Source: Bacteroidota bacterium (GTDB taxonomy: Bacteria; Bacteroidota; Bacteroidia; 2-12-FULL-35-15). From it: a DNA stretch of 54,712 nucleotides. The first letter of the stretch is position 1; each line of letters starts with the position of its first letter. This document shows, piece after piece, positions 1 through 54,712 of this stretch. The position numbers were made by a program, and so were the translations under genes. Location of the stretch: NCBI GenBank assembly GCA_029237775.1, contig JAQZBR010000011.1, positions 1-54,712 of the forward strand, in the 5' to 3' direction. Below the pieces are notes generated by a model. It saw nothing but the letters and a program-made list of their open reading frames with translations, had not been told where the DNA came from and did not search any database.

Positions 1-3000
1 TGGAACAGGACCATATACTTTTAACTGGTTACCTTCGGGACCAACAACAGAAGACAGAACAGGTCTTGTTGCAGGAACATACAGTGTACAGGTTACTGAC
101 GTGAACGGTTGTACAGGAACAGTGAATTCTACTGTTACTCAACCACCTGCTATTTCCGTTACCGCCTCTTCTCAAACAAATATTTCCTGTTTTGGTGGAT
201 CAACTGGTGCAGCTGCAATAAATGCTGCTACTGGTGGGGCCGGAGGATTTACTTATAACTGGACACCTGGTACTCCAACTGGTGACGGAACAACATCTGT
301 TACCGGATTAAATGCCGGCAGCTGGACTGTTACTGCTACCGATGCTAACGGATGTACAGCGACTCAAACATTTACTGTTACTCAACCACCCGCTATTTCT
401 GTCACCGCTGCTTCTCAAACAAATATTTCCTGTTTTGGTGGATCAAATGGTGCTGCTGCAATAAATCCTGCAACTGGTGGAGCCGGAGCATTTACTTATA
501 ACTGGACACCGGGTAATCCAACTGGTGACGGAACAACTGCTGTTTCCGGATTAAATGCCGGCAACTGGACTGTTACCGCTACCGATGCTAACGGATGTAC
601 AGCGACTCAAATGTTTAACATCACTCAGAACTCAACGATTACAGCTACAACTTCACAAACAAACGTTTCTTGTAACGGAGGAGCGAACGGAACTGCATCT
701 GTGAATGCAACAGGTGGAGCCGGTGGATTCACATATTCATGGGCACCTTCGGGAGGAACTGCTGCAACTGCAACAGGTCTAATGGCTGGAAATTACACCG
801 TAACTGTTACAGATCTAAACGGTTGTACTAACACTCAAACATTCAATATTACTCAGCCTCCTGTTTTAACTGCAACATCTGGCGCTCCGGCAATTCTTTG
901 CAATGGTGGAACTACAATTGTAACTGTTGGCGCAACAGGTGGAACAGGTACTTATTCAGGAACAGGAACTTTCACAGTAACTGCTGGAACATACACTTAT
1001 CCTGTAAGCGATGCTAACGGATGTTCAACATCTACTACAATTGTAGTAACTGAGCCTGCAGCATTATCTGCTTCATCTTCTGCCACTACCATTCTTTGTA
1101 ATGGTGGATCGGCTGATATCACTGTAAGTGCAACTGGTGGAACAGGAGCTTACACAGGAACAGGAACATTCACTGTATCTGCAGGAACGTACACTTATAC
1201 TGTAAGCGATGCTAACAATTGCTCTACTACAACAAGTATTACTATTACTGAGCCTGCTGCGCTAGTTGCATCATCTTCCGCTACAACAATTCTTTGTAAC
1301 GGTGGCACCGCAGACATCACAGTAAATGCAACAGGTGGAACCGGATCTTACACAGGAACAGGAACATTCACCGTAACTGCAGGAACATACACTTATCCTG
1401 TAAGCGATGCTAACGGATGTTCAACATCTACTACAATTGTAGTAACTGAACCTGCTGCATTATCTGCATCATCTTCTGCCACTACCATTCTTTGTAACGG
1501 TGGATCGGCTGATATCACTGTAAGTGCTACAGGTGGAACTGGAGCTTACACAGGAACAGGAACATTCACTGTGTCTGCAGGAACATACACTTATACTGTA
1601 AGCGATGCTAACGGATGTTCAACATCAACTACAATTGTAGTAACTGAACCTGCTACATTATCTGCTTCATCTTCTGCCACGACCATTCTTTGTAACGGTG
1701 GATCGGCTGATATCACTGTAAGTGCAATAGGTGGAACAGGAGCTTACACAGGAACAGGAACATTCACCGTAACTGCAGGAACATACACTTATCCTGTTAG
1801 CGATGCTAACGGATGTTCAACATCTACTACAATTGTAGTAACTGAACCTGCTACATTATCTGCTTCATCTTCTGCCACGACCATTCTTTGTAACGGTGGA
1901 ACTGCTGACATTACAGTTGGTGCAATCGGAGGAACTGGCGCTTATACAGGAACAGGAACATTCACTGTGTCTGCGGGAACATATACTTATACTGTAAGCG
2001 ATGCTAACAATTGCTCAACAACTACAAGCATCACAGTAGCTGAACCGACTGCTTTAATGGCTATGTCTTCAGCTACTACAATTCTTTGTAATGGTGCAAC
2101 AGCAGATGTAACGGTAAGTGCGATGAATGGAACTGCGCCTTATTCAGGAATCGGAACATTTACAGTTAGTGCAGGTACTTACAACTACACTGTTACTGAT
2201 GATAATGGGTGTGCTTCAACAACAACTGTTATGGTGACAGAACCTTCAGCTATCACTGCATCCACAACTACCACTAACTCTAATTGCGGTGGTACAACAG
2301 GAACAGCTACAGTGTCAGCAACAGGTGGAACAGGCACGTTGACTTACCTTTGGTCAAGCAATGGTACTGCTGCAACTGAAACGGGACTTACTTCAGGAAC
2401 ATATACTGTTACAATAACTGATGCGAACAGCTGTTCTTCAACTGCGGTTGCCAACGTATCTGATACAGGTGCACCTACTGTTACTTCTACATCTGTAGAT
2501 GCAACATGTAACGGAACATCTGACGGATCAATTGACAACACGGTGACAGGCGGAACAGGAACTATAACTTACCTCTGGAGCAACAATGCTATAACTGAAG
2601 ATATCAGCGCGCTTAACGCAGGTGTTTACACTTATACAGCTACCGATGCGGCAGGTTGTCAGGCTACCGGATCAGTAACGATTTCTGAACCGAATGCAAT
2701 TGATGTAACAACTTCTGTTAACGTGTTAACTATTACTGCTAACAATTCAGGAACTGTTACTTATCAGTGGATGGATTGCAGCACAAATACTACAATAGCA
2801 AATGAAACGAATCAAAGCTTTACTGCTTTAGTTGACGGCAGCTATGCTGTGATCATTACTGATGGGGCATGTTCTGACACTTCAGCATGTGTTGCAATTG
2901 TTGGAAACGGGATCAACGCTGCTGCTAACAATAACCTGATCAGCATTTACCCTAACCCTAACAGCGGAGTGTTTACAATCAAAGCGAGCTTCAAGGGAAC

Positions 3001-3163
3001 TTACAGAATTGTGAATGAATTAGGACAGAATGTGAGAACACTTGAATTGAATGCTGATAATAACTACAGCATGAGCATCGATGGTTTGAACAACGGAATT
3101 TACTTCATGACAGGAATTAGCAATCAAAAGGTGATCAACCAGAAGATAGTGGTTACACAATAA
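1..3163 (+). CDS. SprB-repeat adhesin with T9SS type A sorting domain (5' partial)
   Basis: The frame is open from base 2, so the gene starts left of the window; the GTG at 101 is only an internal codon. The product is a secreted, cell-surface protein built of SprB-type immunoglobulin-like repeats, each with a pair of cysteines (CNGG or CFGG early, NGC late) that probably form a disulfide. Two units of about 81 residues come first, then a 76-residue unit, then seven 66-residue units, then more diverged ones. The last 75 residues, from IYPNPNSGVF to QKIVVTQ, are a typical T9SS type A C-terminal sorting domain, which directs export through the outer membrane and cleavage or attachment at the surface. 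SprB of Flavobacterium is the gliding adhesin, but these repeats occur in many non-gliding Bacteroidota, so adhesion is a safer role than motility. A strong terminator follows directly. Confidence 0.93.
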   Translation, partial: GTGPYTFNWLPSGPTTEDRTGLVAGTYSVQVTDVNGCTGTVNSTVTQPPAISVTASSQTNISCFGGSTGAAAINAATGGAGGFTYNWTPGTPTGDGTTSVTGLNAGSWTVTATDANGCTATQTFTVTQPPAISVTAASQTNISCFGGSNGAAAINPATGGAGAFTYNWTPGNPTGDGTTAVSGLNAGNWTVTATDANGCTATQMFNITQNSTITATTSQTNVSCNGGANGTASVNATGGAGGFTYSWAPSGGTAATATGLMAGNYTVTVTDLNGCTNTQTFNITQPPVLTATSGAPAILCNGGTTIVTVGATGGTGTYSGTGTFTVTAGTYTYPVSDANGCSTSTTIVVTEPAALSASSSATTILCNGGSADITVSATGGTGAYTGTGTFTVSAGTYTYTVSDANNCSTTTSITITEPAALVASSSATTILCNGGTADITVNATGGTGSYTGTGTFTVTAGTYTYPVSDANGCSTSTTIVVTEPAALSASSSATTILCNGGSADITVSATGGTGAYTGTGTFTVSAGTYTYTVSDANGCSTSTTIVVTEPATLSASSSATTILCNGGSADITVSAIGGTGAYTGTGTFTVTAGTYTYPVSDANGCSTSTTIVVTEPATLSASSSATTILCNGGTADITVGAIGGTGAYTGTGTFTVSAGTYTYTVSDANNCSTTTSITVAEPTALMAMSSATTILCNGATADVTVSAMNGTAPYSGIGTFTVSAGTYNYTVTDDNGCASTTTVMVTEPSAITASTTTTNSNCGGTTGTATVSATGGTGTLTYLWSSNGTAATETGLTSGTYTVTITDANSCSSTAVANVSDTGAPTVTSTSVDATCNGTSDGSIDNTVTGGTGTITYLWSNNAITEDISALNAGVYTYTATDAAGCQATGSVTISEPNAIDVTTSVNVLTITANNSGTVTYQWMDCSTNTTIANETNQSFTALVDGSYAVIITDGACSDTSACVAIVGNGINAAANNNLISIYPNPNSGVFTIKASFKGTYRIVNELGQNVRTLELNADNNYSMSIDGLNNGIYFMTGISNQKVINQKIVVTQ
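889..2280 (+). repeat. 198-bp tandem repeat array inside the SprB-like gene
   Basis: Seven consecutive units of 66 codons run from the ATTCTTTGTAATGG block near 889 to about 2280. Several units are almost identical in DNA as well as in protein, for example the stretch coding DANGCSTSTTIVVTEP, which points to recent duplication or gene conversion. The unit keeps frame (198 = 3 x 66), so copy number can change without breaking the protein. The last unit is the most diverged. Confidence 0.9.
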
Positions 3164-3180
3164 TAATATAGTTATATTTT

Positions 3181-3216
3181 AAAGCCCTCCGGTTAATACC
3201 CGGAGGGCTTTTTATT
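3181..3216 (+). terminator. Rho-independent terminator of the SprB-like gene
   Basis: A perfect 12-bp stem (3181-3192 with 3200-3211, AAAGCCCTCCGG) and a 7-base loop are followed by a T run. It starts 17 bases after the stop codon. Confidence 0.95.
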
Positions 3217-3399
3217 TAAACATTACTGGAAAGCTATTGCAATGTATAGAACAACAGATTCATAAATAAAGCGATTCGTATCTTGCAGATGGCCACATTT
3301 AATGTAAAGACTTGCAACGAATTAACGCTGGCATGTTTTTTATAATGTTATAATTAAGATGATAATAACATTCATCATATTAACTAATAACTAGAAATC

Positions 3400-3705
3400 A
3401 TGGCAAAAGAAAATAAAACCGTTTTTGAAAGAATCGGTGAAGTTGTACAAGAGTTAGGAACCGGCTTGCTTAATGCAGGACCAACAAGAAGAGCAGTGCA
3501 TGCTGCAAAGAAGAGTGCTAAAAAAGTTGCGAAGAAAGCATCTAAGAAAACCGCAAAGAAAGCACCTAAAAAATCTGCTAAGGCCGCACCTAAGAAAGCA
3601 GCTAAAAAGACAGTAAAGAAAGCAGCTAAGAAGGCTCCTAAAAAAGTTGCGAAGAAGGCAGGGAAAAAGTCAGCGAAGAAAACAAATAAAAAAGGTAAAA
3701 GATAA
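3400..3705 (+). CDS. Histone H1-like lysine/alanine-rich DNA-binding protein
   Basis: This 101-residue, very basic protein has a short N-terminal region (about residues 1-37, with FERIGEVVQELGTGLL) that could form an amphipathic helix. The rest is a low-complexity tail of AAKK, APKK and TAKK repeats with almost no acidic residue. Such tails resemble the C-terminus of eukaryotic H1 and of bacterial H1-like proteins (Hc1, BpH1, AlgP), which bind and compact DNA without sequence preference. The N-terminus is not the usual short Bacteroidota H1 family, so only the tail supports the call. The gene is monocistronic, with its own terminator. The long antisense ORF opposite it is a composition artefact. 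Confidence 0.8.
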   Translation: MAKENKTVFERIGEVVQELGTGLLNAGPTRRAVHAAKKSAKKVAKKASKKTAKKAPKKSAKAAPKKAAKKTVKKAAKKAPKKVAKKAGKKSAKKTNKKGKR

Positions 3706-3714
3706 ATTGAAGAA

Positions 3715-3753
3715 TGAAAAGCGTAACAATCAGATGTTACGCTTTTCATTTTT
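3715..3753 (+). terminator. Rho-independent terminator of the H1-like gene
   Basis: A 14-bp perfect stem (3715-3728 with 3735-3748, TGAAAAGCGTAACA) with loop ATCAGA is followed by TTTTT. It lies just before the 3' end of the convergent DUF72 gene. Confidence 0.93.
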
Positions 3754-3759
3754 ATTGAG

Positions 3760-4518
3760 CTATTTGTCCTCAACGAATTTTTTTAACGACTGGGCGTTAT
3801 TAAAGGCGTCTCCCATTGTATTGTTAAAATAAGCGTAAACATCTTTTCCTTCTTCCATCCACTCCTTCACATAGCTTGCATATTCAGCAAGAAAGGACTC
3901 GGAATAACTCTCTCTGTAATTACCGGTCGGGCCGTGAAACCTCAGGTACACTGAGCCGGAACTGTGATCAATCATTGGAGTTGCAGATTTTGAAATATCC
4001 TGCACTACAATTGCAGCTCTCAACTTGTCCAGCAATTTATATACTTTTTTATCGTACCAGGATTTGTTTCGGAACTCAACAGCGATATTCCATTTTTGAA
4101 TCGCGTTATATTTTTGAATACAATCGAGTAATCGTTGCAGCTGCATTAAGTTTTCACTGCCGTTGCTTGGTGGTAACTGAATAAGGATACATCCTTTTTT
4201 ATTTCCTGTATTAGATGCGATCTCAAAAAACCGCTCTACATCTGAGCTACTGAACTCTAATCCTTTTTTATGGGTGATCTCCTTCCAGAGCTTCAATGTA
4301 AATTTAAATCCTTCAGGCACCTGATCAATCCATTTTGCGAGAGTGGACTTCAGGGGAAGCTTATAAAAAGTGCTGTTTATCTCGATACTATAAAAAAAAG
4401 AAGCATAGTAAACGAGCCGGCTGGAATTCTGATACTCTTCGGGAAATTTATATTTCGGCATCGGCAGCTGCAAGCCGCTTATACCACAATAAAAATTTCC
4501 TTGCTTTTGTTTTTTCAT
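3760..4518 (-). CDS. DUF72 (YecE-like) family protein
   Basis: This 252-residue protein matches the DUF72/YecE family in length and motifs: an N-terminal YCGISG strand, FYSIEINSTFYKLP, a middle region with FTLKLWKEITH, then AVEFRNKSWY and VYLRFHGPTGNY, ending with YAYFNNTMGDAFNNA. The family has a TIM-barrel-like fold and its biochemical function is not established. The start ATG gives a complete N-terminus. The gene stands alone, convergent with the H1-like gene, and the hairpin upstream of it belongs to the next gene. Confidence 0.9.
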   Translation of the reverse strand: MKKQKQGNFYCGISGLQLPMPKYKFPEEYQNSSRLVYYASFFYSIEINSTFYKLPLKSTLAKWIDQVPEGFKFTLKLWKEITHKKGLEFSSSDVERFFEIASNTGNKKGCILIQLPPSNGSENLMQLQRLLDCIQKYNAIQKWNIAVEFRNKSWYDKKVYKLLDKLRAAIVVQDISKSATPMIDHSSGSVYLRFHGPTGNYRESYSESFLAEYASYVKEWMEEGKDVYAYFNNTMGDAFNNAQSLKKFVEDK

Positions 4519-4563
4519 AACCTTTCAGCTCTAATTATAATGGTTAAAAAACAGGCCAGTATC

Positions 4564-4594
4564 AAAAAACCCCGTTGATCTATGATCAACGGGG
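4564..4594 (-). terminator. Terminator of the PhnA-like gene
   Basis: An 11-bp perfect stem (CCCCGTTGATC at 4570-4580 with 4584-4594) closes a 3-base loop. Read on the minus strand it is followed by TTTTTT (A run at 4564-4569). Confidence 0.92.
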
Positions 4595-4619
4595 CTTTGT
4601 TTTATTCTAAATTACTATC

Positions 4620-5180
4620 CTATAATGACTTTTTCACATACTTAGTCAGTATCACAATCACCTGATCATTGATCTTCCCTTCTATCTGTCCCGCATTATC
4701 ATGCACTAATTTGATCTTTTTAACGACAGTACCTTTTGAAGCAGAAAAGCTTGTTCCTTTTACATTCAACTGCTGGGTGAGAACAACGGTATCTCCATTT
4801 TCAAGCTTATTTCCAAAAGCATCAGTATGAACATCCGGGACTTCATGTGCACTCATCCCCCATTGAATTACATTTTCGTCATAATCGACTGAGCTGATCA
4901 GATTGGAAGCCCAATCCTCCTCTTTAAAATTATGAAGAATCCTGTAACTCAAAGCCTGAACTGCTGGTTCTGGGCTCCAGATACTGCCCTCAAGACAACG
5001 CCAGTGATGTGCTGCTTCTTTACTGTCGATCAACGACAAGCAAGTATCACAAAGTGCAACCTGATTATCGATCGAATCATCATTTTTTGGACTTACCGTG
5101 TATTCATGTGTTGCTGGTTCCGCATTGCACAATTCACACGATCCGGAATTTCGTTCACTTAGTTTTTCACTGATTGACAT
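4620..5180 (-). CDS. PhnA-like (YjdM-type) zinc-ribbon protein
   Basis: This is a 186-residue protein. The N-terminal part carries two CxxC pairs (Cys15/Cys18 and Cys44/Cys47), as expected of a zinc ribbon. The C-terminal part (about residues 112-186: DAFGNKLENGDTVVLTQQ to the end) matches the PhnA/YjdM domain. Despite the historical name, the family is not a proven phosphonate enzyme and its role is unclear. The stop codon is followed by a clear terminator and no operon partner is visible. Confidence 0.88.
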   Translation of the reverse strand: MSISEKLSERNSGSCELCNAEPATHEYTVSPKNDDSIDNQVALCDTCLSLIDSKEAAHHWRCLEGSIWSPEPAVQALSYRILHNFKEEDWASNLISSVDYDENVIQWGMSAHEVPDVHTDAFGNKLENGDTVVLTQQLNVKGTSFSASKGTVVKKIKLVHDNAGQIEGKINDQVIVILTKYVKKSL

Positions 5181-5249
5181 AATAAAATTTAAGTTGAGAT
5201 GCTAAAAGTAGGATTATAATCCGGATAATCTGAGCCAAAGACTCTGCGA

Positions 5250-5684
5250 TTAATATTCCCAGGCATTCTTCAAGGTTTCAATATCGAGTTTGTTCATCTT
5301 CAGAACTTCAGCCATTACCCGCTTGGCTCTTTCTCCGTCACTCATAAGTTCAGCTAATATTGCAGGCACTATCTGCCATGACATCCCGAACTTATCCTTT
5401 AACCACCCGCAGCGACTTTCTTCTCCCCCATCCGCGGTAAGGCTATTCCAATAATGATCGATCTCCGCCTGATCTTTGCAATTAACCACAAAGGAAACTG
5501 CTTCATTAAATTTAAACATCGGGCCTCCATTCAGTCCCATGAATTTTTTACCATTGATCTCGAAGATCACCACCATTGGATTTGAAGAGATGATCTTCGA
5601 GTTCTCAAAAATAGAACAATAATACTCCGCTGCTTCCTTTGCTTTTCCATCATACCATAAACATGGATATATTTCTTCTGTCAT
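5250..5684 (-). CDS. VOC family protein (PhnB / glyoxalase-like fold)
   Basis: This 144-residue protein has the PhnB-like vicinal-oxygen-chelate pattern: IYPCLWYDGKAKEAAEYYCSIF at the N-terminus, MVVIFEINGKKFMGLNGGP, EAVSFVVNC, and the closing region with CGWLKDKFGMSWQIVP. The substrate is unknown. The family often lacks the full metal site and should not be assigned an enzyme activity from sequence. It lies 37 bases downstream of an SRPBCC gene on the same strand; such VOC/AHSA1 pairs are common in Bacteroidota and suggest co-expression. Confidence 0.88.
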   Translation of the reverse strand: MTEEIYPCLWYDGKAKEAAEYYCSIFENSKIISSNPMVVIFEINGKKFMGLNGGPMFKFNEAVSFVVNCKDQAEIDHYWNSLTADGGEESRCGWLKDKFGMSWQIVPAILAELMSDGERAKRVMAEVLKMNKLDIETLKNAWEY

Positions 5685-5721
5685 TTTTTTCTTAGAATAA
5701 AGTTCTGTTTTTATTAATTAA

Positions 5722-6141
5722 CTATTTCAAGCCTTCTGTATAGCTTTTAAAATTATCCATGATGGCCTGCCAGCCACCTTTTTGCATTTCCACAGGATTC
5801 TGTGTTTCTGCATCAAAGCTAGTGGTGATATCCGTTTTACCTTCGTTATTTTTAAATGTGGTAACTACTTTTCTGCCATCCGGCATATGGTATTCGATAT
5901 AGTCATGATCACGAACTTCATCGTACACACCCTCGAAATCAAATCCCATGCTTCCATCTTTTGCTTCCATCCGGGAAGAAAATTTCCCTCCGGTTCTTAA
6001 ATCATTCGTTGCCCTCGGTGTATGCCAATCAGGAGAGGCGCTATTCCATTTTGTTATATGCTCAGGGTTTCCCCAGGCATTCCATACTTTTTCCACAGGA
6101 GCATTTACTGATGTCTGAACTGTGATCACTGTTTTTTCCAT
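5722..6141 (-). CDS. SRPBCC / AHSA1 (START-like) domain protein
   Basis: The chosen start gives a 139-residue protein beginning MEKTVITVQTSVNAPVEKVW, the usual first strand of the SRPBCC fold. An open extension to 6246 adds 35 residues with no family character and was rejected. Motifs include the aromatic-rich WNSASPDWHTP loop, the GGKFSSRMEAKDGS strand and a C-terminal helix starting GGWQAIMDNFK. The family binds hydrophobic ligands or acts as an Hsp90 co-chaperone; the ligand here is unknown. It is followed at once by the VOC gene and is divergent from the DUF2911 gene. Confidence 0.87.
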   Translation of the reverse strand: MEKTVITVQTSVNAPVEKVWNAWGNPEHITKWNSASPDWHTPRATNDLRTGGKFSSRMEAKDGSMGFDFEGVYDEVRDHDYIEYHMPDGRKVVTTFKNNEGKTDITTSFDAETQNPVEMQKGGWQAIMDNFKSYTEGLK

Positions 6142-6225
6142 TGCTTTAAGTTTATATGAATAATTAAAAATAATGAATTTTATTTCTGCTACACAAAAAC
6201 ATATTCCGTCTGTAAAATGAGGGCC

Positions 6226-6253
6226 TGTTTTCAAAAGGATAATCATATCTTTG
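6226..6253 (+). promoter_or_regulatory. Candidate Bacteroidota promoter for the DUF2911 gene
   Basis: TATCTTTG at 6246-6253 matches the Bacteroidota -7 element TAnnTTTG exactly. A TGTTTT at 6226 lies at the right distance for the -33 element but lacks a perfect TTG. The start ATG at 6283 would follow after an untranslated leader of roughly 24 bases. Confidence 0.5.
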
Positions 6254-6282
6254 CGGATAATTAACCAATCAAAAATAAATAT

Positions 6283-7128
6283 ATGTTACAAAAAATAAAA
6301 TCATTATCGCTTTTACTGTTAGTTACAGTATCTACTTCAATTACCGCACAGTTGAAAGTTCCGGCTCCGAGCCCGTTACAAACCGTTACACAGGCTTTCG
6401 GATTATCAGAGATAAAAATTGAATACTCCCGCCCAAGCGCAAAAGGGCGTGTAATTTTTGGTGATGTTGTCCCTTTCGGGAAAGTATGGCGTACAGGTGC
6501 TAACAGCGCGACAAAAATCACTTTCGGTGATGACGTTAAGATCGAAGGAAATGCTGTTGCTGCAGGAACTTACGCTCTTTATACCACGCCAAACAAAGAC
6601 AATTGGGAGATCATGCTCTACAAGGATTTAACATTAGGTGGAAATGTTGCTGATTACAAAAAAGAAAATGAGCTTGCCCGCTTTTCTGTAAAGCCAAAAG
6701 CTATGTCCGATAAAAAAGAAACCTTTACAATAGATATAGCTGACATGACTGCAAACTCAGCTAACATTGAGCTTGTCTGGGAGAACACACGTGTGGCTTT
6801 CAATGTAACTACTGATATCGATTCAAAGATCATGAAGAACATAGAAGCGAATGTGATCGGTGATAACCGTCCCTATTTCCAGGCTGCAACCTATTACTAC
6901 GAAAACAATAAAGATCTTGCTAAAGCTTTAGAATGGTCTGACAAAGCGATTGCAACCAATCCGAAAGCATATTGGATGCTATTGCTGAAAGCAAAGATCC
7001 AGGCGAAACAAGGTGATAAAAAAGGAGCTGTTACTACTGCAGAACAAGTTGTAAAACTTGCGACTGAAGGCAAAAATGACGATTACGTTACAATGGCAAA
7101 TAAACTGATCGCTGAGAATAAAAAATAA
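6283..7128 (+). CDS. DUF2911 domain protein with C-terminal TPR-like region
   Basis: This 281-residue exported protein begins with a signal peptide (positive MLQKIK, hydrophobic LSLLLLVTVSTS, then ITAQ). The DUF2911 domain fills about residues 24-190, with IEYSRPSAKGRVIFGD, GKVWRTGANSATKITF and AGTYALYTTP. The remaining 90 residues look like one or two TPR helix pairs (ALEWSDKAIATNPKAYWMLL). This layout is the usual one for the family, which occurs mainly in Bacteroidota and has no known function. It has its own promoter candidate and a shared terminator. Confidence 0.9.
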   Translation: MLQKIKSLSLLLLVTVSTSITAQLKVPAPSPLQTVTQAFGLSEIKIEYSRPSAKGRVIFGDVVPFGKVWRTGANSATKITFGDDVKIEGNAVAAGTYALYTTPNKDNWEIMLYKDLTLGGNVADYKKENELARFSVKPKAMSDKKETFTIDIADMTANSANIELVWENTRVAFNVTTDIDSKIMKNIEANVIGDNRPYFQAATYYYENNKDLAKALEWSDKAIATNPKAYWMLLLKAKIQAKQGDKKGAVTTAEQVVKLATEGKNDDYVTMANKLIAENKK

Positions 7129-7144
7129 GCCGATTTAACTTTTG

Positions 7145-7176
7145 AAAGATCCCGCCCAAAAGCGGGATCTTTTTTA
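7145..7176. terminator. Bidirectional terminator between DUF2911 gene and symporter
   Basis: An 11-bp perfect stem (AAAGATCCCGC at 7145-7155 with 7162-7172) has T-rich tails in both directions. It abuts the stop codon of the minus-strand symporter at 7174. Confidence 0.9.
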
Positions 7177-8871
7177 TTTTACAGCAGCTCGTCTGTTGTG
7201 AAAATATTGAATCACCATGGCGATCACCATCACAAGCACACATCCGATCACATTAAGCCATAAAAATGCGGTCAGGTTGGTGACCCAGGCGTATACGATG
7301 AATGCTTCAGCCACAAGTGCTGCATAAAAAACCGCGGTGCCACTTATTGATTTCATATAAAAAGCCACAAGAAAGATCCCGAGAATCGTACCGTAAAACA
7401 AGGAGCCGAGAATATTCACAGCTTCAATAAGGTTTCCAAGCTTGCTTGCGTACAGCGCAACAACAATGCAAAAAACTCCCCAGAGGACTGTACACCAACG
7501 GGAGGCCGCCAAATATCCGCTATCACTTTTTTCTTTCCGGAATAAACGTTTATAGAAATCTACCACCGTAGTTGAAGCCAGGGAATTAAGTCCGCTTGCC
7601 GTAGAACCCATCGCGGCAAGAAAAATAATAGCGATGAGCAGCCCGACAATACCAACCGGCAATTGCTCGGTGACAAAAATCAGGAAGATAAAATTAGTAT
7701 CATTTGTATCTGCCTTCTTATCATTTTTCTCCATCAATTTGGTTGCTTCCTTTCTGATGTCATTGCTTTTCAGATTTGCTGCCTGCACTTTTGTCCTGGC
7801 AATATCTATAGCTTGTTCATCCTCATTATGGATCGCATCTACCAGCTTCGTCACTTCCGCCTGCTTTTCTTGATGAGCCTCAGTGAATTTCTTTTCCAGA
7901 GAAAGGTAACTGTCTCTATACTCACTTTTCTTTACCTGATTCACTTCCACTTTATTAAAAAATAATGGAGGCTGATGAAATTGATAGAATGTAAACACAA
8001 GTACTCCTATCAGCAAGATAAAAAATTGCATAGGAATTTTTATGAGTCCGTTCATAACCAATCCCAGTCGACTCTGCGCAATCGATTTCCCTGTTAAATA
8101 ACGTCCAACCTGTGATTGATCTGTTCCGAAATAAGAAAGCTGTAAAAAGAATCCGCCAATTATTCCTGACCAGATATTGTATCGGTTATTCAAGTCGAAA
8201 CCGGTATCGATCGCGTTGAGGCGGTCCATCTTCCCTGCGATGTGCAAAGCATCTGTAAAACTCACATTATCCGGAAGCAGGTGCACCACCATGTAAGCGG
8301 CAAGAAAGAGTCCGGCAAAAATGATACTCATCTGCAGCATTTGAGTGTATGACACAGCTTTTGTTCCGCCATAAACGGTATAAGTGATCACTAGCAGACC
8401 ATTAGCAATTATGGTATATATAATATCAATATTTAAAATGGTGGAAAGGATAATCGCAGGAGCATAAATAGTTATCCCTGTCGACAGTCCTCTCTGAAGA
8501 AGAAATAAGGATGCAGTTAATGTTCGTGTCTTATTATCGAAACGTTTTTCAAGATATTCATAGGCGGTGTAAACATTCAGCTTGTGAAAGATTGGAATGA
8601 ATGTGATACAAAGCACAACCATCGCTAAAGGCAATCCGAAATAAAACTGGACAAAGCGCAAACCGTCACTATAGCCTTGTCCGGGTGCCGATAAAAAAGT
8701 AATAGCGCTGGCTTGCGTAGCCATTACAGATAAACCAACATGATACCAGGGCAATTGCCTGTCAGCAAGAAGATAGCCGTCAATATTCTTTGTTCCGCGG
8801 CTTTTCCAGACACCGTAAAGTACGATGAACGATAAGGTGACGATAAGAACAAGCCAATCGATCAAACTCAT
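7174..8871 (-). CDS. Sodium:solute symporter (SSS family)
   Basis: This 565-residue inner-membrane transporter has SSS hallmarks: LLADRQLPWYHVGLSVMATQ with SAPGQGYSDG in TM2-TM3, VYGGTKAVSYTQMLQ, FGTDQSQVGRYLTGKS and AAMGSTASGLNSLASTTVVDFYKR. About 14 hydrophobic segments are visible. Residues about 307-392 form an unusually long, highly charged, helical insertion between two membrane segments. The substrate cannot be read from sequence; the adjacent PIG-L deacetylase suggests a sugar-related or deacetylated compound, which is only inference. Its ATG overlaps the stop of the 39-residue microprotein as ATGA, so translation is probably coupled. Confidence 0.92.
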   Translation of the reverse strand: MSLIDWLVLIVTLSFIVLYGVWKSRGTKNIDGYLLADRQLPWYHVGLSVMATQASAITFLSAPGQGYSDGLRFVQFYFGLPLAMVVLCITFIPIFHKLNVYTAYEYLEKRFDNKTRTLTASLFLLQRGLSTGITIYAPAIILSTILNIDIIYTIIANGLLVITYTVYGGTKAVSYTQMLQMSIIFAGLFLAAYMVVHLLPDNVSFTDALHIAGKMDRLNAIDTGFDLNNRYNIWSGIIGGFFLQLSYFGTDQSQVGRYLTGKSIAQSRLGLVMNGLIKIPMQFFILLIGVLVFTFYQFHQPPLFFNKVEVNQVKKSEYRDSYLSLEKKFTEAHQEKQAEVTKLVDAIHNEDEQAIDIARTKVQAANLKSNDIRKEATKLMEKNDKKADTNDTNFIFLIFVTEQLPVGIVGLLIAIIFLAAMGSTASGLNSLASTTVVDFYKRLFRKEKSDSGYLAASRWCTVLWGVFCIVVALYASKLGNLIEAVNILGSLFYGTILGIFLVAFYMKSISGTAVFYAALVAEAFIVYAWVTNLTAFLWLNVIGCVLVMVIAMVIQYFHNRRAAVK

Positions 8872-8987
8872 TTATAATGCTGTGTAAAAAAGTACAAAAA
8901 GACAATCACGCAGATGAGTACACCAATAACAAGTCCGTAAACATTTTTCCAGGACTTCAGGATCGGAGATGGTTCTTCGTCTTTCAT
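8868..8987 (-). CDS. 39-residue single-pass membrane microprotein
   Basis: This ORF of 39 codons plus stop reads MKDEEPSPIL, KSWKNVYGLV, IGVLICVIVF, LYFFTQHYK (broken into tens). It has an acidic head, one hydrophobic helix (about residues 17-34) and a short polar tail. Its ATG at 8987 is the next base after the TAA of the PIG-L gene (8988-8990), and its TGA overlaps the symporter ATG by four bases (ATGA). This exact fit between two real genes is strong support. It may be a small subunit or regulator of the symporter. I know of no named family for it. Confidence 0.75.
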   Translation of the reverse strand: MKDEEPSPILKSWKNVYGLVIGVLICVIVFLYFFTQHYK

Positions 8988-11471
8988 TTATTTGTTTTGA
9001 GGCAGACTTAATAAATTCACAAACAAGCGGTAAGCACCCGGTACTCCTGCAGGTAATTCGCGAAAGAATACAAGGCCGGTGTATACAAAATTACCTTTGC
9101 CATATTTTGCTATGATGAGGCTTCCCTCAGATGCTTTATCATCAGGGTCGTTCATCGAGAAGATCTTTTCATATTGTTTATCGATTTCTGTCGCAAAATA
9201 AATTCCACGTTCCTGGATCCAACCCTCAAAATCTTTCTGAGTAATTGCATTAGGAAAATTTAAGACAGGATGTTTGTCACCAAGGATTTTCACTTCGGCA
9301 TTTTCATTTGTAACGCGATCACGCGAAATGGTAAAAGGATACGGACCGATCTTGGCCTGCACCGGTCCTATTCTGTTATTTGTATTGTACTGCACTATCA
9401 GATTGCCTCCCTTAATCACATATTCCATAAGCTTCGAATAGTGTACCTGCAAGCGGTCGTTCGTGTTATAGGCACGAATCCCCGAAACAATTGCATTATA
9501 TTTCGACAGGTCCGTATTGCTCAGCAATTCATCTGTGAGGATAGTTACATTATAACCTATTTGCTTAAGGGACGCAGGAACATCATCACCCGCTCCCGGT
9601 ATATATCCGATTTCAATACCGGATTTTTTCAGATCAATATGTACGAGCCCCGCTTCCGAATCACTCAGAATAAACTGATAAGGAATATGATCATACTCAA
9701 TCCGCTTAATACTCTTGTTAAATGAACTACCATTTACCATTGCAGAAGCTTCAATTTTTCCATCAACCGCATGTTCATCAGCCATTATGCTGACCGGGAT
9801 TGTCACTTCATCCCCTTTTGCGGATAATTTAAAATCGGGAGAGAGAATATTGATCTTCCAACCGGAACCCGCTATAATATTCAGTCTACCGGAAACACTC
9901 GCTGTATTCGCTTTTACTGTAATTAAAAATGTTTTTGCATTACCATCCGTAAAGACAAAAACTTTTTCAGGAAAATTAATCGTTACAGGGGGAAGTATTT
10001 CGAAAGGGCGGTAGATCTCTCCTTTTACGGGATCAGTAGATTTAAAAACGATCCCACGCTCAATATTTAATGGTAATCCCGCAAGGGTAATATTAAAAAC
10101 GACTTTAGTCGAATTCTCATTTTCAGGCTTTCCGATCATTGCTACTGACTGAACTTTATACATTCCCGTTTCATGCTTTTCATTCAACCAATATGGATTA
10201 GAAAAAGCGGCTTCTGCCGAAAGCTTTTCCTTTCTCTTAAATGTATACAGTTCATTATTTTTCAGGTCGAGGGCTGTTGTTGTGTCACTTTGCAGATAAG
10301 TTATTTTATTGAGCTTAGCGTCAACAGCATTTCTTTTTAAGAGTTGAACATTCACCGCGACATCTTCTCCCGGAATCCCTATGTAATCAGATGCAGTCGC
10401 CTCCATCCACAATCCCGCACAGGCGAGCAACAATTCTTCGGTTTCTTTCAGCTTTTGCTTTTTCCAATATTTGAGCTCCGGGATTTTTTCATCCAGATTA
10501 TTCAATTGATTGTGGATAGCAACAAGATCATTGACACTTTTTGCAGGAAACTGAGGATCGTATTTTTTAATACAGTCATCGATCACCTTGAGTATTTTTT
10601 CCTGTCCCTTAAATCTGCTCCAGTCTTTTTTTATTCCCTCAAACAGATCTGTTTTTACACTATCACCCTTCAGAAGTTTAAAATATTCAATTGAACTCCC
10701 CCGCTGTCTTGCAGAACCAAAGCCCTGACTTTTATGACAAGAGCGGCTTTCCGCTGCGATCTCGCCATAATTCTTTCCTAACAATGCATTATATCCCCCT
10801 ACGTCAATTTTTAATTGATCAGGAGAAGTTGTATTAGTTGTCCCAAAATTAAAGGTGTTCCAGAATATTCTTTTTGCCTGCCATACTTCGGTCGATTTAA
10901 GCTGTTCAGGAAAACGTTTCGGATCAGCCGCAGCGTCAAATGCTTCAACAGCCAAAATAGCTGAAGCGGTGTGATGCCCATGGCCTCCTTCGCCTGTGGT
11001 CGGGAACCTGCAGATGATCACATCAGGTCTGAACCTCCGTATGGCAAGAACAACATCAGAGAGAACGCTATCCTTATTCCAGAATGAAAATGTTTCCTCC
11101 GGGTTCTTCGAAAATCCGAAATCATTCGCGCGTGTAAAGAACTGTTCGGCACCATCTGTTCTTCTTGCTGCGAGCAATTCCTGGGTGCGTATCAAACCGA
11201 GTAATTCACCTTGCTCTTTTCCAACAAGGTTCTGTCCTCCATCGCCTCTTGTAAGCGAAAGATAACCCGTACGCGCTTTTTGCTCATTGGCAAGATAGCC
11301 CAGCAAACGTGTGTTTTCATCATCAGGATGAGCTGCAATGTACAACACGCTTGTGGCATTCTTTAATTTCATGAGCCCCTGCAGGATCTCTGCAGAATTC
11401 ATAGAACGGGGTGTTTGTGCAAAAGCAGCAAACGCAAATAAATTAAAGCAGAGAAGAAAATGCTTTTTCAT
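8988..11471 (-). CDS. PIG-L family deacetylase with C-terminal ThuA/GATase-like region
   Basis: Starting at the ATG at 11471 gives 827 residues with a clean signal peptide (MKKHFLLCFNLFAFAAFAQ); the longer frame to 11504 adds 11 residues before it and was rejected. The zinc motif AHPDDE is at residues 47-52, with RGDGGQN downstream and the second zinc motif GHGHHTAS near residue 165. This is the LmbE/PIG-L fold that removes acetyl groups from N-acetyl sugars. Middle regions look like beta domains; the last 220 residues (YIPGAGDDVP, VSGIRAYNTNDRL, KYGKGNFVYTGLVFFRELPAG) resemble a class I GATase/ThuA-like domain. It is the first gene of an operon with the microprotein and symporter, suggesting uptake coupled to periplasmic deacetylation. 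Confidence 0.9.
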   Translation of the reverse strand: MKKHFLLCFNLFAFAAFAQTPRSMNSAEILQGLMKLKNATSVLYIAAHPDDENTRLLGYLANEQKARTGYLSLTRGDGGQNLVGKEQGELLGLIRTQELLAARRTDGAEQFFTRANDFGFSKNPEETFSFWNKDSVLSDVVLAIRRFRPDVIICRFPTTGEGGHGHHTASAILAVEAFDAAADPKRFPEQLKSTEVWQAKRIFWNTFNFGTTNTTSPDQLKIDVGGYNALLGKNYGEIAAESRSCHKSQGFGSARQRGSSIEYFKLLKGDSVKTDLFEGIKKDWSRFKGQEKILKVIDDCIKKYDPQFPAKSVNDLVAIHNQLNNLDEKIPELKYWKKQKLKETEELLLACAGLWMEATASDYIGIPGEDVAVNVQLLKRNAVDAKLNKITYLQSDTTTALDLKNNELYTFKRKEKLSAEAAFSNPYWLNEKHETGMYKVQSVAMIGKPENENSTKVVFNITLAGLPLNIERGIVFKSTDPVKGEIYRPFEILPPVTINFPEKVFVFTDGNAKTFLITVKANTASVSGRLNIIAGSGWKINILSPDFKLSAKGDEVTIPVSIMADEHAVDGKIEASAMVNGSSFNKSIKRIEYDHIPYQFILSDSEAGLVHIDLKKSGIEIGYIPGAGDDVPASLKQIGYNVTILTDELLSNTDLSKYNAIVSGIRAYNTNDRLQVHYSKLMEYVIKGGNLIVQYNTNNRIGPVQAKIGPYPFTISRDRVTNENAEVKILGDKHPVLNFPNAITQKDFEGWIQERGIYFATEIDKQYEKIFSMNDPDDKASEGSLIIAKYGKGNFVYTGLVFFRELPAGVPGAYRLFVNLLSLPQNK

Positions 11472-11555
11472 AGAATCAGAAAACAAAAATTTAAAATCGG
11501 ACATGAAGGTACTGATAATTACCTGTAATTTTAAGAAGCATCAACCGGCTATAAT

Positions 11556-13160
11556 CTACCTGCGGTGCATCAGCCTGTCAAGATTCTTCTCAATGTACTT
11601 TTCTGATGTGATCAGGGCTTTCTGAATTCTTCTTGCATAATAGATACTATCCATCACTTCTTTATTCTTCTGGTGCAGATGGTCATAAGCCCTGTCCACC
11701 ATAACCTTTTGCTCCTCGATAATTTTTTTCTGTCTCCTTGTTACATTGAACCTGTTTAGTACCATTACCAGGAAGGCGGCAAAAAGGGCCAGACTGCCGA
11801 ATAATGCATAACGAAGTGTCTTTTCCTGCTTAAGACTGGCATTCTGTGCAGCCAGCTGCGCATCTTTGATCATGCTTTCACCCGCATTCCTTACCGAGTC
11901 GGCAGCGGACTTTTTTTCATATTCATATTTAAGATGATTTTTCAGGGCGACCTTTTTTGTCTCCTGATTATTTATACTGTCACGCATATTAACATGCAAC
12001 ACATGCATCTCCAGGGCACTTTTCCAGTTGTTCCTTAATGTATATAATTTCCAAAGGTTTTCTGCCGAATTACTGATCTCTTCCGGATAACCCAACTCTT
12101 TGGATAATTTAAGAGAGCGATCAAGATATTTTTCGGCAGTAGCCAGATCATTTTTTACTAAATAGATCTGTCCGATACGGTTGGTCACAAAAGCCATTCC
12201 CCACTTATCACCCAGCTCTTCAAATAAGTCAAGACTTCTTCTATATGACTCTCCTGCTTCCGCATAATTTTTATTCTGATCGTGGATCTTCCCAATATTC
12301 TTCTCTGCGCTGGCGATCCCTTGTTTGTCTCCCACCTCTTTCCGGATCCTCAATGCTTCCTTATAATAATATAAGGCTGAATCATAATTTTTCATATCGT
12401 TAAAGAATTCACCGAAAGAATTATACGCATAGCCCATACTGTACTTCTCCTTCTTTGCGGCATACAGCTTTAAACTTCTTCTGAAATATGCCTTCGCTTC
12501 CGGAAAATTCCCCTGATCCTTATATACAAAACCGATATTCAGCAGGCATGTGGCCACACCGGAAGAATCTTTTAATTCCTCATCGAGCTTAAGTGACTTT
12601 GCATAATAATCCAGTGCTTCAGGGATCCGGCCTTGTTTAAAAAAGATAAGTCCAATATTATTGTATGAAGTTGACATTCCATGCTTATCCTTGATCCTGC
12701 TTTTAATTTGAAGGCTTTTGTTGTGATAAAACAAAGCGTCTTCCAGCCGTCCAAGATCCTTATATATCGCACCGATATTATTTAAAAGAGTGGCTTCATC
12801 TTTTTCCATACGGAGCTTTTGCGTTATGGTCAGGGATTTTTTATAATATCCCAACGCACCGTTAATATCACCGAACTGTTCTTTTAAATAGGCGATCCAA
12901 CCGTACACATTGTAAATTGCTTTATCGTGATTGCTTTTTTCAGCGATCTCCTTAGCCACAATACAATACTTCATTGATTTGTCGGGAGCATTATTATAAT
13001 ATTGTTGTGCAAGGTGAATTAAAGCATCAACCTTTACTGTATCGTGCGCGTTTCCTTCAGCCACTTTACTGAGCGAATCAACTGCTCTGAGATCCTGGGC
13101 AGACAGGTATTGGACGGTGAATACTAAAAGGAGGCAAAGACAAAGTCGTTTTATAACCAT
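11556..13160 (-). CDS. TPR protein with membrane anchor and coiled coil
   Basis: This is a 534-residue protein. A signal peptide (MVIKRLCLCLLLVFTVQYLSAQ) is followed by about eight 40-residue TPR units (ATLLNNIGAIYKDLGRLEDA, STSYNNIGLIFFKQGRIPEA), a membrane helix near residues 448-466 (YALFGSLALFAAFLVMVL) and a cytoplasmic coiled coil. It ends in DSIYYARRIQKAL and TSEKYIEKNL. In many Bacteroidota that motif links TPR sensors to a SpoIIE phosphatase, but here the protein stops right after it. Shorter versions of this type are also known, so truncation is not certain. Periplasmic sensing is inferred from topology. Confidence 0.88.
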   Translation of the reverse strand: MVIKRLCLCLLLVFTVQYLSAQDLRAVDSLSKVAEGNAHDTVKVDALIHLAQQYYNNAPDKSMKYCIVAKEIAEKSNHDKAIYNVYGWIAYLKEQFGDINGALGYYKKSLTITQKLRMEKDEATLLNNIGAIYKDLGRLEDALFYHNKSLQIKSRIKDKHGMSTSYNNIGLIFFKQGRIPEALDYYAKSLKLDEELKDSSGVATCLLNIGFVYKDQGNFPEAKAYFRRSLKLYAAKKEKYSMGYAYNSFGEFFNDMKNYDSALYYYKEALRIRKEVGDKQGIASAEKNIGKIHDQNKNYAEAGESYRRSLDLFEELGDKWGMAFVTNRIGQIYLVKNDLATAEKYLDRSLKLSKELGYPEEISNSAENLWKLYTLRNNWKSALEMHVLHVNMRDSINNQETKKVALKNHLKYEYEKKSAADSVRNAGESMIKDAQLAAQNASLKQEKTLRYALFGSLALFAAFLVMVLNRFNVTRRQKKIIEEQKVMVDRAYDHLHQKNKEVMDSIYYARRIQKALITSEKYIEKNLDRLMHRR

Positions 13161-13296
13161 CTTACTTATATAATAAATTGATTTTAGAATGGAGCAGTAA
13201 CATGTGTTCTGTCACGTTACTTAGTTCTAAAGATAATAATTTCCGGAATTGAAAAGAAAGGGAGATTCACTCGATATAAATCAGAGATAAGCAGAG

Positions 13297-13758
13297 TTAG
13301 CGAAGCTCCTCAAATGCATCTTTGATGATATTCCAGATTTCATCAAGAGCGATAATGCGCGGTTTGAGAAAGGATATTATTTCGGGCCAGGTATCTTTAT
13401 TATACAAATTTACATTTGAGATCTCTTTGTAAATTCTGGAGATCAGTTTTCTATGTTCATCAGTATACTCTTTTTCCCAAACCCATTCTTCGTCTAAACC
13501 TTCATGAATAATCGTTTTAAAATCAGAAAATCTGTCGTAATACAATTCACGCCACAACGGATCAGGATGAGTAAGCTGAATGGATATTAAAGCTTTTTTC
13601 TGATCGGCATGCATGCGGAAATAAACGTGCTTATACCCTGTATGATAATTGATCCAGTTGATCCGCAAACCTTCGCTTCCGGGATGCAAAGACATATATT
13701 TCCCGAATGCGATCCAGAATTCCTGCTTTAGCTGAGCTGCTTCATTACGCGAGTACAT
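13297..13758 (-). CDS. DUF4268 domain protein
   Basis: This 153-residue soluble protein has the DUF4268 pattern: KQEFWIAFGKYM at the start, KHVYFRMHADQKKALISIQL, then WEKEYTDEHRKLISRIYKEI and a helical end with ALDEIWNIIKDAFEEL. The family is related to restriction-like nuclease proteins when fused to other domains, but this stand-alone Bacteroidota form has no known role. Its ATG lies two bases after the stop of the upstream membrane-protein gene, so the two are probably translated together. Confidence 0.85.
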   Translation of the reverse strand: MYSRNEAAQLKQEFWIAFGKYMSLHPGSEGLRINWINYHTGYKHVYFRMHADQKKALISIQLTHPDPLWRELYYDRFSDFKTIIHEGLDEEWVWEKEYTDEHRKLISRIYKEISNVNLYNKDTWPEIISFLKPRIIALDEIWNIIKDAFEELR

Positions 13759-13760
13759 TA

Positions 13761-14156
13761 TTAGATTCCATTATAGTGAACACCGCGATCTCTTTTATAA
13801 ATACCGTAATAAAAAAACAGTCCGGAAACAACGATCCGTAACAACACATTAATTAATACAGACGATGAAGTTCCAAGAATGCACGCGTAAACTTCCAGAA
13901 GCCCCGAAGTAAGATGCAACGTTATAAGAGAAATAATTATGGCTTTAAGAGCTTGCTGATCCGTGATCTTCCTGGAAAGGAAAGAAAGAACTGACAGGCT
14001 GATCTCAGAAGCCGCAAGTAAATAGCAGATTAAATTTGCTGAAGGGTCCAATGTGATTCCCACGGTAGAGGGTATCAATTGCGGAGCAACGATCAGCACA
14101 ATCCCTGCAAAGAAGGTGATAAGTGCGTGAAGTGTAAAGAGTAGCTTAAGGTTCAT
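13761..14156 (-). CDS. Hypothetical four-helix membrane protein
   Basis: The start at 14156 (MNLKLLFTLHALITFFAGIV) gives 131 residues with four hydrophobic segments; the longer frame to 14216 adds 20 residues without membrane character. I do not recognise a named family beyond a general resemblance to small DUF4345-type or DoxX-like membrane proteins. It is the upstream partner of the DUF4268 gene with a two-base gap. Confidence 0.75.
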   Translation of the reverse strand: MNLKLLFTLHALITFFAGIVLIVAPQLIPSTVGITLDPSANLICYLLAASEISLSVLSFLSRKITDQQALKAIIISLITLHLTSGLLEVYACILGTSSSVLINVLLRIVVSGLFFYYGIYKRDRGVHYNGI

Positions 14157-14341
14157 GGCGTTATATCCAGCAACAATTTCTAAAGATACTTTTTGTACAC
14201 ATGAACTCAATACCAATGATTTTCTCTCTGGCTAAGATAACATTCCGCTGAACGAAATCCTTAACAGAACCGCTTTTTCCTGTCATAACTTTACTTAAGA
14301 ATTAGTAAATAAAGAAATTGTAACCATAAAAACCAAAAAAA

Positions 14342-14551
14342 ATGAAAACCATAATCTCAATTGCTGCAGCAAGCCTTCTAATGTTCTCTGCATGCAAAAA
14401 ATCGGAAATTCAAGACGTGAAACCCATGACAGTCAATGACAATACGGATCTGAGGCCGGAGGGTAAACTTGCTGCGAGTGCAAACGACAATAAAGATGTG
14501 ACGTTGGGCGAAAGCCAAATGGACGACCATAGTCCGAATGAGCCATATTAA
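14342..14551 (+). CDS. Small hypothetical lipoprotein
   Basis: This 69-residue ORF has a type II signal peptide (MKTIISIAAASLLMFSAC; lipobox FSA-Cys18). The mature part is about 50 residues, hydrophilic and acidic at the end, with no recognisable domain. Two lysines follow the cysteine, and the lipoprotein export signal used by Bacteroidota for surface display needs acidic residues there, so a periplasm-facing anchor is more likely. A clear terminator follows. Short length and lack of a family keep confidence moderate. Confidence 0.7.
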   Translation: MKTIISIAAASLLMFSACKKSEIQDVKPMTVNDNTDLRPEGKLAASANDNKDVTLGESQMDDHSPNEPY

Positions 14552-14570
14552 AAAGCATTAAAAAATTAGC

Positions 14571-14602
14571 TCCGGAATACTGAACTCAGTGTTCCGGATT
14601 TT
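14571..14602 (+). terminator. Terminator of the small lipoprotein gene
   Basis: A 13-bp stem with one G-U pair (TCCGGAATACTGA at 14571-14583 with 14586-14598) is followed by TTTTTT. The minus-strand gene ends just beyond it at 14603. Confidence 0.88.
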
Positions 14603-15037
14603 TTATGCCTCATCAATATGTGGCGCCCTTCTCGTTTTATACATCCGGTACAACCATCCACCGAACCATGCAAGCGGTGGCCCGAGCACTGCTTTTGTCA
14701 AATTGACCCAGAATGGCGCGTGATTCCACAATAAAATAATTCCAACACCCCACATGATCGCCTCTTTTGTCCCAAGGATAAAGACTGCTTTCTTCGCTTG
14801 CTCCCTGGCCAGCCATGCTGTTACATAGGCACCTGCGATAGCGAAAACGCTATGATAGATAAGGTCGGCCATAACATGCTCTGTGTCAAACATAGGTGAA
14901 AGCGGCTTTGGCAAAACCCCAAACAGATAAAGAATAAAATGCGTGAGAACGGTAAGAATAGCCGCAGTTGCAATTCCTGCAACAACAGAAAGGATCAACC
15001 GGTAGGGAATATTAAATCGTTTAAGAAGCTTTTTCAT
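14603..15037 (-). CDS. Hypothetical membrane protein
   Basis: This 144-residue protein has three or four hydrophobic segments: LILSVVAGIATAAILTVLTH, LIYHSVFAIAGAYVTAWL, GTKEAIMWGVGIILLW and a short one in WVNLTKAVLGPPLAWFGGWL. The C-terminal tail is basic. I do not recognise a characterised family. It stands alone. Confidence 0.72.
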   Translation of the reverse strand: MKKLLKRFNIPYRLILSVVAGIATAAILTVLTHFILYLFGVLPKPLSPMFDTEHVMADLIYHSVFAIAGAYVTAWLAREQAKKAVFILGTKEAIMWGVGIILLWNHAPFWVNLTKAVLGPPLAWFGGWLYRMYKTRRAPHIDEA

Positions 15038-15085
15038 AATCCTGACAATTTAATATTCATGCCAATAATCATGAAAAAGCTAAAA

Positions 15086-15109
15086 ATAAAAAGGCCGCGG
15101 GGAGCGGCC
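15086..15109 (-). terminator. Hairpin terminator downstream of the 48-codon ORF
   Basis: GGCCGC at 15093-15098 pairs with GCGGCC at 15104-15109 around a GGGGA loop (plus-strand order). On the minus strand it is followed by CTTTTTATTTTTAG. No annotated gene precedes it on that strand except the short ORF at 15134-15280. Confidence 0.7.
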
Positions 15110-15133
15110 ATTATATTGAATCAATACTAATTT

Positions 15134-15280
15134 TTAGATAGTTCTCTTTTTGTAAGGATCAGGAAACTGGATTCTCTGTTCCACTAAAATTGGTAATTGC
15201 TTCATACTAAAACGTCTGTGTAGACGAGCGATCATTATTGCATTTCTTACTTTGTTTATCAGTTGGCTTAGGAATTTCAT
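15134..15280 (-). CDS. Possible 48-residue basic small protein
   Basis: An ATG at 15280 opens 48 codons that end in TAA at 15134. The product starts MKFLSQLINKVRNAIMIARL and ends FPDPYKKRTI; it is basic with a possible amphipathic N-terminal helix. An AAAGAAAC sequence sits directly before the ATG, and a hairpin with a T tract follows 25 bases after the stop. The hairpin shows that something on this strand is transcribed here, either this peptide or a small RNA. No family is recognised. Confidence 0.45.
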   Translation of the reverse strand: MKFLSQLINKVRNAIMIARLHRRFSMKQLPILVEQRIQFPDPYKKRTI

Positions 15281-15481
15281 GTTTCTTTATATTTAGATTG
15301 ATACTGGCTATTTGTTTTCCCGTTTCGGCTATTAAAAATCAGCTTTCGTTGGTTACATGATTATAACGTGAATCGGGACTCGAATATTTGTTTTGAATTG
15401 CTAAAAAATGTGAAAATACATCTTTCAACCATTATATACCGGCTCCTGGCTATTCAAACGGGGTGAATAACTCCAAAGCAT

Positions 15482-15508
15482 AAAAAAAGCCATCTTGCGA
15501 TGGCTTTT
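15482..15508 (-). terminator. Terminator of the 83-residue hypothetical gene
   Basis: A perfect 10-bp stem (AAAAGCCATC at 15485-15494 with 15499-15508) closes a TTGC loop; on the minus strand it ends in seven Ts. Confidence 0.92.
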
Positions 15509-15550
15509 CAAACTTTAAATAATCATTATTTAAAACACTGATCAAACGTC

Positions 15551-15802
15551 TTAATTGATCAACTCTGTTATATCGATATTTTCGAGGTATTTATCAATTC
15601 TTTTTCCGTTCTCTAATACCCTGATATCTTCAATCCTGTTAAATACGATGGAATAAACGATCTCAACGAATTCTCCGTCCATTGCATATAACCAGGTTTC
15701 GAAATCCAGGTCTTCGTAAGAAATTACAAACTCTCCCTTGCGCATGAGAATCTCGATCTTCTCTTCTATCGGCAACTGTTTGTATACATCATGTAGTTTC
15801 AT
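15551..15802 (-). CDS. Hypothetical protein, 83 residues
   Basis: This small acidic soluble protein starts MKLHDVYKQLPIEEKIEILM and ends YLENIDITELIN. It has its own terminator 43 bases downstream. I do not recognise a family. The sequence has ordinary coding composition, with helices in the first 25 residues and alternating strands in the middle. Nothing in the neighbourhood suggests a role. Confidence 0.7.
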   Translation of the reverse strand: MKLHDVYKQLPIEEKIEILMRKGEFVISYEDLDFETWLYAMDGEFVEIVYSIVFNRIEDIRVLENGKRIDKYLENIDITELIN

Positions 15803-15910
15803 GGCTTCTAATTTTTAATAAAGTTACGACCGTGTGAAGTGGAAAAGCGGCTTTTTTCGGTAAACGGAAAGTTTAATGGGTTCTTAAACGATTTTGAGAG
15901 GCTGTAAAAT

Positions 15911-15944
15911 AAAAAGGACCGATACATATTGTATCGATCCTTAA
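15911..15944 (-). terminator. Terminator of cyanophycin synthetase gene
   Basis: A 12-bp stem with one mismatch (15914-15925 with 15931-15942) has a five-base loop and, on the minus strand, a CCTTTTTATTTT tail. Confidence 0.85.
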
Positions 15945-15962
15945 ATTTTTTAATCAACAGTT

Positions 15963-18581
15963 TTATGACAAGCCTCTTTCTTTATCCTGATATGAGTTCA
16001 CCACTTCGATCGCGTTATCGATCACGTCACTTAAAGCTGTTATAAAAGTTCCCGGTTTAGCAATGCTAAAAGCGTGTTTCAGCGCTTCAACTTCCTTTGG
16101 AATGTATTCATAGGATTGTTTCGGATTAACAGAAACAATTCCCTCCACCAGTAAATTCACGATATCTTCAGCCTGGCGTCCCCGTAAAAACTTATCCTGT
16201 CTGATAATAATATGATCAAACATTTGTGCAGAGATCCTTCCCAGATCACGGATATCATCATCGCGCCTGTCCCCTGTCCCGGTTATGATCCCGATTTTCA
16301 TCGGAGATTCGATGCTCGAAAGGAATTCACTTATACCTCTGAAACCATCTGCATTATGCGCAAAATCAATCATTACACGGTAATCTTTAAACTCAAAAAT
16401 ATTCATTCTGCCCGGAGTTTGAGCCGCTGATGGTATGAACGTTTGCAAACTCATTGCAATATCTTCTGTTTTAAAGCCATATGTGTAAGCTGCCAGGGTT
16501 GCTGCAAGAACATTCTGAATCATGAAGGAAACTCTTCCACCAAATGTTAATGGAATCCCCGACACTTTATGTACCCTGAATTTCCATTCACCTTTTTTTA
16601 CTGTAATAAAACCATTTTCGTAAATAGCCGCAACACCACCGTTTTTACAATGTTCAACAATCACAGGATTATTTTCATCCATGCTGAAATACGCCACCCT
16701 GCAATCTGCTTCTCTTCCTAAATTCACACAATGCTTGTTATCTGCATTTAACACAGCATAACCATCGCTTTTAACACTATCAACCACAACTCCTTTTACA
16801 CGCGACATATCTTCAAGCGTATGAATATCAGAAAGGCCCATATGGTCCTCCTGAATATTGGTGACTACCGCGACATCACATTTACTGAACCCTAAGCCGG
16901 AACGGAGAATTCCTCCTCTTGCTGTCTCAAGTACCGCAAACTCAACAGTGGGATCTTTTAAAATAAATTCTGCGCTCACCGGGCCGGTGGTATCACCTTT
17001 TGTAAGCATTGAGTTCCCAACGTAGATCCCGTCCGAAGTGGTAAATCCTACCTTGAATCCGTTATTCTTAACTATATGAGAAATTAATCGGGTGGTTGTG
17101 GTTTTTCCATTTGTCCCGGTAATTGCAATAATTGGAATTCTACATGATTTTCCTTCGGGATAAAGCATATCGATCACCGGTGCAGCTACATTTCTCGGTA
17201 GACCTTTTGCCGGAGCGAGGTGCATTCTGAAACCGGGAGCAGCATTCACTTCAAGGATCACTCCTCCCGTAGCTTCCAACGGCTCATGTAAATTTGAAGC
17301 CATGATGTCAATCCCACAAATATCCAACCCTATGATCCTCGCAATACGTTCACATATCAAAATATTATGCGGATGTACCACATCGGTGACATCAGTTGAT
17401 GTGCCTCCTGTGCTCAAATTAGCTGTTCCTTTCAGATAACACACTTCATCTTTTTTCAGAATTGTTTCAAGTGTATAATTTAATTTCGCGAGCTGTTCAT
17501 TTGTCTCACGGTCAATGCTGATCTCAGTTAACACATTTTCATGTCCGTAACCTCTCCTCGGATCCTTATTTTCTTCATCAATAAGCTCTTTGATCGTTTT
17601 CTTTCCATCACCTGTCACATGCGCAGGCTCTCTTAAGGCGGCTGCAATAAAACGGTTATTGATCACGAGTACTCTGTAATCATAGCCCGTAATGAATTTT
17701 TCTACAATGATCTTCCTTGAATATTTTTTTGCGTGTTCGAAAGCTGCAACAGCTTCTTCCATCGTCTTCACGTTTATTGTCGCACCTTTCCCGTGATTTC
17801 CATCAAGAGGTTTGAATACAAGCGGAAAGTCAACACCTCTAACTGCGCTTTCAAGATCATCTATTGAAGAGATACAAACACCTTTGGCGACAGGGATCGC
17901 AGCTTCCTTTAATAATCTCTTAGTTTCATCCTTATTACTTGCGAGATCAACAGCTATCGAGCTTGTATGGTCTGTCATGGTTGCCCTGAAACGAACCTGA
18001 TTTTTTCCGTAGCCCAATTGTACAAGCGAATCTTTATTGATCCTGATAAATGGAATATCGCGTGCGATCGCCTCATCGATAATAGAACCGGTGCTGGGTC
18101 CGAAACGTACACTTTCGCGAAGCTCACGCATAGTACGAATGTCATTCTGAACATCGTACTCTTCATTTCTGATCAATGCATCGGCTACACGAACAGCAGC
18201 TTTCGCAGCATATACACCCACTGCTTCTTCCACATATGAAAAAACAACATTGTAAACCCCTTTGCTTCCGGTGCTCCGTGTTCTGCCAAAACCACATTCC
18301 ATTCCGGCAAGGCTTTGCAGCTCCAATGCTATATGTTCGATCACATGGCCCATCCAGGTGCCTTCCTTTATTCTCGAGAAAAAACCTCCGTCAACACCCT
18401 CCGAACAGCGGTGCTTAAACAATCCGGGCAGCAACTTTTCTATCCGCCCGCTAAAGCCTTCTATCTTATTTGTTGGTTTTTCTTCAAGTTCAGCAATATC
18501 AAGCTTCATTACAATAAGCTTCTTTCTGCGTATCGACCAATAGTTTGGCCCCCTCATCACTCTAATTTCTATTATCTGCAT
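15963..18581 (-). CDS. cphA: Cyanophycin synthetase
   Basis: This 872-residue, full-length enzyme polymerises Asp and Arg into cyanophycin, using ATP in two different active sites. The N-terminal domain (about residues 1-160, RGPNYWSIRRKKLIVMKLDI) is typical of CphA. The ATP-grasp domain has the glycine-rich loop near residues 257-271 (KPLDGNHGKGATINV) and the late motif EVNAAPGFRMH near 444-454. The Mur-ligase-like domain has its P-loop GTNGKTTTT at 489-497, then ETARGGILR and TNIQEDHMG, and DFAHNADGF near 770. All key motifs are intact. The start matches the usual family N-terminus. The gene is divergent from cyanophycinase and followed by a terminator, so both are probably controlled from the 137-base gap between them. 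Confidence 0.96.
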   Translation of the reverse strand: MQIIEIRVMRGPNYWSIRRKKLIVMKLDIAELEEKPTNKIEGFSGRIEKLLPGLFKHRCSEGVDGGFFSRIKEGTWMGHVIEHIALELQSLAGMECGFGRTRSTGSKGVYNVVFSYVEEAVGVYAAKAAVRVADALIRNEEYDVQNDIRTMRELRESVRFGPSTGSIIDEAIARDIPFIRINKDSLVQLGYGKNQVRFRATMTDHTSSIAVDLASNKDETKRLLKEAAIPVAKGVCISSIDDLESAVRGVDFPLVFKPLDGNHGKGATINVKTMEEAVAAFEHAKKYSRKIIVEKFITGYDYRVLVINNRFIAAALREPAHVTGDGKKTIKELIDEENKDPRRGYGHENVLTEISIDRETNEQLAKLNYTLETILKKDEVCYLKGTANLSTGGTSTDVTDVVHPHNILICERIARIIGLDICGIDIMASNLHEPLEATGGVILEVNAAPGFRMHLAPAKGLPRNVAAPVIDMLYPEGKSCRIPIIAITGTNGKTTTTRLISHIVKNNGFKVGFTTSDGIYVGNSMLTKGDTTGPVSAEFILKDPTVEFAVLETARGGILRSGLGFSKCDVAVVTNIQEDHMGLSDIHTLEDMSRVKGVVVDSVKSDGYAVLNADNKHCVNLGREADCRVAYFSMDENNPVIVEHCKNGGVAAIYENGFITVKKGEWKFRVHKVSGIPLTFGGRVSFMIQNVLAATLAAYTYGFKTEDIAMSLQTFIPSAAQTPGRMNIFEFKDYRVMIDFAHNADGFRGISEFLSSIESPMKIGIITGTGDRRDDDIRDLGRISAQMFDHIIIRQDKFLRGRQAEDIVNLLVEGIVSVNPKQSYEYIPKEVEALKHAFSIAKPGTFITALSDVIDNAIEVVNSYQDKERGLS

Positions 18582-18718
18582 ATTTCAGTATTTTAAGTAA
18601 TATAGACTTTCTTTTCGAACAAAGGACAAATTGTTCACAAGTTGGAATAACTGTACGACCGCATCTCCTTTCCCCGCTGTTTTTTCCATTAAATTTACGG
18701 TGGACAAAAACACAGATC

Positions 18719-19642
18719 ATGATCATTCCGAAAGGCAAGCTTATCTCCATTGGAGGAAGCGAAGATAAGGGTACAGAAATAGACCCGAAATTTATTCAGA
18801 AGGATAAACTTAACTTTTTTGAATTCGGGATTTTAAAACGGATCCTGACTGAAATGAAAGGCATTGATTCGCGCGTGGAAGTTATAACAAGCGCATCTCT
18901 GATCCCTGAAGAAGTTGGAGATAATTACATTGAAGCTTTCGGAAAACTCGGCTGTAAAAATGTAGGTGTGATCCACATAAAAAAACGTGAAGACGCACTG
19001 GAGCCTTCTTATCTTGAAAGGATTAAAAAAGCAGACGGTGTAATGTTCACAGGAGGGAATCAGTTACGCTTAAGCGTGATTTTCGGGGGTACTGAGTTCA
19101 TGAAGATAATCACCAAACGATATTTTGAAGAAGATTTTCTCATTGCCGGCACCAGCGCAGGCGCAATGGCGATGAGCAATACAATGATCTACCAGGGAAG
19201 CAGCACGGGGGCATTATTGAAAGGCGAAGTTAAGATCACTACAGGCCTTGCACTTCTTAAAGGTGTTATCATTGACACGCATTTTGTTACACGCGGCCGA
19301 TTCGGCAGACTTGCACAATCAGTTGCAGGGAACCCCGGCTGCATTGGTATCGGACTGGGAGAAGATACAGGTGTACTTATTAAAGAGGGCAATAAGATGG
19401 AAGCGATCGGTTCCGGACTTGTGCTGATCTTTGACGGACACAATATCCGTCATTCCAACTTTGCTGAAATCGAGGAAGGCCAGCCGATCTCCATGGAGCA
19501 CCTGATCGTTCATGTTATGGCCAAAGGAAACTTTTATTACCTGGATGAACGAAAATTTTATCAAAATGCTGAAATGATCGAAAAGGAAATGAATGCTAGG
19601 ATTGTTTTAACCCAAGCTAGCACTATATCCGCAACAGCCTGA
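18719..19642 (+). CDS. cphB: Cyanophycinase
   Basis: This 307-residue serine peptidase of the S51 class releases beta-Asp-Arg dipeptides from cyanophycin. The nucleophile serine is Ser146 in GTSAGAM, preceded by FTGGNQLRL; a conserved histidine is His188 in IDTHFVTRGR, and the acidic GLGEDTGVLI segment follows. No signal peptide is seen, so it acts in the cytoplasm, which fits recycling of the cell's own store rather than scavenging. The second-step enzyme, isoaspartyl dipeptidase, is not in the window. The gene is divergent from cphA. Confidence 0.95.
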   Translation: MIIPKGKLISIGGSEDKGTEIDPKFIQKDKLNFFEFGILKRILTEMKGIDSRVEVITSASLIPEEVGDNYIEAFGKLGCKNVGVIHIKKREDALEPSYLERIKKADGVMFTGGNQLRLSVIFGGTEFMKIITKRYFEEDFLIAGTSAGAMAMSNTMIYQGSSTGALLKGEVKITTGLALLKGVIIDTHFVTRGRFGRLAQSVAGNPGCIGIGLGEDTGVLIKEGNKMEAIGSGLVLIFDGHNIRHSNFAEIEEGQPISMEHLIVHVMAKGNFYYLDERKFYQNAEMIEKEMNARIVLTQASTISATA

Positions 19643-19771
19643 TTTACAAATAAAACAACTATCAACCAACCATCCTTCCGCAATTGAGTTTAGTATAATT
19701 TATTCTTTTTGATCTCGTTTTTTGAACCTTTCGCGACTTCATTGTCGTATTAGATTTCAAAACCGATCACC

Positions 19772-21127
19772 ATGAGAAAGATAATTATACTACTATTCTC
19801 TTTTGTCATTACCTCTCACCTTTCATTCGGACAAGGCTCCTGGAGCTCTGTGGGAAACGGCCTGAATTTACCTGTTCAGGCATTCACTGTGGACAGCACA
19901 AACAATTTACTTTATGCGGGTGGATTATTCACGCAGAGCGGACTTCAATTATTACCGGGCATTGCAAAATGGAACGGAACCAGCTGGTCGGCAGTCGGTT
20001 TAGGTAACATCACCGGTCTGGGTATTTCATCCATGGTGATGCGAAACGGCAAATTGGTTGTCGGAGGAACATTCTCATCAATTGGTGGAATACTATCTAA
20101 AAATATTGCCGAATGGAATGGTGTGAGCTGGCTGCCTCTCGGTGCCGGATTTGAATACACCGGTGCAACAACGGTAAGCACTCTAACCGTTTTCAATGGC
20201 GATCTGTACGCAGGAGGATCCTTCAGCTACTCAGGTTTGCTTTCACTTAACCACATCGCGAAATGGGATGGCACATCCTGGCAATCACTTGCGGGTGGGG
20301 TCAACGGAACTGTATCTTCCATGTGTGTCTTCAACGGTGAATTATATGTAGGAGGGTCGTTCACACTTGCAGGTGGGATTCCTGTTAAAAACTTTGCTAA
20401 ATGGGACGGAACAGCCTGGTCGGATGTGGGCGGTGGCCTCGAATACACCGGTGCCACTACAGTAAGCACAATCAGAGTATACAACGGAGCATTATACGTT
20501 GGCGGGACATTTACAAGCGCAGGAAATATCGCGGTTAACAATATTGCAAAATGGGATGGAACTTCATGGTCAGACGTTGGCAGTGGACTTGAATATACCG
20601 GAGCAACCACAGTAAGCACTTTACAGGTTTACAATGGAAATCTGATCGCAGGTGGAATATTTACTGAAGCCGGAGGAAACCCGGTCGGGTATATTGCAAA
20701 ATGGACCGGCTCAGCATGGACCAACCTTGGCTCAGGCATGAACGCAGCAGTGACCGCACTTGAAGTTTATAAAAATAAATTATATGCAGGAGGAACGTTC
20801 CTCTTCGCAGGTGGCGCACTGATCCCTTTTATTGCTAAATGGTCGGAGTCGACTTACAGAGAGATGGAAACACCTATTGGAAATGAAGGAAGTGTATATC
20901 CAAATCCTGTTAAAGATAGCGGAGTTATCCGCAGCAATATTCCGACACAAAAGAGTTCTTCTTATAACTTCACCATTTATGATATTAGCGGAAGGGCTGT
21001 CAGCTCGCAGAAGAAAGGACAGAAAGAATTTTATCTGGATAAAAAAGATCTTGCTCCCGGAACATATTTCTATAAGATCATCAGTGATGATGGGAGCATT
21101 GAGCAGGGAAAATTGTTGGTTGAATAA
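19772..21127 (+). CDS. Secreted propeller-like repeat protein with T9SS type A sorting domain
   Basis: This is a 451-residue protein. A signal peptide (MRKIIILLFSFVITSHLSFG) is followed by about seven repeats of 45-57 residues with the pattern AKWxGxxW, then an LYVGGTFTxAG strand; this spacing suggests a seven-bladed beta-propeller. Three successive repeats carry a near-identical EYTGATTVST insert. The last 75 residues (VYPNPVKDSGVIRS to KLLVE) are a type A sorting domain. It is therefore predicted to be exported by the T9SS and anchored or released outside the cell. The ligand is unknown. No operon partner is visible. Confidence 0.9.
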   Translation: MRKIIILLFSFVITSHLSFGQGSWSSVGNGLNLPVQAFTVDSTNNLLYAGGLFTQSGLQLLPGIAKWNGTSWSAVGLGNITGLGISSMVMRNGKLVVGGTFSSIGGILSKNIAEWNGVSWLPLGAGFEYTGATTVSTLTVFNGDLYAGGSFSYSGLLSLNHIAKWDGTSWQSLAGGVNGTVSSMCVFNGELYVGGSFTLAGGIPVKNFAKWDGTAWSDVGGGLEYTGATTVSTIRVYNGALYVGGTFTSAGNIAVNNIAKWDGTSWSDVGSGLEYTGATTVSTLQVYNGNLIAGGIFTEAGGNPVGYIAKWTGSAWTNLGSGMNAAVTALEVYKNKLYAGGTFLFAGGALIPFIAKWSESTYREMETPIGNEGSVYPNPVKDSGVIRSNIPTQKSSSYNFTIYDISGRAVSSQKKGQKEFYLDKKDLAPGTYFYKIISDDGSIEQGKLLVE

Positions 21128-21750
21128 AAATTTTCCTTTCGCTGTTATAATAATAAAACAACTGAGGTTTTTACTCACGCTCGACTTAGTAGCTTTTTTC
21201 AAATCATTAATGATTCTGTAATCTCAATAGTGATTACAATCTCACGGTGACGATTCTTTTTCATTAAGAGATAACGGTAAATGATTGCCTTGAGAATTAA
21301 ACTTTTTGCCCTAAATACCTGCTGCAATCAATTATCCGTGGTTTCAACGAACGCCAGCGAGTTGAAAATCTCCTTATGAAAAGGAAAGGTTTTTGTGACT
21401 TTTTGCCTTCAAAAAGTTAAAGGAATTTTAATCATTTTTTATTCTTGTGTACTTTTAGTTTGTTACAAAAAGCAACAAAAAGAACTAAATCAAATGATTG
21501 CTCTCGCTCCTCTTACGGCATCGCGCCTGATCAGTCCTGACGCTCGACTTCGTAGCTTTTTTTTCTAACTAATTGCTAACGCACAGATCCTGAAACAAGT
21601 TCAGGATGACAGGCTCCCACCCAATTCGCCCTGACTTAGTGACCTAAGTGCCTTAGTGGTAAAAAAGACTTATAAAAAATTAAAACTTATCCGCTTAACA
21701 AACGGCTTCCGGATTCTAATTATCTAAATTTGTATTTCAATTAATAGATA
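21128..21750. repeat. 623-bp gene-free gap with dispersed intergenic repeats
   Basis: No coding frame of interest is present. The gap holds two near-copies of CGCTCGACTTxGTAGCTTTT (21178 and 21541), an A-rich imperfect palindrome around TTTGTTACAAAAAGCAACAA (21459-21478), the hairpin TCCTGAA/TTCAGGA (21588-21606) and a TAAGTGCCTTAGTGGTAAAA block (21645-21664). The last is the inverse of the TTACCACTAAGGCAC repeats found near 31080. These look like short dispersed repeats piled up in a tolerant gap. The promoter of the Pif1-like gene is at its right end. Confidence 0.7.
21725..21732 (+). promoter_or_regulatory. Candidate -7 element for the Pif1-like helicase gene
   Basis: TAAATTTG matches TAnnTTTG and lies 18 bases before the ATG. 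No good TTG is found at the -33 position, so support is partial. Confidence 0.35.
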
Positions 21751-24015
21751 ATGATCGCCACAACACAAGCTAATTCGGTTGCAGCAATAGCTTCGAAGTT
21801 TATAAACAACACGAACAAAAATATTTTTCTAACCGGAAAAGCCGGTACGGGAAAGACCACTTTCCTGAAATATATAATCAAGAACACGTACAAGAACGCG
21901 GTGATAGTTGCTCCTACAGGAATTGCAGCGATCAATGCGGGTGGTGTGACCATCCACTCTCTTTTCCAACTTCCTTTCGGAGCATTCATTCCTTCGCGTG
22001 AAGCAAATGCATTTCATGAACACACACGCGTGCATACACCCAATACATTATTTAAAGGCTTGCAGTTAAACGCTACAAAGCGCAGGCTTTTGCAGGAACT
22101 CGAATTACTGATCATTGATGAAGTAAGTATGCTTCGTGCCGACCTGTTAGATGCGATGGACCTTGTCCTGAAAAGCGTGCGAAGAAAAAGTAATGTTCCT
22201 TTCGGTGGTGTTCAGGTATTGTTTATCGGTGATCTTCTGCAGCTGCCACCAGTTGTAAAAGAAGATGAGTGGCGCTTCATGAGAACGTATTATAAAACGG
22301 CCTTCTTCTTTGACTCACAAGTTCTCCAGCAGCATAAGCCTTTATACATTGAGCTGGATAAAATTTACCGTCAGGCAGATGATAAATTCATTACTATCTT
22401 AAATAACCTGAGGACAAACAATGTTACGAAGCAGGACACCGAAATCCTGAACAGCTATTATAAGCCTGGATTTCAGCCGAAACCGGACGAAAATTACATT
22501 CATCTTACAACACATAATAACAAAGCCGATACACTGAATCGAGAATCACTGCAAAGACTAGAAGGAAAATCGTTCTTCTACAAGGCAGAGATAACGGGAG
22601 ATTTCAACGAATACAATCACCCCGTTGAAGCGAACATGGAACTGAAAAAAGGCGCTCAGGTGATGTTCATTAAAAATGATCCGAGTGGCGGCCAGCGCTT
22701 TTTTAATGGAAAGATCGGGATCATTACAGAGATCAGTGAAAAAGAGATCACCGTTGGTTTTAATGACGGAGCGAAACCAATAATGCTTGAAAAATATCTC
22801 TGGGAACATATTAAGTATTCATTGAATGAAACGACCAATGAGATTGAAGAAAAGGTAACGGGAACTTTTTCGCAATTCCCGGTCAGGCTTGCATGGGCGA
22901 TCACAGTGCACAAGAGCCAGGGATTAACTTTTTCAAAAGCCATCATTGATATCGGTAGTGCATTCGCTCCCGGGCAGGTGTATGTAGCGCTTTCGCGGCT
23001 TACGTCACTTGATGGTTTGGTCCTCTCCTCTCCAATCAATGTTAACAGCCTGCATGTTGACGCAAGCATCACCGAATACTCCGGACAAAAAGAGAGTCAG
23101 GGGCTTCTTGATGATCTGTTTGAAAAAGAATCCTTCTCGTTTTTCAGAAGCTATGTAATGGAGTGCTTCAACTTTTCTGCGTTAAACCATGCATTCACCG
23201 TTCATGCGGAAGGCTACCAGAAAGATGAGCAGCGATCTGTTAAACAGAAATATTTCCAATGGGCTTTTGAATTGAAAAAAGAGCTCGATGTAACCAGAAT
23301 TACCTCTGATAAATTTCTCAATCAGCTGAACCAGATCTTTGGAAGCAAGTCGGCCGATTACAAAGAACAGCTGCAAGTGAGGATTGTCGCAGCAAAGAAT
23401 CATTTCATTCCAATCTTGAAAGGATATTCCAAAACGATCCTCAGTCAGATCGAAAAGCTGAAGCAGGAGAAAAAAGTAAAATCTTATCTTGAAGAGCTTG
23501 CGGAATTAGATGCTCTTGTCTTTAAGCAGGTTCAAATGATCAACAAGGCTGAGGCGATGGTGAATTCAGCGTACAACAACCTGGAGTTTTCGAAGGAAAA
23601 AATAAACACCGTTGAAGAGAACAAGGAACGTGTTGCCACACTTTCGGAGATTTCCATTCCGGCAGCAAAGCGTGAAAAAGGAAAAAAATCAAAAGAGCCG
23701 AAAGAGAAAAAAGAAAAGGTTGATACAAAACGGATCAGCTATGATCTTTTTAAAGCAGGCAAGACCATTGATGAGATTGCGGGGGAAAGAGGGATGACTG
23801 CAATGACGATCGAAGGACATCTTGCACATTATGCCGGCCTTGGTCTACTCGATGTAAAACAATTTGTTTCTGAAGAAAAGATGAATCATATTATTACAGT
23901 GGCTAAAACGCTCGACACATCTTTGTTCGGTGCGATCAAACAATCACTCGGTGAAGAATATTCATACACAGAAATTAAATTTGCCATGGCCTGGTACACG
24001 AATTCTAAAAAATAA
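21751..24015 (+). CDS. Pif1-like superfamily 1 DNA helicase with C-terminal helix-turn-helix
   Basis: This is a 754-residue protein. The Walker A motif GKAGTGKTT is at residues 29-37, followed by VAPTGIAAINAGGVTIHSLF (motif Ia), LLIIDEVSML (Walker B), IGDLLQLPPV (motif III) and, near residues 390-430, VHKSQGLTF with YVALSRLTSLDGLVL (motifs V/VI). These define a Pif1-type 5'-3' helicase. The C-terminus (about residues 660-754: SYDLFKAGKTIDEIAGERGM) resembles the helix-turn-helix domain found at the end of RecQ-type helicases; between them lies a charged coiled coil with a lysine-rich stretch. A role in replication or structured-DNA unwinding is inferred from the family. Confidence 0.92.
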   Translation: MIATTQANSVAAIASKFINNTNKNIFLTGKAGTGKTTFLKYIIKNTYKNAVIVAPTGIAAINAGGVTIHSLFQLPFGAFIPSREANAFHEHTRVHTPNTLFKGLQLNATKRRLLQELELLIIDEVSMLRADLLDAMDLVLKSVRRKSNVPFGGVQVLFIGDLLQLPPVVKEDEWRFMRTYYKTAFFFDSQVLQQHKPLYIELDKIYRQADDKFITILNNLRTNNVTKQDTEILNSYYKPGFQPKPDENYIHLTTHNNKADTLNRESLQRLEGKSFFYKAEITGDFNEYNHPVEANMELKKGAQVMFIKNDPSGGQRFFNGKIGIITEISEKEITVGFNDGAKPIMLEKYLWEHIKYSLNETTNEIEEKVTGTFSQFPVRLAWAITVHKSQGLTFSKAIIDIGSAFAPGQVYVALSRLTSLDGLVLSSPINVNSLHVDASITEYSGQKESQGLLDDLFEKESFSFFRSYVMECFNFSALNHAFTVHAEGYQKDEQRSVKQKYFQWAFELKKELDVTRITSDKFLNQLNQIFGSKSADYKEQLQVRIVAAKNHFIPILKGYSKTILSQIEKLKQEKKVKSYLEELAELDALVFKQVQMINKAEAMVNSAYNNLEFSKEKINTVEENKERVATLSEISIPAAKREKGKKSKEPKEKKEKVDTKRISYDLFKAGKTIDEIAGERGMTAMTIEGHLAHYAGLGLLDVKQFVSEEKMNHIITVAKTLDTSLFGAIKQSLGEEYSYTEIKFAMAWYTNSKK

Positions 24016-24054
24016 GGCCATCTGAATTTCATTTTAAAAGCATCATAATTTCAG

Positions 24055-24062
24055 TATATTTG
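24055..24062 (+). promoter_or_regulatory. Candidate -7 element for the peptide transporter gene
   Basis: TATATTTG fits TAnnTTTG, 25 bases before the ATG at 24088. The -33 region is T-rich but without a clear TTG. Confidence 0.35.
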
Positions 24063-24087
24063 ATTTCAAACAATCAAGCTGAAATTT

Positions 24088-25731
24088 ATGTCTGAGACCA
24101 AACATCCAAAAGGATTACCGTTTTTATTTTTTGCTGAAATGTGGGAACGTTTTGGTTATTACCTGATGATCGGGATCTTCACTTTATTCCTACAGGATGA
24201 TGTAAAGAATGGCGGTTACGGTATGTCGTTAACGGAATCGTATGATGTTTACGGGACATTCATCGCACTGGTATTCCTTACGCCATTTCTTGGAGGCTTG
24301 CTTGCCGACAGAAAATTCGGATACCGTGCATCTATCACAGCAGGAGGATTAATGATGGGTGCAGGTTATTGCCTGCTTGCCGTACACAACATCACAGTTT
24401 TTTATTTTGCACTTGCGCTAATCATTTTCGGGAACGGATTCTTCAAACCGAATATCTCTACACTTCTTGGGAACCTTTACAATGAAGATCCTTATAAATC
24501 GAAGAAGGATGCCGGCTTCAACATTTTTTATATGGGGATAAATATCGGAGCGTTCATCTGTAACTTTTTCGGTGCTGCCCTTTATAACTTCTTTGGCTGG
24601 GGACACGCCTTCATGGCAGCAGGTGTCGGTATGTTCATAGGAATCATCATTTTCTGGATAGGGATCAAACATTACAAGCATGTGGATGTGATCAAACCGA
24701 CCAAGCCTGAAGATGCATCACTGTCAAGAATTTTCAGCCTAACCATTTTGCCTGCACTTGTTGCCGGTATTATCGGCTGGATCATTCCCGGTGATGTATT
24801 CGGAAGTGATTCGAATGATGCGTTCATCTTTGGCTGTATCCCGGTGATCTATTTTTATTATACATTATATTCAAAAGCCTCTTCAGATGAGAAGCGCCCG
24901 ATCGCAGCCATGCTTGCCATTTTCACTGTCGTGATCGCGTTCTGGGCTGTATTCAAGCAAAACGGAACAGCCTTAACAAAGTGGGCCGACTCATACACCG
25001 ACCGGAGCCTTCCTTCTGCAATTATTGGAGGAGCAAGCAAATTACAATTACTTCAGGAAGTGAAATATGAAAAAGGAACTTTCCCAAAAACAGATATTCA
25101 TTACCGCAAAATAAAAGATGAAAACGGGAAAGTAATTGAGGAAACAGCATACCATCCTTACTTTAAAAATATTGCTCCGGCTCAGATCCCACCTGAAGGA
25201 GAACCGGTTAAACTGATCAACACTTCAGTATTTCAGTCCGTAAACCCGGGTTGGGTAATTGTGCTTACGCCTGTTGTTGTCATGTTCTTCAGCTTCCTTC
25301 GAAAACGAGGAAAGGAACCGAGCACACCTTCAAAGATTGCATGGGGACTGGTGATCAGCGCACTCAGCACCTTTGTGATGGTCGCGGCCGTTTATTCCGG
25401 AAATAACGGAATGGAAAAGAACAGTGCATGGTTCCTAATTGCTTCTTATGGAGTGATAACTGTCGGAGAATTATTTTTAAGTCCGATGGGTCTTTCACTC
25501 GTATCGAAAATGAGTCCGCCACGACTCACAGCACTCATGATGGGTGGCTGGTTCTTATCAACTTCGATAGGTAATAAGCTTTCAGGAATATTGGCCACCA
25601 TGTGGGATAAATATGATAACAAGGCCAACTATTTCTTATTCAATTTCGGTCTGCTTATTGCAGCTGCGGCCATCATTTTCATGATGCTGAAGTGGCTGAA
25701 CCAGATCTTCAAAGAGCACAATGCCGGTTAA
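24088..25731 (+). CDS. POT/PTR family proton-dependent peptide transporter
   Basis: This 547-residue inner-membrane protein has about 14 helices. The proton-coupling signature ExxERFxYY is present as E17, E20, R21, F22, Y24, Y25, and the second family signature appears as FYMGINIGAFICNFFG near residue 150. GGLLADRKFGYR is the usual loop between TM2 and TM3. The family imports di- and tripeptides with protons. A non-conserved loop of about 70 residues sits between two helices around residues 310-390. A candidate promoter lies upstream. The TPR gene starts 30 bases after its stop and may be co-transcribed. Confidence 0.94.
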   Translation: MSETKHPKGLPFLFFAEMWERFGYYLMIGIFTLFLQDDVKNGGYGMSLTESYDVYGTFIALVFLTPFLGGLLADRKFGYRASITAGGLMMGAGYCLLAVHNITVFYFALALIIFGNGFFKPNISTLLGNLYNEDPYKSKKDAGFNIFYMGINIGAFICNFFGAALYNFFGWGHAFMAAGVGMFIGIIIFWIGIKHYKHVDVIKPTKPEDASLSRIFSLTILPALVAGIIGWIIPGDVFGSDSNDAFIFGCIPVIYFYYTLYSKASSDEKRPIAAMLAIFTVVIAFWAVFKQNGTALTKWADSYTDRSLPSAIIGGASKLQLLQEVKYEKGTFPKTDIHYRKIKDENGKVIEETAYHPYFKNIAPAQIPPEGEPVKLINTSVFQSVNPGWVIVLTPVVVMFFSFLRKRGKEPSTPSKIAWGLVISALSTFVMVAAVYSGNNGMEKNSAWFLIASYGVITVGELFLSPMGLSLVSKMSPPRLTALMMGGWFLSTSIGNKLSGILATMWDKYDNKANYFLFNFGLLIAAAAIIFMMLKWLNQIFKEHNAG

Positions 25732-25761
25732 AAAAATTATAATTTCTTTTTATTATTCCGA

Positions 25762-26865
25762 ATGACACGTTACATTATTTCTTTTGCGATATTCCTATTT
25801 GCTTCTTCAGGTCTTTTCTCACAGGAAGCGGAAACCAAAGCAGACACGCTGGATGCCGCTGCGGCATTTATCAAGACGGGAACCATTTACCGCGATTCCG
25901 CTGCAGTTCATGAAACGAACAAAGATGAAAAAGGAGCAAAAAAATTTAATGAAGCTGCCATCAAAGAATTCAAAAAAGCCGTGAAGATCAATCCGGCTTC
26001 TTATCCCGCTTATTATCTGTTAGCAAACACACAGGCCAAGTTAAAGGACCATAAGGATGCAGTTGCCAATTACGAAAAAGCGCTGATGATCGATGGAGAG
26101 AAAGCGGATGCTTATCGCGGAAGAGCTTTATCGCAACTCGCTTTAGGGAAAGATACACTTGCCATGGCAGATCTTAATAAAGCCATTGATAAGAACTTTG
26201 ATGATGCTGATGCATTTTATCAACGCGGTTTAATGAGAGAAAAAGGAAAAAGCCTGCAGGCGGTTTTTGAAGATTACGGAAGAGCGATCGAGATCCGGCC
26301 TAATTTTGCCCTTCCTTATTTGCAACGCGGAAAGCTTTATTACAATGTGAAAAAAGATTATGTTCTTGCACTGGCTGATTTCAGTAAAGTCATAGAGATC
26401 GACCCGGAGAATAACGAAGCGTATTTATGGAGGGGCAAAACAAACTTCAATGGCGGGAACTTTAAAGCAGCAATTAATGACCTGAGCAGATATATTGATT
26501 ATGAAACTGAAAATATCGAAGCTTATTTAACCAGAGGTGCAGCCAGGATCAATACCAACAGCAATGCCGATGCTGTAAAAGATTTTGATGAAGTGATCAC
26601 CCGCGATCCGAAAAATGTTGTTGCCTATATGAACCGCGGAATTGCAAAAGGAGCAATGAAGAATTTTGGCGGAGCATTGGAAGATCTTGATATGGCGATA
26701 AAATTGAAGTTTGATTATTCCTCTGCTTATGTTAACCGCGCAGCTATCAAACTTGCCTCAGGGGATAAAAAAGGTGCCTGCAAGGATCTTGAAAAAGCGG
26801 ATGGACTTAACAATGAAAAGGCGTATGATCTGATTCAGAAGTATTGTAATGAAGGAAGGAAATGA
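25762..26865 (+). CDS. Exported TPR-repeat protein
   Basis: This is a 367-residue protein. The signal peptide MTRYIISFAIFLFASSGLFS is followed by eight or so TPR units of 34-36 residues (PASYPAYYLLANTQAKLKDH, PENNEAYLWRGKTNFNGGNF, PKNVVAYMNRGIAKGAMKNF). No enzymatic domain is visible. It probably serves as a periplasmic or outer-membrane-associated scaffold. It ends 53 bases before the convergent phosphoesterase gene, with no clear terminator between. Confidence 0.88.
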   Translation: MTRYIISFAIFLFASSGLFSQEAETKADTLDAAAAFIKTGTIYRDSAAVHETNKDEKGAKKFNEAAIKEFKKAVKINPASYPAYYLLANTQAKLKDHKDAVANYEKALMIDGEKADAYRGRALSQLALGKDTLAMADLNKAIDKNFDDADAFYQRGLMREKGKSLQAVFEDYGRAIEIRPNFALPYLQRGKLYYNVKKDYVLALADFSKVIEIDPENNEAYLWRGKTNFNGGNFKAAINDLSRYIDYETENIEAYLTRGAARINTNSNADAVKDFDEVITRDPKNVVAYMNRGIAKGAMKNFGGALEDLDMAIKLKFDYSSAYVNRAAIKLASGDKKGACKDLEKADGLNNEKAYDLIQKYCNEGRK

Positions 26866-26918
26866 TTCTGGTTTAGGATTTAGTATTCGATGCCAAAACG
26901 TTCTCTTTTATGCGGAAT

Positions 26919-27971
26919 TCAATAGCCTTCCAGAATTTCAACATCCATTCCCGCACGATAAATCTTTGTGATAAGCTTTTTATCTAAACCAAATTCCAGC
27001 TTTACGAAACCCATCGTGCTGTCGTCCTGAAATATTGAATTAAACGTTTTCTTTTTTAAAAGCCTGCTTCGCTTACTTCCGTTTCCACTTACGATATAAC
27101 GGTTTCCGATCTCCCGAAAGCATTGCACGTTGTGATCGTGACCGGAAACGTAAATGATATTATTGTAGCGGTTAAAAATATTAAGCAGTTCCGTCCGCAT
27201 CTTTCTATAAGATGTTTGCGCGAGATCCTGCGACAGGAATCGTTGAACTCCGAATACAGCAAAAAGCCGGAAAGGTGTATAAGTGAATAAAAATCTCAAA
27301 GGCTTGATCTTTCTTGCATGCTCACCATTTGTGTACAGTGGATGATGGGCTGCAACAATCACCTGCTGATCATGTGTTTTTGAATAAGCTAACAGACTGT
27401 CAAGGCGTAAATAACAAAGCTTTTTTGTTTTCTTAATGCTGCCCTCTTTGTTGCGCTTGTGTACATGCAGAAACCATTGCGTATCCAGGATGATCAAACG
27501 CACACTGTCTGTCAGCATTACAGAGCTTGGGCCGGGAAGGCCATTGGATGGCAAGAATGCAACATCACTTTTATTACGCACATTTGTAAAGTTCTGAATA
27601 TAGGTATTTACAAAAGCTTCCTGTTGCTTTATTTTCTTGAGCCCGTTCCGTTTTTGAGCATTCCAGTCGTGGTTACCCGGAATAAAAAATGCAGATCCCT
27701 GATACGTTTTTAACACTGACAGTTGTGAGTTCAAACGTTTCACCGAATTAATATCACCGGGGCTAAATCCGTCCGGGTAAACATTATCACCAAGAAATAT
27801 AACTGCACTCTGCCGATCCTGGCTGATCTCCTCCTTCAGCATCAACAATGCTTTACCTGAAGCTGTGTCTTCTCCTGCATCACCAATCAGGTAAACTGAA
27901 AACGTGGAAACTTCCTGCGCGAAGACAGTAAAGCCAGAGAATAATAAAACTAAGAATACTAAAAACTTCAT
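26919..27971 (-). CDS. Exported calcineurin-like metallophosphoesterase
   Basis: This is a 350-residue protein. The signal peptide MKFLVFLVLLFSGFTVFAQ is followed by the full metal-binding set: IGDAGED (D-x-H replaced by D-A-G, as in purple-acid-phosphatase-like members), FLGDNVYPDG, IPGNHDWN, VAAHHPLYTNGEH and SGHDHNVQ. The pattern GDNVYPDG resembles acid-phosphatase-like phosphoesterases. Substrate is unknown; the location is periplasmic. Its ATG overlaps the TGA of the DUF2752 gene by four bases, so the two are coupled. Confidence 0.92.
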   Translation of the reverse strand: MKFLVFLVLLFSGFTVFAQEVSTFSVYLIGDAGEDTASGKALLMLKEEISQDRQSAVIFLGDNVYPDGFSPGDINSVKRLNSQLSVLKTYQGSAFFIPGNHDWNAQKRNGLKKIKQQEAFVNTYIQNFTNVRNKSDVAFLPSNGLPGPSSVMLTDSVRLIILDTQWFLHVHKRNKEGSIKKTKKLCYLRLDSLLAYSKTHDQQVIVAAHHPLYTNGEHARKIKPLRFLFTYTPFRLFAVFGVQRFLSQDLAQTSYRKMRTELLNIFNRYNNIIYVSGHDHNVQCFREIGNRYIVSGNGSKRSRLLKKKTFNSIFQDDSTMGFVKLEFGLDKKLITKIYRAGMDVEILEGY

Positions 27972-28264
27972 TGATTCAATTTAAAAGCATAGCTGATAAG
28001 AATGATCCCAACCGTGCAAATGAAAAAATATTTAATAATGACATCCCCTCTCTTCAGCCTAAAGATAACATGTACTGCGGTAATTATAAATAACACAAAC
28101 AAAGGCAGCAATGCCGGATACAAATAGAAACTTTCAACAATATTCCCCTGCAACAAAGCAATAAACGAACGTTGCATGCCACATCCCGGACAATCAAATC
28201 CGGTGACTGTTTTAAAAGGGCACGTGAGCATATGGCTTTGAAGCCACCGGGCAACTGAATTCAT
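27968..28264 (-). CDS. DUF2752 membrane protein
   Basis: This 98-residue protein has the family signature CPFKTVTGFDCPGCGMQR (Cys15, Cys25, Cys28) and two hydrophobic helices after it (YPALLPLFVLFIITAVHVIF and YFFICTVGIILISYAF). The function of the family is not known; the cysteines could hold a metal or a disulfide. It overlaps the start of the metallophosphoesterase gene. Confidence 0.9.
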   Translation of the reverse strand: MNSVARWLQSHMLTCPFKTVTGFDCPGCGMQRSFIALLQGNIVESFYLYPALLPLFVLFIITAVHVIFRLKRGDVIIKYFFICTVGIILISYAFKLNQ

Positions 28265-28277
28265 TATAGCAAAATAA

Positions 28278-28306
28278 AAAAGTCCTGCGGATCAAGCAGG
28301 ACTTTT
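28278..28306 (-). terminator. Terminator of the CCC-motif membrane protein gene
   Basis: An 11-bp perfect stem (AAAAGTCCTGC at 28278-28288 with 28296-28306) is followed on the minus strand by TTTTTTATTTTG. Confidence 0.9.
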
Positions 28307-28325
28307 AATAAATATTATTTTTTGA

Positions 28326-28712
28326 TTATCTGATAGTACTCCATGGAATAGTTGAAAATGCTGCGCCAAGCACACAAATGTAAATGATCATGCTGATAAG
28401 ACATAGTGCGGATAAGCATAATCCGATGATAGCACAAACCTTCCCTGCCTTCATATTTTTAAATGACGCTTCAGAGTACATGCCCGGATTCTGAGTGTAT
28501 AAAGCGGTCGCTTTGCCTGCTAAAACCAATGCGACAATACTTGTCACCACCCCAACTAATCCGTAACAAAAACACCCAACGATAGAAATGATGCCAAGTA
28601 CCAGTACTGCTGTAGAATTAGGCAACACCTGATAACCCAAAGGCGGTTGTCCGAATTGCTGATTAAATTGCTGATTGATGTTTCCCGAATTTGGTGTATC
28701 CTGATTTTCCAT
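28326..28712 (-). CDS. CCC-motif (DUF4190-like) membrane protein
   Basis: Starting at the ATG at 28712 gives 128 residues (MENQDTPNSGNINQQFNQQF): a Gln/Asn-rich cytoplasmic head, then two pairs of membrane helices (STAVLVLGIISIVGCFCYGL and GKVCAIIGLCLSALCLISMI). The longer frame to 28844 adds 44 residues that do not fit the family. Cysteine-rich helices and the NMKAGKVCAIIGL motif are typical of the Bacteroidota CCC-motif proteins, whose function is unknown. It has its own terminator. Confidence 0.85.
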   Translation of the reverse strand: MENQDTPNSGNINQQFNQQFGQPPLGYQVLPNSTAVLVLGIISIVGCFCYGLVGVVTSIVALVLAGKATALYTQNPGMYSEASFKNMKAGKVCAIIGLCLSALCLISMIIYICVLGAAFSTIPWSTIR

Positions 28713-28873
28713 GGAATGTCTGTAAAAATTTGAACTAAAATAAGAAAGAAAATCTACGGATAGCGAATAAAAAAACGAATTTTCGAATCTATGTGCATTA
28801 AGAACAATTGCAAGAACATTTGTGGCCAAGAGTGACAGTTCCAATTAAGCTGATTCTAATAATAAAAGAAAAA

Positions 28874-29479
28874 TTAGCTACTTTGCGTCTTTGTGGTAAA
28901 AGACACTTTTAGATTCCCATTCAACTCAATCACCTGCGGTATCAACAGTTCCTTTTCGTCATTCATTAGAACGTAGTCAGACCGTTTTATTTTTTCCTCG
29001 TCACTGATCTGATTCAACATTCTTCTCCTTACATCCTCTTCACTTACACCATCACGTTGCATTACACGTTCTATTTTTAACGCTTCCGGAGCTGTTACCG
29101 TAATTATTTTTTGCACGAACTTATAGGTCTCGCTTTCAAAAAGGATCGCGGCTTCCTTAATCACATAATCCGAAGCGGAATTTTTACGGCACCATTCTTC
29201 GAAATGTTCTTTCACAGCAGGATGAACTATTTTATTCAGCGTGTCAAGCTTTTGTTTATCGTTAAACACTATGGAGGAGATCTTTTTTCTGTCGGCCTTA
29301 CCATCAGCAATTATTTCAGGGCCGAATGCATCCGAAAGCTTTGAAAGGATCACGGGATCATTAAGCAGCAGCTTCGATTCTTCATCCGCATAATAAACCG
29401 GAACCCCGAGGAGCTGAAAGACTCTACAAACGGTGCTTTTTCCGCTTCCTATGCCTCCTGTTATCCCGATTATTTTCAT
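28874..29479 (-). CDS. coaE: Dephospho-CoA kinase
   Basis: This 201-residue enzyme catalyses the last step of coenzyme A synthesis. The P-loop GGIGSGKST is at residues 8-16, with YYADEESKLLLND, IVHPAVKEHF and KEAAILFESETY downstream, all as expected. The ATG overlaps the stop of the ybbR gene as ATGA. The last nine or so residues (SFTTKTQSS) are encoded by a dispersed intergenic repeat (see findings), so the natural C-terminus has been replaced or extended by repeat DNA; the catalytic core is untouched. Confidence 0.95.
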   Translation of the reverse strand: MKIIGITGGIGSGKSTVCRVFQLLGVPVYYADEESKLLLNDPVILSKLSDAFGPEIIADGKADRKKISSIVFNDKQKLDTLNKIVHPAVKEHFEEWCRKNSASDYVIKEAAILFESETYKFVQKIITVTAPEALKIERVMQRDGVSEEDVRRRMLNQISDEEKIKRSDYVLMNDEKELLIPQVIELNGNLKVSFTTKTQSS

Positions 29480-30465
29480 TTTTTGAGGATATATTCAACC
29501 TTCTCTGGGCTCAATTTTACCGAACGGATATCAATGGGGTATTTCTCAAGATAGATCTTCAGCTTGTTGCTTCCCGGATCAGCTTTTTTATAATCGATAA
29601 CTGCTCTGAATTGCTGCGCATTGATCTTTTCATAATTATCAAAAGCGACATTGTATTTTACGCTTACTTTATCAGGGAAGGATTTAAGGCTATAGCCGGA
29701 AGGCAGATTAATAGCTTCGATCGGAAGCTCGATACTTGCTTCAGTGAACTTTTTCACGTTCACAAAAGCTTTAATTTCCGAAACGCTCATCTCAACATCT
29801 CCTTTTACCGAATCGTTCTTTAATCGAAGGATAATCGTTTGCGGCTTGTCGACATTCTTCAGACTCATTGGCAGGGTTTCAACATGATCAATCTTGCTGA
29901 TGACATCGGCAGCTCCGGAAACCTCCACAAAAGAAGGATTCAACTGCAATGAATCGGAAAGCTGGTAGCGGGTATCAATATCAATCGATAAATTCGCACG
30001 GACCGGAACACGTTTTTTAATTTTCTTATTGTAGTTCAGGTAAATGGTATCCGGAATCACGCGTTGTATTGCAACCCGTGAAGAGAACTGATGGGTGATC
30101 TTGTTCACCTGGGAATTCGTTAATAGATAGTAATGATTCTTTTCTCCGAGGCTCTTGCTCTCGTTAAGATCAATGTGAACGGTTTGCGGATCATGAAATT
30201 TATAGGCTAAAAGAAAAAAGCCTTTTGATTTCACTTCAAGGCTCATGCTTGTCGGGAGGTTATTTGCAACCACTTTATCTGCAGGCGCGTTCACATAATT
30301 CACCGGATAGATCACGGTTATAACATACTCCTTAGAAAGAGTCATCAACAACCAGAAAAGCATTGAGATAAAAACACAGCATAAAAAAGTAGCCACACGC
30401 TTATTCAGCCTGATCTTTTCTTTTCCTGCATCCTGCTCAAACGTTTTAATAAATGGTGACCTCAT
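29476..30465 (-). CDS. YbbR/CdaR-like domain protein
   Basis: This 329-residue protein has an N-terminal membrane anchor (FLCCVFISMLFWLLMTL, about residues 28-44) and a long extracytoplasmic part with YbbR-like repeats (VSGAADVISKIDHVETLPMS, LPSGYSLKSFPDKVSVKY). Its position directly before coaE and after yajC is the conserved Bacteroidota order. In Firmicutes CdaR regulates diadenylate cyclase, but no cyclase gene is next to it here, so only a structural call is safe. Confidence 0.88.
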   Translation of the reverse strand: MRSPFIKTFEQDAGKEKIRLNKRVATFLCCVFISMLFWLLMTLSKEYVITVIYPVNYVNAPADKVVANNLPTSMSLEVKSKGFFLLAYKFHDPQTVHIDLNESKSLGEKNHYYLLTNSQVNKITHQFSSRVAIQRVIPDTIYLNYNKKIKKRVPVRANLSIDIDTRYQLSDSLQLNPSFVEVSGAADVISKIDHVETLPMSLKNVDKPQTIILRLKNDSVKGDVEMSVSEIKAFVNVKKFTEASIELPIEAINLPSGYSLKSFPDKVSVKYNVAFDNYEKINAQQFRAVIDYKKADPGSNKLKIYLEKYPIDIRSVKLSPEKVEYILKK

Positions 30466-30752
30466 TCTTGTCTATTTTAAACAAAGTTAATTATTTTATC
30501 ACTTCGTAGGAGTCCTTCGGACTAAGGCACCAAGAGCACTAAGTTTATCGCTTAATCTTTATTTCTCTTAACTCAACTGAATAATTTGTTGCGAATTCAT
30601 TACAACAAGGGAATACTTGCGGTGAAGCTTTCGAGTAGGCTCGCTTGACTTTATGTCGAGAAGTCTGAAAGCAGGTTACCGGATTGTTATAAAATTTATA
30701 AAAAAATAGCGCTAAGGATTCCTTAACGCTATTCTTTACTGGTTTTTAAAGC
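30466..30752. repeat. Repeat-bearing gap between ybbR and yajC
   Basis: A gap of 287 bases separates genes that are close together in related genomes. It holds an ACTAAGGCACCAAGAGCACT block (30521-30540) related to the TTACCACTAAGGCACTAAGA family, a small AGTCC-TTC-GGACT hairpin (30511-30523), and the yajC terminator. No coding frame is seen. Confidence 0.65.
30705..30733 (-). terminator. Terminator downstream of yajC
   Basis: A 13-bp stem with one mismatch (AATAGCGCTAAGG at 30705-30717 with 30721-30733) is followed on the minus strand by a T run. It would separate yajC from ybbR-coaE, so the latter pair needs its own promoter or partial read-through. Confidence 0.8.
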
Positions 30753-31034
30753 TTATTTGGTTTCTGCACCGATCATTGTTGATGTATCCATAGACACAGC
30801 GTTCTTTTCGATCTTAAGCTTGTTACCACCTTCTACAGTGATCATAAATGTTGTATCCTGAACTGAGGCGATCTTCCCGTGAATTCCGCCAATCGTAACT
30901 ATATTGTCACCCACTTTAATGTTCTCACGGAATTTTTTCTGATCCTTTGCTTTTTTTAGCTGAGGACGGATCATAAAAAAATAGAATACTACGATGATAA
31001 GGATGATGGGTAAAAATTGTTGTAACTGATCCAT
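30753..31034 (-). CDS. yajC: Preprotein translocase subunit YajC
   Basis: This 93-residue protein has a single N-terminal membrane helix (FLPIILIIVVFYFFMIRPQ) ending in the diagnostic FMIRPQ, then the soluble domain with KVGDNIVTIGGIHGKIASV. It assists the Sec translocon as part of the SecDF-YajC complex. Its start is 5' of a repeat-filled gap that separates it from the DUF1573 gene. Confidence 0.95.
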   Translation of the reverse strand: MDQLQQFLPIILIIVVFYFFMIRPQLKKAKDQKKFRENIKVGDNIVTIGGIHGKIASVQDTTFMITVEGGNKLKIEKNAVSMDTSTMIGAETK

Positions 31035-31413
31035 AATTTTTGTTTGTTATTTATTTGTTTGTTGTTTGTTGTTGCTTTTTTACCACTAAGGCACTAAGAC
31101 TTTGTTTTTTTACCACGAAGACGCAAAGGCGCAAAGGGTTTATTTTTTTAAATTTTGAAGTCTCCTTAAATTGTTCACTCTTTAATTTTAATTGGAATAA
31201 ATTCGCCAATTGCCTATTGTTTACTGTTTAATTGCCTATTGTTTTCTGTTACCCTATTGCTTATTGGCTATCACTTGAATGAGATTGCTTCTTCGCGAAA
31301 AGCTCATCACAATGACCCTCCGTATCTTTCATCTCGTCTCTCATTGTCTACTTTTTTATTTGTCTATTGTAGAAGTTTACTTCGGGCAAAAGCCCTCCCA
31401 ATAAATCTTCAAA
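31035..31413. repeat. Repeat-filled gap between yajC and DUF1573 genes
   Basis: Two related units stand side by side: TTTTACCACTAAGGCACTAA (from 31077) and TTTACCACGAAGACGCAAAG (from 31109). Further right, TTGCCTATTGTTTACTGTTT and close variants occur three times (31208-31265). These are simple dispersed repeats, not genes, although both strands show short open frames across them. Confidence 0.75.
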
Positions 31414-31893
31414 TTACTCCTCTTCCGGGACAATCACGGTTGCGCTGATAGCGATCATCTTTGTACTCGGATTACAATTGGTAACCAGAGTAACCGTTTT
31501 CTGTGTTAATCCAGCCTTGCCTTCGCTGTTGAACATCACATCCACCTTACCCGACTCACCCGGTTTGATTGGAGTCTGAGGATAAGAAGGAACCGTACAT
31601 CCGCAGCTTCCCTGGGCAGAAGAGATTACAAGATCAGATCCGCCATTATTTTTGAATACGAAAGAATACGTTACTTTTTCTCCTTGTGTGATCTTTCCGA
31701 AATCGTGCTTCTCTTCCGAGAATGTCATTACCGGAGCACTTCCTGCCGGTGCTACAACATCAGATGCTGTGGCCGGAACATTGATCACATCAGTTGAGAT
31801 CTGAGGTGCGTTCTCATCTTTCTTTTTCTCAGGGGCACATGATGAAACAAACAACACTGATAATAATGCAAAGCCTATGATTACTGTTTTCAT
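31414..31893 (-). CDS. DUF1573 domain lipoprotein
   Basis: The ATG at 31893 gives 159 residues starting with a lipoprotein signal (MKTVIIGFALLSVLFVSSC, Cys19); the longer frame to 31938 puts 15 residues before the signal peptide and was rejected. After a low-complexity linker, the DUF1573 domain has FSEEKHDFGKITQGEKVTYS, FKNNGGSDLVI and GSCGCTVPSYPQTPIKPGES with its CGC pair. It is an outer or periplasmic lipoprotein of unknown role, always near nusB and yajC in Bacteroidota. Confidence 0.92.
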   Translation of the reverse strand: MKTVIIGFALLSVLFVSSCAPEKKKDENAPQISTDVINVPATASDVVAPAGSAPVMTFSEEKHDFGKITQGEKVTYSFVFKNNGGSDLVISSAQGSCGCTVPSYPQTPIKPGESGKVDVMFNSEGKAGLTQKTVTLVTNCNPSTKMIAISATVIVPEEE

Positions 31894-31947
31894 TTCTTTA
31901 TTCTTTTCAATTGTAAAATTCATGATTCGACAAATCAAAAATTAAAA

Positions 31948-32895
31948 CTATTCCATTAAACCTCTACCCATTTTATTGAGCTTGTTCTCTCTCTTAAAAT
32001 CAGCGATAAGCTTATCCAGGATCCCGTTGATAAAGATCTTGCTCTTCGGAGTGCTGTACATCTTGGAGATCTCGATGAATTCGTTCAATGTTACTTTAAC
32101 CGGAATGTTTGAAAAATGCAGTACTTCGGTGATCGCCATTTTCATTAGCAACACATCCATTAACGCGATACGCTCCACTTCCCAGTTCTTCGTCTTATCA
32201 CCGATAAGCTTTTCATTTTCTTCATTGCGGATAGCAGTCTGACGGAAAAGATCCTTCACAAAGTCCATATCATCTTCTCTGTCCTTATAAAGCGACATTA
32301 AATGGAAATCCGGCTCAACATCTTCCTTGAAAGACTCAATAGTTTTAACAACCATCGGATTCACCAGATAAATATCATCACCCCAGTGAAGGTTTTTTTC
32401 TTCATAAATGTGATTCACCAATTCGTAATCAGCAATGAATTCTTTAAACACACTGATCATAAAATTTCTGTCCGTCTTGTAATCATGCACCGGATTATTC
32501 ATATACTCCGAATACATTTCAGAACCACGAATGGTATTATAAACTTTTCTTACAAGCTCAAATTCATTGTTCCAGTTGATCCTACGGTTATTCATTTCAC
32601 GTTTTAAATGAATGTTTTCCGCCAACTGCTGAAGAAATTTATTGTCGATGAACTTACGGTTCGGATCCAATTCTTCTTTCGTAGGAAGATGCTTTTCCTT
32701 AGCCTCCTCGATCATCACATTTGCTACGTGCTGTAATTCTAAAAAGAAAGCAAGCTGATAAATATACAGATCGTACACTTTGTCAATATTCGCAAACAGC
32801 TCACGCTCACTTCTCCCCAGGTCTCTTGTGTCGGATTGAAAAAAACCGTACAGGGCCTGCATTACTTTGATCCTTAAATATCTTCTGTTTAACAT
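31948..32895 (-). CDS. nusB: Transcription antitermination factor NusB, long Bacteroidota form
   Basis: This 315-residue protein begins MLNRRYLRIKVMQALYGFFQ, the NusB first helix. It carries an inserted middle region, as usual for Bacteroidota (about twice the length of E. coli NusB), and ends with the conserved core LLMKMAITEVLHFSNIPVKV, LNEFIEISKMY and FINGILDKL. It acts with NusE in rRNA antitermination. It lies 54 bases upstream of the DUF1573 gene and is the likely promoter-proximal gene of that operon. Confidence 0.95.
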   Translation of the reverse strand: MLNRRYLRIKVMQALYGFFQSDTRDLGRSERELFANIDKVYDLYIYQLAFFLELQHVANVMIEEAKEKHLPTKEELDPNRKFIDNKFLQQLAENIHLKREMNNRRINWNNEFELVRKVYNTIRGSEMYSEYMNNPVHDYKTDRNFMISVFKEFIADYELVNHIYEEKNLHWGDDIYLVNPMVVKTIESFKEDVEPDFHLMSLYKDREDDMDFVKDLFRQTAIRNEENEKLIGDKTKNWEVERIALMDVLLMKMAITEVLHFSNIPVKVTLNEFIEISKMYSTPKSKIFINGILDKLIADFKRENKLNKMGRGLME

Positions 32896-33020
32896 TTATC
32901 TACTAATTACGAATCTATACGAATTACGAATCTGTGTTTATAAAAAATCTAAATAAACAACAGAAATTACAATCTCAAGGTTAACCGTCTCCGAACTACA
33001 AACTACAAACTACAAACTTT

Positions 33021-34130
33021 TTAAAAAGAAACCTTGATCTTCCCTATGTCCGACAAACGTTTTTCGGCAATTCTATTTGCTGCCATGTATGTCGGTATAT
33101 TCTGCTCTTTTGATACTTTAAAAATATTCAATGTTGTATCATAGATCTTTTCTGCATGCGACATTGCACGCTCACGGTTATAACCTTCAAGCTCATAGAA
33201 TACGTTAATGATCCCGCCTGCGTTAACTACAAAATCAGGAGCATAAATAATTCCTTTTTCGATAACCATTTTGCCATGTACGTTTTCATCTGCAAGCTGA
33301 TTGTTAGCAGCACCGCAGATGATGGAACATTTTAAACGCTCGAGTGTATCTGAATTCACTGTCGCACCAAGCGCGCATGGAGCATAAATATCCATGTCCA
33401 TATCGTAGATCTTGCTACCATCGACTATAACTTCAGCACCTGTTTCTTTGGCAATTGCCTTTAAGCGATCTTCATTGATATCGAAGATCGAAACTTTAGC
33501 TCCTTCTTTAACGAGGTGTTTCACCAGGCTTTCTCCAACATGTCCGATGCCCTGAACAACAACTTTTTTTCCCGAAAGACTGTCATTCCCCCACTTTTCT
33601 TTCGCGGAAGCTTTCATTGAAAGATATACTCCGTAAGCAGTGACAGGAGAAGGATCTCCGCTTCCGCCCATATTCTCAGGCAAACCGCTTACAAAATCAG
33701 TTTCCATCTTTATGTACTCCATATCTTTTGTACTTACCCCAACATCTTCAGCAGTAATGTATTTTCCGGAAAGACTGTTTACAAATTTCCCGAACCTGCG
33801 CATCAGCGCTTCGTTCTTCTGCGTTTTTGCGTCACCAATGATCACGGCTTTTCCACCACCAAGGTTCAACCCGGCAACAGATGATTTATATGTCATACCG
33901 CGTGAAAGACGCAGCACATCCGTTAAAGCTTCCATCTCATTTTTGTAAGCCCACATCCGTGTTCCGCCAAGACTTGGGCCGAGGATAGTGTTATGAATTG
34001 CAATAATGGCTTTAAGGCCGGTTTCATTGTCATTACAAAAAACAACCTGCTCGTGATTATGAAGGCTCATTTGAGCGATAACCGGATTCTCTGCCAAAGG
34101 AGAGTTTTTTATATCCTGAACTTGTATCAT
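33021..34130 (-). CDS. Leucine (Glu/Leu/Phe/Val-type) dehydrogenase
   Basis: This is a 369-residue NAD-dependent amino-acid dehydrogenase. The substrate domain has LGPSLGGTRMW and the two catalytic lysines Lys82 (GMTYK) and Lys94 (NLGGGK). The Rossmann domain carries VQGIGHVGESLVKHL. NETGLKAIIAIHNT and VNAGGIINVFYE complete the signature. The type with LNLGGGKAVI is closest to leucine/branched-chain dehydrogenases, which release ammonium and a branched 2-oxo acid, feeding branched fatty-acid synthesis. It has a near-perfect promoter in the divergent gap. Confidence 0.93.
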   Translation of the reverse strand: MIQVQDIKNSPLAENPVIAQMSLHNHEQVVFCNDNETGLKAIIAIHNTILGPSLGGTRMWAYKNEMEALTDVLRLSRGMTYKSSVAGLNLGGGKAVIIGDAKTQKNEALMRRFGKFVNSLSGKYITAEDVGVSTKDMEYIKMETDFVSGLPENMGGSGDPSPVTAYGVYLSMKASAKEKWGNDSLSGKKVVVQGIGHVGESLVKHLVKEGAKVSIFDINEDRLKAIAKETGAEVIVDGSKIYDMDMDIYAPCALGATVNSDTLERLKCSIICGAANNQLADENVHGKMVIEKGIIYAPDFVVNAGGIINVFYELEGYNRERAMSHAEKIYDTTLNIFKVSKEQNIPTYMAANRIAEKRLSDIGKIKVSF

Positions 34131-34178
34131 ACTTATTTGTTTATGATTTAAAATCTGATTTCAGAGATGATTAATCAG

Positions 34179-34186
34179 TACTTTTG
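34179..34186 (+). promoter_or_regulatory. Candidate -7 element for the ABC exporter gene
   Basis: TACTTTTG fits TAnnTTTG on the plus strand. No TTG is seen at the -33 position, and the leader to the TTG start at 34289 would be about 95 bases. Confidence 0.35.
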
Positions 34187-34207
34187 TGTCGGTTTAAAAT
34201 TGTGGCG

Positions 34208-34237
34208 CAAAATTAATGGTTATTTCCGAGTAGCCAA
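34208..34237 (-). promoter_or_regulatory. Bacteroidota promoter of the leucine dehydrogenase gene
   Basis: On the minus strand TTG (34237-34235), exactly 19 bases, then TAATTTTG (34215-34208) match the known Bacteroidota consensus TTG-N19-TAnnTTTG at every fixed position. Transcription would start near 34202, about 70 bases before the ATG. Confidence 0.65.
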
Positions 34238-34288
34238 AATATACAGGGGCCAATTAGCAAACCGTTTAACAACATTTCCGGCAGGATT

Positions 34289-36064
34289 TTGAAGTCGCTA
34301 AAACACATAAATAAATATTTTTATAAATACAGGGTGCGGCTTGGATTGGGTATCCTGTTCGTTTCTGTTTCCAACGTTTTCGCAGTTTATTCAGTGACAT
34401 ATATCGGTAGTGCGATCGATTATATCCGGAAGGTGCTGATCAATCCTTCACTCGTTGCTGATCCGCAGCATGAACTCCTGATCTTCGGGGCGAAGATCAT
34501 CGGATTGGCCTTTCTCAGCGGCTTTTTCCTTTACCTGACCCGTCAGACAATTATTGTTATGTCACGTTTTATCGAATATGATCTGAAGAATGAGATCTAC
34601 GATCAATACCAGAAGCTTGACCTTGCTTTTTATAAACGCAACAATACCGGTGATCTGATGAACAGGATCAGCGAGGATGTCAGCCGCGTGAGGATGTACA
34701 TCGGCCCTGCGATCATGTATATAGTGAATACCGTGATCACCTTTTTACTCACCATTGTGGTAATGCTAAGGATCGATCCGAAGCTGACCATCTATGTCCT
34801 TCTTCCTTTACCTGTGCTTGCTGTAAGCATTTATTACGTGAGTGATATGATCAATAAAAAAAGCACAAGGGTTCAGGAAAAATTGTCGGATATCACCACC
34901 ATGGCCCAAGAATCTTTTTCAGGGATCCGCGTTTTGAAGGCTTACGGCCGCGAAGGGCAATCGATTGAAGACTTTGACAAACACAGCATTGAATATAAAA
35001 GAAGAACATTAGGCCTTATTAAGACCGAATCACTGTTTCAGCCTTTTATGATCCTTCTTATCGGACTGAGCACACTTTTCACAATTTTTATCGGAGGCTC
35101 TCAGGTTATAGCAGGAAATATCACTTATGGAAGCATTGCAGTTTTCATTGTTTTTGTAAACAGGTTAACCTGGCCAATAGCTTCCCTCGGATGGGTCACA
35201 TCGCTAATTCAGAGAGCTGCTTCATCACAGACCCGCATCAATGAATTTTTAAATACACAACCGGAAATCATTAATAAACAGTCTTCTCCAGGCACACTGA
35301 TCGGAAAGATCGAATTCAGAAATGTGAACTTCACTTACCCTGACTCGGGAATTGAAGCGCTGAGAAATGTTTCTTTTACTGTAGAGCCGGGGAAATCTTT
35401 GGCGATCATAGGGAAGACCGGCTCAGGAAAATCAACGATCGCAAGCCTTATCTGCCGGCTTTATGATACAACCAATGGAGAGGTATTGATTGACGGAAAG
35501 CGAATTGATGAGCTGAATTTAGAAAGCCTAAGACAACAGACGGGTTACGTTCCGCAGGAAGTATTCTTGTTTTCAGATACCATTTCCAATAACATCAGTT
35601 TCGGGATTTCTCGGCAGAAGAAAAATTCCGAAATAATAGAAAAAGCAGCGAGAGATGCCGCCATTTATTCGAACATTATTGAGTTCCCTGATAAATTTGA
35701 AACGGTCGTTGGAGAGCGGGGGATCACGCTTTCGGGCGGACAAAAACAACGGGTTTCCATTGCGAGGGCAATTATTAAAGAGCCTAAGATCCTGATCTTT
35801 GATGATTGTTTATCGGCTGTAGACACTGAAACAGAAGAGGAGATCCTTAACAATCTGAAAAGGAACATGGAAGGCAAAACTTCAATAATTATCAGTCATC
35901 GTGTGTCTTCCGTTAAGAATTCGGATATGATCATTGTTCTTGATAACGGAACAGTTGCGGAACAAGGTACTCACAGGGAATTGCTTGATAAACAAGGCGC
36001 TTACCATAATCTCTACAAAATGCAGCTTCTGGAAGCCGAACAAACAGTGGAAAAGGCTGATTAA
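34289..36064 (+). CDS. ABC exporter half-transporter (permease fused to ATPase)
   Basis: This 591-residue protein has an N-terminal six-helix exporter domain (about residues 1-320) and a C-terminal ATPase. The latter has Walker A GKTGSGKST, Q-loop YVPQEVFLFSD, signature LSGGQKQR, Walker B ILIFDD, D-loop SAVDT and switch histidine in IIISHR. The residue after the Walker B Asp is Asp instead of the catalytic Glu, a change typical of the weaker site in two-part exporters. The start is TTG at 34289, preceded by GGCAGGA; no in-frame ATG occurs between the upstream stop and this point. Substrate is unknown (lipid or drug exporter type). It is divergent from leucine dehydrogenase, a common neighbour in Bacteroidota. 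Confidence 0.92.
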   Translation: MKSLKHINKYFYKYRVRLGLGILFVSVSNVFAVYSVTYIGSAIDYIRKVLINPSLVADPQHELLIFGAKIIGLAFLSGFFLYLTRQTIIVMSRFIEYDLKNEIYDQYQKLDLAFYKRNNTGDLMNRISEDVSRVRMYIGPAIMYIVNTVITFLLTIVVMLRIDPKLTIYVLLPLPVLAVSIYYVSDMINKKSTRVQEKLSDITTMAQESFSGIRVLKAYGREGQSIEDFDKHSIEYKRRTLGLIKTESLFQPFMILLIGLSTLFTIFIGGSQVIAGNITYGSIAVFIVFVNRLTWPIASLGWVTSLIQRAASSQTRINEFLNTQPEIINKQSSPGTLIGKIEFRNVNFTYPDSGIEALRNVSFTVEPGKSLAIIGKTGSGKSTIASLICRLYDTTNGEVLIDGKRIDELNLESLRQQTGYVPQEVFLFSDTISNNISFGISRQKKNSEIIEKAARDAAIYSNIIEFPDKFETVVGERGITLSGGQKQRVSIARAIIKEPKILIFDDCLSAVDTETEEEILNNLKRNMEGKTSIIISHRVSSVKNSDMIIVLDNGTVAEQGTHRELLDKQGAYHNLYKMQLLEAEQTVEKAD

Positions 36065-36164
36065 CAAGCTTTGAAAAGTTATTAACAAGTATTGTTTTAG
36101 AGCTTTTTTTTGTAAACATTTGCCAATACTATAATCATACACGACCAAACAAGAAATTATTACG

Positions 36165-36527
36165 ATGGAAGAAGGATTTGACAAAAATGGATCAGACAGG
36201 GAAGAGATCTTCTCTAAATCTGTAAGAGCAGGGAAAAGAACGTATTTCTTTGATGTTAAAAGCACCAAAGGAAATGATTACTACTTAACAATTACCGAAA
36301 GTAAAAAGCGTTTTGGTGATGACGGTAAATTCTTTTACGAAAAACACAAATTATTCCTTTACAAAGAGGATTTCGAAAAATTTGCTGAAGGTTTGAATGA
36401 AGCTGTAGCCCATATCAAATCAATCTCTCCTGTTGTTGAGCATACATCTTCAGATTCATCTGAGACAGCTTCTTCAACAAGCGACAATAAATTTTCAGAT
36501 GTAAATTTTGAGGATCTCGACAAATAA
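36165..36527 (+). CDS. DUF3276 / PUR-alpha-like nucleic-acid-binding protein
   Basis: This 120-residue protein has the PUR repeat-like core (residues about 14-85: EIFSKSVRAGKRTYFFDVKS, DYYLTITESKKRF, FFYEKHKLFLYKEDFEKF) followed by a Ser/Thr-rich acidic tail ending DVNFEDLDK. The family binds single-stranded DNA or RNA; a Borrelia PUR protein has been shown to do so. The gene has its own terminator. Confidence 0.92.
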   Translation: MEEGFDKNGSDREEIFSKSVRAGKRTYFFDVKSTKGNDYYLTITESKKRFGDDGKFFYEKHKLFLYKEDFEKFAEGLNEAVAHIKSISPVVEHTSSDSSETASSTSDNKFSDVNFEDLDK

Positions 36528-36550
36528 GATTTTCTTATACTAATTATAAA

Positions 36551-36580
36551 GATCCCGCTGACACAAGGCGGGATTTTTTA
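36551..36580 (+). terminator. Terminator of the DUF3276 gene
   Basis: A stem ATCCCGC (36552-36558) with GCGGGAT (36568-36574) is followed by TTTTTT; it lies just before the next ATG. Confidence 0.85.
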
Positions 36581-36592
36581 TTTAAACACGAT

Positions 36593-36835
36593 ATGAATAT
36601 TAACGACTGGATAGGATTTACGGGTGTAACGATTTTACTTCTTGCTTTTTTATTGAACCTTACAGGAAAGATCTCTCAACACGAGCTGCCGTATATTATC
36701 ATGAATATTATCGGGGCAGCGGTGGCCGGACTTGCCTCCTTTCTGATAAATTACATTCCTTTTGTGATCCTTGAGGGTACCTGGACGATCGTTTCTGTGT
36801 GGGGCTTGATCAGCTACTTTAGAAAAAGAATTTAG
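36593..36835 (+). CDS. CBU_0592-type small membrane protein
   Basis: This 80-residue protein has three membrane helices (WIGFTGVTILLLAFLLNLTG, YIIMNIIGAAVAGLASFLI, VILEGTWTIVSVWGLISYF). The pattern of an early LNLTGKI and a late EGTWTIVSVWGL matches the CBU_0592 membrane family of unknown function. It converges with the OmpA-type gene, 24 bases apart, with no terminator between. Confidence 0.82.
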   Translation: MNINDWIGFTGVTILLLAFLLNLTGKISQHELPYIIMNIIGAAVAGLASFLINYIPFVILEGTWTIVSVWGLISYFRKRI

Positions 36836-36859
36836 GATTGAATACTGAGGAATTAGAAA

Positions 36860-39800
36860 TTATTTCTTTTTCCTGATGATCTTAAATTCTGTTCTCCTGT
36901 TCTTTGCGAATTCTTCTTCTGAACAAGCGACACCTTCTTTACATTTATTCACTGGCTTCATCTCACCAAAGCCTTTGCCTTTGATCCTGTCTTTTGGTAT
37001 ACCGCTCGCTATCATATAATCTACAGCGGTTTTAGCACGCAGTCTCGACAGCTTAATATTAAAACCATATGAAGAACGGCTGTCGGTATGTGACTCCAGA
37101 ACCACGTGCAGCTGAGCATCTTCCTTCATGATGAAAATAATTTTATCGAGGATCTTTTTCGCTTCCGGTAAAAGATCAGCCTTACCGTAATCGTAATAAA
37201 GGTTCTCTGCGTTCGTTATCACACCGCTTGCATTATCCTTCCGCAGCTTGGTTACAGCAAGCCATGGATCTTCAATGTAAATTCTGCCAAGAGATTTTTC
37301 TTCACTAGGTAGTATGGTAAAAATGAATTTCCCTCCGGTTTTGATCACCTCTTTTATCACCTTACCATTCTCATCTATGATGTAAATTATTTTCAGATCT
37401 TTAACAGCAGCATCATCTCCGTTTATAGAGAACATGAGATTCTCATCAGTAGGAAGATTACTGAATACAAAACTTCCTTTATCATCTGTCCGGATGCTCT
37501 GAATTACATCACCGTTAGCGTTTACAAAGTTGATTGCAATGTTTGGCAAATGAACTTTATTGTCATTTGTCACGAAGGCCTTCCATTCAAAGCGAAGATC
37601 TTTATTTACAACCTTAAGGTCCTTACCTGCTAGCCTTGTGTCTTCTTCATAAATAATTCCCAGCTTTTTATCTTCGGAAGGCAATACAGTGAAGATGAAG
37701 CTCCCGCCACTCTTCACGATCTCCTTCAGAACATTTCCTTTTTCATCAATTATGTATAAAATAGTAAGGTCCTTGATTCTAGAGTCACTGCCATCCACCA
37801 TGAACATCATTTTTTTGTGCCCGGGAAGGTCTTTAAATATAAAACTTCCTTTTCCATCGGTCCTGATATTTTGAATAATAGTGTTGTTCTCATCGATCAG
37901 ACTTATTCCTGCGTCCGGTAAAGGATTTTTATTGGAATCGACAAGAAATGCCTTCCACTCGAAATGTATTGATCCTTCATTATACTTGCGTTCCAATGCA
38001 AGTTCAGGGTCTTCCACATAGACCTTTCCGAGCAATTTCTCTTCAGAAGGCAAGACAGTGAAACGGAATACTCCTTTGCTTTTCGAGATCTCTTTTATTA
38101 CTTTGCCATTCCCGTCAACAAGGTATAGAAGAGAAAGATCTTTTAACTTCGGATCACTTTCGTCAACAGAAAATAACAGATTTTTTTCTGCCGGAAGATT
38201 GGTAAACAGGAATCCCCCGCTTGCATCTGTTTTAATGCTCTTAATAACATTGCCCTCTGAATCAACAAGATTAATAATAGTATTAGCTAAAGGATCTTTT
38301 TTATCATTCACAAGGAATGCATTAAAATCAAATCGAAGATCCTGATCCTCCACCTGAAGCATTTCCATCGTATGGACATCGGTCGCCAGGAATTCAAACT
38401 TAAATCCACCCTTATTATCTGTTTTGGTCGTGAGAATTTCTTTTCCGGCAATATTCGTCACGATCACCTTTGTATTCGGACTTAGCTGAGTATCCGTTTC
38501 ATCAATCTTCACAAAATAATTTACATCAGGAGGAAGGTTGGTAAAAACAAAGGCACCCAATTCATTTGTGGTAACGGTTTGTATGATCTCACCTTTATCA
38601 TTCACCAGATTTACTTTTGTATTTGGCAAAGGCTTCGAAGGGTTCTCACCATATAATAGATTTCCGGCAAGATTCACCTCTTCCAGGCTAACCTGCGACA
38701 GAGCATTTGGATCATACGGTAAATTCGTAAAAACAAACTTTCCACCCTTGTCGTTGATCACAGTAACCCGCACGATCTTTCCACTCTGATCTGCCATATA
38801 ATACTTTGTGTTCTTCTTCAGATTAGGATCATCTTCATTTAGCTTCACCATATAATTGTTATCCGGATCGAGATTCTCGAACTTGAAAAAACCGGTTGAA
38901 TCAGTGGTAGTAACTTTCAGGATGGTTCCATCCTGTGTGAGAAGGTTCACCTCAACATTCTTCGCAGGATCATTCAGATCCTTGCTTAAAAGTATTTTTC
39001 CTGTTACAGCGACAAACTTATTAAGGACAATAAAACTATAAATATCATCGCTGCCCTTACCACCCGGACGGTCGGAAGAGAGATAACCACTTTTATACTC
39101 GTCATTGAAAAGAACTCCGAAATCATCAGTTGATGAATTGAACGGATATCCCATGTTTTTAATATCAGAATAGATTCCGTCCTTTAAAACAGCGCTGAAA
39201 ACATCCAGGCCACCAAATCCCGAATGAGCATCGGAAGAAAAATACAAATGGCCGTCTTTCCGGATGTATGGAAATACTTCATTGCCTGACGTGTTTATTT
39301 CCGGTCCAAGATTCTGAGGTTTTGCCCAGGAGTCGCCTTCTTTTTTACAAACATAAATATCAGCTCCGCCATTTCCACCTGGCATGTCCGAAGCGAAATA
39401 TAAATTCTGTCCATCTGCTGATAGTGATGGATGTAATATCGAATATGAAAGATCATTAAAAGGGAATGGCTTTGCAGGAACCCATTTATTTCCTTTCAGC
39501 GCATAAATGTACAGCTGCGGACGATTGACAAAAGCCTTATCTTTTTTATTGATGCTGTTTACGCGCGTTACAAAAGCGAGATTCTGCTCTGCATTAAAAC
39601 AAACAGGGCCATCATGAAGCTCTGTGTTTATAGGCCATGGGAAAGATGAAACGTTTTTAGAAAATTGAACCTTTCCTTTATCATCAGTTTTAAATGGGGT
39701 TGTCAGCACGTTCAGATAAGGCTGTTCGTCCCAGTTATCCTGACTTTCATTCACAAGATCTTTTATTTTGGATGAAGCGTATGCAATTTGATTTTTATAG

Positions 39801-40279
39801 AATACCGGGCAAAACTCCGCATGCGGGGTATTGATCGGCAAAACACCTATTTCATACTGCTGAGTGTTAGCTACCCAGATCTTAATATCCTCAAGAGATT
39901 TGAATTGCGTCTCGACCTTTTTATCATCCGGAGCGAGGGCAGAATATTTTTTAAACTCTTCCCGCGCCTGATCGATCTTATTGTTGTTCTTCAGCACAGA
40001 ACCATAATAAAAATGATTGATCGGATTAATATTTTCTTTTTGTACTAAACGGCTGTAATAGATCTCAGCTTGCTTATAGTCTTTTGTTAAGCGGTAGGAA
40101 TTGGCGATCTTCTCAAGAGCTTCAGTGTTGTCATCCCTGTTAAGAACCCGCTTGTACAGCTCGATCGCCTTTTTATAATTGTAATTATCATAGTACTTAT
40201 TCGCGCGTTTGATTTGCGCAAAAGATGCCTGTACAAGGATAACCAGAAATAATAAACCGAATGACCTTACTTTTTTCAT
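36860..40279 (-). CDS. PorE-like OmpA protein (TPR, PD40 propeller, carboxypeptidase-regulatory repeats, OmpA)
   Basis: This is a 1139-residue envelope protein. After the signal peptide (MKKVRSFGLLFLVILVQASF) come TPRs (about residues 25-140), a WD40-like/PD40 propeller (about 160-420; PSLSADGQNLYFASDMPGG, GYLSSDRPGGKGSDDIYSF), then an unusually long run of carboxypeptidase-regulatory-like units (about 425-1010). These repeat INLVDSEGNVIKSIKTD-type and KFIFTILPSEEKSLGRIY-type halves. The C-terminal OmpA domain (about 1015-1139) has LESHTDSRSS, LSRLRAKTAVDYMI and KNRRTEF, which bind peptidoglycan. This order is that of PorE, a T9SS envelope component, but with more middle repeats. It is the last gene of the presumed surface operon, 24 bases after porP/sprF. 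Confidence 0.9.
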   Translation of the reverse strand: MKKVRSFGLLFLVILVQASFAQIKRANKYYDNYNYKKAIELYKRVLNRDDNTEALEKIANSYRLTKDYKQAEIYYSRLVQKENINPINHFYYGSVLKNNNKIDQAREEFKKYSALAPDDKKVETQFKSLEDIKIWVANTQQYEIGVLPINTPHAEFCPVFYKNQIAYASSKIKDLVNESQDNWDEQPYLNVLTTPFKTDDKGKVQFSKNVSSFPWPINTELHDGPVCFNAEQNLAFVTRVNSINKKDKAFVNRPQLYIYALKGNKWVPAKPFPFNDLSYSILHPSLSADGQNLYFASDMPGGNGGADIYVCKKEGDSWAKPQNLGPEINTSGNEVFPYIRKDGHLYFSSDAHSGFGGLDVFSAVLKDGIYSDIKNMGYPFNSSTDDFGVLFNDEYKSGYLSSDRPGGKGSDDIYSFIVLNKFVAVTGKILLSKDLNDPAKNVEVNLLTQDGTILKVTTTDSTGFFKFENLDPDNNYMVKLNEDDPNLKKNTKYYMADQSGKIVRVTVINDKGGKFVFTNLPYDPNALSQVSLEEVNLAGNLLYGENPSKPLPNTKVNLVNDKGEIIQTVTTNELGAFVFTNLPPDVNYFVKIDETDTQLSPNTKVIVTNIAGKEILTTKTDNKGGFKFEFLATDVHTMEMLQVEDQDLRFDFNAFLVNDKKDPLANTIINLVDSEGNVIKSIKTDASGGFLFTNLPAEKNLLFSVDESDPKLKDLSLLYLVDGNGKVIKEISKSKGVFRFTVLPSEEKLLGKVYVEDPELALERKYNEGSIHFEWKAFLVDSNKNPLPDAGISLIDENNTIIQNIRTDGKGSFIFKDLPGHKKMMFMVDGSDSRIKDLTILYIIDEKGNVLKEIVKSGGSFIFTVLPSEDKKLGIIYEEDTRLAGKDLKVVNKDLRFEWKAFVTNDNKVHLPNIAINFVNANGDVIQSIRTDDKGSFVFSNLPTDENLMFSINGDDAAVKDLKIIYIIDENGKVIKEVIKTGGKFIFTILPSEEKSLGRIYIEDPWLAVTKLRKDNASGVITNAENLYYDYGKADLLPEAKKILDKIIFIMKEDAQLHVVLESHTDSRSSYGFNIKLSRLRAKTAVDYMIASGIPKDRIKGKGFGEMKPVNKCKEGVACSEEEFAKNRRTEFKIIRKKK

Positions 40280-40303
40280 AAAAATTGGGAACCTGTCCTG
40301 TAC

Positions 40304-41245
40304 TTAGAAGTACGCATGACGCGGAGAAAGCATTTTCGATTTATAAATATTAAAATCATAACTCAGCATCAGCTCATGGCTTGGCCCTCCTGCCCTTTCG
40401 ATTTTGTTGAAACCGATATCCATTGAATAACCCATTTTAAATTTATCTGTGATATGCATTTGAGCATAGATCACCATGGTTTTGTTTGATCGTACCGACA
40501 GACCTAACCAGATCTTTTGCTGTAACAGAAAACTGAAATTCAGGTCAACGGAAGCCGGAGTGTGCTTTGCCACTTTTATTGCACAGGAAGGATTGAAAGT
40601 AAGCTGATCGGAAATCTCCCAGCCTTTGCCAAACGTTGCAAAAAGATGAGGGGAAAGCTGTGCATCATCACCGTTTAAATTAGAAACAGATGTAAGCCTT
40701 CCGTTATAAAGATGAGTTGCGGAAATGCCCGCATACAAACTATTTGTATGATAATACATTCCGGCATCAGCTGTGGGAACTACGATAGAGGTGCGGGTGT
40801 GCGTGTTGTAGACATCTGCCTGATCCTTATAAATGATCTCGTCCCAATTGTACACATAGTTATAAATTCCTGCACGCAGTCCGAATGAAAGTTTTCCTTT
40901 ACCAACCGGTATTCTATATGCATAAGAGCCGAGGGCTCCAACACTTTGCTTTGGGCCTATCTGATCGGCAATTGCAGCGAAGCCCAAGCCGACTTTCCTT
41001 TTTTTCAGAGGCCCGTGTACAGATATTGATTCGGTTTTAGGGGCACCATCAATTCCGGACCATTGCGCCCTGAGGAACATGGCTGCACTGATTGCTTCTT
41101 TACTTCCCGCGAATGCAGGATTGATCACCAGCTGATTGAACATGTACTGACTGTACTGCGGATCCTGCTGTGCAAACAAGCTTGCGGCCCCTTTCCAGAA
41201 GAAAGAGCACAACATGAACAGTATTACAATTACCGGTTTTTTCAT
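40304..41245 (-). CDS. PorP/SprF family T9SS outer-membrane protein
   Basis: This 313-residue outer-membrane beta-barrel has the diagnostic QQDPQYSQYMFNQLVINPAF after the signal peptide, then SQWSGIDGAPKT-like (here RAQWSGIDGAPKTES), IADQIGPKQSVGALGSYAY, and regular beta strands to the end. In Flavobacterium SprF is needed for surface delivery of SprB, a type B sorting cargo. Here it starts seven bases after the stop of a gene for a type B sorting-domain protein, which strongly suggests a dedicated cargo-partner pair. Confidence 0.95.
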   Translation of the reverse strand: MKKPVIVILFMLCSFFWKGAASLFAQQDPQYSQYMFNQLVINPAFAGSKEAISAAMFLRAQWSGIDGAPKTESISVHGPLKKRKVGLGFAAIADQIGPKQSVGALGSYAYRIPVGKGKLSFGLRAGIYNYVYNWDEIIYKDQADVYNTHTRTSIVVPTADAGMYYHTNSLYAGISATHLYNGRLTSVSNLNGDDAQLSPHLFATFGKGWEISDQLTFNPSCAIKVAKHTPASVDLNFSFLLQQKIWLGLSVRSNKTMVIYAQMHITDKFKMGYSMDIGFNKIERAGGPSHELMLSYDFNIYKSKMLSPRHAYF

Positions 41246-41252
41246 TGATTCA

Positions 41253-42002
41253 CTAATGCGTTAATTCGATCCAGCCTTTATACTTTTCTCTGTTCGTTTC
41301 TACGAGGTAAAAATAAGTAGCGTCAGGAAGGTCTTGCCCCCTGCGGTTTTTACCCTCCCAAACCACGTTTACATTGTCATAATTTCTTCCCACCCATACG
41401 AGATCTCCCCATCTGTTATAAATTGAAACAACGTTTTCAGGGAAATTGATGATGCTATCAATCTGCCAGTTGTCATTGTTCCCATCTCCATTCGGTGTGA
41501 TACCATTATAGAAAGAGAGTGTTGTCCCGTGACAATCAATCATATCTTCGGTGATCACAACAGTTCCCGTAACAGAACTGATGCTGTCGCTGACAGTATA
41601 CTGATATGTCCCCGGAGGAAGTTTAACCGCCAGGCTTGTGTCTCCTGCAACGGATGGTGACCATACATATGATACATCCCCAACAGCATTGATCGGAGTT
41701 AAAGCGATACTACCATTGTTTGCACCAATACAGGTTGAATTCACGCTTGCTTCTGTAACCATTAAAACATTGTTTTCCGGTTGCTGAAATCCCTGTGTGA
41801 TCGTTTTAATCGTAAAAGGGCTTCCTGTGATATAAGTAGTTGTCATAACCTCCCCTACTGTATAATCAAGCGAGCCCCATGGTGCAGTGCTTGTCCCACC
41901 GGTGGTTCCGAGAACCTGACGGGGGTTGGGCTGTACCTGCGCGGATATTGTTGCGGCAAGGCAAACCAAACATATAATTGATATATAATTTTTTAAGTCC
42001 AA
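41253..42002 (-). CDS. Small T9SS cargo with SprB-like region and type B (CHU_C) sorting domain
   Basis: This 249-residue protein starts at a TTG directly after the TAA of the S74 gene (no gap), followed by a good signal peptide (LKNYISIICLVCLAATISAQ); no in-frame ATG is available before the signal region ends. Middle part: VLGTTGGTSTAPWGSLDYTV, ITQGFQQPE, then one SprB-like unit (SVNSTCIGANNGSIAL). The C-terminal 90 residues (FYNGITPNGDGNNDNWQID, FPENVVSIYNRWGDLVW, LPDATYFYLV) are a type B sorting domain. It lies between the giant fibre genes and porP/sprF and may be the adapter that links them to the T9SS. Confidence 0.9.
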   Translation of the reverse strand: MDLKNYISIICLVCLAATISAQVQPNPRQVLGTTGGTSTAPWGSLDYTVGEVMTTTYITGSPFTIKTITQGFQQPENNVLMVTEASVNSTCIGANNGSIALTPINAVGDVSYVWSPSVAGDTSLAVKLPPGTYQYTVSDSISSVTGTVVITEDMIDCHGTTLSFYNGITPNGDGNNDNWQIDSIINFPENVVSIYNRWGDLVWVGRNYDNVNVVWEGKNRRGQDLPDATYFYLVETNREKYKGWIELTH

Positions 42003-45000
42003 TTATTTCTTTTCAATAAGTTTTTTCTGCGCTTGTAATTCCTTCTTTAATGCCTCGATCTGCGCCTGCTGTTCTTTAATTGCATTGATTAACATATACG
42101 TCATAGCCCCATTATCCACTCCCAGGTATTTCTTTTCTTCCCCGGTAAGAATTCCTTCTTTGTCGGAAGGCTTAAAGCTCCATTCTTTCACCATATATGG
42201 AGCTACTTCCTGAAGTTCCTGAGCAATGACACCAATTCCTGTTTCTTTCGGCATATTAGCTTCACCGGTATAGGTGAACCAAACAGGCTTAATCCTCATG
42301 AGTTCTGCGAGGCCTTCTTCATAAGGATGTACATTCGACTTTAATCTTGCATCTGAAGCAACAGTCCACACATTTGAAGTGGGCTTTGCAGCACTGTTCA
42401 AAGTAAGCTGAAGCTGGTAAGCTGGAGCGGTAACCCCGATTCCAAGGTTCGATGATAAATAATTATCTGTTTCACCCGACACAAAAATACCGTAACGGGT
42501 AGTGCCTGTACCTGTATTATTCAAATGAAGGCCATAACCAACGCCAGTTCCATCGTTAACAGTATTAAAGTAGGCACCTGTTACATTACCTGAAGAACCC
42601 GTAGGTTTTGTCGCATTACTCGAAATCCCAAAGATTGAAGAAGCGTTTGTAGATAAACTGCTGACGGTGTTATAAAAACCATACCGTGTTCCGCTTCCGA
42701 CAGCTGACATAGAAGCGTATAACCCAAATGCCTGTCCGATACCGCTTGGTGTCATTGCCACCTGGTAACCATAAATAGAGCTCGCGTCACCGGCTAAGCC
42801 TATTACGCTCGAACTGATTCCATATTTACTCCCACTTCCGGCCCCATCCACATTAACATCGATACCGTATTTGGTGGAGGCACCAGTATAGTTATTGGTA
42901 ACTACTAAACCGATCGGATTTAATGCATCTGAACTAGGAATCTCTACGTTTAACCTTGCTGATCCCGGTAACGAAGTACCGATACCCACGTTCCCTGTAT
43001 TAGAGATCCGCATCCGTTCCACAGGCGTTGTGGTACCGTCAAGACTCGTATGAAACTCAAGTCTACCAGGCATATCGTTTGCCGCTGCTGAACCATCAAT
43101 GACTCCCTGTACGCGTGCTCCTTCCCTGAAAGCAGTCCCATCCCAGCCCTGAAAACCTACGCCTCCGAAATAATCACCGGAAAGAGGAATTGATGGAACT
43201 GCTGCTGTTCCCCTTGCTCTTTTGATATGTAAGGAGCTCGATTCAGTAGCGCTGTATGTTTCGACATCAACATCAGAATCTATTGAAGATAACTCCAGAA
43301 GTTCTGCAGGAGTGCTTGTACCAATCCCGATATTTCCGTTATCAGCAATATCAAATCTGGAAACTGAAAGGTTTGTTCCTGCATCATTATAGATCTGCAT
43401 AAATTGTAAACCTGCAGCACCTGTTTCTTTTAAAGTCCATCTATGAACACCGGCTCTTCTGATCGTAAATGCCTGCCCTGAAGTTCCGTCAATCGAAAGA
43501 ATTTCACCCGCCACGTCCAGTTTTCCATACGTTGGCGCAACACCAATACCTGCATTGGTTCCATTATCCTGAATTGCACCAATTCCTAGCTGCGTACTTG
43601 AAGTCCACCTCGCAGAGTAATTTATTGTTCCCGTTCCTGAAACTCCTAAAGAAGAAACGGGTGTCCATGCTAAAGTACCTGATCCGTTTGACGTTAAAAC
43701 ATCATTTGCATTTCCATCATCGGGAGGCAGAAGGTACGCGGTATTTTGTGTCATTGCTACCGGTGGAGAAAAACTGGCTTCGAAATCAGTCGCCCCTTGT
43801 TCTGAGTAGATCCTTAAGTGTCCGTCCCTTCCTGCATACCCGGTGCGGATAGTTCCCGCGACATCAAGATCATACACAGGCTGATCTGTGACGTTTGGCA
43901 TGTTAATTCCAAGCTTACCGGTATTATCAAAATATAAGAACGGAGCGGTTCCTGTTCCGTTATACCATGTAAGTCTCATATCATTCTGTACAGCAGCCGT
44001 TCCATTTCCATTGCCATATGCGAGCCACTGCCATCCTTTTGTGCCGGTGCCGTTAACAGGATTGATCCCGTCCCCAAGAGTAGCCATATTAAAAGTCACT
44101 CCTGAGCTGTTCGCAGGATCTTCTATCTGAAGATCACCTCGGCTGTGAATCTTAGTTGTTGGTGTCGCAGTTCCAACACCGATGTTTCCGCCATTCGTAA
44201 TTACCAAACGATTAACAGTATTATTTGTCCAGAAATTCATTGAATTATTACTGTTATCATATTGAATAGCGCCACTGTAATTGTTTGTGCTGCTTCCCAT
44301 AAAATAAGAAGCTTTACCAGTTGTACCTCCTATAACGGAAACTGCAGAATTATCAGTAGACGCAGTATTATTCACTACCTGAATCTTTTCAGCCGGAGTG
44401 CTGGTTCCTACTCCTAGGCGAAGATTCGTATTGTCCCAGAAAAAACGGGAATTATTTTGCGTTAAAGAAGTACCGTTACTGAAAATGACAGAACCGGCAG
44501 TATAAGGAGTTGAATTATTTGTCCCGCCATTTGTTATCGGAACAATGCCTGATAAAGAGATGATAGGGCTTGTTCCTCCTGTTGATGAAAGAGGACTTGA
44601 TGCAGTTACATTTGATACTCCCGTTGCGGGTGCAGACCATGAAAGAACTCCGGTTCCGTCAGAAACTAAAACGTCATTTGCATTACCATCATCAATTGGT
44701 AAGGTGTAATTCACGTTAGCTGCTAATGCTGCAGGGGCTTTGAATGAAACAATCTGTGCGCCATTAGCCAAAGCTTCTTTGAACCTTAACTCCGTCTGAG
44801 TTCCTGTATTTGAAAGAAGGATATGGCCATCCTGAACTTCAAGTTTTTGATTTGGAGTATTTGTCGTCCCTATACCGACATTTCCGTCAGCTGCAATCAT
44901 CATTTTGGTAGTTGCTGATGTTGCAAATAAATTACTCGTAGAAAAATAAAGATCTGTTCCTGTCCCTACGGAAAAACTTTGTGCAGCAACAGCCGCAATT

Positions 45001-46787
45001 CCGGCAGCCGGACCATTTGTTCCAAAGCCGGTTCCATCGTAACCCATCATATAGAAACCGCCTAATTGGTCGCCACTGTTAACAACTACAGGAGTCGCAA
45101 CAGTTCCGCGTGACCTCATAGTTATTATCCCGCTCTGAATACTTGAAGAAGTATTTTCAGCTACCTGATTTATGATCGAAGTTGGATTATCACCGGCAAC
45201 ATGAAGCTTCGTTTGCGGGGAAGTAGTTCCTATTCCAACATTTCCGGTTTGGTTGATCGTAAACCTTGTTGCATTGCCTGCGTCAATATCTGTGATATTG
45301 AATCCTAGAGCAGCAGTAGAGAATTGTCCAACAAACCATTCATTTAAAGCGGTTTTAACAGTGTAGCCGGTTTTAAAATTCCCCGCAGTATTTTGAATGT
45401 TTATATCAGTACCAAACACGTGCAATTTAGAAGTCGGGCTGTTTGTTCCAATACCAACGTTTGTACCGTCATCATATGTCGCTCCAATCCCTAGCTGAGT
45501 TCCGTTCGGTGTCCAACGGGCCAGATAATTTATTGTTCCGCTTCCGCTTATAGATCCTGCTGATGCTACCCATGTAGGCGCAATTCCCGGGCCCTGTGAG
45601 GTTAAAACCTGACCAGCTAAACCAGCATTGTTATTAGGCATCAAAGCACCGGAGAATTTCAGATTTCCCGCTACATCCAATCTTTCTGTAGGTGATGCGG
45701 TATTGATACCAACATTCACTGCATCAATTCCGGTCCCCCCAAGAATAAGTGCATTATCTGCATCCACTTTTGCATTGTAACCTATTGCTGTGGCATTAGT
45801 TCTTTGTGTTGCAGATGCAAGTCCTGAATTATAACCGAGAAAACTATTATTAGAACCGGTAGTTACGTTTACTCCGGCACCCGAACCAATAGCAATGTTT
45901 TTTTGACCCGTGGATAAACCATTGAAAGTTTGATATCCAACTGCAGTATTGTCATTACTTGTAGAATAATTATTCAGCATAGATTGGTAACCGATAGAAA
46001 CATTGTTATTACCAATATCATTTGAATACAGCGAAAAATAACCCATAGCAACATTATTACTTCCACTTATATTCGAATTTAATGCATCACTTCCAAATGC
46101 GCTGTTCCTGTTACCGGAAGTATTAAAAAACATAGCTTCGAAACCCACCGCATTATTATCAGCTCCGCCTAAATTGCTGTACAACGCATTCGACCCTACA
46201 CCAACATTTCTTACACCTATGGTATTACTAAGTAGTGCGGTATACCCCATTGCAACGTTAGAACTTCCGGAAGTATTTGATAATAAAGTTTGATAACCAA
46301 GAGCAACGTTATATGGAGAACCAAAATCAATGTACCCTGACTTTTGATTATTTACTTTAAACATGAGAGCTTTTCCATCTGAGGTCCCGATAAAATTTGT
46401 TCCAGTAGTTGTTCCTGAATTCCCCGTTAAGCTCCATGCTCCATTACCAATGGCTGAAACCATTTGCCAGAAAGAACCATCATATACCAATGTAACTACC
46501 TGTCCGGCTTTAATATCATTTGCTGCGAGATTAACGCTTCCACCTTCTTTTTTTATAAGAATTGACCCTGTACTCGTAACATTAATTGTAGGCGCAGTAG
46601 TACAAGCCACATTTGCTTTGAATGTTACCTGTACGCCATTCCTTAAAGGAAAAATTGCAGGCACATTTAATACATATGCAGACCCTGGTCCCGATGAAAC
46701 AATTTCAACCTGGGCTTCTACGGAAAAATTAACCGAAACACTTAATATAAACAACAGAATAAATATTTTCTTACCGAACCTTTTCAT
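42003..46787 (-). CDS. Giant tail-fibre-like protein with YadA-like head repeats and S74 chaperone
   Basis: This is a 1594-residue protein. After the signal peptide (MKRFGKKIFILLFILSVSVN) comes a beta domain (about residues 26-112, VEIVSSGPGSAYVLNVPAIF to YDGSFWQMVSA) that resembles domains of phage tail fibres. Then come a WSLTGN-GT-GTNFIGT module, about ten 23-27-residue left-handed-helix head repeats (NVALGY, NVAMGY, NNAVGF), and many VGIGTxxPxxKLHV beta units separated by sheets. The last 117 residues (SDARLKSNVHPYEEGLAELM to the Lys-rich helix QAQIEALKKELQAQ) are an intramolecular chaperone of peptidase S74 type, with the Ser-Asp cleavage pair at 1478-1479 and the IGVIAQE motif. Such chaperones trimerise the fibre and then cut themselves off. 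No T9SS sorting domain is present. Confidence 0.9.
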   Translation of the reverse strand: MKRFGKKIFILLFILSVSVNFSVEAQVEIVSSGPGSAYVLNVPAIFPLRNGVQVTFKANVACTTAPTINVTSTGSILIKKEGGSVNLAANDIKAGQVVTLVYDGSFWQMVSAIGNGAWSLTGNSGTTTGTNFIGTSDGKALMFKVNNQKSGYIDFGSPYNVALGYQTLLSNTSGSSNVAMGYTALLSNTIGVRNVGVGSNALYSNLGGADNNAVGFEAMFFNTSGNRNSAFGSDALNSNISGSNNVAMGYFSLYSNDIGNNNVSIGYQSMLNNYSTSNDNTAVGYQTFNGLSTGQKNIAIGSGAGVNVTTGSNNSFLGYNSGLASATQRTNATAIGYNAKVDADNALILGGTGIDAVNVGINTASPTERLDVAGNLKFSGALMPNNNAGLAGQVLTSQGPGIAPTWVASAGSISGSGTINYLARWTPNGTQLGIGATYDDGTNVGIGTNSPTSKLHVFGTDINIQNTAGNFKTGYTVKTALNEWFVGQFSTAALGFNITDIDAGNATRFTINQTGNVGIGTTSPQTKLHVAGDNPTSIINQVAENTSSSIQSGIITMRSRGTVATPVVVNSGDQLGGFYMMGYDGTGFGTNGPAAGIAAVAAQSFSVGTGTDLYFSTSNLFATSATTKMMIAADGNVGIGTTNTPNQKLEVQDGHILLSNTGTQTELRFKEALANGAQIVSFKAPAALAANVNYTLPIDDGNANDVLVSDGTGVLSWSAPATGVSNVTASSPLSSTGGTSPIISLSGIVPITNGGTNNSTPYTAGSVIFSNGTSLTQNNSRFFWDNTNLRLGVGTSTPAEKIQVVNNTASTDNSAVSVIGGTTGKASYFMGSSTNNYSGAIQYDNSNNSMNFWTNNTVNRLVITNGGNIGVGTATPTTKIHSRGDLQIEDPANSSGVTFNMATLGDGINPVNGTGTKGWQWLAYGNGNGTAAVQNDMRLTWYNGTGTAPFLYFDNTGKLGINMPNVTDQPVYDLDVAGTIRTGYAGRDGHLRIYSEQGATDFEASFSPPVAMTQNTAYLLPPDDGNANDVLTSNGSGTLAWTPVSSLGVSGTGTINYSARWTSSTQLGIGAIQDNGTNAGIGVAPTYGKLDVAGEILSIDGTSGQAFTIRRAGVHRWTLKETGAAGLQFMQIYNDAGTNLSVSRFDIADNGNIGIGTSTPAELLELSSIDSDVDVETYSATESSSLHIKRARGTAAVPSIPLSGDYFGGVGFQGWDGTAFREGARVQGVIDGSAAANDMPGRLEFHTSLDGTTTPVERMRISNTGNVGIGTSLPGSARLNVEIPSSDALNPIGLVVTNNYTGASTKYGIDVNVDGAGSGSKYGISSSVIGLAGDASSIYGYQVAMTPSGIGQAFGLYASMSAVGSGTRYGFYNTVSSLSTNASSIFGISSNATKPTGSSGNVTGAYFNTVNDGTGVGYGLHLNNTGTGTTRYGIFVSGETDNYLSSNLGIGVTAPAYQLQLTLNSAAKPTSNVWTVASDARLKSNVHPYEEGLAELMRIKPVWFTYTGEANMPKETGIGVIAQELQEVAPYMVKEWSFKPSDKEGILTGEEKKYLGVDNGAMTYMLINAIKEQQAQIEALKKELQAQKKLIEKK
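42006..42356 (-). other. S74 intramolecular chaperone (self-cleaving) domain
   Basis: This region codes for residues 1478-1594 of the fibre protein. SDARLK is the conserved start (cut expected between Ser1478 and Asp1479 by analogy with phage endosialidases), GVIAQELQEVAP follows, and a C-terminal coiled coil could hold a trimer. Confidence 0.85.
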
Positions 46788-46827
46788 TAGAATTCTAAAT
46801 TATTTTTCTGTGTAATCTTTTTACTGG

Positions 46828-49800
46828 CTATGGTTTGTAAACTATAAATGTGAAATTGTAGTCAGTTAACACTCCCGAGCAGTTATATGTATTAACGAGC
46901 AGATTGCTTCCAACACTGTTGCTACCTATGGAACCACAAGCGGTAGTATTAATGGTTAATGAAGTCGTATAATTTGAAAAGAAATACGACTCACCGGTTA
47001 TGGTTATAGAATACTGGCCTGTACCTGTTTTATTAACGGTAAAGTTGTTTGTACTTGCCGCGGTGTTAATGGTTCCGGCAGATGAGATATTGCCATAGCA
47101 GATCGGGACCAAATTAGCGGTGCCGGTTTTTGTTTGATTGATAAGCTCTATATTATCAATATTAACTGCGCCTCCTGTGAAATATCCTGACAAACCAAGA
47201 GAGTTTCCATTAGCATATAGTGCACTTGTCATAACCGGAAGGGTGGGCACTGTTGGACTCAAACCAGCATACACCCCTGTAGCATAATAACTGCCAGCTG
47301 CATCTGCAATTCCCATAACACCGTTGCCATATCCCCAGCCCGGCTGACCCTTTCCGAATCCTAACACCGCGACATTTTGATAATCTGTAGAGGTTGTACT
47401 TTGGCTTGCTTCTCCGCGTATGGTATATTTACTGATGTCAGCGGCATGAACTGCATGTAACTTAGAAGTAGGTGACAGAGTTCCTATTCCAACACTTCCA
47501 TTTGCATTCATTAATACTCTTGTTGTGTTCGATACATTATCAAAAATGTAAAACTCCTGCGCTCCCGTTTCTCCGGCATCTGTTCCTATAGAGAATCGAT
47601 CTGCTCCATTTTTGGCAAAAGATAATTCAGACTTGTTACCCGTCCCGGAAGTTCTGTTAAGACGCACCTTAAAAAAGGCGGCATCTGCTACTTCTAATTT
47701 AGCTCCCGGTGTTGCCGCCCCAATACCGACATAATTATTACTACTTAAAATATTTACCGCATCTGTTCCTGTTGCCCAGTTACGGAAATTTAAATTTTCA
47801 TTTCCAATTGTTCCAATGGTCCACTTATCTACACTTGCAGTTTGTAATACTAAATAACTGTTGCTTGAAGCATTGCCTTTGCTTATAATAACTCCGGCTA
47901 AACCGGTAGTTGATCTTGCCTGAATAAAGCTTGAACCTGTAGTAGAAGTGACATCCAGATTATAACCAGGACTGTTAGTACCTATTCCCACATAAGTACC
48001 GTTATCGTATAAAGTTCCTGTTCCCAAAGTTGTTCCGGTTGGTGTCCATCGTGCAACATAATTGGTAGAGCCGCTTCCGGTAATAGTTCCTCCAGTAGCA
48101 ACACTAAGATTGCCGCTTGCATCTGCTACGACAGTTCCCGGCCCTACAAGCCCGGTTATTCTGGCGTTTCCAACAACATGAAGCTGGGTGGAAGGAACGG
48201 GAGTACCAATACCTACCTTAACCGCATCAACACCGGCCCCCCCTAAGGCCATTACATTGTCTGCATCCACACGGGCATTATATCCGATTGCAACAGACTT
48301 ATTTCTTTGAGTGGTAGTAAGTATGTCGGCCGAGTATCCTATAAAGACATTCTGAGACCCTGTTGTGTTGTTACTTCCTGCATAAGCACCAAGAAAAGTG
48401 TTTTGTGCACCGGATGTATTTCCCTGTCCGACATTTGAACCGAAGAAAGAGTTATTGGAGGAGGTTGTTGCATAACCGGTCTGGTAACCCACCATAGTGT
48501 TATTACCCGAGGTTGTGTTTGTGTAACCGGATTGGAACCCAAGATAAGTGTTTGCGCTTCCGGAAGTATTGTAATAACCGCTATTATATCCCAGAAAAAC
48601 TCCATTACTCGCTGTATTATTCGCACCGGAAAACGCTCCGACAAATGTATTGTTGCTATGGTTGTTACCGAAGAAACCTGCCTGAGTCCCTATAAAAACG
48701 TTATCATTTCCGGTCTGATTTGCACTTCCCGCCTGAAATCCGAAACCAGCATTGCGGATACCTGAGGTATTTCCTGATAATGCATATCCCCCGCTTGCCG
48801 TGTTCCAGTAACCGCCAAGATTGGAATTAAGAGCCGAATATCCGGTAGCTGTATTATCATATCCGGTGGAGTTTATATATAATGAATACATACCATTGGC
48901 AGTGTTTTCATAACCACTGGAATTAGCACTCAGAGCCATCGCACCTGTTGCAGTGTTATTATTTCCTGTATTGGAAGAAGGCGAAACTGATCCACGTAAA
49001 GCTTCAAATCCAACTGCAACATTATAATTTGTGAATGCGGTTCCGGTATTGTTTGCATATCTCATTGAGTTATATCCTATCGCCACAGCATTAGAACCGC
49101 TTCTGTTATTATACATCGCTTCATATCCCAATGCCACGTTATAACTTCCTGTTGCATTATTTAACATTGAACTTGTCCCTGCAGCAAGGTTACCAGTTCC
49201 AGTAGTATTTGTAAGTAAGGTAGAGGTTCCGAGAGACACGTTATAATTACCTGTTGTATTCCCTTGCATAGCAGTAGCACCTAAAACAGAGTTCCCGGTA
49301 CCTGAAGAGTTAGCCTGCAGGGTTTGATAGCCAATTGAAGTGTTTGCCAAACCCGTGTTATTTGAAGCGGTGGTAGATCCTCTTAATGCTTCATATCCCA
49401 GGGCCACATTATTATTATTGTAAGGCGTTGTCTGGTCATTAGCATAATACATGGCATTGTAACCAACAGCAGTTGCGTTGCTTGCAGCTTTACTCGATGT
49501 TAAAGCATGGTAACCAATGGCTGTATTGTTACTTCCAACAGTATTCATTACCATCGTTAAAAAACCTTCAGCTACGTTATTATTACCGGTGGTATTATTA
49601 AAAAGCGCCTGAAGTCCGACAGCTGAGTTTGAGCCACCACTTGTATTTGAATTAAGGGTTTGATAACCGAAACCTGAATTATTGGTCCCGGTATTTACCA
49701 ATCCTGATTGATATCCGAAGAAGGTATTACCACCTGTATTTTCAATTCTTCCGGCTTTTTGGCCGTTTACACGGATATTAAAAGGAACGTTATCTGTTGT

Positions 49801-50862
49801 TCCGATAAAATTAGTTCCGTCAACCGTACCGAGGTTACCTAACAAGGTCCAGTTTGTTGAGTTAGATCCGGTTGCAATACTAAGGTTTCCACTGGCATCT
49901 GCAATGACAGTACCCGGCCCCACCAAACTTGTGATTCTCGCAGTACCAACAACATGTAAGTTAGCGCTTGGAATGGATGTTCGGATACCAACCTGACCAT
50001 TATCATTAACATATAACATATCAGCAGAAGAGCTGTTTGTTATTCGTAAAGATGAAGTAGCATTTGTACTTCCCGAACCCACAATATATAGTTTCGAAGT
50101 AGGATTGAGAAAATCAATACCGATGTTACCATTATTATCGAAATACATCGAATTAACGAAGGAGGTTCCGTTATAAAAACGTAATGCAAAATCATTCTGG
50201 CGGCCAGCTGGATTGAAAGCGGCTGAATAAGATTTCAACTGCCATCCAGTAACGCCACCGGTACCTACAAAAGACGAAGAGCTGTTATTTCCGCCAGTGG
50301 TGAAGTCGATAGTTGCAGAACCGTTAACATTTCCACCATCGCCATCCATTATAAATCTCGGTCCATTATTTTTAAAAATATGTAGGTCGCCAGCAGGTGT
50401 ATTATTAAAGATCCCAACCGAAGTGCCGTCATCAAAGATTGAGGAGTTTCCAAGAGTTGTTCCTGATACGTTATCCCATTTTGCGACTTGATTTTGAGTT
50501 CCGAAACCTGTCAGAGCGCCAGTGGTTGAAGGGTTTCCGGAAGCGGTCAACATCTGCCAGTTAGTACCGTCATAAGCAAGCGTAACAATTTGTCCGGCTT
50601 GGATATCTCCACCAGCCAGAGGAGCATTACCACCTTCTTTGGTAATATTAATTGCTCCGGTACCGGTTACATTAATTGTAGGCGCGGCAGTGCACGCAGA
50701 ATGGGCCTTAAAAGTTACCTGAACTCCGTTCCTTAAAGGAAATATGGCAGGAACATTCAACACGTACGCGGAACTGGTACCGGATGAAACAATTTCCACC
50801 TGTGCCTTAACTGTTGTTGTTAAGCTTAAAATTAATATTAGTATGAATGATCTGACTTTCAT
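46828..50862 (-). CDS. Giant tail-fibre/YadA-head-like surface protein
   Basis: This is a 1344-residue protein. It shares with its downstream neighbour the signal peptide type and a nearly identical N-terminal domain (residues about 21-108: AQVEIVSSG, AYVLNVPAIFPLRNGVQVTF, AGQVVTLAYDG). After some beta units come a WTLLGN-GT-GTNFIGT module and then an exceptionally long run of about twenty head repeats (NTAIGYHALTS, NVALGYEAL, NTATGYSALNSN; about residues 385-900), more VGIGTNSPGYNLDV units and a different C-terminus: a beta domain of about 110 residues (YSITITGESYFFS to FTFIVYKP) instead of S74. AAGGG-like AAGGGT precedes the ATG. It is separated by 27 bases from the collagen-like gene and 40 from the S74 gene. 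Confidence 0.88.
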   Translation of the reverse strand: MKVRSFILILILSLTTTVKAQVEIVSSGTSSAYVLNVPAIFPLRNGVQVTFKAHSACTAAPTINVTGTGAINITKEGGNAPLAGGDIQAGQIVTLAYDGTNWQMLTASGNPSTTGALTGFGTQNQVAKWDNVSGTTLGNSSIFDDGTSVGIFNNTPAGDLHIFKNNGPRFIMDGDGGNVNGSATIDFTTGGNNSSSSFVGTGGVTGWQLKSYSAAFNPAGRQNDFALRFYNGTSFVNSMYFDNNGNIGIDFLNPTSKLYIVGSGSTNATSSLRITNSSSADMLYVNDNGQVGIRTSIPSANLHVVGTARITSLVGPGTVIADASGNLSIATGSNSTNWTLLGNLGTVDGTNFIGTTDNVPFNIRVNGQKAGRIENTGGNTFFGYQSGLVNTGTNNSGFGYQTLNSNTSGGSNSAVGLQALFNNTTGNNNVAEGFLTMVMNTVGSNNTAIGYHALTSSKAASNATAVGYNAMYYANDQTTPYNNNNVALGYEALRGSTTASNNTGLANTSIGYQTLQANSSGTGNSVLGATAMQGNTTGNYNVSLGTSTLLTNTTGTGNLAAGTSSMLNNATGSYNVALGYEAMYNNRSGSNAVAIGYNSMRYANNTGTAFTNYNVAVGFEALRGSVSPSSNTGNNNTATGAMALSANSSGYENTANGMYSLYINSTGYDNTATGYSALNSNLGGYWNTASGGYALSGNTSGIRNAGFGFQAGSANQTGNDNVFIGTQAGFFGNNHSNNTFVGAFSGANNTASNGVFLGYNSGYYNTSGSANTYLGFQSGYTNTTSGNNTMVGYQTGYATTSSNNSFFGSNVGQGNTSGAQNTFLGAYAGSNNTTGSQNVFIGYSADILTTTQRNKSVAIGYNARVDADNVMALGGAGVDAVKVGIGTPVPSTQLHVVGNARITGLVGPGTVVADASGNLSVATGGTITGSGSTNYVARWTPTGTTLGTGTLYDNGTYVGIGTNSPGYNLDVTSTTGSSFIQARSTTGLAGVIISKGNASSNSYLVLQTASVDKWTIGTIGNENLNFRNWATGTDAVNILSSNNYVGIGAATPGAKLEVADAAFFKVRLNRTSGTGNKSELSFAKNGADRFSIGTDAGETGAQEFYIFDNVSNTTRVLMNANGSVGIGTLSPTSKLHAVHAADISKYTIRGEASQSTTSTDYQNVAVLGFGKGQPGWGYGNGVMGIADAAGSYYATGVYAGLSPTVPTLPVMTSALYANGNSLGLSGYFTGGAVNIDNIELINQTKTGTANLVPICYGNISSAGTINTAASTNNFTVNKTGTGQYSITITGESYFFSNYTTSLTINTTACGSIGSNSVGSNLLVNTYNCSGVLTDYNFTFIVYKP

Positions 50863-50889
50863 ATACCCTTATATGATAGATATTTCAAA

Positions 50890-53800
50890 TTATTTTAATA
50901 ACACTTTAGCTGTTCCGCCTGCAGAGCCGTTGGTTAAATAAATACCGACCGTAGTTCCTGCTCCAGGAATTGCAATTCCACTTGCTTTACCGTTTATATT
51001 TCCTGTAACACAATGCTGACCGCGAATTACAGCATTTGAATTGTCAAGGTTTACAGTTACAACACCTGATATTGCAACCTTTGCTATTGCTCCATCTGCA
51101 ACTGATTCCGTAACTATACCTACAACTCCGTAATGCCCCTGGCTACTAGTGAGCGAGAACGAGTTATCAATTGAGCCAATTATAACAATGTCGCCTACCA
51201 CTGATACAGACCCTGACTTATTAATAAGTGAGATGCAAATATTATTGTTACCAGCAGCTGTACCATCACCGACAGAAATTTGCCCCGCAACTGTCACTCT
51301 CATTTTTTCAACTGAATTAGTTTTAATTACGAGATCCTGAGCGTTTTGAGTTCCGAGGTAATTTGTTCCGGCTGTAGTACCTGTGTTACCCGTTAAACCC
51401 CATGCATTCAAGGCACCGTCAGCACCCGTTGCTCCGGTCATACCGACCGACCCCGTGGAACCTGTACTTCCAGTTGTACCTGTAGATCCTGTTAAACCAG
51501 TTGAACCTATAGTACCAGTCGCTCCGGTAGAACCGGTTGAGCCTGTGCTACCTGTTGTTCCTGTAGAACCTGTTACACCTGTTGAACCTATAGTACCAGT
51601 TGCTCCGGTAGAACCTGTGCTTCCAATTGTTCCTGTAGAACCTGTTACACCTGTAGAACCGATAATTCCGGTGGCACCTGTAGATCCTGTACTTCCAATT
51701 GTTCCTGTCGAGCCTGTTACACCAGTTGAACCTACTGTTCCGGTTGCACCGGTAGAACCTGTGCTACCAATTGTACCTGTTGAACCTGTTACACCCGTTG
51801 AACCAATAGTTCCGGTTGCACCGGTTGAACCCGTGCTACCTATTGTTCCGGTTGAACCTGTAACACCCGTTGATCCTATAGTTCCGGTGGCTCCTGTAGA
51901 ACCTGTGCTACCTATTGTTCCAGTAGAACCGGTAACACCCGTTGAACCAATAGTTCCGGTTGCTCCGGTAGAACCTGTGCTACCAATTGTACCTGTTGAA
52001 CCTGTTACACCCGTTGAACCGATAGTTCCGGTTGCACCGGTTGAACCTGTGCTACCAATTGTACCTGTAGAACCTGTTACACCCGTTGAACCAATAGTTC
52101 CGGTTGAACCCGTGCTACCAATTGAACCTGTTGAACCTGTTGGTTGCACCGGTAGAACCTGTGCTACCAATTGTACCTGTTGAACCTGTTACACCTGTTG
52201 AACCAATACTTCCTGTTGCTCCTGTAGAACCTGTGCTACCTATTGTTCCAGTAGATCCTGTTACACCCGTTGAACCTATAGTTCCGGTCGCACCCGTAGA
52301 ACCTGTGCTACCAATTGTACCTGAAGAACCTGTGACACCCGTTGAACCAATAGTTCCGGTTGCACCGGTTGAACCCGTGCTACCTATTGTTCCGGTTGAA
52401 CCTGTTACACCCGTTGAACCTATAGTTCCGGTCGCACCCGTAGAACCTGTGCTACCAATTGTACCTGTAGAACCTGTTACACCCGTTGAACCAATAGTTC
52501 CGGTTGAACCCGTGCTACCAATTGAACCTGTTGAACCTGTTTAGTTCCGGTTGAACCCGTTACACCTGTCGCTCCGATATCACCTGTGGCACCCGTAGAG
52601 CCTGTACTTCCAATTGTTCCTGTAGAACCCGTTACACCAGTCGAACCAATAGTTCCTGTAGCACCCGTAGATCCGGTGCTACCAATTGTACCTGTTGATC
52701 CTGTTACACCTGTTGAACCAATAATTCCTGTTGAACCTGTGCTACCAATTGTACCTGTTGATCCCATTACACCCGTGCTACCAATTGTTCCGGTTGAACC
52801 TGTAACACCCGTTGATCCTATAGTTCCGGTTGAACCTGTTGAGCCTGTGCTACCAATTGTTCCTGTTGATCCCGTTATACCCGTGCTACCTATTGTTCCA
52901 GTGGCACCTGTTACACCCGTTGAACCAATTGTTCCGGTTGAACCAGTTGCACCCGTTGAACCAATAGTTCCGGTTGAACCTGTTGAACCTGTGCTACCAA
53001 TTGTTCCAGTGGCACCTGTTACACCCGTTGAACCAATTGTTCCGGTTGCACCGGTAGATCCTGTGCTACCAATTGTTCCGGTTGAACCAGTTACACCTGT
53101 AACTCCGATATCACCTGTTGCACCTGTAGAACCTGTGCTACCTATTGTCCCTGTAGAACCTGTTACACCCGTTGAACCGATAGTTCCGGTTGCACCGGTA
53201 GAGCCCGTGCTACCAATTGTACCTGTTGAACCAGTTACACCTGTTGAACCTATAATTCCGGTTGAACCCGTGCTACCTATCGTTCCAGTAGAACCGGTAA
53301 CACCCGTTGATCCAATAGTTCCGGTTGCACCGGTAGATCCAGTGCTTCCAATTGTTCCGGTTGAACCTGTTACACCCGTTGAACCTATAGTTCCGGTCGC
53401 ACCGGTAGAGCCTGTGCTACCAATTGTACCGGTTGAACCGGTTAGACCTGTCGCTCCAATATCACCTGTGGCACCCGTATTGCCTGTACTTCCAATTGTT
53501 CCTGTAGAACCCGTTACACCTGTTGAACCTATAGTTCCGGTTGCACCGGTAGATCCAGTGCTTCCAATTGTACCAGTTGAACCTGTTACACCCGTTGAAC
53601 CAATTGTTCCGGTTGCACCGGTAGATCCAGTGCTTCCAATTGTACCAGTTGAACCTGTTGCACCCGTTGAACCAATAGTTCCGGTTGAACCTGTAGATCC
53701 TGTGCTTCCAATTGTTCCGGTTGAACCTGTTACACCTGTCGCTCCGATATCACCTGTGGCACCCGTAGAGCCTGTACTTCCAATTGTTCCTGTAGAACCC

Positions 53801-54712
53801 GTTACACCTGTTGAACCAATAGTTCCTGTAGCACCCGTAGATCCGGTGCTACCAATTGTACCTGTTGAACCTGTTAAACCCGTTGAACCTATAGTTCCAG
53901 TAGAACCGGTAACACCTGTCGCTCCGATATCACCTGTGGCACCCGTAATTCCTATGTTACCTGTTGCTCCGGTTGAACCTGTTACACCTATAACTCCAGT
54001 CGCACCAGTTACACCAGTTGAACCAATTGATCCCGTGGCTCCTGTATTACCATTATTTCCAGTTGCACCTATAACTCCAGTCGAACCAGTTACACCTGTT
54101 GAACCTATAGTTCCGGTTGCTCCGATTTCACCCGTTGCACCTATAATGCCGGTCGAACCAGTTACACCCGTGGAACCAATCGTTCCGGTTGCACCTGTAT
54201 TACCATTATTTCCGGTTGCTCCGATTTCACCAGTTGCCCCTATAACTCCAGTCGAACCGGTTACACCTGTTGAACCAATGGTTCCGGTTGCTCCGGTACT
54301 ACCATTATTTCCGGTTGCTCCAATTTCGCCAGTTGCTCCTATAACTCCAGTCACACCTGTTGAACCAATCGTTCCAGTCGCTCCAGTATTACCATTATTA
54401 CCGGTAGCACCGATTTCTCCTGTTGCTCCGGTATTACCATTATTTCCGGTTGCTCCGATTTCACCCGTTGCACCTATAACTCCAGTCGCACCAGTTACAC
54501 CAGTTGAACCAATCGTTCCAGTCGCTCCGGTATTACCATTATTACCTGTAGCTCCGATTTCACCCGTTGCACCTATAATTCCAGTCGAACCAGTTACGCC
54601 TGTTGAACCAATGGTTCCGGTTGCTCCGGTATTTCCATTATTTCCGGTTGCTCCAATTTCACCCGTTGCACCTATAACTCCAGTCGCACCAGTTACACCT
54701 GTTGAACCAATC
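50890..54712 (-). CDS. Giant collagen-like Gly-X-Y protein (5' partial, two frame breaks)
   Basis: The frame runs from the right edge to the TAA at 50890. About 3300 bases code for uninterrupted Gly-X-Y triplets ([21 protein letters not shown]) with a 24-residue period. No proline, lysine, arginine or aromatic residue occurs in this part. The last 174 residues (50893-51414) are a globular end: AWGLTGN-GT-GTNYLGT module shared with both downstream genes, then a beta-rich domain ([47 protein letters not shown]). As assembled, the frame is broken at 52541/52542 and at 52141/52142; the middle 400 bases are open in another frame, also all Gly-X-Y. An assembly fault is likely (see findings). The start and any signal peptide lie outside the window. 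Confidence 0.8.
52043..52141. repeat. 99-base exact repeat, copy 1, ending at a frame break
   Basis: Bases 52043-52141 equal 52443-52541 without a difference, and the base on either side differs. The reading frame of the collagen-like gene changes by one base exactly at its right end. Confidence 0.8.
52443..52541. repeat. 99-base exact repeat, copy 2, ending at a frame break
   Basis: This is the second copy of the sequence at 52043-52141, offset by 400 bases. The frame changes by two bases exactly at its right end (52541/52542). Confidence 0.8.

What the first reader, a model, noticed from the sequence alone, without database searches (positions are those of the whole stretch)
36860..54712. 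Presumed 18-kb operon joining collagen-like, phage-fibre-like and T9SS genes
Seen: six genes on one strand with gaps of 27, 40, 0, 7 and 24 bases, in the order collagen-like giant, YadA-head/tail-fibre giant, tail-fibre giant with S74 chaperone, small type B sorting-domain cargo, PorP/SprF, PorE-like OmpA. Known: type B cargo depends on a partner SprF-like barrel; PorE-like proteins tie the T9SS to peptidoglycan; S74 domains drive trimerisation of fibres. Inference: the operon encodes a dedicated surface appendage, with the three giant trimeric fibres forming stalk and heads, and the small type B protein acting as adapter to the T9SS, because none of the fibres with a visible C-terminus has a sorting domain. 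I know of no described system with this set of parts.
Basis: partly seen in the sequence, partly recalled or inferred. Interest (0 to 1): 0.85.

Follow-up and report, generated by a model that had tools for sequence, protein, structure and literature searches.

The report
T9SS adapters for CTD-less surface fibres
Many bacteria of the class Bacteroidia pair a small surface-sorted protein with giant collagen- and phage-tail-like fibre proteins that have no visible exit tag of their own, and this window holds an elaborate version of the pair; it suggests how such fibres are held on the cell surface.

Summary
The six-gene observation is real (gaps 27, 40, 0, 7, 24 nt), but the window is a whole contig that cuts the collagen-like gene, and that gene has two frame jumps. 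Its 5' end is probably on contig C8 of the same genome. The order fibre(s) - type B cargo - PorP - PorE-like recurs: a fibre precedes the cargo in 18 of 23 readable PorP-orthologue loci, four of them in other families. It is one case of a wider arrangement. The small cargo starts with an unnamed ~57-aa module that elsewhere carries a type A or type B T9SS signal. Many fibres start with an unnamed beta-sandwich domain, remotely like the Bdellovibrio MAT N-domain, and carry no detected signal. In 197 genomes the two co-occur: 118 both, 5 fibre only, 0 adapter only, 74 neither. In 60 genomes 56 of 72 adapters had a listed fibre within 5 kb (about 1 expected), all same strand; conversely 62 of 150 listed fibres had an adapter that near. 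I infer that the small protein docks, and possibly carries out, the fibre, with PorP/PorE as a static anchor in the type B version. Linkage is shown; docking and exit route are inferred.

The parts
50890..54712 (-). Collagen-like stalk protein gene, 3' part only (5' part probably on contig C8, C8:1-3416 minus strand); frame jumps near 52540 and 52140
   Evidence: Pfam collagen 5e-38
50893..51267 (-). CAP domain, C-terminus of the collagen-like protein; matched in 10 of 197 genomes
46828..50862 (-). Giant fibre 2 (1344 aa), head-like repeats, no CTD match, no Pfam family
50533..50802 (-). N2 domain, N-terminus of fibre 2
42003..46787 (-). Giant fibre 3 (1594 aa) ending in an S74 chaperone domain, no CTD match
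46443..46712 (-). N2 domain, N-terminus of fibre 3
42189..42356 (-). Peptidase_S74 domain of fibre 3 (residues 1478-1533)
41253..42002 (-). Small type B cargo / proposed adapter (249 aa, TTG start)
41769..41939 (-). Adapter module (mature N-terminus, motif ...YTVGE...TQGFQQP)
41652..41756 (-). Single weak SprB repeat (24.2 bits, Pfam cut-off 28)
41262..41516 (-). Type B T9SS C-terminal sorting domain
40304..41245 (-). PorP/SprF-like outer-membrane barrel; no cysteine in the last 40 residues
36860..40279 (-). PorE/CHU_0125-like protein: TPR, PD40, CarboxypepD_reg repeats, OmpA domain
36929..37198 (-). OmpA domain of the PorE-like protein

Best explanation
The locus encodes a static surface appendage built from fibres that carry no T9SS signal. 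The small protein is a T9SS-sorted adapter: its CTD takes it to the surface (type B via its own PorP; type A, in other loci, presumably via PorV), and its conserved N-terminal module holds the conserved N-terminal domain of the fibre encoded next to it. In the window the type B adapter sits on PorP, and the PorE-like protein ties PorP to peptidoglycan. The collagen-like protein is the stalk; its C-terminal CAP domain is the likely docking site for the N2 domains of the two further fibres, whose repeats and tips resemble phage tail fibres. Shown: domains, conserved linkage, near-strict genomic co-occurrence, no detected CTD on the fibres, CTD type predicting PorP. Inferred: trimer formation, adapter-fibre docking, CAP-N2 docking, surface position, and whether the adapter also carries the fibre across the outer membrane.
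For: Adapter module: 72 matches in 32 of 60 class genomes; 56 of 72 had a listed fibre N-domain within 5 kb, 1.23 expected, 56 of 56 on the same strand. In loci L066 and up, 55 of 64 adapters had a fibre within 5 kb, median gap 23 bp (four of the 64 lie in loci chosen by their fibre). In 197 genomes: both 118, fibre only 5, adapter only 0, neither 74. CTDs: of 84 adapters 55 matched the type A and 33 the type B Pfam model; of 73 fibres none matched any CTD model in NCBIfam (all 16 families shown), nor in Pfam as far as shown (25 of 27 families). PorP lies downstream of 29 of 31 type B but 1 of 50 type A adapters; 6 of 8 against 1 of 50 in loci not chosen through PorP; 6 of 87 unclassified. Cognate adapter/fibre distances correlate (57 pairs), rho 0.31 against 0.17 sd 0.05 for within-genome re-pairing, 0 of 500 as high. 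A CAP gene is directly followed by an N2 gene in 7 of 8 strong-CAP genomes, two of them not used as seeds. The adapter module is the best conserved part yet scores about 41-52 pLDDT alone, as expected, though not proved, for a partner-dependent fold. PorE-PorP-type B complex and static anchoring are published (PMC9143113 abstract; PMC12618676 sections 4, 11, 12).
Against: No interaction was tested. Only 62 of 150 listed fibres had a detected adapter within 5 kb; of 16 loci fetched around such orphan fibres, 3 hold a weakly matching adapter and 13 none, so a cognate neighbour is not the rule for fibres; adapters would have to act in trans or be divergent. Bdellovibrio MAT fibres reach the surface, and Bdellovibrio has no T9SS as far as I recall, so such fibres need not use it for export. 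SprA was present in 191 of 197 genomes, so T9SS dependence is barely testable by presence; G091 has fibres and adapters without a detected SprA. Five of 23 type B loci have no fibre upstream (G002, G012, G027, G029, G058). Of 64 adapters in L066 and up, 9 have no fibre ORF within 5 kb, five of them a conserved solo adapter. Some G085 adapter-like proteins have no recognised CTD. The window's two N2 fibres match neither the A3 nor the MAT model (for MAT).
Confidence: 0.57

Rival explanations
1. Docking only: the fibres cross the outer membrane by another, unknown route, as Bdellovibrio MAT fibres must, and the T9SS adapter is just their surface receptor.
For: Remote match of 70 of 73 fibres to the Bdellovibrio MAT N-domain model; the MAT N-domain is proposed to bind an unidentified surface element (PMC10769870, discussion); 67 of 73 fibres have signal-peptide-like starts by a crude pattern, 1 a lipobox-like one.
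Against: No other export route is known for them; I did not search the loci for one.
Confidence: 0.3
2. Piggyback secretion: adapter and fibre meet in the periplasm and the T9SS translocon moves the complex out, led by the adapter's CTD.
For: 118 of 123 genomes with fibres also have the CTD-type partner, and no adapter genome of 118 lacks fibres; T9SS moves folded cargo (established knowledge, recalled).
Against: A long trimeric fibre is a demanding cargo; no precedent in the listings seen. MAT fibres manage without T9SS (recalled).
Confidence: 0.28
3. The small proteins are ordinary cargo adhesins or enzymes that are merely co-regulated with fibres.
For: No binding data; solo adapters exist; most listed fibres have no detected adapter next to them.
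Against: The most conserved part is a short module with no Pfam enzyme match; near-strict co-occurrence and co-variation.
Confidence: 0.17
4. The fibres are prophage or injection-system tail fibres that happen to lie by T9SS genes.
For: PHROGs tail-fibre matches to repeats and tips; weak N2/CAP relatives beside endolysin and collar-fibre matches in L150; CAP of L083 weakly resembles Phage_cement_2 (20.1 bits, cut-off 24).
Against: Signal-peptide-like N-termini; one fibre N-domain found no tblastn match in 50,697 phage records and no PHROGs match; conserved synteny.
Confidence: 0.03

Closest known systems
Type B cargo - PorP/SprF - PorE operons (F. johnsoniae Fjoh_3952/3951/3950; P. gingivalis PG1035/PorP/PorE)
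   Same: Same three families; in F. johnsoniae in the same order; proposed static, cell-wall-tied complex (PMC12618676 sections 4, 11, 12; PMC9143113 abstract)
   Different: In F. johnsoniae the type B protein is taken to be the adhesin (PG1035's function is unknown); here it is a 249-aa protein with an extra N-terminal module beside giant fibres with no CTD
Bdellovibrio mosaic adhesive trimer (MAT) fibres (PMC10769870)
   Same: Signal peptide, conserved beta-rich N-domain, long fibre, S74 or other variable phage-like tip; 70 of 73 fibres match NF053851 at E up to 0.01
   Different: Scores I saw are below the model's cut-off of 60 bits; a T9SS adapter and collagen stalks are not mentioned in the parts that I read; the window's two N2 fibres do not match
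SprB/SprF gliding adhesin
   Same: Type B CTD, SprB repeat, PorP/SprF barrel
   Different: Window PorP lacks the C-tail twin cysteine that SprF uses to ride the gliding track (PMC12635249 passages) and has a PorE-like partner
Trimeric autotransporters (YadA type)
   Same: Head-like repeats, presumed trimer
   Different: No C-terminal YadA anchor seen

Membership tests
Type B cargo - PorP - PorE operon | Cargo with type B CTD (TIGR04131) | tested here: met
   54.9 bits, cut-off 35
Type B cargo - PorP - PorE operon | PorP/SprF-family barrel directly downstream | tested here: met
   TIGR03519 260 bits, cut-off 90.55; 7-nt gap
Type B cargo - PorP - PorE operon | PorE homologue with OmpA-type domain | tested here: inconclusive
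   OmpA and PD40 over Pfam cut-off, but PorE 328 of 600 bits and CHU_0125 451 of 620 bits
Type B cargo - PorP - PorE operon | Secretion depends on the cognate shuttle | not testable with these tools
   needs a mutant
Bdellovibrio MAT fibres | Conserved N-domain after the signal peptide (NF053851), collagen gene start on C8 | tested here: inconclusive
   33.1 bits, E 1.2e-7, cut-off 60; not reported in the scan of the L066 protein
Bdellovibrio MAT fibres | Same N-domain in the two other window fibres | tested here: not met
   no NCBIfam match at E 0.01; they carry N2 instead
Bdellovibrio MAT fibres | S74 or variable adhesive tip | tested here: met
   S74 in window 42003-46787; among 73 fibres 12 S74, 9 Lcl_C, 2 C1q
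Bdellovibrio MAT fibres | Trimeric and surface displayed | not testable with these tools
   needs experiment
SprF-type gliding shuttle | Twin cysteine in the C-tail | tested here: not met
   window PorP cysteines at 13 and 221 only
Trimeric autotransporter | C-terminal YadA anchor domain | tested here: not met
   no such Pfam match in the two giants; none among the 25 of 27 families shown for 73 fibres
Phage tail fibre / prophage | Conserved fibre N-domain found in phages | tested here: not met
   one N-domain: no tblastn match at E 1e-3 in 50,697 phage records, no PHROGs match

The most novel reading that the evidence does not exclude
Bacteroidia use a two-partner T9SS route: a small CTD-bearing adapter binds a trimeric fibre without a CTD in the periplasm and takes it through the translocon, then serves as its base; in the type B version stalk and tips are assembled from separate gene products through CAP-N2 joints, a bacterial counterpart of jointed phage tail fibres.
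Probability: 0.28. Interest if true: 0.9.

Novelty: new variant of a known kind. Interest (0 to 1): 0.76.

Why it matters
How fibres with no exit tag reach and stay on the surface is unknown; for Bdellovibrio MAT fibres the surface element that binds the N-domain was left open in print (PMC10769870, discussion). The pair found here names a concrete candidate partner and two short domains that can be tested for binding. It also suggests that many small annotated T9SS sorting-domain proteins are fibre bases rather than effectors, and that lists of T9SS-displayed proteins miss the fibres.

Tried and rejected
Single-operon novelty: rejected as the main claim because the adapter-fibre pair is the wider unit. 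A fibre in G003 (L039:5742-7928) looked by eye as if it had its own type A CTD, but neither Pfam, NCBIfam nor my own CTD model matched it, so I dropped that claim. Fold identity of the fibre N-domain: Foldseek best E 2.1e-3 (phage XM1 neck, 7kjk), none at or below 1e-3; VIA Z at most 7.2, so only a generic beta-sandwich; relatives not listed are not excluded. Adapter structure: module not confidently modelled with 22 sequences. T9SS dependence by presence: weak, 1 of 6 SprA-negative against 122 of 191 SprA-positive genomes have fibres, p 0.03. Bacteroidota promoter consensus (recalled: TTTG, spacer, TAnnTTTG): no hit on the minus strand of 36501-54712 or C8 1-9000. Co-variation can also come from joint inheritance of a linked locus. 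CAP seeds were first chosen from loci that had N2, so only the genome-wide searches and the non-seed genomes count as a test. The fetched stretch L157 was of no use.

Literature: seven of the ten paper searches looked for a described adapter-fibre or T9SS-collagen/tail-fibre system; the listings showed none, but only 12 of 287, 15 of 116, 10 of 14 and 10 of 15 papers were listed. One search (mosaic adhesive trimer with Bacteroid-) found 0 papers. Seen: PMC12618676 abstract, sections 4, 11, 12 and passages; PMC9143113 abstract and outline; PMC12635249 passages; PMC10769870 abstract, passages and discussion. No paper was read whole; most subscription papers are not held.
Full report
WHAT IS IN THE WINDOW. 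Family scans confirm collagen repeats, an S74 domain, a type B T9SS signal with one weak SprB repeat, a PorP/SprF barrel and a PorE/CHU_0125-like protein with OmpA domain. The middle giant (46828-50862) has no Pfam match. The window is the whole contig C7 of its genome (G000, 12 contigs), so the collagen-like gene is cut. It also changes frame near 52540 and back near 52140. Promoter- and terminator-like sites are not in excess (31 against 36.6 in shuffles; 8 against 11.1).

THE MISSING START. The best match in this genome to the N-terminal domain of other loci's collagen-like fibres is C8:2958-3293. It starts a collagen-repeat gene on the minus strand that runs to base 1 of contig C8 and also jumps frame. 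C7 and C8 share repeats but no exact end overlap. Upstream of it on C8 lie HAMP-SpoIIE, TPR and DUF4154 (YfiR/HmsC-like) genes. Genes of similar size and C-terminus lie upstream of the fibre, or of its place, in L041, L042, L043, L054 and L055 (some with further genes between); Pfam was run on two of them, both in L042. So C8 probably precedes C7; this is inference.

CONSERVATION OF THE OPERON. The PorP protein was searched in 59 genomes, the own one included. I took the best, orthologue-like locus in each of 25 other genomes (43-71% identity). In two the contig ends before the upstream genes (G022, G017). Of the 23 readable, 18 have a fibre gene upstream of the type B gene, judged by BLAST to the window's fibres, collagen-type or VGIGT repeats, S74 motif or A3 domain: G003-G007, G009, G010, G014-G016, G024, G025, G032, G033, and from four other families G040, G041, G050, G053 (S74 or collagen confirmed by Pfam for several). 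In G024 and G050 another ORF lies between, and G050's type B protein is 793 aa long. Five have none (G002, G012, G027, G029, G058). Three further loci were fetched but not counted (G040:C90 at 46%, G057 at 41%, G042 at 37%); they have large type B proteins (796-3850 aa) and no fibre gene was flagged, so with them it is 18 of 26. G067 (L083), from a sixth family and found by another route, has a cut CAP-ended gene, an N2 fibre with S74 (1.4e-11), a type B adapter, PorP and a PorE-like protein in this order. Five of the eleven PorP-paralogue loci of the own genome were read and have no flagged fibre (L061-L065).

A WIDER PAIR. The type B proteins share a mature N-terminal module of about 57 residues (22 sequences; kept when the SprB repeat is lost, in L053). 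Pfam gave it no name. A named-genome scan with the small protein gave 8 loci: two are the G015 and G005 loci, four match by other parts, and two, L028 and L029, carry the module with a type A signal (TIGR04183 37.2 and 42.8 bits, cut-off 23) beside a collagen fibre (L028) and, one gene away, a fibre with an S74-like end (L029, the same place as L074 of G036). Many fibres share an N-terminal domain of about 110 residues ('A3'). In 60 class genomes of at least 90% completeness the module gave 72 matches in 32 genomes; A3 matches lay in 37 (150 places listed, more not listed). Of 72 adapters 56 had a listed A3 within 5 kb, against 1.23 expected by uniform placement; 56 of 56 same strand. The 16 others include the window (contig cut), other contig ends, two with fibres at 5.7 and 7.7 kb, and five solo adapters. 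In the other direction, 62 of the 150 listed fibres had an adapter within 5 kb. Of 16 loci fetched round fibres without a listed adapter, 3 hold a weakly matching one (L131, L137, L139) and 13 none. So adapters mostly sit by fibres, but many fibres do not sit by a detected adapter.

INDEPENDENT GENOMES. With broader models (A6 at E 1e-6, A7 at E 1e-3), 197 genomes gave fibre 123, adapter 118: both 118, fibre only 5, adapter only 0, neither 74 (Fisher 9e-49, which ignores shared ancestry). Among the 131 genomes numbered G095-G225, which gave no seeds to these models, fibre 80 and adapter 75. There 27 of 70 listed adapters had a listed fibre within 5 kb, 0.82 expected, though only 54 of the 184 fibres reported for those genomes were listed. 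For the 43 unmatched adapters I read four loci, covering five of them (L149, L154, L155, L156); all four loci have a fibre within 5 kb. A named example is plasmid pAUEa of Aureispira anguillae: a 161-aa 'T9SS type A sorting domain-containing protein' with the module, then, 3 nt on, a 633-aa fibre.

DIVISION OF LABOUR. Of 84 adapter proteins (three short, cut or near-identical ones of 87 left out) 55 match the type A and 33 the type B Pfam model, some both. Of 73 fibres 37 have collagen, 12 S74, 9 Lcl_C; none matches a CTD model in NCBIfam (all 16 families shown) and no CTD family is among the 25 of 27 Pfam families shown; my own CTD models hit no A3 fibre. The 73 are part of 89 listed; the other 16, many of them long or cut, were left out. 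PorP follows 29 of 31 type B but 1 of 50 type A adapters; in loci not chosen through PorP, 6 of 8 against 1 of 50; 6 of 87 were unclassified. Cognate distances co-vary within genomes (57 pairs).

JOINTED FIBRES. The two window giants share an N-terminal domain, N2, and the collagen gene ends in a domain, CAP. Genome-wide, CAP is in 10 of 197 and N2 in 15 of 197, both at E 1e-3. In 7 of the 8 genomes with a strong CAP (E below 1e-20) the next gene starts with N2: G000, G015, G040, G064, G067, and the non-seed G124 and G130; the eighth, G201, has CAP on an A3 fibre with a type A adapter. In G133 weak relatives of both lie in a prophage-like stretch. N2 also occurs without CAP (for example G219, G062, G131). 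The CAP of L083 weakly resembles phage cement proteins (20.1 bits, cut-off 24). I read this as a stalk with exchangeable tips.

STRUCTURE AND RELATIVES. The fibre N-domain is modelled with confidence (pLDDT 90, pTM 0.82) as a beta-sandwich with no close solved relative seen. It matches NF053851, the Bdellovibrio MAT N-domain, in 70 of 73 fibres (best 1.2e-13); the scores I saw are below the cut-off, so homology is likely and membership open. In this genome four such fibres were found: one on C4 and two on C5, each a few bases from a type A adapter (the C4 one weak; L067-L069), and the one on C8, which goes with the window's type B adapter if the contigs join. The adapter's module is not confidently folded alone.

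MECHANISM. Published: PorE, PorP and a type B protein form a complex (PMC9143113, abstract); a type B protein beside a PorE-like gene appears static (PMC12618676, sections 11, 12); SprF rides the gliding track by a C-tail twin cysteine (PMC12635249, passages), which the window's PorP lacks. So the window's base should be static. The adapter docks the fibre N-domain; whether it also carries the fibre out is open. That Bdellovibrio MAT fibres reach the surface without T9SS (absence recalled) counts against need for T9SS export, not against docking.

Noticed in passing
window 52140-52540 and L066 near 850: Three frame jumps in collagen repeats on two contigs, the two in the window compensating each other; probably assembly error.
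   Followed up: partly
L081, L082, L095, L097, L099: A solo type A adapter beside a gene that looks by eye like an iron alcohol dehydrogenase, in five genomes, with no fibre next to it; it may serve distant fibres in the same genome.
   Followed up: partly
L039:5742-7928 (G003): A fibre with S74 domain and MopE-like metal motif whose end resembles a type A CTD by eye; no CTD model matched it.
   Followed up: yes
L150 (G133) 3754-7040: Weak N2 and CAP relatives among small genes with endolysin and collar-fibre matches, looking like a prophage; a possible source of the domains.
   Followed up: partly
L066:3694-6972: HAMP-SpoIIE, TPR and YfiR-like genes upstream of the fibre start, with a sigma factor gene divergent from them; possible regulation.
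   Followed up: partly
L076, L077, L096, L115 (G085): Adapter modules on larger proteins with no recognised CTD and a dockerin-like ending (ending judged by eye).
   Followed up: no
L083:1-2388: CAP domain weakly matches Pfam Phage_cement_2.
   Followed up: no
window 101-3163 +: SprB-repeat protein with type A CTD and long DNA tandem repeats (243, 198, 396 bp).
   Followed up: no
window 3517-3694: Short tandem repeats (12-60 bp) in an ORF; lysine/alanine-rich by eye.
   Followed up: no
G089 C1:2603711-2610850: SprA match broken by several in-frame stops in a single-contig genome; sequencing error or decay.
   Followed up: no
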